The notes beneath the pieces are model-generated. The model had not been told where the DNA came from. It made no database searches and was given only the letters and a program-made list of their open reading frames with translations. Made by a program: the position numbers and the translations under genes. From positions 10,576,706 to 10,640,705 of the forward strand of contig NC_088296.1 in NCBI RefSeq assembly GCF_032854445.1: 64,000 nt of DNA. Direction: 5' to 3'. Within the stretch, counting starts at the first letter, position 1. Each line of letters starts with the position of its first letter. Origin of the DNA: Liolophura sinensis. Lineage: Eukaryota; Mollusca; Polyplacophora; Chitonida; Chitonidae. Positions 1 through 64,000 of the stretch are shown one piece after another.

Positions 1-867
1 TTTTTAAATAATTATGACGTCACCCGAGTCAATGGCTCTTGCTGTGAAAACCGAGGTTATGGACTTAACATTATGAATTAGAAAAAGTGTGCTAACTTTA
101 TTTTCCTTAAAATAAAGTGAACTTCAAACATGCATAGAGCTTATGTTCTTACGTCTCACCGACTACAAGCCATTTTGTTAGCGATTATCACTGATTTTAC
201 AGACCACAGAATATAGGCTATCTCTGAAAGAAACGGACTATAATATATTTAGTTTAGTATGCAAAACCCTGCCGTGTTCTATTTTCCACAAAACCACCAC
301 CCCATCCTAGCCCTCACCCCCCCCTCCCCCCATCAAATTGTCCACGCGTTAAATTCAACAGAATGCCATAAAAGGGAATAAAAATACCCAACAAAACCTT
401 CAATATTGAGTTAAAACACGTTTAACATATATTGAAGTGAATCAGCACAGCGCTTATAGCAATTTCCCTTTACTCCAGTTCACGTTGAATGTTTGGAGTG
501 TGTCAGGGTTATTCAATCAAACGCCTTCACTTTCTTTATATTTATTTATGCTTTATGTATATGTCTAATTCGCTACACCCGAGGCTAGCGGCCACTATAT
601 TCTTCGTTTTGAATTAGATCACTAAGTTGGATATATGAACAGTTGCGATCAAAGCACAACTGAGATAAACACTTTATTATCGACCACTTATACACTAGAA
701 TGGTACACGATCTCATTACTGACTTTACTCATTCGCCTGGGAGATACCCTGTGTTTTTCAAACATCACTGAAAAATGTTGACGGTTTGTCTTTGCGTGAT
801 TCCGGCCTAATTTCAAACTTCATATACTGTCTTAATTGTTAGGTGATTTGTGTTATACGTCATTTTT
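1..867. other. No gene seen
   Basis: AT-rich sequence with a C-rich stretch near 300-335. A TGACGTCA palindrome lies at 15-22. No open frame with recognisable coding character. Confidence 0.6.
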
Positions 868-1138
868 GGGCCTCCGTGGCTCAGGTGGTTAGCGCGCAAT
901 CACAGCGTAATGACCCAGAAGCCCCTCACCTATGCGGTCGCTGTGAGTTCAACTCCAGCTTATGCTGGCTTCCTCTCCGGCCGTAAGTGGGAAGGTATGG
1001 CAGCAACCTGCGGATGATCGTGGGTTTCTCCCGGGCTCTGCACGGTTTCCTCCCACCATAGTGCTGGCCGCCGTCGTATAAGTGAAATATAGTACGGCGT
1101 AGAATACCAATGAAATAAATAAATAAATAAATAAATCA
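868..1138 (+). mobile_element. tRNA-headed SINE (family S1), near full length
   Basis: Starts GGGCCTCCGTGGCTCAGGTGGTTAGCGC (tRNA-like A box region), includes the internal GTTCAACTCC B-box-like motif, and ends with the CGTAGAATACCAATGAAATAAATAAATA tail. It resembles tRNA-derived SINEs of lophotrochozoans. Confidence 0.85.
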
Positions 1139-2065
1139 AATTATACGACTTTTGGGCAATTGACCTTGTGATTATTGATCTGCAACGTTCTCAGTGGTTG
1201 ACGGCTGGTATACGAATGTCTGTTTGGACGCCTAGATTCAATCAGTGTTGGAAACCGAAGCTTTGTATGGATGCGCTTGACTGGATACAACGTTGTCGGT
1301 GACTAATGCAATGCCTTTATGTTATGAGACGGTTTAATTGCATGTTGCGGTTAGTATGAAGCCGAGCGGTGATATGTATCCCACTAACAGCTGCTACTGG
1401 AATACACGTGCAGGACGTGTACATATATATCTATGTGGCCATCACCGTGACAGATAGCAATCCATGCACTATATATATGCCGATTTCTTTTTTTTAATTA
1501 AAAATTTTGAATTTCAGCTAGGTAATTATATCCTCATTATTCCGTTATAAATATACACTTACAGACCGGGTTGATGACACAAAGCTGCTGACTGTAGGAG
1601 CTCGTGTGGTATGTATGTGAGTATAGGGCTAGTAGTGGACATCAAGCCGTTTATATCAAAGCTTGTATTTATGTGTATATTGACGAATTCTACCGTGTAT
1701 AGTTGCTGTCATCCACCTAATGTCATTAATTTCTTTATTTGATGGACTGAATGTTTTATTGCGGAATGTCTTTAACATTTAGAAATCCTGTAATATGTGC
1801 TATTCTCGTTGGGTGGGGTGAGAGGGAGGTGTTGAAAACGACGCGGCGAAAGTTTGAACAGGACACGTTGTGTGGTGGATTCAAAATTATTTACTATATT
1901 AACTCTTAAACACGTTTATGTTAATCGGCATTTTGAACATAAGAAGACAGCCTTCTTAACTGGACTATTTGCGTTTATTGAAAATATCCTTCGCATGACG
2001 TTGTAAACGTTTGTGATGTTTACTTTATTGGACACTTGTTTTCTAAGCATTGTCACTTTAAAAAA

Positions 2066-2185
2066 GTACTTATTGCTGCCTCGCTTGGCGCTCAGCACTG
2101 GGAGGTTAGAACAAGAATAAGGCGCTGGTTAGCCCGGTGTCAGTATAATGTGACTGGATGTGGGCCATGTTCTCACCCAGTCACA
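2066..2185 (+). mobile_element. Short dispersed repeat S2, fragment
   Basis: Shares TTGGCGCTCAGCACTGGGAG then CCGGTGTCAGTATAATGTGA with the elements at 8095 and 14925. Confidence 0.5.
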
Positions 2186-2195
2186 AGAAGACAGA

Positions 2196-2197
<2 letters not shown>

Positions 2198-2284
<87 letters not shown>

Positions 2285-2305
2285 CATACATACATACATA
2301 CGTAC
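2198..2305. repeat. (AT)n / (CATA)n microsatellite upstream of the DHFR-like start
   Basis: About 80 bp of perfect TA dinucleotides runs into a CATA tetranucleotide run. It ends roughly 65 bp before the DHFR-like ATG, so it lies in the promoter or 5' UTR. Confidence 0.97.
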
Positions 2306-2369
2306 ATGAGACCGTTTGTTGCAAGGCAGTAGGTGTATGGAAATTAATATCTTCAGCAGAACGAGAGGT

Positions 2370-5300
2370 ATGACTGGTGCATACGATGGAACGTTTAACA
2401 TATGTGTGGCAATGTGTGATGGTAACAGAGGAATTGGACTGGCCGGACACCACCCGTGGCCGTCTCTACCGTAAGTCCTCTCTAAAAAGATTATATCAGA
2501 CCAACGAGGCATTATTTATTTATCTGATTGGTGATTTACGCCGTACTCAAGAATATTTTACTTATACCACAGCAGCTTGCATTATGGTGGGAGGAAACCG
2601 AGCATAGCCAACTGAAACCCCACATTCTGGTGGGAGGAAACCGAGCCACACCCAGTGGCAACTCACATTATGGTGGGTGGAAACCGAGCAGAGCTCAGTG
2701 GAAACCCACATTATGGTGGGAGGAAACCGGGCAGAGCCCAGAGGGGATATATGTTGAGTGCGAGACAGTATAATATCATAATTACATATTACATTCTAGC
2801 ATCCCTTAGACGACAGGCTTTCTGTTACAATTAACATATGTGTTAGTATAGAAATCATCATAGGCTCCAGCAAGTGTAAAAATAACAGAAAAGAAGCCAA
2901 CAATAAACATAAGCGTGACAATGTGAAATGGAGCTCTACAAGCAAGCATTTCGTATAGCAAATAGATGAGCCGAAACCTTCTGAATGGTCAACCAATAGG
3001 AAGAGAGCCCGGCAGAACGAATCGTTCAAGGGCGCTTGTAAGAGGAATACAGGGTGTCCAATGAGGTCGCGAGCTCGAATCCAGCTCCCGCTAGTGTGTG
3101 CCGCTTTTTATAGTTCAGAAGGTTTACTCTTGCAGCGACAATCTCGCTGGTGACAGGTTTTAAATCATGATACCCCTATAGTCACAGACATGTATTTTTG
3201 TGTAAGAGCTAAAATACTGTTTTTTTCTCCTCTGACTGCAGGTCGGATTTCCGGTATTATATGACATTGACGGGTACGCCAAACGAAAAAGGTAAGCCAT
3301 TGTAATGACCTGGCCACATCTATGCTACTTTCCGCTTTTCACTCAGACCTGGCTATATTCCAGTCCAATTTAGTGTGCATCCCGAGTGCAGCGCCCTCCT
3401 GTCATCTCATACGACAGTGTCAAAGTAAAATAAACTGCTTTGTGTCGGTATCGGTCTTGTTGCATCCTGTTCTAACCCAGCAGAAATAGGGAATGAAAAT
3501 CTCGTTTGCGAGCAATGAACCCGTGTTAAATGGCATCTGCAGTCCCGTATATGTCTTGTTTTGCCCTTCATATCTTTTATATCTCATATCATGAGACCCG
3601 GAAACGCATGTGCAATGGCGACTGCTTGAAAGGAGATATTTTTCGTTCACCGCAGACAGCAATGCATCGTGCATGAATGAAAGAAATTATCAAACACGTT
3701 AGATATTTGGCGCAGCGCAACAAAAGGCAAAAAGTTACTGAAAGTTCACCGTAGACGAGAGCCGCGTGCTTAAGGCAAGTGCCACGAATGGAATTTTCTT
3801 AAGCACATAGCTCTCGTGTGCGGCGGGCAGAAAGGCACCCACGTGACAACATCCAAGTATACAATAATGTGGACAGATCGACAGGGGTTTTATACGCACA
3901 CCTACACATTAGTAGTATTCGTATAATACTCATTAGTATTCGTATAATGCTCACTAATATTCGTATAATACTCACTAGTATTCGTATAATACTCACTAAT
4001 ATTCGTATAATACTCACTAGTATTCGTATAATACTCACTAATATTCGTATAATACTCACCAATATTCGTAATATTCTTGAGTATGGCGTAAAATCAAATA
4101 AATAAATACACTAATATACGTGTAATACTTGCTAATATTCGTTTAATAAAGGACTACAGCACAGGGAATAAAACCAGAGCAGATACGACAATGTGATAAT
4201 TGGCAAACGTCTACAAGTAGCATGTGAAATACGATCTCTTGTCAACTTACCTCAGTTGGGGATTTAATTCTAACTGTTCTTGCAACTTGTACGTGGTTTA
4301 TGAAATGAATGAATGGAATGTAGTGATGTTACTTGCAAATTGTTACCATTTATATCTGTATGTTTGTAATCTTTCATTGCAGGAAAAGTATCTGTTAACA
4401 TCAAAGGACGGGTCACGTGGGAAGGTTCCAGTGAGCTCGAGAGACATAGACCAGGCGTGATCAACATTTTGATTAGCCGTAAACTAAAGTAAATCTCTTG
4501 CGCATTATGTGTCTAAGACACATATAATAGATTTCGTCATCTCTCCAACGACTGCCATTTTTCTAACACAGTGTTTAATAATATGCAACGAGAGGAACAT
4601 TCTTGAGAACGGCGTAGGAGAATATAATCAAAATAAATACATAATTTATAATGATTCTAAAAACATCAACAATTTTATATTTTATTTTTATAGCCATAGA
4701 CCCTGATGATATTTGTCTGTGCGTCAAGTCGAAATAATCTGAATATATATTAGCATTAAAGTTAATTTTCGCGTTTCTTTCCTCCCAGAGAGCCACCAGA
4801 CGAGGCGGTGGAGAGTGTATTCCCTACTTTACAAGATGCAGTGGATTACCTTTCCACGTCAGCGGCATTTTTATCGATGATTGACACTGTGTGGATAATG
4901 GGTGGAGAAGATATATATCGGGTGCGGAATAATTGTTTAATTCTTGGCGGTATTGACTGCTGGGCCTTTACGTCTGGGTGATATTGTCGCAGCATGTTTA
5001 ATACTTTGTGGTTTTGTCTCATTGTGTTTAATATGTCTTGATGGTTTTGACGGCAGGGTCTTTACCTCTTGATTGTCTTGACGGCAGGGTCTTTACGTCT
5101 CGGTGGTATTGTCGCAGTGGGCTTAGTATGTCCAGGTGGTATTGTCGCAGCGCGTTTAATATGTCCCGGTGGTATTGTAACAGTGTGTTCTCAGTGTGTT
5201 TACATTTTCGTGGTATTGCTTCAGTGTATTAACATTATAGTAATACCCGTAATTGGGAAAATCTGCTGCAACCTGCGTAGCGTCGTTGGTTTCCCCAGGC

Positions 5301-6776
5301 TCTGTCTGGTTTCTTCCCGCTATAATGCTGTTCGCCGTCGTATGCATGTAAGTACGCCGTAAAACACCAATCAAATAAATGAATAAATTTTAGTGATAGA
5401 TGTATTGGCGTAGTGTTTTTAATTATTGTTGGTATTGCCGCAGTGTTTTATCACCTTGGTCGTATTGCCGCAGTGTGTTATCACCTTGGTGGCATTGTCT
5501 CAGTGTGTTAACATCCTGGTGGTATTGTCTCAGTGTGTTAACATCTTGGTGGTATTGCCGCAGTGTGTTATCACCTTGGTGATATTGCCTCAGTGTGTTA
5601 TCATCTTGGTGGTATTATCTCAGTGTGTTAACATCTTGGTGTTATTACCGCAGTGTGTTAACATCTTGGTGGTAATGCCAGTTAAGTCATGCTGATATTG
5701 GTACAGTGTATTGATTTTACCAAATCTCTGACTTTTATTCCAACATGGGACCGTACAGCTTGATGACGTACACGACTCATATACTTTGTTTGCTTTCAGG
5801 AAGCGATCAACCATCCGGCGTGCAAAAGGATCTATCTCACTCGGATCTACGGCTCCTTCCCCTCAGACAGATTTCTGGCAGGATTCGAGAACAAGTTCCA
5901 ACAGATCGACCAGTAAGATTACATGTACCTCCATGTCTCTGGACTTTTGCGATTCGAACCGGTAAAGCATCAGAGATAAGATGTACAGCGCAGAAGAGTG
6001 AATTCACATAAGCGACGACAGTGCATGTGATAGGTGGCAAATGGCCAGGCGTAACTCGTGAAAGACGACGTCTTTAGAATTTACCTCAGTTTAGGGTTAG
6101 CAATCTGTACGTCTTCTTAAACAGGATTGGTTTAAAAAATGGACTGATGTTAACTGAAATTTATTAGCCGTAACTGGTCTAGAATTACTAAAAATTCTGT
6201 GTTGTCATCACATTTAATATACAATCGCATTAGCACAACGCAAAGGGACCAGGCCTCGAGGATGCTTGGCTTAGTGGGAATATCATGTACGTCAGGTAAA
6301 CTGGTACCAATTCGGTGACAACGGTTTTTATAATCTTTCAAAATTGTTTTTCGAAATTGGGAGCTTTTGTGATTTGAGCACGTATAATAAAACATACAGA
6401 TTAAAATAAACTGTAACTTTATGCATCCAAGTCATGTTTTGCTACTATTATGTGACATAGAAAATGTGGCTAGGCCACTGCCTGGCCTGCATTATCCATA
6501 CTTCCTCCTCCATCCGTTTTTATGTCTGTAGAATGAAACGCTAATCTGGTGCAAAACTAAAGAAATTTTTCCACATGTCACCACATCTACCTGCTCTGGA
6601 AAATTTGCCTTCCAACAGTTTCTTACATTGCTTTGCTGTTTTTATTTCTTTACGTGCATTTCTATTTTGAACATGCAGCCCGACTAAAAGATGCATTCTG
6701 TTGCAGTGGTGCGACTATTTACGAGGAAAGCGGAGTGAAATACAGATTTGAAATTTACGAAAGGAAATCGGATTGA
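2370..6776 (+). CDS. DHFR: Dihydrofolate reductase-like protein, complete, six exons, 190 aa
   Basis: Exons are 2370-2470, 3242-3291, 4383-4488, 4789-4921, 5800-5912 and 6707-6776. All introns are GT-AG, phases agree, and the sum is 573 nt ending in TGA. DHFR reduces dihydrofolate to tetrahydrofolate with NADPH in the cytosol. Visible family landmarks, in order, are [11 protein letters not shown] (residues 21-31), SDFRYYMT with the catalytic acid as Asp36 (Glu in vertebrates, Asp in bacteria), [48 protein letters not shown] and the C-terminal [12 protein letters not shown]. Length matches the usual 185-190 aa. Oddities: where vertebrate DHFR has RPLKGRIN, this protein reads RPGVIN, so the Arg that binds the folate glutamate is absent; SDTFFP reads SDRFLA, so the conserved Thr is Arg; and the loop before the last beta hairpin is a few residues short. 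It is therefore a divergent DHFR whose activity is uncertain. Introns hold SINEs and minisatellites. The start is the only ATG in frame just upstream of the first conserved strand. Confidence 0.87.
2507..2750 (-). mobile_element. SINE S1 with internally amplified segment, in DHFR-like intron 1
   Basis: Antisense S1 tail (TGATTTACGCCGTACTCAAG) followed by about four tandem copies of a ~43-bp inner segment (CATTATGGTGGGAGGAAACC...). The head is missing. Confidence 0.75.
3912..4078 (+). repeat. 21-bp minisatellite, DHFR-like intron 2
   Basis: About eight units of ACTCACTAATATTCGTATAA plus T, alternating AAT and AGT variants. Confidence 0.95.
4156..4280 (-). mobile_element. Dispersed repeat S3, antisense, DHFR-like intron 2
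   Basis: Complement of the 16610 element: AATAAAACCAGAGCAGA, TGTGATAATTGGCAAACG, GTGAAATACGATCTCTTGTC, TTACCTCAGTTGGGG. Confidence 0.6.
5060..5220 (+). repeat. Degenerate ~30-bp minisatellite, DHFR-like intron 4
   Basis: Loose repeats of GGTGGTATTGTCGCAGTG followed by TTTAATATGTCC; an older relative of the array at 5430. Confidence 0.7.
5255..5392 (+). mobile_element. SINE S1, 3' part
   Basis: Contains the CAACCTGCG core, the GCCGTCGTA segment and the tail GTACGCCGTAAAACACCAAT plus AAATAAATGAATAAA. In DHFR-like intron 4. Confidence 0.8.
5430..5692 (+). repeat. 30-bp minisatellite, DHFR-like intron 4
   Basis: Eight to nine units of GGTGGTATTGTCTCAGTGTG followed by TTAACATCTT. Confidence 0.95.
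5978..6262 (-). mobile_element. Dispersed repeat S3, antisense, DHFR-like intron 5
   Basis: Shares with 56725-57045 the blocks ATGTGATAGGTGGCAAATGG, GGCGTAACTCGTGAAAGACG, CTGATGTTAACTGAAATTTA, TAGAATTACTAAAAATTCTG and CGCAAAGGGACCAGGCCTCG over nearly 300 bp. Confidence 0.7.
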
Positions 6777-7102
6777 CGTCATGGAAAGAGCCAGCATGGT
6801 GATGGATGGAGTGCTCGTGATGGTGGTGGAAGGAATTCTGACTCTGTTCTAATGGCAGCCATTTGACTACTTTAAACGTTTGTGACTGTTTCCATAACAA
6901 CAGCAGACAAGATCATGAGTCAAACGTGCGTCATGTGTCAGGAATAAGGCTCCGATAATGCATAGACTTATGTACTTCCAACCGCCTTTCAACTATTCTA
7001 ATTTCAAAAATTAAATTTAGGTAAAAAAAAAAATTACATACCGATCTCAGTTCTTATATACATAGACTCTTTGCTAAATATTAGTAACATGTCCTTACAC
7101 CA

Positions 7103-7275
7103 ATGTGGGGGTGGTGGTGAACGCACTACCGGAGAACATTGTACCAGGAGCGTCTCGCCAATTCAATCGCTGTGAGTCCATCTTATGCTGGCTTCCACTC
7201 CAACCATTCCTACCACCTGGCCGCCGTCGGATAAATATGCTTGAGCACGACGTAGAACTTCAATCAAATAAATAT
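7103..7275 (+). mobile_element. SINE S1, degenerate
   Basis: Recognisable blocks: TCGCTGTGAGTCCATCTTATGCTGGCTTCC, GCCGCCGTCGGATAAAT and CGACGTAGAACTTCAATCAAATAAATA. It lies downstream of the DHFR-like stop and could supply an AATAAA (7267-7272). Confidence 0.7.
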
Positions 7276-7335
7276 ACGCTTTATTGGAAATTGTCAATAT
7301 CAGATTAAATACATATATGTAAAAAACGTCATCCG

Positions 7336-7420
7336 TGTATGTATGTGTGTATGCATGTATGTATGTATGTATGTATGTATGTATGTATGTATGTATGTAT
7401 ATGTATGTATATGTATGTAT
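7336..7420 (+). repeat. (TATG)n microsatellite
   Basis: About 20 tetranucleotide units adjoining the S2 element. Confidence 0.95.
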
Positions 7421-7720
7421 GCTTGGGGTTTAACTTCGTGCTTAACAATTTTTGATGACGAAGAGTCATTAGGTGTGTGTGCATATACCATGTCTACTTG
7501 TGGCAGGGCGAATCCATGCCATCAAAGTGCTGCCTCCAATGAAGTAACTGACACAGGGCCAAGCAGACATGTTTCTTGGTCTAACCCCTCAGTGCTGAGT
7601 GCCAAGCGAGGCTGCAGCAAGTATTTTTGAAAGTCTTTGGTTTGACCCGATCCGGGTGTAACCCGGGGGTCTCCCGACTTCGAGGCGGACGCTCTAACCA
7701 TTAGGCCACCGAAGCGCCAG
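7419..7720 (-). mobile_element. SINE S2 with tRNA-like head, antisense
   Basis: Read on the minus strand it opens GGCGCTTCGGTGGCCTAATG then GTTAGAGCG (A-box-like) and has GGGTTACACCC (B-box-like). The shared S2 body (GCCTCGCTTGGCACTCAGCA) follows, and the tail complement includes GGTTTAACTTCGTGCTTAAC. This supports a second tRNA-derived SINE family. Confidence 0.65.
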
Positions 7721-7767
7721 GGTCATTCTTGTGGCACCTGCATTTAAGCCATACTTATTGGTACTTA

Positions 7768-7965
7768 AATTATTTATCTCTTTGATTGGTGTTTTACGCC
7801 GTACTTCAGAATATTTAACTTATACGTAGGAGGCCAACATTTTTTTCATCGTGGCGAAAATCGCACAGAGCCCAGGGGAAACCCACGACCATCCACAGGA
7901 TGCTGGTAACCCTATTATATGCGAACGGAAAGGAAGTCATTTTGAGCTGGACTGGAACTCGCTAT
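7768..7965 (-). mobile_element. SINE S1, antisense, degenerate
   Basis: TTTGATTGGTGTTTTACGCCGTACTTCAG tail complement, then the CCCAGGGGAAACCCACGACC block and a degraded head. Confidence 0.75.
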
Positions 7966-8094
7966 TCGCTAGTGTCTATAAGACTTATTTATCTTTAAGT
8001 ATGAGGTTCTCGATAAGCATCGAAAGGAGTTGAAATAGCCACACAAACGTGCCTATAAAAGTAAAACTAGGAATATTTAGAGACACGTGAATCC

Positions 8095-8255
8095 GGCACC
8101 CGGAATCAAAGCTGAGGCTAGAACAAGGAAACTTGACTGTTTGGCCCGGTGTCAATGTAAGGTGACTGGGTGGGGTATCAATGTCTGGTGTCCTAGGATA
8201 CCTATCGTCGTCATATGACTGAAAAATTGTTAAGTACGACTTTAGGCTTACATAT
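8095..8255 (+). mobile_element. Short dispersed repeat S2
   Basis: Ends TCGTCGTCATATGACTGAAA then AATTGTTAAGTACGACTTTA, the tail shared with 14925-15200. It lies just upstream of GPATCH4. Confidence 0.65.
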
Positions 8256-8516
8256 ATACATAAAAAAAGACAAACAACAAGAACAAAATATCAGTATTAA
8301 AACAGAATAATATGGCAGGTATAGATCAAATTGGATTATCTCAACGGAATAAATTAGATATCCGAGTTAGGCCTGTCCAAAAAAAGCATGTGTTAGGCGC
8401 ACATGTACCATATCGCCTAGTTAAAGAAAGATAACTCTCTAGCAGATGATTTGTATTTTTGTCCTTCACTATACTAGTGATTATCTCCCCTGTAGTTACA
8501 CACGTGAGACACGTAA

Positions 8517-17584
<9,068 letters not shown>

Positions 17585-17613
17585 TCTTTTGGGATATGTA
17601 GATTTAATTAAAA

Positions 17614-17619
17614 AATAAA
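17614..17619 (+). terminator. GPATCH4 polyadenylation signal AATAAA
   Basis: Canonical AATAAA lies 30 bases after the GPATCH4 stop codon, in a short A/T-rich 3' UTR. Confidence 0.75.
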
Positions 17620-17654
17620 GTATTCTAATGATTATTAATGTGGTCAGTTAAGAG

Positions 17655-17797
17655 TGGTCTGTCAGCAACCTGCGGATGGTTGTGGGTTTCCCTTGGGCTC
17701 TGCCCGGTTTCCTCCCACCATAATGCTGGCCGCTGTCGTATAAGTGGAATATTCTTGAGTATGGGGTAAAACGCCAATCAAAATAAAAATAAATACA
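17655..17797 (+). mobile_element. SINE S1, 3' half, downstream of GPATCH4
   Basis: Starts within the CAGCAACCTGCGGATGG core and ends GGGTAAAACGCCAATCAAAATAAA. Confidence 0.8.
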
Positions 17798-17799
17798 GG

Positions 17800-18949
17800 A
17801 AGTACAGGAAGCCTGTTCAGTCTCCAGCCAGTGTTAAACTGAACTCTGCCTTACTACATGTAGAAGATTTGACTGGTACTCTTTACAGCGCATGCGCAGT
17901 TCACAGTGCTCGCGTTACATAACTGCCAACACAAGACCAGCTTTACCTTTAGAGCCTGTGGGACGCACAAGGGCTTGTTTAGGCTTAATCTCACCTTGGG
18001 TGTTCTCTTGAGGAACTGTTTAATCAGCATTCGGCAGTAAAATTATTTCAGGTGTTGGCTAGAATCATGTTGCGCATACTTCAGATAAAGAGGAGACATG
18101 TACATAACGTATTATTGAAAACAAAGGCTGAGAGATTTTGTGTTTTCTGACATGACTTTCTGCCTGATCCCTGTGACCCCAGGTACCTACGGCCTTGTTC
18201 AAGATTTGTGTACAAAAATATAAGGCGAACATAGAGAGCCGCGCATGCGATGTACGGACAGTCTGTTTGACTGACTAAAAGAAGTAATGGTGTGAAAAAT
18301 ACTCATTGGGTGGTCATATAATATAAATGGAATATCGTTATACAACCATACATTGTAACATAAATTTATTGCATCTGACAGGTTTGAGTCGACTCAACGC
18401 GGCCTAGCTAGAATATGGTGGTCGCCCAGTAATGATTTTAGGATGTGTATCAGTGTAAATTAATGACGGCATGGCAATTTAAAATTGTAAACGAATATTT
18501 TCGGGAGTATAGTTTTTGGGGGTATGTTACAGGAGTAATTTACATGAATTGTTCGGCCATTTTTGGCGGTGTATAGGGAAAGCATCAAGCCTGTCTTTTG
18601 CAGAAAGTTTTGCAGAAACCTCGAACTATCACTGATAATGTCAAGCGTCTGTACTCAGATTTGAATTTAACATCTTTGCTGCATGAATTGCAGCGCAATG
18701 TCAGGTACGTGAATAAACAAGAGCAGAAGATGGTTACTTTTGCCGATGAAATTTAATAGCCTCAGCTTTGGGTATGTAAGTAGGATATTTTGGAGTTTGT
18801 CATAAAAACACAAATCAAGTCATCTCGACGAATTATGACTTTACTACGTTTTGCGACTAAGAAATCTCACCATTTTTAAAGCGGCACGCTTGCCTCCCTT
18901 TAATTGATGGGTGATATTCCAAAAGATTTTACGATTCGAATTTCACCAG

Positions 18950-18950
<1 letters not shown>
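17800..18950. other. GPATCH4 downstream region, no gene seen
   Basis: Unique-looking sequence with no supported exon, splice pair or repeat family. Confidence 0.55.

Positions 18951-18951
<1 letters not shown>

Positions 18952-19008
<57 letters not shown>
18952..19008. repeat. (TA)n microsatellite
   Basis: About 28 uninterrupted TA units. Confidence 0.95.
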
Positions 19009-19012
<4 letters not shown>

Positions 19013-19077
19013 GGGAGGTATAGTTATTTTGCGTTCGCGGCAGAGCTGTTAGCAGTAACTCAGGAGCTTCTCGTCGT

Positions 19078-19198
19078 GGTAGGTTCTGGCAAAAAACCTG
19101 TGAATAGTCTTTGGGTCCCCAGGGCTCAGGGCGATTTCCTCCTTGTGTAGGTGAAATATTTTTGAGTACTCCGTAAACTATAAATCAAATGAATACTA
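19078..19198 (+). mobile_element. SINE S1 relic
   Basis: Strongly decayed 3' part: CCCCAGGGCTCAGGGCGATTTCCTCC then TTGAGTACTCCGTAAACTATAAATCAAATGAATA. Confidence 0.55.
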
Positions 19199-19291
19199 TG
19201 TCATGACAAAGTCCTTTATGCCACCTCTTCATAGTGAACAGGCTTGAAGTTTGAAGATATCCTGCGTAGAGTTTCTTCTTATAAATATACG

Positions 19292-19579
19292 GGGCCTCCG
19301 TGGCTCAGTCGGTTAAAGCGCTAGCGCAGCGTAATGACCCAGGAGTCTCTCACCAATGCGGTCGCTGTGAGTTCAAGTCCAGCTCATGCTGGCTTCCTCT
19401 CCGGCCGTACGTGAGAAGGTCTGCCAGCAACCTGCGGATGGTCGTGGGTTTCCCCCGAGCTCTGCCCGGTTTCCACCCACCATAATGCTGGCCGCCGTCG
19501 TATAAGTGAAATATTCTTGAGTACGGCGTAAAACACCAATCAAAAAAAAAAAAAAAAAAAAAAAATCTTATAAATATAC
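19292..19579 (+). mobile_element. Young full-length SINE S1 with poly(A) and target-site duplication
   Basis: Head GGGGCCTCCGTGGCTCAGTC and tail ending in about 20 A residues. The 14-bp TCTTATAAATATAC stands both directly before the head and directly after the poly(A), a perfect target-site duplication showing LINE-type retrotransposition. Confidence 0.93.
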
Positions 19580-19948
19580 AAGCTAGGTTTACTTTCAGTT
19601 TGGTGCTGCTCACACAATTGTTCCATCAGTAAAATAGATTACTGACACTGTATACGAGCTAATTGGAGGTTAGTTACAGCGGAGTGTATATCTTCAGAAT
19701 CACTTGTCCTGTCTGTAGATTATATGTCCACGCATTACACCTCGTACTTTTGACAGTCCCCTAAGTCGTGAGGGAAAAAATTGTACCGGGTCAATTTGGC
19801 AACATGCAGCGAGAAAGCAGCTGGAATGATGTATTTTGTCGTGAATCAAATAGTGTGCTTTTGACCAAGGCTGTAATCCATGCCCTCCAAAAAACCCAAC
19901 AGGACACACCATCTAACTGACAGACCTCTTGACATCAGGTTACTGGAT

Positions 19949-20040
19949 CGTTTATTTGATTGGTGTTTTACGCCGTAGTCAAGAAATATTTCTCTTACAC
20001 AACGGCGCTCAGCATTATGGTGGGAGGGAACTTGGGGCGT
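19949..20040 (-). mobile_element. SINE S1 fragment, antisense
   Basis: TTTATTTGATTGGTGTTTTACGCCGTAGTC followed by the CAGCATTATGGTGGGAGG block. Sits at the left edge of the array. Confidence 0.75.
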
Positions 20041-20645
20041 GATGTGGTGCTAAGGACATGCCTTGTGATATAGATTTACAGCTTAAGCTTTGTTTTTGAG
20101 GAAAGACAACAGCCCACTCTAAATATTTGCGCTGAAGCTGCCCATTTCCCATATTTCGTCACATATATCTTTTCTTTTTAAGACACTAATTGTTCTGAAG
20201 CTGTCACTGTGATTAAATGGGTCAGTTCTTACGTTATGGAGTATATATATCTGTATTACAACCAAATTTGAATGGTGATACATCCGTTTGACAGTTTTCG
20301 TTAAGGCTATAATTCTTGCCTCAAAACTATGATACGCCTAAGACACGAATGAGACAAACTGAGAACAATAATTACAACAAAGAGATAGTTTTACTTTCAT
20401 TTTCTTTCACGGCCTAAGCATTTTTGTTTCAAAAGTTTTAAATATACAAATTTTACAGGTGAAAGATAGAATTTACAAAATCATACAAAACATACATAAT
20501 AACAAAAGTAAATCATTTACATACACATAGTGTTTGTTTTTATATTAAAATTCGTTGCATAAGTAATTAGAGAACTATCTTTGAAGAACGCCTTCACATT
20601 TAATATATATATATAGATTGGTCCGCGAAGATTCCATTGAGGTGG

Positions 20646-23600
20646 TCATAACTGCTCCGGGATTTTCAACTTCTCTTCTCCTAGAAAAATAAAAACAACA
20701 GATCAAGAACGTTAGTAACCTCAACTGATTTTTGCTGAGTAAGTTGTCTCCCCTTGGTACATTCATGGAAACACTGAGTAGCGCGCCATATAACTGGCAA
20801 GAAATGAAATCTGCTAACAGTTATTCCGGATTTTTTATCATTGCTTTTGAGGTAAGGTGAATGTATCAGTAATTAAATCTGATATGTTCAGACTTTACAC
20901 AGCTAATTAACAAAGATATTGTATTTTTACCAAGCACAGCAGCTAGGATTAAAGAAATGTATACTTCTGTATTAACGGCAAATGTCTGGGACGTACCTTC
21001 GCACGTCTGTGACGTCACGATTTCCTCTTGTGCAGGTCGCTCCCAGAAAGTCCTTACGTAATCGATTGCCAGGAAGTTGTTGATGACGTCATCTGAAGGC
21101 GACATCTGGTTAACTTTCGTTTTAAGTTCGAAATCAGACTGGAAGAGCTGAAGAGTTGGTTCCAGGAGCTTCAATTTCCGGCTGACCCCTGAGGTAAGGA
21201 CAAAAAGGAATTAGACATACTTTGCTTTTTTTCATCTGATGTCGTTATTCACATAAAAAAATAGTCAAAATTTGGACTTGGAAGAAGGTGGGTAGGAATT
21301 CCCTTAAGTTTTTTACCCTGCCTGGTGAAAATTAAAACATGTAAAATGAAATATAATTGATTCAAGTTTAAGTTTTCGTCACTTTTGCAGAAAATTGGAA
21401 GGAGATAAAGAGGACAAGAATTGTCTGAAGTAAGGTCTTACGTGGAATTTTGGGCACGGTGATCTGGAATGCTTCTTTGAGGAGAATGTTGACGGCTGTT
21501 TTATTTTGACCATTCAGAGCTTTGTCATCCTCCAAGATTTGACGGACCGTCACACAGGCTTCCCTCTTTTCACGGGTGAACTATAAAAGATGGCAGATTA
21601 AACAATTAAGAAAATGTATTGACTCAAATAACATATCGCTAACGATTGTTTTGAGGTTTATAAAGCGGAAAATTTTAAAGTTATTTGTGAAGCAGATACC
21701 ATATGAATTACGGTAGATATCGATAAACCTTTAATTTAAAGATAGAGGATGAAAACAGTACGGATTACTGACGTTTGATGGAGCTTTTTCATCCGCCATT
21801 GTCTGTAGTCCGATTCTTTTTAGCTGATCCTCTATTAGGTCGACGAAATCCTCAGCCTTGTCAGCGACGAAATCAAAAACTTCCTCGACAATCTCGCTCC
21901 TCTCCTCCAGAGCATCGTTAATAACTTGACTAATATCACTGCCAAAGGAAAACAAATTTGATCCCGAGAGATCATTGTTTATAAGACTAGTATTATGATA
22001 AATCAAGAGAAAGAAGCAGATTTACTGTGAGAAGAAACCAACTGCACAGGTAACATTATTGCTTTTTTTTTGAGAATATATACACATGGGTTGAAATATT
22101 GTTGTTAAAAAGGAATAAAATTAATATTTTTGTGGTGTTGTAATAGTCTTCTCAACTATCCCAGTTTATCTGTATCCTTTAACAACTACAAATTTAACTC
22201 GTGATTTATACTGTTATCAAGGACAGTTTATGTGGGAAACGGCGGTCATGTCTATAAAAACCGAGGAAACCCAACTGAGCTAGAAGGAAATGACTGGACT
22301 TCTGCACTGAGGTCAATAACGCCTGATATAAATGCACCCTTGACTCCGACAAACCACCAGACAAACCACACGACATACCACCAGACAAACCACACGACAT
22401 ACTACCAGACAAACCACACGACATACCACCAGACATACTAGCAGACAAACTACCAATCATACCAGAGAGAGAGGTTTATACCATGTCCGTGACCTTACCT
22501 CTGACATAAGGTTCTGTTGAGAACTGTGTTAATTTCGCTCAAATATTTTTCAATGGGATCCAAAGCAGTATTAATGTTGGTGATCTCAGCTGAAAATACA
22601 TAATCACCAAACTTTGAACATGTTGTAAAGAAACACATTTTATATTTGAGAGAATGCAACATTTGCGCAAACAATATGTGCAAATTATAGCACAAGAAAG
22701 TCCTATACACATAAAGGTAGGGCAAACAATAAATGTTTGCAAAGTTCCATCTAGATGAAATTATGCACAGCAGATTCATTCAGTACCGTGAAGCGTAAGA
22801 AAAAAAAAACGCCATACTTAGATAAACTTTTGTGTTTTGGAAAGACATTAAGTAATCAGACAGAAGGAAGAGTTGGCAAAACAATCAGTAATTAAAACTT
22901 ACCACTGGCTAATTTCAGGACAGTTTGCACTCCTTGGTTGTTTTTAGAGTTCTTCTCCACGAAGAAATCTTTCACTGATCGACAGGCATCGTCTGCGTTC
23001 TCCAGTTCGGATATTACCATATTTGGGAGAGAGTCCATTCCATAGGCGGCAGCTTCCATGTTACCAAGGAGATCAAATCTCGTCTTTCCACATTGTACCA
23101 TTGAGATTTCATTCGCCACTTGTGAGACATGTTGTTTGGCTGTTTTGTTAACAAGTGTAGGATCATAGTTAGCTTATCGCCACAAAGAGTTAATAATTAA
23201 AAACAGATTTATGAATAAACAATTAATAAATAAAAAATAATTAAGAATAAAGAATTAACTAGACGACATATACAAAACTGGGAGCATTTTTCTGTAACAT
23301 TGCAAACCTTCTTGTACGAAACATCCAATGAGCGTTCTTAGTCAATGGCTAAATCTTTGATTGCAAAACAACAGAACCGTCAGGAAATTTTAATATATTG
23401 TGAAAAACAGGCCACAATTTACGTTCTTTGCTTGCCTTACTTACTCATGGAAGCAGCGACTAAAACGTCAGCTAGATTCTTTGTGGTGTTGATGGCGTTT
23501 GAGCCGAGCGTTTTCATTGGCTCCTCCCATGAAAGTACAACTGCAGATCTGGTTTTATTTTGAATGGATGCAATCTATAATTTAGAAATGAATAATCCGC

Positions 23601-24654
23601 TTTTAATATGTTGATTGAAAATTTGAAACAATCAAGTGTAAATATTACGTCACTTATTGACGAAATAACTTCAAAATTCTGTGTGTAAATATAAAACTAG
23701 CAAACCAGAAAATATAAAAATTGCTTATACTGAATAACAATATTTTATTTCCTTACACTATGAGCACATCTTTTATTGAAAATGCATGACAGTTCACATG
23801 ACACGTATATGAAAGGGAGATAATTATGTCTTACCGATCGGGGCAGAAGTTTTAGACCGGATGTCAGAGGCACGAGAGTCGGCGCACCAATGGAACTAAC
23901 ACCTGGTATCATCAAAATTGTGTTGGCCATATCCTGCACAGCGGCACTTCGTTGATATAATTCTGTGAGATTTTGTGATATGTCGGAAATATTTGATAAG
24001 AACCTTGCCGCTCGGATAAATGGTTCTGTTAAATCCTGGTAACATTGGAGTGAGGCGGACACTTGAGTTTGGAGGTTGTTTAAAGACTCCAGAAATTTGT
24101 TGGTTGAATTAAAAGCTCCGACGCAGTCTGAAATGCGAAAAAAGATTTCTGTGAAAAAAAAAAACAGCGTCCCACGAGGCGATAAAACCAAGACCGTTGG
24201 ATTTCCAATCTTGTCGACGAGGATAAGTTTATACATACTGTAAGAAAATGCTATTTACATGTAGCAGGAAAGTTGTCTGGGGTAACACCCTACTGTCGAA
24301 AACAATTTGCCTGAACACTTTTGTGAGCTTACCAGTAAGATAGTACATAAAAAGGCTGAAATCATTTTCATGGGACAAAAACACATGTACAAAGTGGCCT
24401 CGGGAGTCAACACAGCGATTAATGTTTAGTCGAAGCATACGTAGATATAAATTTTTACAGGGCAGTTTCACCGTGGCACCTTTTAATTTCTCTACAGTTC
24501 CCTAACGTTAATGCTATCGCTTTAAACTTTTAACTATCACAATACGCTTGATAAATTTGGCTAATTTTGTCTTCGACTATGCTCGAGATTCCGACCTACC
24601 TGTTGTTGTAGACACAATCAGGAAGCAGGTCATGGCTGTGACGAACCTCTTCAT
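20646..24654 (-). CDS. Secreted helical glycoprotein of unknown family, array copy A, 445 aa
   Basis: Coding exons on the minus strand, 5' to 3': 24654-24600, 24127-23835, 23574-23445, 23139-22903, 22589-22499, 21938-21773, 21580-21442, 21188-20997, 20680-20646 (1338 nt). A noncoding exon about 25245-25140 and 5' UTR from 24679 precede them. Residues 1-18 (MKRFVTAMTCFLIVSTTT) form a signal peptide. The mature chain is predicted largely helical, with seven cysteines (20, 47, 176, 212, 267, 333, 433) and about eight N-x-S/T sequons. A hydrophobic Gly/Pro-containing segment spans 89-113. An REKR furin-type site at 327-330 would divide it into about 312- and 115-residue parts. I used the GTCAGT donor for exon 6 because it alone keeps the frame into exon 7; the join makes an N-F-T sequon. 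I do not recognise the family. The protein is presumably exported, role unknown. Confidence 0.82.
22345..22452. repeat. ~20-bp minisatellite, copy A intron 5
   Basis: ACCACCAGACAAACCACACG-type units, about five. Confidence 0.85.
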
Positions 24655-24794
24655 TATTGCGATGTATTGTTTCTTTTCTCTGAAACGACATCACAAAATA
24701 TGAATGCTTTATCCCATATTTACATCAGTTAGAGAACTGAAAATAGACAAACTTCAGCCATGGTGTTGAGGCAGAGAGGCGTACTTTGCCAATA

Positions 24795-24915
24795 TTTACG
24801 CATTTACATGAACGGTGAGAATAAAATCCTAACTGAGGAAAATTGACAAGAGGCCATATTTCACCGGTTACGTGTGACCAGTTTTCACACTGTCCGTTTT
24901 TTCCCTCCATGCCCT
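24795..24915 (+). mobile_element. Dispersed repeat S3 fragment, copy A 5' UTR intron
   Basis: TTTACGCATTTACATGAACG, ATCCTAACTGAGGAAAATTG, CATATTTCACCGGTTACGTG. Present at the same site in all four units, so it predates the amplification. Confidence 0.8.
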
Positions 24916-25140
24916 ATTAAGTATATTATATACATTTGCCTTTTAAATGTCAGTAGAGGACGAAATCTAGAATCAATGATGTTCTGAAGGTGGATATGTG
25001 ATTATATATATAAACCTAACTAAACACCCAAATACTAATAACTAATACCCAAATCATATATGATTGATACGCAAGTATTAGGATTTTCTAAGTGACAACA
25101 TATATGTAGCTATACAATGCAAATTTAAAAAAAACGTACC

Positions 25141-25279
25141 TTTGAATAAGGATAAGTGGAATGAGCGATGGAACTCTGACTCGTCTCCTAGAAGAACTTG
25201 ACGATCTCGTCTCTGCTCTTACACTCTGAACCAAAGAATTTGATATTAATGATTTTAGAATGTGTTAACTTATTATATA
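25141..25279 (-). promoter_or_regulatory. Copy A promoter and noncoding first exon
   Basis: Read on the minus strand, a TATATAATA box lies at 25279-25271. A noncoding exon beginning about 25245 ends in CAAAG|GTACGT at 25140. The 5' UTR intron of about 460 bp holds a dispersed repeat fragment. The TATA position predicts the start site but is not proof. Confidence 0.55.
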
Positions 25280-26144
25280 CCCATACTTGCCCGGCCCAAC
25301 CCCGCCTCGCCAAAGACTGGGTCAGCAATTCAAGATGTGACATTGTTTTTTCAGCCCCAGGAAATCTGTGGTAAATGGCTAGCGACTGATTCTAGTAATC
25401 ACTGAGCGTAACAGCTGTTTCAAAGTTAACGGAAAGAGTCATTGTATTGTCAGTAATTAGTGATTGATATGCAGGTGTTGTACACGTGACACACTGTGAT
25501 TGGTCTTTGGTTGAAATGAACGCATCGTTTCTCCTACACCTGACGCATAATATCTTAACGTCTGCTCTCAATCTGTTCCTTAAACTCCCTCCCCCCCGCC
25601 TCCCCTTCTTACCTTGCTCCCCAGTTCCCAGTTTGCTTTACACCAATCTCTACTTACACCAATCTCTACTTGTTTTTCATGAATAAAATGATATCGTAGC
25701 TCTCTAAGAACTACCATACTATGAGATGTACTATCGTTACAGGGGAGCATGCTCATATGTATACAATAAATCTAGGCATAATAATGTAAACGGATTTACT
25801 TTTACAGGAAAGGGAAATTGCATTCACTTTTCTTTCACCTGATAATTTTTACCGGAATGATCTTTGATACAGATCATCTGAGAATTCAGCCCTTCGAGAA
25901 CACAAATTTGGTAATTGTACACAACAAATGTAAACGGTAGATCGAGTAGTATTGTGTAAGCTATGTGACATGGTCTGTTATCTATCCTCCGTTTGTGTTC
26001 ACTTGTCTTTTATAGAGCTATCAGTCAAATTGTTCACACTCTCTGTGTAGCTTAGGTCAGGTCATAATTATTCATAAGTCAAATGGCACATTGGAAAAAG
26101 GGGCGGATCGTAATACATTTTAACTGAGAGTTCTACATTCTGAC

Positions 26145-26350
26145 AATATAAGCCATGTTTCTGACAGTGTAGATCACGTTTCTGACAATGCATAGGCCAT
26201 GTTTCTGACATTATAGGCCATGCCTCTGACATTGTAGGCCATGTTTATGACTGTGTAGGCCATGTTTATGACTGTGTAGGTTATGTTTAGGACAGTGTAT
26301 GCCATGTTTCTGACAATACAGGTTATATTTCTGACAGTGTTGGGGCATGT
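26145..26350 (+). repeat. Degenerate ~21-bp minisatellite, A/B spacer
   Basis: About nine units of GCCATGTTTCTGACATTGTA plus G. Confidence 0.9.
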
Positions 26351-27077
26351 TCAAAATGGTTTTCAAGTTTGGCTTGGCTATAACTCATCTTTAAAAAATA
26401 CAGTTTGTTTTGTTACCAGTAGCGAAATGGTCTCTAGACCCAGTGACTTTAGAGTTACACATTGGGAAATTGGGCAATAAAACAATACAGTCTGAGTAAA
26501 GAGAGACTAAAATGGGCAGATGATCTTCCGTGAATGTGTCGAAGTTGTTTTAACCACCAGGGATGGTGGCTTGGGAGTGGGGTGGAGGGGGGGGGGGGGG
26601 GGTGGTTATGGGTAATATGTAATAGATTACCTTTCACAAACATTATCAGTATGCTTTTTAAAAAAAAATATTCTTCATGTCTTGCGAAATAATAACAATC
26701 TTCTTTTAAAATCAAGCTTGTGCATTTCAAAATGAATGACTTGCAAGAATTGTTCTAAACTGCATTTTGTTTACTCTAATGTGGATGTCCAACACAACGA
26801 AGTGTAGAGCTTGCCGTGTTACGTGTCACTGACGAAGGGAATTTTGGTAGGCGCTGTGGGGGAATTTACAGATAACTAAATATAGGTGACATGTTAAGAG
26901 AATAAGAGTTGGCGTGTAGACAATATTATATGGTCATTAATTAATTACGCTATCCATCTATGGTGATATTCTGTCACGAGTGGTTTCCAGGATGAATTTT
27001 TGTATTAATCTGTGTTTTAGGCAGGTGTGTTCAAAACTTGTTTGCAAATATGATCTTTAATATTGTTTTGGATTTAA

Positions 27078-27482
27078 TTTTTCAAGAGAAAAGGGTATTC
27101 GAAAATATTTTTGTAAGATGGGTATTTGGGACCAACTTTTGGTATTCATCGTTGTTGCATAACAATGTTCTAAATAAGGATGTGATGCTTGTCTAATAAA
27201 TTTATTTGATTATAAATTTGTTGTTTATATCAAAACATAGGCATTTACCTAAATTATGATAATTATTTATGAACATATTAAAAAATTTAAATATGATCCA
27301 AATTGCGGTTTAATACATTTGTTTACTGAAAGGATTAAATTGTAGTGCAAAAATATTTTTAAAGCTGTGTTACATCATCATTTTATGACATTATTAAACA
27401 AAGACTATAAATACTAAACGGTGGTCCCAAATATCATCATACAAAAATTATTTTCAAGCGTCTTTTTCTCCTGAAGAAAAGT
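27078..27482. mobile_element. MITE-like element with ~55-bp imperfect terminal inverted repeats, A/B spacer
   Basis: Left end TTTTTCAAGAGAAAA, then GAAAATATTTTTGTAAGATG and TATTTGGGACCA. The complement of the right end gives CAGGAGAAAAAGACGC, then GAAAATAATTTTTGTATGATG and TATTTGGGACCACC. The interior has no ORF and is AT-rich. Fits a non-autonomous DNA transposon. Confidence 0.65.
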
Positions 27483-28122
27483 CAGAAAAAATATTGAAGT
27501 TCACATTAAGGAGTAACTTTCGCACTCTTTCATCTGATCTTTATTTCATGTTTATGTTTTCTCCACCTTTAAAGCGTTGCCCACGTACATCCAGAGTACA
27601 TGATATCTGCGATAAGACTGCTAAGTTCCCGTATTTTCTGTAAATATTTTTAATATTACACTGTATTGTATTACTGCTGTTACTGTGACCCTCATGCTAT
27701 GAGGTTTATATCTATATTACAGCCAAATCTGGATGGTGAATACCGCTGTCTGATATTTTTTATTAGGCTTCTAATGCTAGTCTAAAAATCGTGTGAAGGA
27801 CGTCGATTCAGCGTAAGACAAGGATAAAACTCACTGACAACAGCAAATACAACAAGGGCATAGTTTTCACTTTCATTTTCTTTCATGCTTTTAGCACTTT
27901 TATTACAGAAATTTTAAATGTACAAATTATTCAATTTAAAGATGTAGTTTACAAAGTCATGTCTTTAACATGCATAATAACAAAAGCAAATCATTTACAT
28001 ACACATTTTATTTTATTTTTATTAAAATCCATTGCATAAGTAACTAAAAAACTATCTTTGATGGATGGTTTCGCATTTAATATACACATATAAATTGGTC
28101 CGCGAAGATTCCATCAAGGCGG

Positions 28123-31100
28123 TCATAACTGTTCCGGATTTTCAACTTCTCTTCTCCTGAAAAAAAAGAACAACAAACAGATCAAGAACATTAGTAGCCT
28201 CAACTGATTTTTGCTAAGGAAGTTCTCTCCCTTTGGTGGCATTCATGGAACACTATGACTTAAAGCGCTATGGAACAGGCAAAAAAATGAAATCTGTGAC
28301 AGTCCGGATTTTTTTTGTCAATGCTCTTGAGGTGAGATGAATGTATGAATAATTAACTCTGATATGTGTAGATTTTACACAGCTAATTAACAAAGATAAT
28401 GTATTTTTAGCAAGCACAACAGCTAGAATTAAAGAATGCACGTTTTCTGCATTAACGGCAGATTTCTGTGACGTACCTTTCGCACATTTGTGACGTCACG
28501 ATTTCCTCTTGTGCGGGTCGCTCCCAGAATGTCCTTACGTAATCCATTGCCAGGAAGTGTTTGATGATGTCATCTGAAGGCGACATCTGGTTAACTTTCG
28601 TTTTCAGTTCGAAATCAGACTGGAAGAGCTGAAGAGTTGGCTCTAGGAGCTTCAATTTCCGACTGACTCCTGAAATAACGACAAAAAGGAGTTTGAAATA
28701 TTTTGTTTTTTTCATCCGAGATGTACGTTATTCACATAAAAAAATAGTCAAAATTTGGACTTGGAAGAAGGTGGTTAGGAACTCTCTTAAATTTTTAACA
28801 CGGCCTGGTGAAAATTAAAACATGTAAAATAAAATATACTTGATGCAAGTTTAGGCTTTCGTCGCTTTTGTAAACATTTGAAGGAGATAAAAAGCGGACA
28901 AGAATTGCCTGAAGTAAGGTCTTACGTGGAATTTTGGGCACGGTGATCTGGAATGCTTCTTTGAGGAGAATGTTTGCGACTGTTTTATTTTGACCATTCA
29001 GAGCTTTGTCATCCTCCAAGATTTGGCGGACCGTCACACAGGCTTCCCTCTTTTCACGGGTGGACTATAATAGATGGCAGATTAAACAATTAAGAAAATG
29101 TATTGACTCAAATAACATATCGCTAACGATTGTTTTGAGGTTTATAAAGCGGAAAATTTAAAAGTTATTTGTAAAGCAGAAACCATATGAATTACGGTAG
29201 ATGTCGATAAACCTTTAATTTAAAGATAGAGGATGAAAACAGTACGGATTACTGACGTTTGATGGAGCTTTTTCATCCGCCATTGTCTGTAGTCCGATTC
29301 TTTTTAGCTGATCCTCTATTAGGTCGACGAAATCCTCAGCCTTGTCAGCGACGAAATCAAAAACTTCCTCGACAATCTCGCTCCTCTCCTCCAGAGCATC
29401 GTTAATAACTTGACTAATATCACTGCCAAAGGAAAACAAATTTGATCCTGAGAGATCATTGTTTATAAGACTAGTATTATGATAAATCAAGAGAAAGAAG
29501 CAGATTTACTTTGAGAAGAAACCAACTGCACAGGTAACATTATTGCTTTTTTTTGAGAATATATACAAATGGGTTGAAATATTGTTGTTAAAAAGGAATA
29601 AAATTAATATTTTTGTGGTGTTGTAATAGTCTTCTCAACTATCCCAGTTTATCTGTATCCTTTAACAACTACTAATTTAACTCGTGATTTATACTGTTAT
29701 CAAGGACAGTTTATGTGGGAAACGGCGGTCAAGTCTATAAAAAGCAGAGGAAACCCCAACTGAGATAGAAGAAAATGACTGGACTTCTGCACTGAGGTCA
29801 ATAACGCCTGATATAAATGCACCATTGACTCACACAAACCACCAGACAAACCACATGACATACCACCAGACAAACCACCAGACATACCACCAGACATACT
29901 AGCACACAAACTACCAGACATGCCAGACAAAGAGGGTTCCTACAGAATCGGATCGAAACGAGAGACAATCCACCAGACAAACCACCAATCATACCAGACA
30001 GGGAGGTTTATACCATGTCCATGACCTTACCTCTGACATAAGGTTCTGTTGAGAACTGTGTTAATTTCGCTCAGATATTTTTCAATGGGATCCAAAGCAG
30101 TATTAATGTTGGTGATCTCAGCTGAAAATACATAATCACCAAACTTTGAACATGTTGTAAAGAAACACATTTTATATTTGAGAGAATGCAACATTTGCGC
30201 AAACAATATGTGCGAATTATAGCACAAGAAAGTCCTATACACATAAAGGTAGGGCAAACAATAAATGTTTGCAAAGTTCCATGTAGATCAAATTATGCAC
30301 AGCAGATTCATTCAGTACCGTGAAGCGTAAGAAAAAAAAAACGCCATACTTAGATAAACTTTTGTGTCCATGAAAGACATTAAGTAATCAGACAGAAGGA
30401 AGAGTTGGCAAAACAATCAGTAATTAAAACTTACCACTGGCTAATTTCAGGACAGTTTGCACTCCTTGGTTTATTTTAGAGTTCTTCTCCACGAAGAAAT
30501 CTTTCACTGATCGACAGGCATCGTCTGCGTTCTCCAGTTCGGATATTACCATATTTGGGAGAGAGTCCATTCCATAGGCGGCAGCTTCCATGTTACCAAG
30601 GAGATCAAATCTCGTCTTTCCACATTGTACCATTGAGATTTCATTCGCCACTTGTGAGACATGTTGTTTGGCTGTTTTGTTAACAAGTGTAGGATCATAG
30701 TTAGCTTATCGCCACAAAGAGTTAATAATTAAAAACAGATTTATGAATAAACAATTAATCAATAAAAAATAATTAAGAATAAAGAATTAACTAGACGACA
30801 TATACAAAACTGGGAGCATTTTTCTGTAACATTGCAAACCTTCTTGTACGAAACATCCAATGAGCGTTCTTAGTCAATGGCTAAATCTTTGATTGCAAAA
30901 CAACAGAACCGTCAGGAAATTTTAATATATTGTGAAAACAGGCCACAATTTACGTTCTTTGCTTGCCTTACTTACTCATGGAAGCAGCGACTAAAACGTC
31001 AGCTAGATTCTTTGTGGTGTTGATGGCGTTTGAGCTGAGCGTTTTCATTGGCTCCTCCCATGAAAGTACAACTGCAGATCTGGTTTTATTTTGAATGGAT

Positions 31101-32183
31101 GCAATCTATAATTTAGAAATGAATAATCCGCTTTTAATATGTTGATTGAAAATTTGAAACAATCAAGTGTAAATATTACGTCACTTATTGACGAAATAAC
31201 TTCAAAACTCTGTGTGTAAATATAAAACTAGCAAACCAGAAAATATAAAAATTGCTTATACTGAATAACAATATTTTATTTCCTTACACTATGAGCACAT
31301 CTTTTATTGAAAATGCATGACAGTTCACATGACACGTATATGAAAGGGAGATAATTATGTCTTACCGATCGGGGCAGAAGTTTTAGACCGGATGTCAGAG
31401 GCACGAGAGTCGGCGCACCAATGGAACTAACACCTGGTATCATCAAAATTGTGTTGGCCATATCCTGCACAGCGGCACTTCGTTGATATAATTCTGTGAG
31501 ATTTTGTGATATGTCGGAAATATTTGATAAGAACCTTGCCGCTCGGATAAATGGTTCTGTTAAATCCTGGTAACATTGGAGTGAGGCGGACACTTGAGTT
31601 TGGAGGTTGTTTAAAGACTCCAGAAATTTGTTGGTTGAATTAAAAGCTCCGACGCAGTCTGAAATGCGAAAAAAGATTTCTGTGAAAAAAAAACAGCGTC
31701 CCACGAGGCGATAAAACCAAGACCGTTGGATTTCCAATGTTGTCGACGAGGATAAGTTTATACATACTGTAAGAAAATGCTATTTACATGTACCAGGAAA
31801 GTTGTCTGGGGTAACACCCTACTGTCGAAAACAATTTGCCTGAACACTTTTGTGAGCTTACCAGTAAGATAGTACATAAAAAAGCTGAAATCATTTTCAT
31901 GGGACAAAAACTCATGTACAAAGTGGCCTCGGGAGTCAACACAGCGATTAATGTTTAGTCGAAGCATACGTAGATATAAATTTTTACAGGGCAGTTTCAC
32001 CGTGGCACCTTTTAATTTCTCTACAGTTCCCTAACGTTAATGCTATCGCTTTAAACTTTTAACTATCACAATACGCTTGATAAATTTGGCTAATTTTGTC
32101 TTCGACTATGCTCGAGATTCCGACCTACCTGTTGTTGTAGACACAATCAGGAAGCAGGTCATGGCTGTGACGAACCTCTTCAT
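28123..32183 (-). CDS. Secreted helical glycoprotein of unknown family, array copy B, 445 aa
   Basis: Exons: 32183-32129, 31658-31366, 31105-30976, 30671-30435, 30121-30031, 29422-29257, 29064-28926, 28669-28477, 28156-28123 (1338 nt). Noncoding first exon ends at 32671. Exons 1-6 are almost identical to copy A, whereas exons 7-9 resemble C and D. Exon 7 begins STREKR rather than FTREKR, yet the Asn-x-Thr sequon across the junction and the furin-type site are kept. Exon 8 has one extra base next to its donor (193 nt) and exon 9 lacks one base (34 nt). The two changes cancel, so the final residues PEQL and the same TGA are restored, with RRREVEN replacing GEEKLKI. The frame is open throughout, so this copy is probably functional. 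Confidence 0.82.
29825..30000. repeat. ~20-bp minisatellite, copy B intron 5
   Basis: ACCACCAGACAAACCACCAG-type units, interrupted by a unique segment (GGGTTCCTACAGAATCGG) absent from copy A. Confidence 0.85.
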
Positions 32184-32324
32184 TATTGCGATGTATTGTT
32201 TCTTTTCTCTGAAACGATAACAAAAAATATGAATGTTTTATCCCACATTTACATCAGTTAGAGAACTGAAAAAAGACAAACTTCAGCCATGGTGTTGAGG
32301 CAGAGAGGCGTGCTTTGCCAATAT

Positions 32325-32442
32325 TTACGCATTTACATGAACAGTGAGAATAAAATCCTAACTGAGGAAAATTGACAAGAGGCCATATTTCACCGGTTAC
32401 GTGTGACCAGTTTTCACACTGTCCGTTTTTTCCCTCCATGCC
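32325..32442 (+). mobile_element. Dispersed repeat S3 fragment, copy B 5' UTR intron
   Basis: Orthologous to the copy A fragment and nearly identical. Confidence 0.8.
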
Positions 32443-32670
32443 CTATTAAGTGTATTATATACATTTGCCTTTTAAATGCCAGTAGAGGACGAAATCTAGA
32501 ATCAATGATGTTCTGAAGGTGGATATGTGATTATACATATTAACCTAACTAAACACCCAAATACTAATAACTAATACCCAAATCATATATGATTGATACG
32601 CAAGTATTAGGATTTTCTAAAATGACAACATATATGTAGCTATACAATGCAAATTTAAAAAAAAACGTAC

Positions 32671-32810
32671 CTTTGAATAAGGATAAGTGGAATGAGCGAT
32701 GGAACTCTGACTCGTCTCCTAGAAGAACTTGACGATCTCGTCTCTGCTCTTACACTCTGAACCAAAGAATTTGATATTAATGATTTTAGAATGTGTTAGC
32801 TTATTATATA
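32671..32810 (-). promoter_or_regulatory. Copy B promoter and noncoding first exon
   Basis: Same arrangement as copy A: TATATAATA at 32810-32802 (minus strand) and an exon of about 105 nt ending at 32671 before a GTACGT donor. Confidence 0.55.
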
Positions 32811-33654
32811 CCCATACTTGCCTGGCCCAACTCCGCCTCGCCAAAGACTGGGTCAGCAATTCAAGATGTGACATTGTTTTTTCAGCCCCAGGAAATCCGG
32901 GGTAAATGGCTAGCGACTGATTCTAGTAATCACTGAGCGTAACAGCTGTTTCAAAGTTAACGGAAAGAGCCATTGTATTGTCAGTAATTAGTGATTGATA
33001 TGCAGGTGTTGTACACGTGACACACTGTGATTGGTCTTTTGGTTGAAATGAACGCATCCTTTCTCCTACACCTGACGCATAATATCTTAACGTCTGCTCT
33101 CAATCTATTCCTTAAACTCCCTCCCCCCCACCCTCCCCTTCTCACCTTGCTCCCCAGTTCCCAGTTTGCTTTACACCAATCTCTACTTGAGTGTTGTTTT
33201 TCATGAATAAAATGATATCGTAGCTCTCTAAGAGCTACTATACTCTGAGATGTACTATCGTTACATTGGAGCATGCTCATATGTATACACTAAATCTAGA
33301 CATAATAATGTAAACGGATTTACTTTCACAGGAAAGGGAAATTGCATTCACTTTTCTTTCACCTGATAATTTTTACCGGAATGATCTTTGATACAGATCA
33401 TCTGAGAATTCAGCCCTTCGAGAACACAAATTTGGTAATTGTACACAACAAATGTAAACGGTAGATCGAGTCGTATTGTGTAAGCTATGTGACATGGTCT
33501 GTTATCTATCCTCCGTTTGTGTTCACTTGTCTTTTATACAGCTATCAGTCAAATTGTTCACACTCTCTGTGTAGCTTAGGTCAGGTCATAATTATTCATA
33601 AGTCAAATGGCACATTGGAAAAAGGGCGGATCGTAATACATTTTAACCGAGAGT

Positions 33655-33910
33655 TCTACATTCTGACAATATAAGCCATGTTTCTGACAGTGTAGATCAC
33701 GTTTCTGACAATGCATAGGCCATGTTTCTGACATTGTAGGTCATGTTTCTGACAATGCATAGGCCATGTTTCTGACATTGTAGGTCATGCCTCTGACATT
33801 GTAGGCCATGTTTCTGACATTGTAGGCCATGTTTATGACTGTGTAGGCTATGTTTAGGACAGTGTAGGCCATGTTTCTGACAATATAGGTTATATTTCTG
33901 ACAGTGTTGG
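33655..33910 (+). repeat. Degenerate ~21-bp minisatellite, B/C spacer
   Basis: Same unit as 26145, about two units longer. Confidence 0.9.
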
Positions 33911-34617
33911 GCATGTTCAAAATGGTTTTCAAGTTTAGCTATAACTTATCTTTAATAAATACAGTTTGTTTTGTTACCAGTAGCGAAATGGTCTCTAGAC
34001 CCGGTGACTTTAGAGTTACACATTGTGAAATTGGGCAAAAAACAATACAGTCTGAGTAAAGAGAGACTAATATGGGCAGATGATCTTCCGTGAATGTGTG
34101 GAAGTTGTTTTAACCACCAGGGATGGGTGGCTGGGGATTGGAGTGGGGGTGGGGGGGGGGGTGCTTGTGGGTAATATGTAATAGATTACCTTTCACAAAC
34201 ATTATCAGTATGGTTTTTAAAAAAAATATTCATCATATCTTGCGAAATAATAACATTCTTCTTTTAAAATCAAGCTTGTGCACTTCAAAATGATGACTTA
34301 TATGAATTGTTCTAACTGCATTTTGTTTACTCTAATGTGGATGTCCAACACAACGAAGTGTAGAGCTTGCCGTGTTACGTGTCACTGACGAAGGGGATTT
34401 TGGTAGGCGCTGTGGGGGAATTTACAGATAACTAAATATAGGTGACATGTTAAGAGAGTAAGAGTTGGCGTGTAGACAATATTATATGTCATTAATTAAT
34501 TACGCTTTCCATCTATGGTGATATTCTGTCACGAGTGGTTTCCAGGATGAATTTTTGTATTAATCTGTGTTTTAGGCAGGTGTGTTCAAAACTTGATGAT
34601 CTTTAATATTGTTTTGG

Positions 34618-35042
34618 ATTTATTTTTTCAAGAGAAAAGTGTATTTGAAAATATTTTTGGAAGATGGGTATTTGGGACCAACTTTTGGTATTCATCGTTG
34701 TTGCATAACAATGTTCTAAATAAGGATGTGATGCTTGTCTAATAAATTTATTTGATTATAAATTTGTTGTTTATATCAAAACATAGGCATTTAACCTAAA
34801 TTATGATAATATTTATGAACATATTAAAAATTTGAATATGATCCAAATTGCGGTTTAATACATTTGTTTGCTGAAAGGATTAAATTGTAGTGCAAAAATA
34901 TTTTTAAAGCTGTGTTATATCATCATTTCTGACATTATTAAACAAAGACTATAAATACCAAAAGGTGATCCCAAATATCCGTCATACAAAAACTATTTTC
35001 AAGTGTCTTTTTCTTCTTATAGTCCACCCGTGAAAAAAGTCA
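34618..35042. mobile_element. MITE-like element, B/C spacer
   Basis: Orthologous to the element at 27078 with the same inverted ends; its right end carries the extra inverted exon-7 snippet at 35018-35037. Confidence 0.65.
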
Positions 35043-35676
35043 GAAAAAATATTGAAGTTCACATTGAGGAATAACTTTTCACACTCTTTCATCTGAACTT
35101 TATTTCATGTTTATGTTTTCTCCACCTTTAAAGCGTTGCCACGTACATCCAGAGTACATGATATCTGCGATAAGACTGCTAAGTTCCCGTATTTTCTGTA
35201 AATATTTTTAATGTTACACTGTATTGTATTATTGCTGTCACTGTGACCCTCATGCTATGAGGTTTATATCTATATTACAGCCAAATCTGGATGGTGATAC
35301 CACTGTCTGATATTTTTATTAGGCTTCTAATGCTAGTCTAAAAATCGTGTGAAGGACGTTGATTCAGCGTAAGACAAAGATAAAACTCACTGACAACAGC
35401 AAATACAACAAGGGCATAGTTTCACTTTCATATTCTTTCATGCTTTTAGCACTTTTATTACAGAAATTTTAAATGTACAAATTATTCAACTTAAAGATGT
35501 AGTTTACAAAGTCATGTCTTAACATGCATAATAACAAAAGTAAATCATTTACATACACATTTTATTTTATTTTTATTAAAATCCATTGCATAAGTAACTA
35601 AAAAACTATCTTTGATGGATGGTTTCGCATTTAATATACACATATAAATTGGTCCGCGAAGATTCCATCAAGGCAG

Positions 35677-38600
35677 TCATAACTGTTCCGGGATTTTCAA
35701 CTTCTCTTCTCCTGGAGAAAAAGAACAACAGATCAAGAACATTAGTAGCCTCAACTGATTTTTGCTGAGTAAGTTGTCTCCCTTTGGTGCATTCATGGAA
35801 ACACTATGACTAAAGTTATGGAGCAGGCAAAAAAATGAAAATCTGGTGACAGTCCGGATTTTTTTTGTCAATGCTCTTGATGTGAGATGAATGTATGAAT
35901 AATTAACTCTGATATGTTTAGATTTTACACAGCTAATTAACAAAGATAATGTATTTTTATCAAGCACAACAGCTAGAATTAAAGAATGTACGTTTCCGTA
36001 TTAACGGTGGATTTTTGTGACGTACCTTCGCACATTTGTGACGTCACGATTTCCTCTTGTGCAGGTCGCTCCCAGAATGTCCTTACGTAATCCATTGCCA
36101 GGAAGTTGTTGATGATGTCATCTGAAGGCGACATCTGGTTAACTTTGGTTTTCAGTTCGAAATCAGACTGGAAGAGCTGAAGAGTTGGCTCTAGGAGCTT
36201 CAATTTCCGACTGACTCCTGAAATAACGACAAAAAGGAGTTGGACACACTTTGTTTTTTTCATCCGAGGTGTACGTTATTCACATAAAAAAATTAGTCAA
36301 AATTTGGACTTGGAAGAAGGTGGGTAGGAACTCCCTTAAGTTTTTAACACGGCCTGTTGAAAATTAAAACATGTAAAATAAAATATACTTGATGCAAGTT
36401 TAGGCTTTCGTCGCTTTTGTAAACATTTGAAGGAGATAAAAAGCGGAGAAGAATTGCGTGAAGTAAGGTCTTACGTGGAATTTTGGGCACGGTGATCTGG
36501 AATGCTTCTTTGAGGAGAATGTTGACGGCTGTTTTATTTTGACCATTCAGAGCTTTGTCATCCTCCAAGATTTGACGGACCGTCACACAGGCTTCCCTCT
36601 TTTCACGGGTGAACTATAAAAGATGGCAGATTAAAGAATTAAGAAAATGTATTGACTCAAATAACATATCGCTAACGATTGTTTTGAGGTTTGTAAAGCG
36701 GAAAATTTAAAAGTTATTTGTAAAGCAGATACCATATGAATTATGGTAGATGTCGATAAACCTTTAATTTAAAGATGGAGGATGAAAACAGTACGGATTA
36801 CTGACGTTTGATGGAGCTTTTTCATCCGCCATTGTCTGTAGTCCGATTCTTTTTAGCTGATCCTCTATTAGGTCGACGAAATCCTCAGCCTTGTCAGCGA
36901 CGAAATCAAAAACTTCCTCGACAATCTCGCTCCTCTCCTCCAGAGCATCGTTAATAACTTGACTAATGTCACTGCCAAAGGAAAACAAATTTGATCCTGA
37001 GAGATCATTGTTTATAAGACTAGTATTATGATAAATCAAGAGATAGAAGCAGATTTACTTTGAGAAGAAACCAACTCCACAGGTAACATTATTGCTTTTT
37101 TTTGAGGATTTATACAAATGGGTTGAAATATTGTTGTTAAAAAGGAATAAAATTAATATTTTTGTGGTGTTGTAATAGTCTTCTCAACTATCCCAGTTTA
37201 TCTAATTAACTAATTTACTACTAACTACTAATTTAACTCGTGATTTATACTGTTATCAAGGACAGTTTATGTGGGAAACGGCGGTCAAGTCTATAAAAAG
37301 CAGAGGAAACCCAACTGAGCTAGAAGGCAGATTGGACTTCTGCACTGAGGTCAATAACGCCTGATATAAATGCACCATTCACTCAGACGCACCACCAGAC
37401 ATACCACCAGACATACCACCAGACAAACCACCAGACATACCACCAGACATACTAGCACACAAACTACCAGACATGCCAGACAAAGAGGGTTCCTACAGAA
37501 TCGGATCGAAACGAGAGAACTTCGACAATGTCTGCCATTGACCTAGAAAGGCCAGCCGAACAAACCACCAGACAAACCACCAATCATACCAGACAGGGAG
37601 GTTTATACCATGTCCATGACCTTACCTCTGACATAAGGTTCTGTTGAGAACTGTGTTAATTTCGCTCAGATATTTTTCAATGGGATCCAAAGCAGTATTA
37701 ATGTTGGTGATCTCAGCTGAAAATACATAATCACAAAACTTTGAACATGTTGTAAAGAAACACATTTTATATTTGAGAGATTGCAACATTTGCGCAAACA
37801 ATATGTGCAAATTATAGCACAAGAAAGTCTTATACACATAAAGGTAGGACAAACAATAAATGTTTGCAAAGTTCCATCTAGATGAAATTATGCACAGCAG
37901 ATTCATTCTGTACCGTGAAGCGTAAGAAAAAACCCGCCATACTTGGATATACTTTTGTGTCTATGAAAGACATTAAATAATCAGACAGAAGGAAGAGTTG
38001 GCAAAACAATCAGTAATTAAAACTTACCACTGGCTAATTTCAGAACAGTTTCCACTCCGTAGTTTATTTTAGAGTTCTTCTCCACGAAGAAATCTTTCAC
38101 TGATCGACAGGCATCGTCTGCGTTCTCCAGTTCGGATATTACCATATTTGGGAGAGAGTCCATTCCATAGGCGGCAGCTTCCACGTTACCAAGGAGATCA
38201 AATCTCGTCTTTCCACATTGTACCATTGAGATTTCATTCGCCACTTGTGAGACATGTTGTTTGGCTGTTTTGTTAACAGGTGTAAGATCATAGTTAGCTT
38301 ATCGCCACAAAGAGTTAATAATTAAAAACAGATTTAAGAAATAAACAACCAATAAGTAATTAAGAATAAAGAATTAACTAGACGACATATACAAAACTGT
38401 GACAGCCTGGGAGTAGGTTTCTGTAACATTGCAAACCTTCTTGTACGAAACATCCAATGAGCGTTCTTAGTCAATGGCTCAATCTTTGATTGCAAAACAA
38501 CAGAACCGTCAGGAAATTTTAATATATTGTGAAAAACAGGCCACAATTTACGTTCTTTGCTTGCCTTACTTACTCATGGAAACAGCGACTAAAACGTCAG

Positions 38601-39771
38601 CTAGATTCTTTGTGGTGTTGATGGCGTTTGAGCCGAGCTTTTTTATTGGCTCCTCCCATGAACGTACAACTGCAGATCTGGTTTTATTTTGAATAGATGC
38701 AATCTATAATTTAGAAATGAATAATCCGCTTTTAATATGTTGATTGAAAATTTGAAACAATCAAGTGTAAATATTACGTCACTTATTGAGGAAATAACTT
38801 CAAAACTATAATATAAAAATTGCTTATAATAAATAACAATATTGTATTTTCTTACACTATGAGCACATCTTATATTGAAACTGCGTGACAGTTCATATGA
38901 CACATATTTGAAAGGGAGATAATTATGTCTTACCGATCGGGGCAGAAATTTTAGACCGGATGTCAGAAGCACGAGAGTCGGCGCACCATTGGAACTAACA
39001 CCTGGTATCATCAAAATTGTGTTCGCCATATCCTGCACAGCGGCACTTCGTTGATATAAATCTGTGAGATTTTGTGATATGTCGGAAATATTTGATAAGA
39101 ACCTTGCCACTCCGATAAATGGTTGTGTTAATTCCTGGTAACATTGGAGTGAGACCGACACTTGAGTTTGGAGGTTGTTTAAAGACTCCAGAAATTTGTT
39201 GGTTGAATTAAAAGCTCCGACGCAGTCTGGAATGCGAAAAACAAAAGAAAATTGAATAAAGATTTCTGTGGAAATAAAAAACAGCGTCCCACGAGGTGAT
39301 AAAACCAAGACCGTTGGATTTCCAATGTTGTCGACGAGGTTAAGTTTAGACGTATTGTAAGAAAATGCTATTTACATGTACCAGGAAAGTTGACTGGGGT
39401 AACACCCTACTGTCGAAAACAATTTGCCTGAACACTTTTGTGAGCATACCGGTAAGATAGTACATAAAAAAGCTGAAATGATTTTCATGGGACAAAAACA
39501 CATGTACAAAGTGGCCTCGGGAGTCAACACAGCGATTAATGTTTAGTCGAAGCATACGTAGATATAAATTATTACAGGGCAGTTTCACCGTGGCACCTTT
39601 TAATTTCTCTACAGTTCCAAAACGTTAATGCTATCGCTTTAAACTTTTAACTATCACAATACGCTTGATAAATTTGGCTAATTTTGTCTTCGACTATGCT
39701 CGAGATTCCGACCTACCTGTTGTTGTAGACACAATCAGGAAGCAGGTCATGGCTGTGACGAAACTCTTCAT
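35677..39771 (-). CDS. Secreted helical glycoprotein of unknown family, array copy C, 445 aa
   Basis: Exons: 39771-39717, 39226-38934, 38703-38574, 38264-38028, 37716-37626, 36971-36806, 36613-36475, 36217-36026, 35711-35677 (1338 nt, open). Noncoding first exon ends at 40261. The signal peptide starts MKSFVTAMT. Exon 2 differs from copy A by nine amino-acid replacements and two silent changes, for example QELTQPFIGVAR against QDLTEPFIRAAR. In this exon it groups with copy D. Exon 6 is nearly invariant. The FTREKR site, seven cysteines and C-terminal KIPEQL are kept. Confidence 0.82.
37383..37600. repeat. ~20-bp minisatellite, copy C intron 5
   Basis: Same units plus a longer unique insert (AACTTCGACAATGTCTGCC) shared only with copy D. 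Confidence 0.85.
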
Positions 39772-39912
39772 TATTGCGATGTATTGTTTCTGTTCTCTGA
39801 AACGACAGCACAAAATATGAATGTTTTATCCCACATTTACATCAGTTAGAGAACTGAAAATAGACAAACTTCAGCCATGGTGTTGAGGCAGAGAGGCGTA
39901 CTTTGCCAATAT

Positions 39913-40030
39913 TTACGCATTTACATGAACAGTGAGAATAAAATCCTAACTGAGGAAAATTGACAAGAGGCCATATTTCACCGGTTACGTGTGACCAGTT
40001 TTCACACTGTCCGTTTTTTCCCTCCATGTT
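39913..40030 (+). mobile_element. Dispersed repeat S3 fragment, copy C 5' UTR intron
   Basis: Orthologous to the copy A fragment and nearly identical. Confidence 0.8.
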
Positions 40031-40260
40031 GTATTAAGTATATTATATACATTTGCCTTTTAAATGCCAGTAGAGGACGAAATCTAGAATCAATGATGTT
40101 CTGAAGGTGGATATGTGATTATACATATAAACCTGACTAAACACCCAAATACTAATAACTAATACCCAAATCATATATGATTGATACGCAAATATTAGGA
40201 TTTTCTAAAATGACAACATATATGTAGCTATACAATGCAAATGAAAAAAAAAAAACGTAC

Positions 40261-40400
40261 CTTTGAATAAGGATAAGTGGAATGAGCGATGGAACTCTGA
40301 CTCGTCTCCTAGAAGAACTTGACGATCTCGTCTCTGCTCTTACACTCTGAACCAAAGAATTTGATATTAATGATTTTAGAATGTGTTAACTTATTATATA
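40261..40400 (-). promoter_or_regulatory. Copy C promoter and noncoding first exon
   Basis: TATATAATA at 40400-40392 and a first exon ending at 40261 with the GTACGT donor, matching copies A and B. Confidence 0.55.
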
Positions 40401-41244
40401 CCCATACTTGCCCGGCCCAACCCCGCCTCGCCAAAGACTGGGTCAGCAATTCAAGATGTGACATTGTTTTTTCAGCCCCAGGAAATCTGTGGTAAATGGC
40501 TAGCGACTGATTCTAGTAATCACTGAGCGTAACAGCTGTTTCAAAGTTAACGGAAAGAGTCATTGTATTGTCAGTAATTAGTGATTGATATGCAGGTGTT
40601 GTACACGTGACACACTGTGATTGGTCTTTTGGTTGAAATGAACGCATCCTTTCTCCTACACCTGACGCATAATATCTTAACGTCTGCTCTCAATCTGTTC
40701 CTTAAACTCCCTCCCCCCGCCTCCCCTTCTTACCTTGCTCCCCAGTTCCCGGTTTGCTTTACACCAATCTCTACTTGAGTGTTGTTTTTCATGAATAAAA
40801 TGATATCGTAGCTCTCTGAGAGCTACCATACTATGAGATGTACTATCGTTACGGGGAAGCATGCTCATATGTATACAATAAATCTAGGCATAATAATGTA
40901 AACGGATTTACTTTCACAGGAAAGGGAAATTGCATTCACTTTTCTTTGATCTGATGATTTTTACCGGATTGATCTTTGATAGAGATAATCTGAGAGTTCA
41001 GCCCTTCGAAAACACGAATTTGGTAATTGTACACAACAAATGTAAAAGGTAGATCGAGTCGTATTGTGTAAGCTATGTGACATGATCTGTTATCTAAACT
41101 CCGTTTGTGTTCACTTGTCTTTTATAGAGCTATCAGTCAAATTGTTCACACTCTCTGTGTAGCTTAGGTCAGGTCATAATTATTCATAAGTCAAATGGCA
41201 CATTGGAAAAAGGGCGGATCGTAATATATTTTAACCGAGAGTTC

Positions 41245-41460
41245 TACATTCTGACAATATAAGCCATGTTTCTGACAGTGTAGATCATGTTTCTGACAAT
41301 GCATAGGCCATGTTTCTGACATTATAGGCCATGCCTCTGACATTGTAGGCCATGTTTCTGACATTGTAGGCCATGTTTATGACTGTGTAGGTTATGTTTA
41401 GGACAGTGTATGCCATGTTTCTGACAATACAGGTTATATTTCTGACAGTGTGGGGCATGT
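41245..41460 (+). repeat. Degenerate ~21-bp minisatellite, C/D spacer
   Basis: Same unit as 26145. Confidence 0.9.
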
Positions 41461-42156
41461 TCAAAATGGTTTCCAAGTTTGGCTATAACTCATCTTTAAA
41501 AAATACAGTTTGTTTTGTTACCAGTAGCGAAATGGTCTCTAGACCCAGTGACTTTAGAGTTACACATTGGGAAATTGGGCAATAAACAATACAGTGTGAG
41601 TAAAGAGAGACTAATATGGGCAGATGATCTTCCGTGAATGTGTGGAAGTTGTTTTAACCACCAGGGATGGGTGGCTGGGGCGTGGGGTGGGGTGGTGGTG
41701 CTTATGGGTAATATGTAATAGAATACCTTTCACAAACATTATCAGTATGCTTTTTTAAAAAAAATATTCTTCATGTCTTGCGAAATAATAACATTCTTCT
41801 TTTAAAATCAAGCTTGTGCATTTCAAAATGGTAACTTGCAAGAATTATTCTAACTGCATTTTGTTTACTCTAATGTGGATGTCCAACACAACGAAGTGTA
41901 GAGCTTGCCGTGTTACGAGTCACTGGCGAAGGGAATTTTGGTAGGCGCTGTGGGTGAATTTACAGATAACTAAATATAGGTGACATGTTAAGAGAGTAAG
42001 AGTTGGCGTGTAGACAATATTATATGTCATTAATTAATTACGCTTTCCATCTATGGTGATATTCTGTCACGAGTGGTTTCCAGGATGAATTTTTGTATTA
42101 ATCTGTGTTTTAGGCAGGTGTGTTCAAAACTTGATGATCTTTAATATTGTTTTGGA

Positions 42157-42565
42157 TTTATTTTTTCAAGAGAAAAGTGTATTTGAAAATATTTTTGGAA
42201 GATGGGTATTTGGGACCAACTTTTGGTATTCATCGTTGTTGCATAACAATGTTCTAAATAAGGATGTGATGCTTGTCTAATAAATTTATTTGATTATAAA
42301 TTTGTTGTTTATATCAAAACGTAGGTATTTAGCCTAAATTATGATAATATTTATGAACATATTAAAAATTTAAATATGATCCAAATTGCGGTTTAATACA
42401 TTTGTTTGCTGAAAGGATTAAATTGTAGTGCAAAAATATTTTTAAAGCTGTGTTACATCATCATTTCTGACATTATTAAACAAAGACTATAAATACCAAA
42501 AGGTGGTCCCAAATATCCATCATACAAAAATTATTTTCAAGCGTCTTTTTCTCCTTAAGGAAAAG
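42157..42565. mobile_element. MITE-like element, C/D spacer
   Basis: Orthologous to the elements at 27078 and 34618. Absent to the left of copy A. Confidence 0.65.
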
Positions 42566-43202
42566 TCAGAAAAAATATTGAAGTTCACATTGAGGAATAA
42601 CTTTTCGCACTCTTTCATCTGAACTTTATTTCATGTTTATGTTTTCTCCACCTTTAAAGCGTTGCCACGTACATCCAGAGTACATGATATCTGCGATAAG
42701 ACTGCTAAGTTCCCGTATTTTCTGCAAATATTTTTAATGTTACACTGTATTGTATTACTGCTGTCACTGTGACCCTTATGCTATGAGGTTTATATCTATA
42801 TTACAGCCAAATCTGGATGGTGATACCACTGTCTGATATTTTTATTAGGCTTCTAATGCTAGTCTAAAAATCGTGTGAAAGGCGTCGATTCAGCGTAAGA
42901 CAAGGATAAAACTCACTGACAACAGCAAATACAATAAGGGCATAGTTTCACTTTCATTTTCTTTCATGCTTTTAGCACTTTTATTACAGAAATTTTAAAT
43001 GTACAAATTATTCAACTTTAAGATGTAGTTTACAAAGTCATGTCTTAACATGCATAATAACAAAAGTAAATCATTTACATACACATTTTATTTCATTTTT
43101 ATTAAAATCCATTGCATAAGTAACTAAAAAACTATCTTTGATGGATGGTTTCGCATTTAATATACACATATAAATTGGTCCGCGAAGATTCCATCAAGGC
43201 GG

Positions 43203-46200
43203 TCATAACTGTTCCGGGATTTTCAACTTCTCTTCTCCTGGAAAAAAAGAACAACAAACAGATCAAGAACATTAGTAGCCTCAACTGATTTTTGCTAAGG
43301 AAGTTCTCTCCCTTTGGTGCATTCATGGAAACACTATGACTAAAGCGCTATGGAACAGGCAAAAAAATGAAATCTGGTGACAGTCCGGATTTTTTTTGTC
43401 AGTGCTCTTGAGGTGAGATGAATGTATGAATAATTAACTCTGATATGTTTAGATTTTACACAGCTAATTAACAAAGATAATGTATTTTTATCAAGCACAA
43501 AAGCTAGAATTAAAGAATGTACGTTTCTGCATTAATGGCAGATTTCTGTGACGTACCTTCGCACATTTGTGACGTCACGATTTCCTCTTGTGCGGGTCGC
43601 TCCCAGAATGTCCTTACGTAATCCATTGCCAGGAAGTTGTTGATGATGTCATCTGAAGGCGACATCTGGTTAACTTTGGTTTTCAGTTCGAAATCAGACT
43701 GGAAGAGCTGAAGAGTTGGCTCTAGGAGCTTCAATTTCCGACTGACTCCTGGAATAACGACAAAAAGGAGTTTGACATATTTTGTTTTTTTCATCCGAGG
43801 TATACGTTATTCACATTAAAAAATTAGTCAAAATTTGGACTTGGAAGAAGGTGGGTAGGAACTCCCTTAAGGTTTTAACACGGCCTGGTGAAAATTAAAA
43901 CATGTAAAATAAAATATACTTGATGCAAGTTTAGGCTTTCGTCGCTTTTGTAAACATTTGAAGGAGATAAAAAGCGGAGAAGAATTGCCTGAAGTAAGGT
44001 CTTACGTGGAATTTTGGGCACGGTGATCTGGAATGCTTCTTTGAGGAGAATGTTGACGGCTGTTTTATTTTGACCATTCAGAGCTTTGTCATCCTCCAAG
44101 ATTTGGCGGACCGTCACACAGGCTTCCCTCTTTTCACGGGTGGACTATAATAGATCGCAGATTAAAGAATTAAGAAAATGTATTGACTCAAATAACATAT
44201 CGCTAACGATTGTTTTGAGGTTTGTAAAGCGGAAAATTTAAAAGTTATTTGTAAAGCAGATACTATATGAATTACGGTAGATGTCGGTAAACCTTTAATT
44301 TAAAGATAGAGGATGAAAACAGTACGGATTACTGACGTTTGATGGAGCTTTTTCATCCGCCATTGTCTTGTAGTCCGATTCTTTTTAGCTGATCCTCTAT
44401 TAGGTCGACGAAATCCTCAGCCTTGTCAGCGACGAAATCAAAAACTTCCTCGACAATCTCGCTCCTGTCCTCCAGAGCATCGTTAATAACTTGACTAATA
44501 TCACTGCCAAAGGAAAACAAATTTGATCCCGAGAGATCATTGTTTATTAGACTAGTATTATGATAAATCAACGGAAAGAAGAAGATTTACTTTGAAAAGA
44601 AACCAACTGCACAGGTAACATTATTGCTTTTTTTTGAGGATTTATACAAATGGGTTGAAATATTGTTGTTAAAAAGGAATAAAATTAATATTTTTGTGGT
44701 GTTGTAATAGTCTTCTCAACTATCCCAGTTTATCTGTATCCTTTAACAACTACTAATTTAACTCGTGATTTATACTGTTATCAAGGACAGTTTATGTGGG
44801 AAACGGCGGTCAAGTCTATAAAAAGCAGAGGAAACCCAACTGAGCTAGAAGGTAGACTGGACTTCTGCACTGAGGTCAATAACGCCTGATATAAATGCAC
44901 CATTGACTCAGACAAATCACCAGGACAAACCACCAGACATACCACCAGACAAACCACCAGACATACCACCAGACATACCACCAGACATACTAGCACACAA
45001 ACTACCAGACATGCCAGACAAAGAGGGTTCCTACAGAATCGGATCGAAACGAGAGAACTTCGACAATGTCTGCCATTGACCCAGAAAGGCCAGCCGAACA
45101 AACCACCAGACAAACCACCAATCATACCAGACAGGGAGGTTTATACCATGTCCTTGACCTTACCTCTGACATAAGGTTCTGTTGAGAACTGTGTTAATTT
45201 CGCTCAGATATTTTTCAATGGGATCCAAAGCAGTATTAATGTTGGTGATCTCAGCTGAAAATACATAATCACCAAACTTTGAATATGTTGTAAACGTGTT
45301 ATATTTGTACATACGACTGAGAGAATGCAACATTTGCGCAAACAATATGTGCAAATTATAGCACAAGAAAGTCCTATACACATTAAGTAGGGCAAACAAT
45401 AATGTTTGCAAAGTTTCCATCTAGATCAAATTTTGCACAGCAGATTCATTCTGTACCGTGAAGCGTAAGAAAAAAAAACCGCCATACTTGGATATAATTT
45501 GTGTCTATAAAAGACATTAAATACTCCTACAGAAGGAAGAGTTGAAAAGAACAGTCAGTAATTAAAACTTACCACTGGCTAATTTCAGGACAGTTTGCAC
45601 TCCTTGGTTTATTTTAGAGTTCTTCTCCACGAAGAAATCTTTCACTGAACGACAGGCATCGTCTGCGTTCTCCAGTTCGGATATTACCACATTTGGGAGA
45701 GAGTCCATTCCATAGGCGCCAGCTTCCATGTTACCAAGGAGATCAAATCTCGTCTTTCCACATTGTACCATTGAGATTTCATTCGCCACTTGCGAGACAT
45801 GTTGTTTGGCTGTTTTGTTAACAGGTGTAAGATCATAGTTAGCTTATCGCCACAAAGAGTTAATAATTAAACACAGATTTAAGAAATAAACAATAAATAA
45901 TAATTAAGAATAAAGAATTAACTGGACAACATATACAAAACTTAGCCATTAGTCAATGGCTCAAAATTTGATTGAAAAACAACATAACCGTTGGGATATT
46001 GTGAAAATATATTGTGAAAAAACAGACCACAATTTACGTTCTTTGCTTGCCTTACTTACTCATGGAAGCAGCGACTAAAACGTCAGCTAGATTCTTTGTG
46101 TGTTGATGGCGTTTGAGCCGAGCGTTTTCATTGGCTCCTCCCATAAAAGTACAACTGCAGATCTGGTTTTATTTTGAATGGATGCAATCTATAATTTAGA

Positions 46201-47270
46201 AATGCATAATCCGCTTTTATTATGTTGATTGAAAATTTGAAACAATCAAGTGTAAATATTACGTCACTTATTGACGAAATAACTTCAAAACTCTGTGTGT
46301 AAATATAAAACTAGCAAACCAGAAAATATAAAAATTGCTTATAATGAATAACAATATTTTTTTCCTTACACTATGAGCACATCTTTTATTGAAACTGCGT
46401 GGCAGTTCATATGTCACATATATGAAAGTGAGATAATTATGTCTTACCGATCGGGAAAGAAGTTTTAGACCGGATGTCAGAGGCACGAGAGTCGGCGCAC
46501 CAATGGAACTCACACCTGGTATCATCAAAATTGTGTTCGCCATATCCTGCACAGCGGCACTTCGTTGATATAAATCTGTGAGATTTTGTGATATGTCGGA
46601 AATATTTGATAAGAACCTTGCCACTCCGATAAATGGTTCTGTTAACTCCTGGTAACAATGGAGTGAGGCCGACACTTGAGTTTGGAGGTTGTTTAAAGAC
46701 TCCAGAAATTTGTTGGTTGAATTAAAAGCTCCGACGCAGTCTGGAATGCGAAAAACAAAAGAAAATTAAATAAAGATTTCTAAGAAAAAAAAAAAAAACA
46801 GCATCCCACAAGGCGATAAAACGAAGACCGTTGGATTTCCAATCTTGTCGACGAAGATAAGTTTATACGTACTGTAAGAAAATGCTATTTACATGTACCA
46901 GGAAAGTTGTCTGGGGTAACACCCTATTGTCGAAAACAATTTGCCTGAACACTTTTGTGAGCATACCGGTAAGATAATACATAAAAAAATCTGAAATCAT
47001 TTTCATGGGACAAAAACACATGTACAAAGTGGCCTCACGAATCAAAAAACAGGGATTGATGGTTTGGTCGAATCGTACGTAGATATAAATTGTGATAGGG
47101 CAGTTTCACTGTGACACCTTTTAATTTCTCTACAGCTTTAAACTTCTAACTATTATAATACGCTTGATAAATTTGGTTAACTTTGTGTTCCACCCTGTTC
47201 CAGATTTCGACGTACCTGTTGTTGTAGACACAATCAGCAAATAGGCCACGGCTGTGACGAACCTCTTCAT
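43203..47270 (-). pseudogene. Array copy D, frameshifted member of the same secreted family
   Basis: All nine exon positions are present: 47270-47216, 46740-46448, 46188-46060, 45809-45573, 45254-45164, 44503-44337, 44144-44006, 43748-43557, 43237-43203, with intact splice sites. Exon 3 lacks one base near 46100 (129 nt instead of 130), which brings a TAG into frame at 46089-46087. Exon 6 has one extra base near 44368 (167 nt instead of 166), which would cause a second early stop. The remaining product would be a secreted fragment of roughly 150 residues. The first exon and promoter differ from those of copies A-C. Two separate single-base indels could be assembly errors, but together they favour a decayed gene. 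The signal peptide (MKRFVTAVAYLLIVSTTT) is intact. Confidence 0.72.
44905..45135. repeat. ~20-bp minisatellite, copy D intron 5
   Basis: Same units and insert as copy C. Confidence 0.85.
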
Positions 47271-47407
47271 TATTGCGATGTATTGTTTCTTCTCTCTGAA
47301 ATAACTGCACAAAATATAAATGTTTTATCCCACATTTACATCAGTTAGAAAACTAAAAAAAAAGACAAACTTCAGCCATGATGTTGAGGCAGAGAGGCGT
47401 AATTTGC

Positions 47408-47530
47408 TAATATTTATGCATTCACGTGAACGGTGAGAATAAAATCCTATTTGATGAAAGAGGCCGTATTTCACCGGTTACGTGTGACCATTTACAGTTA
47501 TCACACTGTCCCGTTTTTTTCCTCCATGCT
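47408..47530 (+). mobile_element. Dispersed repeat S3 fragment, copy D 5' UTR intron
   Basis: Same site as in A-C but more diverged: part of the CTAACTGAGG block is replaced or lost, while CGTATTTCACCGGTTACGTG is kept. Confidence 0.75.
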
Positions 47531-47817
47531 GTATTAAGTATATTATATACATTTGCCCCTTAAATGCCACTAGAGGACGAAGTCTAAATTCAATGATGTT
47601 CTGAAGGTGGATATAGAATAATTTGGATATATAGTCACGCTTATACACACACAAACATGAATAATTCTATCATTGAAAGTTAGGAGATATTCCGATTACC
47701 TAAAATTATAGCAAATTGTTACTATTTAAACAAGTGTACAAGTCCGTCTTTGATATTTCAGTGATTGCTAAAATGGTAGCATATTTATAAAACCTAAATG
47801 CAAAAACAACAACATAC

Positions 47818-47962
47818 CTTTATATAAAGGAAGGTAAGCAGTATACTCCGACTGGTCACTGAGAGTCCTGTTGTCTGTTCTCAGTGAGTGAAGAAAGGAA
47901 TTCAATGTGAGGCGATTTGGAATTTCCTCGCGGGTTATATATATATATATATATATATATGC
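47818..47962 (-). promoter_or_regulatory. Copy D first exon and (AT)n TATA region
   Basis: The minus strand shows a run of about 12 AT units at 47960-47937 where copies A-C have a single TATA box. A diverged first exon follows, ending in TATAAAG|GTATGT at 47818. Exact start unknown. Confidence 0.45.
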
Positions 47963-48099
47963 CTACTACACACTCACCCCCACCAAAGCGTCATTACCAC
48001 TACAATGTGTGACAATGTTTTCCCAACCCCATGTGAATCCCGTGTGTATGACTAACAATTACTTCCCTCAATCACTGCGGGTAACATCTGTTTCATAGG

Positions 48100-49685
48100 T
48101 AGCCCAAATCGTCGCTATTGTTGTGGCATGCTGGTTGGTGATTGGTGAGCAGGTGATACATACGCAACCCGCTGTGATTGTTCTTTTAGCCGTTGTCGTC
48201 AATGAACGCGACATATGGACGTTCCCTCTGACGTAATTCATATACACAAATACCAGATTGCCGGTGTTTTTCCAACCTTCAATCTTCTTTACGTGAAGAG
48301 GCTATGCTGGAGATTTTATAGGCAAAAAAATCGATCAATGCATGTCCAATGAGTTTTTGCTAATCATTTTAAAATACCGCAGATATTTGGAACTCCATTC
48401 CACGTAGTCAGATCTACTTATTTACCTATTGTTGAATATACACGGCATCTTGTATCTCCACTCTTAGATATTTTGATTGGTTGGTGAACTTTTGGTGAAC
48501 TTGACCCAGATTAAACAAGATTAGAGATTCAGAGGTCCACTTTTTGCATAAATAGCTAGAGTTTTGATTATGAGTTTATTAAATCAGTGTGCAAATGCAA
48601 AAGGATCAGTTATGAAGATGAAGATTTATTTATAATATTTATTTATTTATTTATTTATTTATTTTATTTGAGTGGAGTTTTACGGCGTACTCAGGATTAT
48701 TTCAGTTATACGGCGGCAGTCAGCATTATGATGGCAGGAATTCGTCAATTGCTATAAAGAAAGTTAAATTATATGTGTTACAAGTACAAAATGTGTTTTG
48801 AGTGTGGTCTGCTGTATCCAAAACCTTAATTATAAATGAGAGTTTCTTTGTTGTAATTGATATTACTACAATAAAATCTTTATTTCAGATAATCTCAATT
48901 TTCTAAAACCTCCGTGGCCAGGTTCAGACATTTGCATTCATAATGTTTAAACCAGCAAAGAGTTCCATCGTTTCATATTTAAAAAAAAATGCAGGATTAA
49001 AGTATCCTCAATCTGTCTGTAATTTGAGCCCAAAATTTGTTTGATGTTGCATACTTTTTCTTAAGATTTAAAGAACCACTCTTAAAAAAATTTAACAGAC
49101 ATCTGTGCATAAATCGCATATTAAAAACATGTTTTCCAGGAATATAAATCCAGACTTTCAAATTTTAAAACAGCTCCTTCGGAATTCTTCCTTAATCAGA
49201 ATGAAATGATCCCTCTGCGCATTTAGTCCAACGGTAAGAATGTAAGCTGAGAATTGAACTAAAACGAGAGCAAAAGCAAGTTAAAACTGAAATGGAAAAT
49301 TTGGACACCATATACGCACACTCCAGCGTGTACCAAATCCGGCAGCTGTCTCATAGCGAGCCTGATCGGGTGGTAGAGAATTGACGAGGGTGGGTCTGCC
49401 CACACACTTATCTGTCCTAGAATACGACCCCAGGGGAAGTGATTACCTGGGAGTTACACCCACTGGTTTCTATGGTGTGTGCCTGCAGTGAATAATGAAT
49501 GATATTCAACAAATGTCGGTCAAATCATACATATGTGTGTAACAGACTGCGCTTGTTAAATCAACAACGCAAAATTAGCAATATTGTTAACGTAAATATT
49601 TACTGTATGGACAGATTTATGTATGATGGTGAATTACTGCCCTGTTCTGCACTATGGGCAGGTATGATGCGACGATAATACAATA
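48100..49685. other. No gene seen right of the array
   Basis: AT-rich unique sequence with one S1 fragment. The segment 49350-49480 is richer in GC but has no sustained ORF. Confidence 0.55.
48640..48745 (-). mobile_element. SINE S1 tail fragment, antisense
   Basis: A TTTA repeat run, then GAGTTTTACGGCGTACTCAGG and CAGCATTATGATGG. Confidence 0.7.
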
Positions 49686-49689
49686 AATG

Positions 49690-50265
49690 CCAATAGTGCA
49701 GAAACCAACCGATACTGTAATAAATACCAATACTGCATAAACCAACCGATACTGTAATAAATACCAATACTGCAGAAACCAACCGATACTGTAATAAATA
49801 CCAATACTGCAGAAACCAACCGATACTGTAATAAATACCAATACTGCATAAACCAACCGATACTGTAATAAATACCAATACTACAGAAACCAACCGATAC
49901 TGTAATAAATACATATACTGCATAAACCAACCGATACTGTAATAAATACCAATACTGCATAAAACCAACCGATACTGTAATAAATACCAATACTGCATAA
50001 ACCAACCGATACTGTAATAAATACCAATACTGCATAAACCAACCGATACTGTAATAAATACCAATACTACAGAAACCAACCGATACTGTAATAAATACCA
50101 ATACTACAGAAACCAACCGATACTGTAATAAATACCAATACTGCATAAACCAACCGATACTGTAATAAATACCAATACTACAGAAACCAACCGATACTGT
50201 AATAAATACCAATACTGCAGAAACCATCCGATACTGTAATAAAATACCAATATTGCAGAAACAGT
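49690..50265. repeat. 37-bp minisatellite, about 15 units
   Basis: Unit AACCAACCGATACTGTAATA followed by AATACCAATACTGCATA, almost perfect. Units vary mainly between GCATA, GCAGA and ACAGA. Confidence 0.96.
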
Positions 50266-50269
50266 TTTT

Positions 50270-53200
50270 GACAGCTGGATGTTACAACGACCGATAAATG
50301 TTTAATCTTTTTCAACCAATTATGTTAAATCTTTTCAGCCGATAGTGTTAAATCTTTAAATCTTTAAATTTATGGAAGGAAATTAGGTTTATTTCACATG
50401 TCGCGTTCAGACGATACAATTTTTTGTTTGCTAAAATCCCATGAACTAAGAGGGTGCTTGTCCTAATTTAGTTCATCTTCATTTAATAAAGGTAGCAATG
50501 TTTTACATGATGTACTTTGATTTCCTGAGCCATAATGACTCTTCACCGCTGTGTGTTGTGGCTATTTTCCTTCATGAATATGCATGATTCACTATCCAAT
50601 AAGGTTCCAATTTACAAAGGTCGAATGGTACCTTAATTACCATATCGTTCAATACAACATAGCAGTGGAAAGCGGCTGTAGTAAGAAATATTTACATTAA
50701 TATGTTCATTTTAACAGAAAGTCTGTTGCCTAAGTGATGCTAAGTGAATGTTTTCTGCTACCGCAGCAGATTGTTCTGCTAAATATAACACACATATTCT
50801 ATTTATTGAAGATTCTATCAGACTAACGGGATATTGTGTTGAATATGGCAGAATATTGCGTTATAATAACAGAATAAATTCTAGCACCACTCACACAACA
50901 GATTAATCTTTTGAATGTAAAACAACTATTGGTGCTAACCATAACTTCCTGCACTTGTGAAAATAGACGAAAATAGACGAATTTCTTTTAGATAAAACAA
51001 GTACGATAGAAATGGGTGGAGAAATAACATAAACACAGGCTGGCAGATAACTTTCGCTTAGATATTCATATCGCCGTCCACACGTCAATATTAACACTTT
51101 AAATTAATAGCCTCAAATGACCAAGGGTTAAGGCTTTAACACAGGTGATCCTATCTCCACAATCACCCAGTCAGAGTCTATTCTGCATTTCTTAAATTGG
51201 ATAGATAAGGTAAAGTAAGTAAATGAGAGCTACCAAATGATATTTGCAGAACGGGAAAGCGGTATATTTTTTAATCCCTTGAGATGGTATTAGTGTCAAG
51301 CAAGACCTCAATTCATTGGTAAGTCAAAACTGGATTGTAACGAACCGACTACAACGTTACATTGTAATATTTTCTTCTGTAACGTCGTTCTACCTTTAAT
51401 GTGACGTCATAAGGATGAACTCGGAAAGCAACGTTTGACGTCAGTGAACATGACCGCTAGGTCCTGATGCCCGGCGTTAACAGGTCCCCATTGCATAAAT
51501 ACCAATACTGTGTGACTTCACGTTATCTTATTTATTTGATTGGGGTGAGGGGAAACCGGGTAGAAACCGGAGAAACCCATGACGATCAGTAGGTTGCTGG
51601 AAAACTTTCTCATGTCCGGCCGGAGGGGAAGCCAGAGTGGTCTGGACTTGAAGTCACAACGACCGCATTAGTGAAAGGCACTAGGGTCATTGCGCTGTCC
51701 TGGCATGCTAACAGCCTCGGCCACGGAGGCCTCCGTTATCTCTGCGGATTCATGAACACGCTGCTATTCAACTACTGGGTAAACATTTTTATAAAGGTAT
51801 CTATTAAGAGCAAGCCAGTAGTGAATATCATCCTGTTTGAACACTGTTTATATCTGCTGATAACTCTAGATTTCAGTTTTAAAACTGCCATTCTCTTGTA
51901 CACATTCTAAACATACGCCTGATTTATTAGTAATAAGCAGCATACACCAAACAACCTTCTTCACGATACATTCATTTATTCGTTGGAAAAAAAACCCCAC
52001 TAGCCTCTCAAAATAGGCGAGGAAACATGTTGGGACGAATCAATTTTGGTTTATTTGTTCCCCAAATTTCTTATTGACTTTCGCATAAATTTCTCCGTGT
52101 GTACCACGCTGTCCTATTTATTTACTGATGTGACTTTATTGTTGTCTTTGATAATGCATTTAATTACAAGTAGCATGAGTACCTTCACTCACCCCTAAAC
52201 TTCGAAATGGTGTCGCCCAAGATCCACTGTTATGTAGGACGTTAGTATGTTCCCAGGCACGCATCTGTCAGTTTAGAAGAGCGAAAACAATGGAATACTT
52301 AATACGCCCATTACTAAAGAATACGCCGACCCTTTTTCCCAAATACACGTATGATGTCAAACTTGGCTGAAGGAAGTACTGTGCTACAGTGAGTTTTTGT
52401 GATGTTTTTACACTTTCATGCCCGACATAAAACTGCATTTTGAAGGATACATGAAACACTTGCTATTTACTTCTCAATATGGAGAATATGGTGTGACTAA
52501 TATAAAAATACATCAAAACTTCTAATTTTTTTTCTCTTGGGCTATAAACGTGGCTTTAAACTACAGTCTTCCCATACGTTACACATGCGCAATTAAGGCA
52601 GTTGGGTCCAAGATTTGCATCCGAACTGAACAGCGTAGGAGCACTGATTGGGTAATACTGCCACACAGGCATTTTAGGTTGTTGATACACAACCTAAATT
52701 TCTTCCCTCTTAAATTGCATCTAGTTAAAGTCTATCAGAATTTGGTCTATTTTGCCAGTGTGACGTCATTCCCCGCTCGAGGTTACCAAGGAAACAAAAT
52801 CCTATGACTAAACTTCCACCATCCACAGCTAAAAGACATGGTAGTCATGCTAGCTTGATTTTTTTGATATGTTGTAGAGAATAGTACAAGTTGCATGTGG
52901 TTGTATAGCATTGTGCCACGCGAAAGTTATGGGATATATAATTTAAAGGTTGAAGTTGGCAAATTTATTACATAAATAGTAAGGAAAGTCAATGCGCTCG
53001 TGTAACCTATAAGGCTCCAGTGGTCAGTGCGGATATTAAGCAGCCTGCTCTAATGACGTCATCCGTGATAGCTGTCAAAACAACTTTGTTGGGGCGCTAA
53101 GCTGGTTCTGTAATCCCAGTATTTTCATCGATGACGTCATTTCCGAATATTTCACACCACTGACGAAAATACGCATAAAATAGAGGTAATATCAAAAAAT

Positions 53201-54200
53201 TGAAAAAAATTTAATTTTTGGCGATATCTTTTTTCATTTTTCTTAAAACTCAACACTTCGTTTTATAGTACCTTTTGAGATATCCTTTAAGAAGTAATAA
53301 CAGTTCATAGAATAATTTATAGTTTGGAGGCTAGTTTAGAACGACAGTAAGGAGATGACAGGATGTGGACGGATAACTTTTTCGTTTCACGCAGAGTCCA
53401 GCGTACGCCACTAATCAACAGGTCAACCAGCGCAGAGGAATTCCCAGAAAACGATTAGGTATGCTATTCCCCAACAACACCGAGCAACAAACTGACGGAC
53501 AAGTTTTTCGTCCGGAATCTAATGAGGTACGTTATCAAAGCCGAATAGGGATAAGTCCCCAGTGACCAGAGACGATGCCAACAATGTGCTAACACAGACG
53601 GCCGTATGATCACGCCATAAACCCTAAGCCTCCTTAACATTCATAGGTCTTCTCCAGTTTCCAAGGCACTACTGCAATTTAAAGTCCCCCTGGGTGATGT
53701 TTTGCATATCGTCTTAGCCGGGCACTATTTTCACACCTTCCACTTCGCCCCTCTGTCTAGGAAACGAGTCATTACCCCATAACGGGAGAAGACCCCGGCT
53801 AAGGGCCTGGACGAAGAACTGTCAGCAATACGTGGTAAACGACACTTAATTGCTTGCCGGGTTTCCGAGTGACCCACAGAAAGACCACGGTAATTGGATA
53901 GGTCTCTGGAAGCCTTCTCGGATCACGTAGGTACTGCCGAACGTACATAACGTTATCACACACGCACAATGTCTGCAAACATCCTGGATTGGATTGGTGA
54001 GGGTTTTGATTTTCACCAAAGTATAACTCATGTGTGTATGGAAACATATTTATCAAAAGTGTAAATGTTTAGTTCAAAAATTAAAGCACAGTTAGCACTA
54101 AAATCTTTTGTTCCGCTAAGCTTTGTGCGTACGCTGATCCTGTACTGCAAAACAATGCGCCAACCACGATTTGAGTTCTTTCCTGTCCTGGGTTCGACTC
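50270..54200. other. No gene seen
   Basis: One S1 element at 51.5-51.7 kb. Three GACGTCA palindromes lie at 52.76-53.14 kb. ORFs are short and lack protein-family features. Confidence 0.5.
51528..51735 (-). mobile_element. SINE S1, antisense, with internal deletion
   Basis: TTATTTGATTGG is joined directly to GGGGAAACCGGGTAG, then the inner blocks, and ends CGGCCACGGAGGCC (head complement). Confidence 0.75.
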
Positions 54201-54204
54201 ACTA

Positions 54205-54468
54205 ATGACTTGATAGGTATGGCCTATTTGTGCAGTTGCTTGATATGTATGGCCCATTTGTGCAGTTGCTGGATATGTATTGCCTATTTGTGCAGTTGCT
54301 TGATATGTATGGCCTATTTGTGCAGTTGCTTGATATGTATGGCCTATTTGTGCAGTTGTTTGATATGTATGGCCTATTTGTGCAGTTGCTTGATATGTAT
54401 GGCCCATTTGTGCAGTTGCTGGATATGTATTGCCTATTTGTGCAGTTGCTTGATATGTATAGCCTATT
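54205..54468 (+). repeat. 30-bp minisatellite, about nine units
   Basis: Unit TTGTGCAGTTGCTTGATATG followed by TATGGCCTAT; single-base variants form a higher-order pattern (GGCCC / GGATATGTATTGCC blocks recur twice). Confidence 0.95.
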
Positions 54469-54659
54469 TCTTGCTTGATAAACACAAACCCTGGGCTCAT
54501 AGTTATCAATGGTATAAAGGACTTAATTCAAAAATTCAACACAGTTACCATTAAAATCTTTTGTTGAAGGAAAATTTGCACACGGATTTTTTTACGGCAA
54601 AACAATGTAGCAGCCACAGTTTGAGTTCTTTTCTGTTCTGAGTTTAGTTTTTTAAGCAC

Positions 54660-54716
54660 TGGGGCCTCCGTGGCCTATAGTTGTTAGCAAGCTAGAGCAG
54701 TGCGATGACCTAAGCT
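54660..54716 (+). mobile_element. SINE S1 head fragment
   Basis: GGGGCCTCCGTGGCCTATAG then TTAGCAAGC and GCGATGACC match the tRNA-like head; the rest is absent. Confidence 0.6.
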
Positions 54717-55020
54717 AAAATGGGGCCGAATTTTACCTGTTACGTGTGACCATTTGGTAAGCATCGCCCTCTCGTCACTGCTCTGATTTTACTCTTCAAG
54801 TCGTAGCCTTTTGTACTGTATTCCTGTATGGACAAGGATTCTGCTTGTGGCCTAATCGCCCCGACACCGGCTCTCGTCGTACTGTTTTCAAGCGATAGTT
54901 TATAAAATGTCATAACAACATATTTTTAGTAATACTAGACACGTGACGTCTGATGAATTGCGATTTAACAGTTGTTGCCAACCATCACACTGTCGTTTTC
55001 TTCTCCATGTTACAGTCTTT
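54717..55020 (+). mobile_element. Dispersed repeat S3, rearranged
   Basis: TTTTACCTGTTACGTGTGAC, CCTCTCGTCACTGCTCTG and later ACTAGACACGTGACGTCTGA and CCATCACACTGTCGTTTTCT. The blocks occur out of the usual order, suggesting two pieces. Confidence 0.55.
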
Positions 55021-55477
55021 TATATTTGATTCTTACCTGTTTAACTTATGGTTCACTCGATACTGGCCAGACAGAAAAACCCAGAGGGCTCAGAAAGAAG
55101 AGACGTTGCTTCCTTGAAAGCAGTATGGAACACCAGTGTGATGCCAAAATTTCTCCTTGTGTAAACATTTGTATGGGACATTGCAACCTGAACACGCGGA
55201 AGTTCTGGCAAAGAACTGAACTATCTCCGACTCTCAACCCTGCTAAATGGGTGGTGATTGGCTCAACGGTTAAGTAGCCGTGATTGTTCAATATTCAGAT
55301 AGTTTGCTGTCATGGGGGCTGACAATCTAGTTTTTGAAAATTTACTCATCTATACGAGAATGCACCGAAGAGATTGACCGACACGACGATGGGAAAACAT
55401 CTTGGTGTTAGCGGGTTTTCAAGCATTTCTCTTCCTTTGCTTTTTAATGGAAAATTAATTCCTAAGGCGTGTGAATG

Positions 55478-55712
55478 AGTGAGTGAGTGGGGTTTAACGT
55501 CGTACTTAACAATTTTTCAGTCATATGACGACGAAGGAATCCTTAGGGTGTATGTGATGTACCTCCTTGTCGCAGAATGGATTTCCACCGCTCTTTTATC
55601 TAGTGCTGCTTCACTGAGACGACTTACCGAAGGCAAGTAACCCCGCCAGAACCATTATACTGATACCTGTCAACCAGTCGTTGCACTATCTCCTTCATGC
55701 TGAACTCCACTA
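55478..55712 (-). mobile_element. SINE-like repeat S2, antisense
   Basis: Complement of the 14925 element in the same block order: GTGAGTGAGTGG, GTCGTACTTAACAATTTTTC, CTCTTTTATCTAGTGCTGCT, GTTGCACTATCTCC. Confidence 0.8.
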
Positions 55713-55965
55713 AGGCGTGTAAGAAAGGTTTCAAAGCTCATGGTATCATTTCATACGTAGTCACTCTCCACGACGAGGCAGGTTGAGAAGAATAATTTTG
55801 AACCGAGACCGAACCTTGCCTCATTTACAAGAATTGCGTTTGGTCACGTGGATGTTGTTTGTCAAGGATGATAGAGTAATGACCACGAATGACGCAAACT
55901 AAAGATGGCCTATCGCTATGACATCCTGTGTTCAGGTAGTATTACATTGTTGCGTTAGTATGTAC

Positions 55966-56405
55966 TTATTTATTTGGCTGGCGTTTAACGCCGTTCTCAA
56001 GAATTTTTTACTCTTTTAATCTTTACTGACGGTGGCCAGGTTTTTTTTTTTTTGCAAGGAAACCGGCCATAGCCCAGGGGAAACCCACACCCATCTGCAG
56101 GTTTCTGGCAGAACTCACGCACACCCGGAGAGGAAGCCAACATGAACTGTACTTCAACTCACATCGACTGCTTTGGTGAGAGGCCACTGGGGTTGAGTTA
56201 CTACAGTGACTAGATAAGGAGGTAGTTTTTTTTATGGCGGCTTAGGCAATTCAAATGTCACTCGAACAATCGTCAAAAGTATTATTCTTCGTAATGAAAC
56301 TCTGCATGTGTCGTGGTTTTAATTCCAGAGAAAGTTAACTGAAACACCCTGCGAAAAAGTTTCTGAGTCATTGCGCCACGCTGGAACGCTAACCACTCGA
56401 CCACA
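55966..56405 (-). mobile_element. SINE S1, antisense, degenerate and interrupted
   Basis: Tail complement GCGTTTAACGCCGTTCTCAAG at the left, CCCAGGGGAAACCCACACCC in the middle, and a second head-like block GAGTCATTGCGCCACGCTGG near 56370. Possibly two relics. Confidence 0.55.
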
Positions 56406-56724
56406 TTTACACTATCATTTGGATGGTTTGGGGATTTTCAGCTGGTGTTTCGTGGTTTTTCAGAGTTCATATACGCGAATGCATGGAATGACCGCCATGC
56501 TACTGGATAAGTTTTCCATAGGCACAGGACCTTAATCAAAGGAAGGAATAAATAAATACTTATATGCATAAGTTATTTTCAAATTCAGCTGAAACTTTTT
56601 CCGAGCAGCATTTTCTGATCTAACATGAATATATTTATTATATAACTATCACACCCTATTAAAACGAAACTAAAATAAATATAAGCCGATTTTTTTTCTG
56701 AAAATCAACCATTAATATAATTAA

Positions 56725-57047
56725 AGATGTACAGCATAGAGAGTAAAATCAGACCAGCGACGCCAATGTGATAGCGGGTAAATGCCACACGTAACTGGTG
56801 AAATACGGCCTCTAGTCAATTTACGTCAGTTAGGTTTGTATTCTGATTGTTCACGTAAATGCGTAAACAGTAGCAACTCACGCACCCTCTAGAATCATGA
56901 TTTAAGCAGAATTATGTACAGAAAAGCAGTGATGTTAAGTGCAATTTATTAGACGTTACTGGTGTAGAATTACTCAACACGCTGTGTTTTCATTACATTT
57001 AATTTACAATAACATTAAAACAATGCAAAGGGACCTGGCCTCGGAGA
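56725..57047 (-). mobile_element. Dispersed repeat S3, long copy, antisense
   Basis: ATGTGATAGCGGGTAAATGC, CGTAACTGGTGAAATACGGC, ATGCGTAAACAGTAGCAACT, then the same distal blocks as 5978-6262 ending GCAAAGGGACCTGGCCTCGG. Confidence 0.75.
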
Positions 57048-57181
57048 TGTTTAACTCACCAGCAGAATCCTGGTTTATGCAGGAATACAATATAATTAAG
57101 CGACGAAAACGACGCAAATTATTATTTTCTATCCATCTGAAATTTTCATTTGTTTGTTTATTTTTTCATGGTGAATTTATA

Positions 57182-57305
57182 TTTATCTATTTATTTAATC
57201 GATGTTTTACGCCGTACGCAAGAATATTTCACTGATATGACGGTGACCAGCATGGCATTGGGAGGAAACCAGGAAGAGCCCGGGAGAACCCTATGTCCCT
57301 CCTGG
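57182..57305 (-). mobile_element. SINE S1 fragment, antisense
   Basis: GATGTTTTACGCCGTACGCAAG then CATTGGGAGGAAACCAGG and CCCGGGAGAACCCTA. Confidence 0.7.
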
Positions 57306-58439
57306 TCAATTTAAACGAGAAGGCAGTCATGGGTAGGCAGTCTACATAGGGACCTTTGCGTTTGACGCGCCTGGTATAAGCTCTCATGTGTGTCTCCTCC
57401 TGAGATCAAATAGACAAAATCGATCTTTTGAGGCATTCGAGAGCAAGGTAAATAAATATGGACACAGGGTGTTCGCTTATTCACAGTTATTTCTGTAAGT
57501 TGTACATACAATCTCGGTAAGCTGAGTTAATTATCCATCTAATTGGTCACAGTGCACACTGAGACACAGGGACAAGTTAACTAAGATGTTGCTTTTCGGT
57601 TATTATTATTATACCTTGCTTATACAGCCCTTCGTTCTCAAACAGTGCTTATAGTGAAAGGCATATTTGCGGCCTCTCGTTCTCAAACAGGGAACGGCTC
57701 ATGTCTGCTGTGCATTATCTGCATGTAGGTGATTTGAACATGACAAACTACGTTTTATTTCTTAAACAGCCCACAGTTTAAAATAAAATAAATCGAAGGG
57801 AAAGAGCATTGGCATTTGCGACTTCTATGCATAGTCAGTCGAACCAATAAAAGCTGCTTTAGTTTAGTCAGGTATTAAGTAAGTAAATGCCGATCGATGT
57901 AAGTGCAAACTGGGAATCCAGGTAATAGCAAGCACCTGTCGCCAGGCACTTTGATGTGTACCGCCAGGGTCTACACAAAGTCCTTATTAGCTCCATACTA
58001 CGATCGATACGTCTGATTCGCCGTTAATGGAAATTTTACGGATTACTCTGATACCACCACCGTTTCCAAGTCCTTTTTAGAAACTCGCAGGTTTCGAATT
58101 ATGTATATTGAACATTGCAAGTGAGAAGTCAAATCCAGTCGATAACATACAACTTATCATCAGTGCCAGGTACCGTTTAGTTATTTTCCAGAGGAACATT
58201 GCGTTATCGTGTTATGTCGATGTGCTCTGTCAGTATCACACGACGAAAATGGTGGTTTGCCTTTTCAGCAATCCCGTGAGTTATTGAATTCTCAAATACA
58301 CAGTTGTTTTTGTCCTCTTTTAGCATTACTTAGGTCATATAATATCGTCTCCTTTTAGCACACCGGCCTCAAAATCGCGACATCCACAATGCTGCATCAC
58401 TGGAACCAGATGCAGTTGCAGTAATATCGTTTGTTCTTA

Positions 58440-58795
58440 AATGCCTCCCCGTGGGGCCACTGCTGAGAAACGAATAGGATCCCCGTCGAGAAACAAATGA
58501 GGTCCCTTATGAGGAAGGAAAAGGGTCCCCTGTAAGAAACGAATAGGGCCAACGTTGAGAAACGAAGAGGGTCCCCGTAGAATGGAGTACCCGGTGAGAA
58601 ACGATTAAGGCTCCCTGTGAGAACCTAGTAAGATCCCCTGTGAGAAACGACTGGGGTGCTTGGTGAGAACAGATTAGGACCCCCGAGGAGAAATAAATAG
58701 TTCCCGATGAGAAACGATTAGAGTGCTTGGTGAGAGCCGAATAGGATTCCCGGTGAAAATGAATAGTGTCCCCTGTAAGAAAAAAAAAGGGACCT
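58440..58795 (+). repeat. Highly degenerate ~28-bp repeat
   Basis: About twelve divergent units of GGTGAGAAACGAATAGGGTC followed by CCC. Confidence 0.8.
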
Positions 58796-59129
58796 TAGTT
58801 GTTTAGACAAGATTAGTGTAAAGCGCGACTAACCTAGAACGTTCCTGTGTGGGCCAAATAAACAGAATATGTCCACATGGATGATTTAGTCATTCAGATA
58901 ATTTTGTTCTCCATGGAGGTTAGTCCCTCGAATGTCATGCATGTGACATTTCACTCAAATTGTGTCACAGTGAGGAAGGCGATGCTGTTGTTGAATGGTT
59001 AACATATGTCCCTCTGGTTATCGCATAAGAACTGAATGTAATGGTATTTTTTCAGTTTAATGTATAAGAAATACGTATGATGTAATCTGATCTTGCATTG
59101 CTAAACATCTTCATACATTAATTAGGATG

Positions 59130-59305
59130 AGATTTTCTAGACCAGTGACGTCTAATATATTACACTTAACATCATTATATGTTATCAAATTTAGCAAAGC
59201 CATGATGATAGCGGGAATATGAGTTGCTACTATTTAAGCATTTACACCAATCAGAGTAAAACCTCAAGGGAGGTAATACTGACAGGAGTGAATTTCACCA
59301 ATAAT
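59130..59305 (+). mobile_element. Dispersed repeat S3, degenerate
   Basis: TCTAGACCAGTGACGTCTAA, GTTGCTACTATTTAAGCATT, AGTAAAACCTCAAGG and AATTTCACC in S3 order. Confidence 0.65.
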
Positions 59306-59460
59306 ATTTATTTATTTCATTGGTGTTTTACGCTGTAATCAAGAATACTTCACTTATACGACGGCGGCCAGCATTGTGATGGGAGGAAAACGGGCACAGC
59401 CCGGGGAAAAGCCCACGACCATCCGCAGGTTGCTGCGAGACCTTCTCACGGTCGGTGATG
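59300..59460 (-). mobile_element. SINE S1 fragment, antisense
   Basis: TTTCATTGGTGTTTTACGCTG, GACGGCGGCCAGCATTGTGA, CACGACCATCCGCAGGTTGC; the head is missing. Confidence 0.75.
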
Positions 59461-59464
59461 CACT

Positions 59465-61220
59465 GGTTTTACTCTCTATACTGTTGTCTTTTATATTTTG
59501 AACTTTAACTTTAAATTTATCTGGTTTGACAAGGGACTGTCCCTTACTGGTCTTGTTTTTAAACGATGTCCTATTTTAAACATATTCTAGTCACGATATG
59601 GCTGAAATACTGCTGACGTGACGTTAGATCCTAGCATTCCATTTATTCATTAACTCTGGTGCCATTTAATTAGTCTTTATTTCAGCATGTTTTCTCTTTA
59701 TATAAATGGAACTCAAATTTTTGGACATTTGGGAAATACAAATCTACAAATGTTGGATTTTATTATTGAATGGCTCTGTTATTTTTGTATACGTAAACAC
59801 AACTATATCGGTCATAGGATCTCCCCCTGCAGCTCGCTGCGTTACAAGGCCACATCTTTGGGCCTTGTGACTCCAATAGTCTTCCCGCTTTCCACCTTTA
59901 TAATTCATAACACCAATCAAATGAGTACACATAAATATAAAACCATTGGTGAATCAATCAAAATGTTGCATAATAACGCAATTGCCTCTGGCTATGTGTG
60001 TCCCTTTCACGCTCAGTGTTTGTCGCATACTTTGTGTGGACGGCGGAGTAGAGTTCAGAAATGATTGATCTAAATGGTATGACAGAGAACGTCGTGGCTG
60101 GGGAAGGTCGGAGGGAATGGTGCGGGCGAGAAGGGGGGAGGGGTTACGATTTCATCCTTTAGATGCTTGCTTTTCCTATACGTTGCCGTACAGTGACATT
60201 CAGTGGGTTCATTTGCTGAGCTGAAATTGCAGTGGTTTTACCACCGCAGTCGTTTATATTTGAGTGTGACATACACAGCCTGGGGCACGAGCTTGGGGGA
60301 ATGCGCCGTGGAAACGGGATCGAGGGAAGGCGCAGGCCAGTATATGTGTGCATAGGTATAGGCTTTATCCAACGTGTATGCTATATATCCAGCCGTAATC
60401 CTCACAAACACCCCTAGCTAGCCTGGCTTGCTCCTCTGGTTTTTCCAGCAGGCCTAGACACCTTTAAAGGGGTCGTATGCTACAACTTTGGCCCATCTTT
60501 CTTGCTCCGCGGCTAACTGAATTAGATGCTATTCTCAAGGGAAAGTCGACAGTAGAAAAGTGGCAGCTAGAGGCTGCGGGTGTACGCTGTAATACAATAA
60601 GCTGGTCGCAAGGCCTCCTTTACCGCTAACGGTCCACGCCTATGACAACAGAAGGCGCCCCCTGGTGCATGCGACAAAGAAACAACTGTGCTGTTTTGGA
60701 TAAAAGAGCCGTATACGTCTTGACCAAAGTCTCGGGCAAGTGTGGCCTTAAAGGAACCAAGGTGAAGTACAGAGAAAAGTTGTACTGGAGGGGAAATGTC
60801 GGGTTATTATTGTGTCTCGGTGACACGGCCTACAGCGGAATAAGTCCGTTGTGGATATAGTCGGGGTAAATTACAATATCCCACTGTATTCTAAATAGGA
60901 CCGGGAAACCGTTCTTCGTCCAAAGAGGACGTCGTGTATCTCGCTAGGGTATATGATTCCAAGGTTCTTGCTTGAACAACTTTGCATAGAGGACGAGGAC
61001 GGTTTAGTCACGCAAGCCACCGATTTTTGGTACGACACCCTTTGGGTATAAACTCGATTAGGATTCCAAAGCAGTCTCCAAAGCAGTCATGACTGTCGCA
61101 GGGATCTGAAGGAGGACTGAGAAGAGGGCAGTTAATTGTGAAAGAAAGATCGCTCGGTGGTCCGACAGGTCATCCGGGGCTGTTATTTATCACAGACCTT
61201 CTTCACCAATGTCTGCTCAT
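59465..61220. other. Upstream region of the aminopeptidase gene, no other gene seen
   Basis: A 125-codon open frame at 59687-60064 has no recognisable feature and no splice context. From about 60.1 kb GC content rises, as expected near a promoter. Confidence 0.5.
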
Positions 61221-61226
61221 ACGGGT

Positions 61227-61233
61227 TATATAT
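61227..61233 (+). promoter_or_regulatory. Possible TATA box of the aminopeptidase gene
   Basis: TATATAT lies about 75 bases before the ATG, followed by a short CA-rich leader. Position fits a core promoter; weak evidence alone. Confidence 0.35.
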
Positions 61234-61306
61234 CAGCAAGGTGAGATTCTCCAAGCGTGCCGGCGTTTAGCAACAACAACGCAAAGCACGGCCGCAGCAG
61301 CACACA

Positions 61307-61980
61307 ATGGCAGATAGCCATCTAGTCCGTAGCGAAAACCACAACGCGGTAAACAATGGGTGTCAAGACACGATCGTGACTTTTCGGGAGCGCTCTAAAG
61401 GCTGTTATGTAACACGGTTAAAAGCTGTGGCGCTCGTTCTCACAGCATTAGGGGCGTTGTTGTTGGTGGCGCTCTTGGCGGCGTTTTTTGGCCGCGTTTG
61501 GTGGTGCCCAGAAGACAATGGCAACCAGGACAAAGTGGTTAATGACGGGATAGTGGCGTCAACGCCATCCAGCGACCAAAACTTGCCAATATCTGACAAA
61601 ATACGCTTGCCTTACTCGTTGATTCCCCATCGGTACCAGGTGGACTTAGTGGTGAATTTGACAGGTTTCAGTTTTTCTGGCTCAGTCAGAATAGACCTTC
61701 ACGTGGATAAATCCACACCTTTCATCATCTTTCACCGGCATGAAAAGTTAAACGTCAGTGACGCGTCTGTATCCGTGACTGATTCGGACACCCTTGAGGA
61801 ACGTGAAATACGTTCAACTTTTCGGGTGCCACGAAACCAGCAGTACGTCGTGGAGCTATCGGAACCCTTGAAAAAAGGAAAAGACTATTCTCTGCACGTG
61901 GGTGCTTTTGACGGACATTTAACGACAGACATGAGAGGACTCTACCTGAGCTCTTACAAAACAGCCTCCGGAAAAGTCAG
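61307..61980 (+). CDS. M1-family aminopeptidase (aminopeptidase N-like), first coding exon, partial
   Basis: The ATG in CACACAATGGC opens 224 codons and ends at 61980 with CAG|GTATGT (phase 2); the next exon is not in the window. Residues 1-38 form a short cytoplasmic tail. About 39-62 are a Leu/Ala-rich transmembrane segment, typical of type II ectopeptidases. A stalk follows. From about residue 101 the sequence reads IRLPYSLIPHRYQVDLVVNL then FSFSGSVRIDLHV, the start of the N-terminal beta domain of M1 peptidases (ANPEP, ENPEP, TRHDE group). These zinc enzymes trim N-terminal residues from peptides at the cell surface. The GAMEN and HExxH motifs would lie in later exons, so catalytic competence and exact subfamily cannot be judged. 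Confidence 0.85.
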
Positions 61981-64000
61981 GTATGTAAATAAGTAATTAA
62001 ACATGAATTAAATATACTGACGAGCGGCAGAGGTGGGCAAATAATGTACGTAACGGGAGATTGTCATACAACAGCATTTTTCAGGTTTTAAGCAATATTA
62101 TTTATATATCGGGAGAATGCGCATTATACCGATGAATTGTTTACGTACACATTTAGTAAGTAATCCAATCTGGTTCTTATCGGACGATTATGATCATTTG
62201 TTACCCATGCTTTTGTTATATGAGAGTGTCTTTTGTCAGTGTTTACCAGATTAAACACAAATTTGTGACTTTGAGGATTTTCTAAAACTTTTTATTTTGA
62301 TGTTTCAACGGTATAAAAATAAAATAAACGGTATAAAAGCGTACCTTAAGCATAGGCAGCCGTTTGACGGCAGCGAAAATGATGGTTTTTGTCGCATTAT
62401 TCGGTTCAAGGTTAATTCCATGTTTCCCGTATCACGTGGAGAAGAGTGATGACGAGGAGAGAGAGTGATGACGTGGAGAGAGAGTGATGACGTGGAGAGA
62501 GAGAGAGTGACATTGGTTAAACACTTTTTCGTTATTTCTTCATTTAATTACTGCTTATATTCAAGGATGTTTCTCCGATTATTGTGGGCGAAACAGACCA
62601 GAGTGCCTGGAGTTGAACCATACACCCTTTGCAAGTTACCCGCGAACTTGCCCACGTGTGATGTAGAGATATGTACATCGTACCGACTAAAGACTGAATT
62701 CGAACGTGCAACAACATGTTTAGTATCGGTCGATCGACCAGAGTATTCCATGGAATATTTAACGCTCAATATAAACACAAGCTTAAATCTGTGGAATGGA
62801 ATCAGTTTGGTATCATTCAGCACGTGTTCATTATAGGGTGAGTTATGTAACATTCCATGCGTTCATGTTCACATTTGTATACAAGGTCACGCGCTCACGT
62901 TTGCCTTGAGGTAAAGTGAGTTTCAGCAAAGCTCTGGTGACGTAGCACGTGTCACTAAGGGTAAAAGTTTAGATTTTCGATACAATGCCATCCCGAAAAA
63001 AGTGGCTACTTATTTTAATACGCGGGAAAGTCGTATATTTCAATGAGTGGTAATATTCTAGTCAAGTGTCTTTTCTGCGACGAAAATCCCGAACGTATTA
63101 ATAAATATTATAATAGTTATAAAATTATCCCACAATCTTCCTGACTGTGGTCAGCAAAACAATAGTCTGACAATCCTTAACAGAATGTGGGCCGTGCCTA
63201 CGTCCTTGTTACAGGATTGTAGTGTGGTAGTTAGGAAATGGTGACTCTTTAGTAACGGAAGAAGTACAGCCTTTTGTCAGTTTATCTCTGGTAGGCATTT
63301 GTCTAACTGTTCATGGAAACACTCCACCACGAGCAACTTGTCACGCGCTTGTCACCTTCATGACCCACTTGACTTTCTTGAGCCAGTGTTTTCCACAAAT
63401 GTTAGAACCACCTGTTTTAAAATCGATTCTCACAAACCAGCATTTTATTGCTTAATGTAGGCTTAAACAACAGTACGCAGGGGAAAATGAGGCCCTATTT
63501 TCAAATTCACTTTTGCTGTATAGGATGTGCGCCTCTCAGATGCTTCTTTCCGCATTAAGAATATCTGTTGACGAAGTCATCCAAAGATTTAGTTTTTCTG
63601 AGTAAAGTAGATAGCACAACGAGGTAGACTTACAAGCCCAGATGTTTTTAGATGAATGCTTACGATAACTCAAGTTATGCAGAACAATTATTCAAGCTAT
63701 AGTGCCCTGACAAATTATTCCAGGTTTAAATATATGTTTCGAAATAGGAAACAAACAAACTAGCCAAAGTTTTTCATACGTGTGAATATTTGGGCAGACG
63801 AAATGTCTCAGTGGAGAAATTGGACCGGATAAATTAGATATCTTGTGGTAGAAAGATTCATATTCAAGGGATGCGTATATGTGTGTTGAAGGCCTTTACG
63901 TGTTAGACAAAGATGAGAATAAGAGTCACCAGAGAAAAATAAATTCATTTAAATGAGAGGAAAAACAGCGTTGGACTTTCCCTCTACATTTTCAACAGGA
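61981..64000 (+). other. Start of aminopeptidase intron 1
   Basis: Begins GTATGT. I searched for the next conserved M1 block (around the CFDEP motif) in three frames and did not find it, so the intron appears to run past the window end. Confidence 0.6.
62440..62510 (+). repeat. Short GA-rich repeat GAGAGAGTGATGACGTG
   Basis: Three units in the first intron of the aminopeptidase gene. Confidence 0.85.

Follow-up and report, generated by a model that had tools for sequence, protein, structure and literature searches.

Chitons are a group studied for their armour and iron-capped teeth. On contig NC_088296.1 of the chiton Liolophura sinensis, a stretch of 64,000 nucleotides (positions 10,576,706 to 10,640,705, hereafter the window) contains a tandem array, which a first-pass annotation made from the letters alone described as four expressed genes for an undescribed secreted glycoprotein family. 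This locus raises the question of what the family is, how its array has grown and what its product might do.

Four head-to-tail units of about 7.5 kb each lie on the minus strand (Table 1), as had been annotated. Their direct-repeat spacing (7484, 7549 and 7531 nt) and the identity of the inter-unit BLAST pieces (88–96%, far above chance) rule out chance repeats. The frame of 445 amino acids proposed for all of them is open in units 1–3, but in unit 4 as assembled it is broken by two indels (exon 3, −1; exon 6, +1) that enclose stops. All eight coding introns have GT–AG ends in each of the four units. The proposed series of intron phases, 1,0,1,1,2,0,1,1, is exact in units 1 and 3, while the +1/−1 indels of unit 2 alter the last residues and change the last phase from 1 to 2, and the phases of unit 4 are shifted by its own indels. 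Since the phases are exact in units 1 and 3 and recur in a 46–47%-identical relative elsewhere in the genome, these are taken to be real coding exons; an aligner given the unit 1 protein returns identical unit 1 exons, which is a self test and not independent support. An Rfam scan of the window gave no match, and tRNA scans of the window and one mitochondrial stretch gave no gene.

Table 1. Features of the array (positions in the window) and genome addresses of two related loci
Feature	Position	Strand	Remark
Unit 1 gene	20646..24654	-	open frame, 445 aa
Unit 1 CDS exons	24654-24600, 24127-23835, 23574-23445, 23139-22903, 22589-22499, 21938-21773, 21580-21442, 21188-20997, 20680-20646	-	
Unit 2 gene	28123..32183	-	open frame, 445 aa; compensating +1/-1, exons 8 and 9
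Unit 2 CDS exons	32183-32129, 31658-31366, 31105-30976, 30671-30435, 30121-30031, 29422-29257, 29064-28926, 28669-28477, 28156-28123	-	
Unit 3 gene	35677..39771	-	open frame, 445 aa
Unit 3 CDS exons	39771-39717, 39226-38934, 38703-38574, 38264-38028, 37716-37626, 36971-36806, 36613-36475, 36217-36026, 35711-35677	-	
Unit 4 gene copy	43203..47270	-	frame broken between exons 3 and 6
Unit 4 exons	47270-47216, 46740-46448, 46188-46060, 45809-45573, 45254-45164, 44503-44337, 44144-44006, 43748-43557, 43237-43203	-	
Unit 1 promoter and noncoding first exon	25140..25279	-	TATATAATA at 25279-25271; exon end 25140, exon start inferred
Identical TATATAATA in units 2 and 3	32810-32802 and 40400-40392	-	
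Exon 2 (unit 1)	23835..24127	-	first conserved cysteine C47 and hydrophobic segment, residues 89-107
Exon 7 (unit 1)	21442..21580	-	furin-like REKR, residues 327-330, directly before conserved C333
Best single switch point, units 2 and 3	22542..22619 (unit 1 coordinates)	-	end of intron 4 to exon 5; unit-1-type to unit-4-type
C2 relative	G000:C2:10074328-10082169	+	eight coding exons open, ninth tentative
C13 tandem cluster	G000:C13, about 11380078-11427369	+	five places (C13a-e)

The TATA box and noncoding first exon, reported as conserved, are near-identical in units 1–3, which differ by 0–2.6% in two promoter windows. Unit 4 differs there by 39–41%, its 'TATA' lies within a (TA)n run (47936–47960), and its BLAST homology with the other units stops at 47614. 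Unit 4 is a broken or misassembled copy, and the reading as four expressed genes is not supported as worded. Because its exons remain better conserved than its introns (against unit 2, 4/237 for exon 4 versus 39/311 for intron 4), the break would be recent or an assembly error.

Between units, exons differ by 1.8–2.9% and introns by 4.6–9.7%, and the exon/intron mismatch ratio is 0.30–0.55 across the six unit pairs. The NG86 dS among units 1–3 is only 0.03–0.05, in agreement with the recent amplification first proposed, and dN/dS is 0.26 for units 1 and 2, 0.41 for 1 and 3, and 0.78 for 2 and 3. These ratios point to constraint on the coding sequence. It is quite improbable that the array is instead decaying, with unit 4 already a pseudogene and the others possibly weakly constrained: the frame-breaking indels and diverged promoter region of unit 4, the indels by which unit 2 changes frame at its 3' end, the value of 0.78 and a degraded relative elsewhere (C3) would fit, but three frames are still open and even unit 4 keeps its exons better than its introns. 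Equally slight is the prospect of a reproductive or egg protein whose copies multiplied to raise dose, for which recent amplification speaks but nothing specific, and dN/dS below 1 in all three pairs gives no overall sign of positive selection.

The inner units are mosaics with the same best switch point. Upstream of it, 339/359 informative sites of unit 2 and 314/352 of unit 3 are of the unit 1 type, and downstream 199/227 in either unit are of the unit 4 type. The ancestor would have been a tandem pair with a unit-4-type copy upstream and a unit-1-type copy downstream, from which unequal crossing-over would have generated inner copies that are hybrids, of the unit 1 type in their 5' part and of the unit 4 type in their 3' part. 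Since units 2 and 3 share the best breakpoint, a single hybrid probably formed and was then copied, with exchange afterwards, as the 5' part of unit 2 resembles unit 1 more closely than it does unit 3. A simple crossover leaves discordant sites (20 + 28 in unit 2 and 38 + 28 in unit 3), and gene conversion could have contributed additionally to the mosaic.

The array belongs, as one branch, to a family that occupies at least 12 places across four scaffolds, so that 'four-copy' does not describe the family as a whole. The 46–47%-identical C2 relative, on the opposite strand and about 0.5 Mb distant, matches units 1 and 3 in its intron phases, lines up with the array in six cysteines and has a furin-like RQKR and the hydrophobic segment, but it differs from the array in having no sequons, a different signal peptide and one additional mature cysteine; family searches of the genome found no tandem partner beside it. 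The C13 cluster is more remote (14–18% identity to unit 1, 0–1 sequons). It too has six cysteines, of which four are column-exact with those of the array, and the hydrophobic segment; RTRR or RSRR precedes its fifth cysteine, and the intron phases of C13a match only between exons 2 and 7. Unlike the array, it has a long exon 6 with histidine-containing 11-residue repeats (C13a and C13e) and a further basic site, in exon 4. Single-sequence links between the two branches are weak (best E 2.3e-4, 0.0012 and, from C13a to the array, 0.07 in separate searches), and the homology is assigned by profile: hhalign joins the array/C2 branch to the C13 branch with 98.3% probability and E 1.4e-14 over 348 columns. 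C3 has a stop in exon 3. A hydrophobic N-terminus is present in the C2 relative and a candidate in C3, while signal exons sought for the C13 and C8 copies gave none that convinced. The family pattern matched 22 stretches of viral contigs and 126 of prokaryote genomes, none of them a relative. The family, its gene structure and its history as described here are held with high confidence.

The comparisons rest on alignment A1 of seven proteins (units 1 and 3, the C2 relative, C13a, C13b, C13d and C13e), with A2 (units 1 and 3 and the C2 relative) and A3 (C13a, b and d) for the two branches. C3 (degraded), C8 and C13c (incomplete), unit 2 (near-identical to unit 1) and unit 4 (broken frame) were omitted from A1. 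The models of C3, C8 and C13c–e are partial, and small end or gap-bridging exons proposed by the aligner are untrustworthy; among the proteins used, doubt attaches to the N-terminal ~19 residues of the C2 relative in A1 (later replaced), to the ends of exon 6 in C13a, C13b, C13d and C13e, and to one short join close to the 3' end of C13d.

As annotated, unit 1 begins with a hydrophobic, signal-peptide-like N-terminus, judged by hydropathy. Seven cysteines had been counted, of which C20 lies inside the probable signal peptide and has no counterpart in the C2 relative; seven mature cysteines are therefore set aside, and six are likely. All six occupy invariant columns across units 1, 3 and the C2 relative. 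Between branches, A1 places only C47, C212, C267 and C333 in exact columns, C176 pairs with its C13-branch counterpart only in hhalign, and C433 has just a counterpart near the C-terminus of the C13 branch; C13e, with an incomplete 3' end, has five cysteines. R-X-[KR]-R, called as a furin site by motif, precedes the fifth cysteine in 7/7 aligned proteins and the degraded C3 copy, and the incomplete C8 model has PRGVRG in its place. Residues 89–107 are the stretch of highest hydrophobicity in the mature unit 1 protein, and this segment, with a central proline, is kept across the family with means of 1.36–1.91; units 1 (1.49) and 3 (1.36) and C13a (1.54) fall below the usual line of 1.6. About eight sequons had been noted, and units 1–3 do carry eight, but the relatives counted have 0 or 1; with sequons numerous in the array branch alone, the name 'glycoprotein family' is not supported.

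The statement that no domain is recognisable stands for the libraries searched. Among unit 1, unit 3, the C2 relative and C13a, b, d and e, no Pfam-A family exceeds its curated cut-off, the nearest being Senescence in C13b (21.3 bits against 24.6); for unit 1, NCBIfam gives no family over its curated cut-off and a PDB sequence search no match at E up to 1. The seven-protein profile has nine PDB matches at E up to 10, mostly helical bundles and fibres, and the best, a tail needle protein (E 2.7e-4), is read as generic helical similarity. No title or abstract opening listed by the literature searches describes the family, which does not prove that a description is lacking. A viral envelope origin was rejected on reading, as there are nine coding exons and no second strongly hydrophobic tail. 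RTMP1, a tooth matrix protein of a chiton, is likewise reported to have a predicted signal sequence and, in that report, to lack known relatives, but it contains Gly/Ser-rich repeats together with regions rich in W/F and in His. The mature array protein (2.6% Gly, 0.2% His), which is without Gly/Ser-rich repeats or a His-rich region, is set apart from RTMP1 by that described composition.

Helical amphipathicity in unit 1 is 5.4 s.d. above shuffles. Exon 6 is amphipathic with a best period of 3.64–3.67 in 5/5 sequences, near the 11/3 of lipid- and membrane-binding proteins, against a slightly lenient control: 0/2000 shuffles reach it in four sequences and p is 0.037 in C2b, values too favourable because shuffles were scored at 8 angles and real sequences at 60. 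Amphipathic helices equally suit soluble bundles. Apolipoproteins, synucleins and perilipins are lipid-binding amphipathic-helix proteins; the family resembles them in this period and in the 11-mer repeats of C13a and C13e, although no Pfam family above cut-off matches the members scanned.

Our best guess from these predicted features is a helical protein that would be secreted, cleaved by furin and able to bind lipid or membrane. The signal peptide would be cut near VGA-23 and three disulphides would form; cleavage by a furin-type protease following REKR would yield chains joined by disulphides. Lipid or membrane would be bound by the amphipathic helix together with the hydrophobic segment, and the protein would occur in soluble form in body fluid or mucus. 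This binding mechanism is possible but doubtful. The whole explanation, that of a dispersed, probably secreted family with a crossover history and such a mechanism, is tentative, at somewhat less than an even prospect. A rather unlikely alternative is a structural protein of matrix, mucus or cuticle forming extracellular helix bundles or fibres, with copy number lifting output: the helical pattern, the mostly bundle and fibre PDB matches, the amplification in this lineage and the eight sequons of the array branch are consistent with it, while the exon-6 period of about 3.65 departs from the 3.5 of heptad coiled coils, and the conserved cysteines and processing site suggest a compact processed protein. 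A bolder reading, which we regard as improbable, is that of an undescribed chiton or mollusc family, protease-activated, disulphide-linked, two-chain and helical, that would insert into membranes as a defence effector or carrier, one branch having histidine-rich 11-residue lipid- or metal-binding repeats.

These results place an orphan, probably secreted chiton family in the genome and supply its gene models and defining traits, and its array is a clear example of growth via unequal crossing-over. Should the protein turn out to act on membranes, or to be plentiful in mucus or a hard part, it would rank as a candidate for an effector or a material protein.

The array consists of four direct repeats of ~7.5 kb, each with nine coding exons on the minus strand, and in every unit each of the eight coding introns has GT-AG boundaries. 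Frames of 445 residues are open in units 1, 2 and 3, the shifts in exons 8 and 9 of unit 2 compensating each other. Unit 4 lacks one base in exon 3 and carries one extra in exon 6, with stops in between. The first-pass annotation was largely right and careful as a whole; it went too far on four intact genes, the promoter, the cysteines and the name "glycoprotein family". Intron phases are 1,0,1,1,2,0,1,1 in units 1 and 3; the last phase of unit 2 is 2 instead of 1, and those of unit 4 are displaced by its indels.

Table. Family places and other features; G000 is the L. sinensis genome, C numbers denote its contigs or scaffolds, and the window spans G000:C2:10576706-10640705
Feature	Location	Strand	Description
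Array (family places: 4)	window ~20.3-47.6 kb	-	units 1-4, head to tail
C2 relative (1)	G000:C2:10074328-10082169	+	paralogue ~0.5 Mb from the array
C3 relative (1)	C3		degraded; stop in exon 3
C13 tandem cluster (5)	C13		C13a-e, five exon-2 places; a stop interrupts the match in one of them
C8 relative (1)	C8		
C13a exon 6	G000:C13:11383436-11383842		mostly 11-residue amphipathic repeats; 18 His in 115 residues
C13e, between exons 2 and 3	G000:C13:11422287-11423537		fragment resembling the 3' portion of exon 2, recurring ~12 times at ~100-bp steps
Open frame	window 17093-17584	+	lysine-rich, 163 aa, unmatched in Pfam; may be an exon of another gene
Tandem repeat	window 49682-50262		37-bp unit, 15.6 copies, 95% matches; ~2 kb past the array 5' end
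Open frame	window 61271-61996	+	beginning of what is probably a membrane-anchored M1 aminopeptidase (Peptidase_M1_N, E 6.9e-15); best PDB matches ERAP1
(AT)n run	L053 (mitochondrial stretch) ~4350-4770		long, adjoining cox3; repeated MY frames on both strands

The history of the array can be read from sites that differ between units 1 and 4. When the best single breakpoint is sought, it falls at unit-1 positions 22619-22542 for unit 2 and unit 3 alike. Upstream of it, unit-1-type sites outnumber unit-4-type sites by 339 to 20 in unit 2 and by 314 to 38 in unit 3; downstream, the counts are 28 and 199 in each. Another 7 and 12 sites, respectively, are of neither type. Promoter windows of unit 4 differ by 39-41% from those of the other units, which does not bear out a promoter conserved in all four, and the 3' end of unit 1 differs by 17-20% from the others. 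Old outer ends with hybrid inner copies are what unequal crossing-over in a tandem pair produces, and the common breakpoint suggests that one hybrid was formed and copied afterwards. The 5' part of unit 2 is closer to unit 1 than to unit 3 over much of its length, and unit 3 carries unit-4-type patches from intron 1 to exon 5, so that later exchange or conversion among the units is likely.

Across the six unit pairs, mismatch is 1.8-2.9% in exons and 4.6-9.7% in introns. NG86 dN/dS is 0.26 (units 1-2), 0.41 (1-3) and 0.78 (2-3), the first 1290 nt being used for pairs involving unit 2. The C2 relative, 46-47% identical to the array, has eight open exons with the same eight phases and a ninth tentatively placed; it is stronger evidence for real genes than either measure.

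Whole-genome searches (609,464,459 bases, 632 contigs) with three family members as queries, C13a being represented by its first 272 residues, gave matches on four scaffolds at 12 places or more, a lower bound in that scoring covered the best candidates only. Single sequences link the array to C13 weakly (best E 2.3e-4); profiles of three sequences each, aligned by hhalign, do so with 98.3% probability (E 1.4e-14, 348 columns). A chiton assembly of 632 scaffolds is described in PMC11068029, whose authors subsequently revised its species assignment to Liolophura sinensis.

In G000, COX1 occurs seven times at ~15.5-kb steps in C99 (108,685 bp), so that the mitochondrial genome seems to have been put together as some seven copies placed head to tail, which is probably an artefact of assembly; a further copy lies in C632. 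Mitochondrial gene order, taken from translated frames, agrees with the ancestral order for molluscs.

Hydropathy predicts an N-terminal signal peptide, and comparison with the C2 relative (MTITHRLAAFAALLLLIENAHG, then F) predicts a cut before F24 (unit 1 numbering), which places C20 inside the signal peptide and reduces the seven cysteines first counted to six in the mature protein. These (C47, C176, C212, C267, C333 and C433) occupy invariant columns when units 1 and 3 are aligned with the C2 relative. In the comparison with C13, C47, C212, C267 and C333 match column for column, hhalign pairs C176, and C433 has only a counterpart close to the C-terminus. All seven aligned proteins (units 1 and 3, the C2 relative, C13a, b, d and e) have R-X-[KR]-R before C333; the C8 model is without it. 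Sequons number eight in each of units 1-3, whereas there are none in the C2 relative and C13a, b and d and one in C13e, too few for glycosylation to name the family.

The helical pattern is strong (5.4 s.d. over shuffles). Residues 89-107 are the most hydrophobic stretch of the mature protein, as is the equivalent stretch in all eight sequences tested (mean 1.36-1.91; N-termini left out in three, C8 judged on exon 2 only). Exon 6 encodes an amphipathic helix with a period of ~3.65, against a somewhat lenient shuffle control. It is longer in three C13 copies, with 14-19 histidines, and lag-11 identity marks an 11-residue repetition that is clear in C13a (0.46) and C13e (0.42) and weaker in C13d (0.25). 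Every step past translation is what we infer from such features: cleavage at the furin-like site soon after exon 6 would leave two disulphide-held chains, and the protein may bind lipid or membrane.

Pfam gave no family above cut-off for any of the seven proteins scanned, unit 1 matched no NCBIfam model and no PDB sequence, and no relative was found in the viral and prokaryote collections scanned. Searching PDB with the family profile retrieved nine sequences with E no higher than 10, matches that we attribute to generic helical similarity. As far as tested, the family is undescribed in the sense of being unmatched in these libraries. It is a lineage-amplified orphan family encoding a probably secreted protein, a known kind of thing, with a growth history that is unusually clear.
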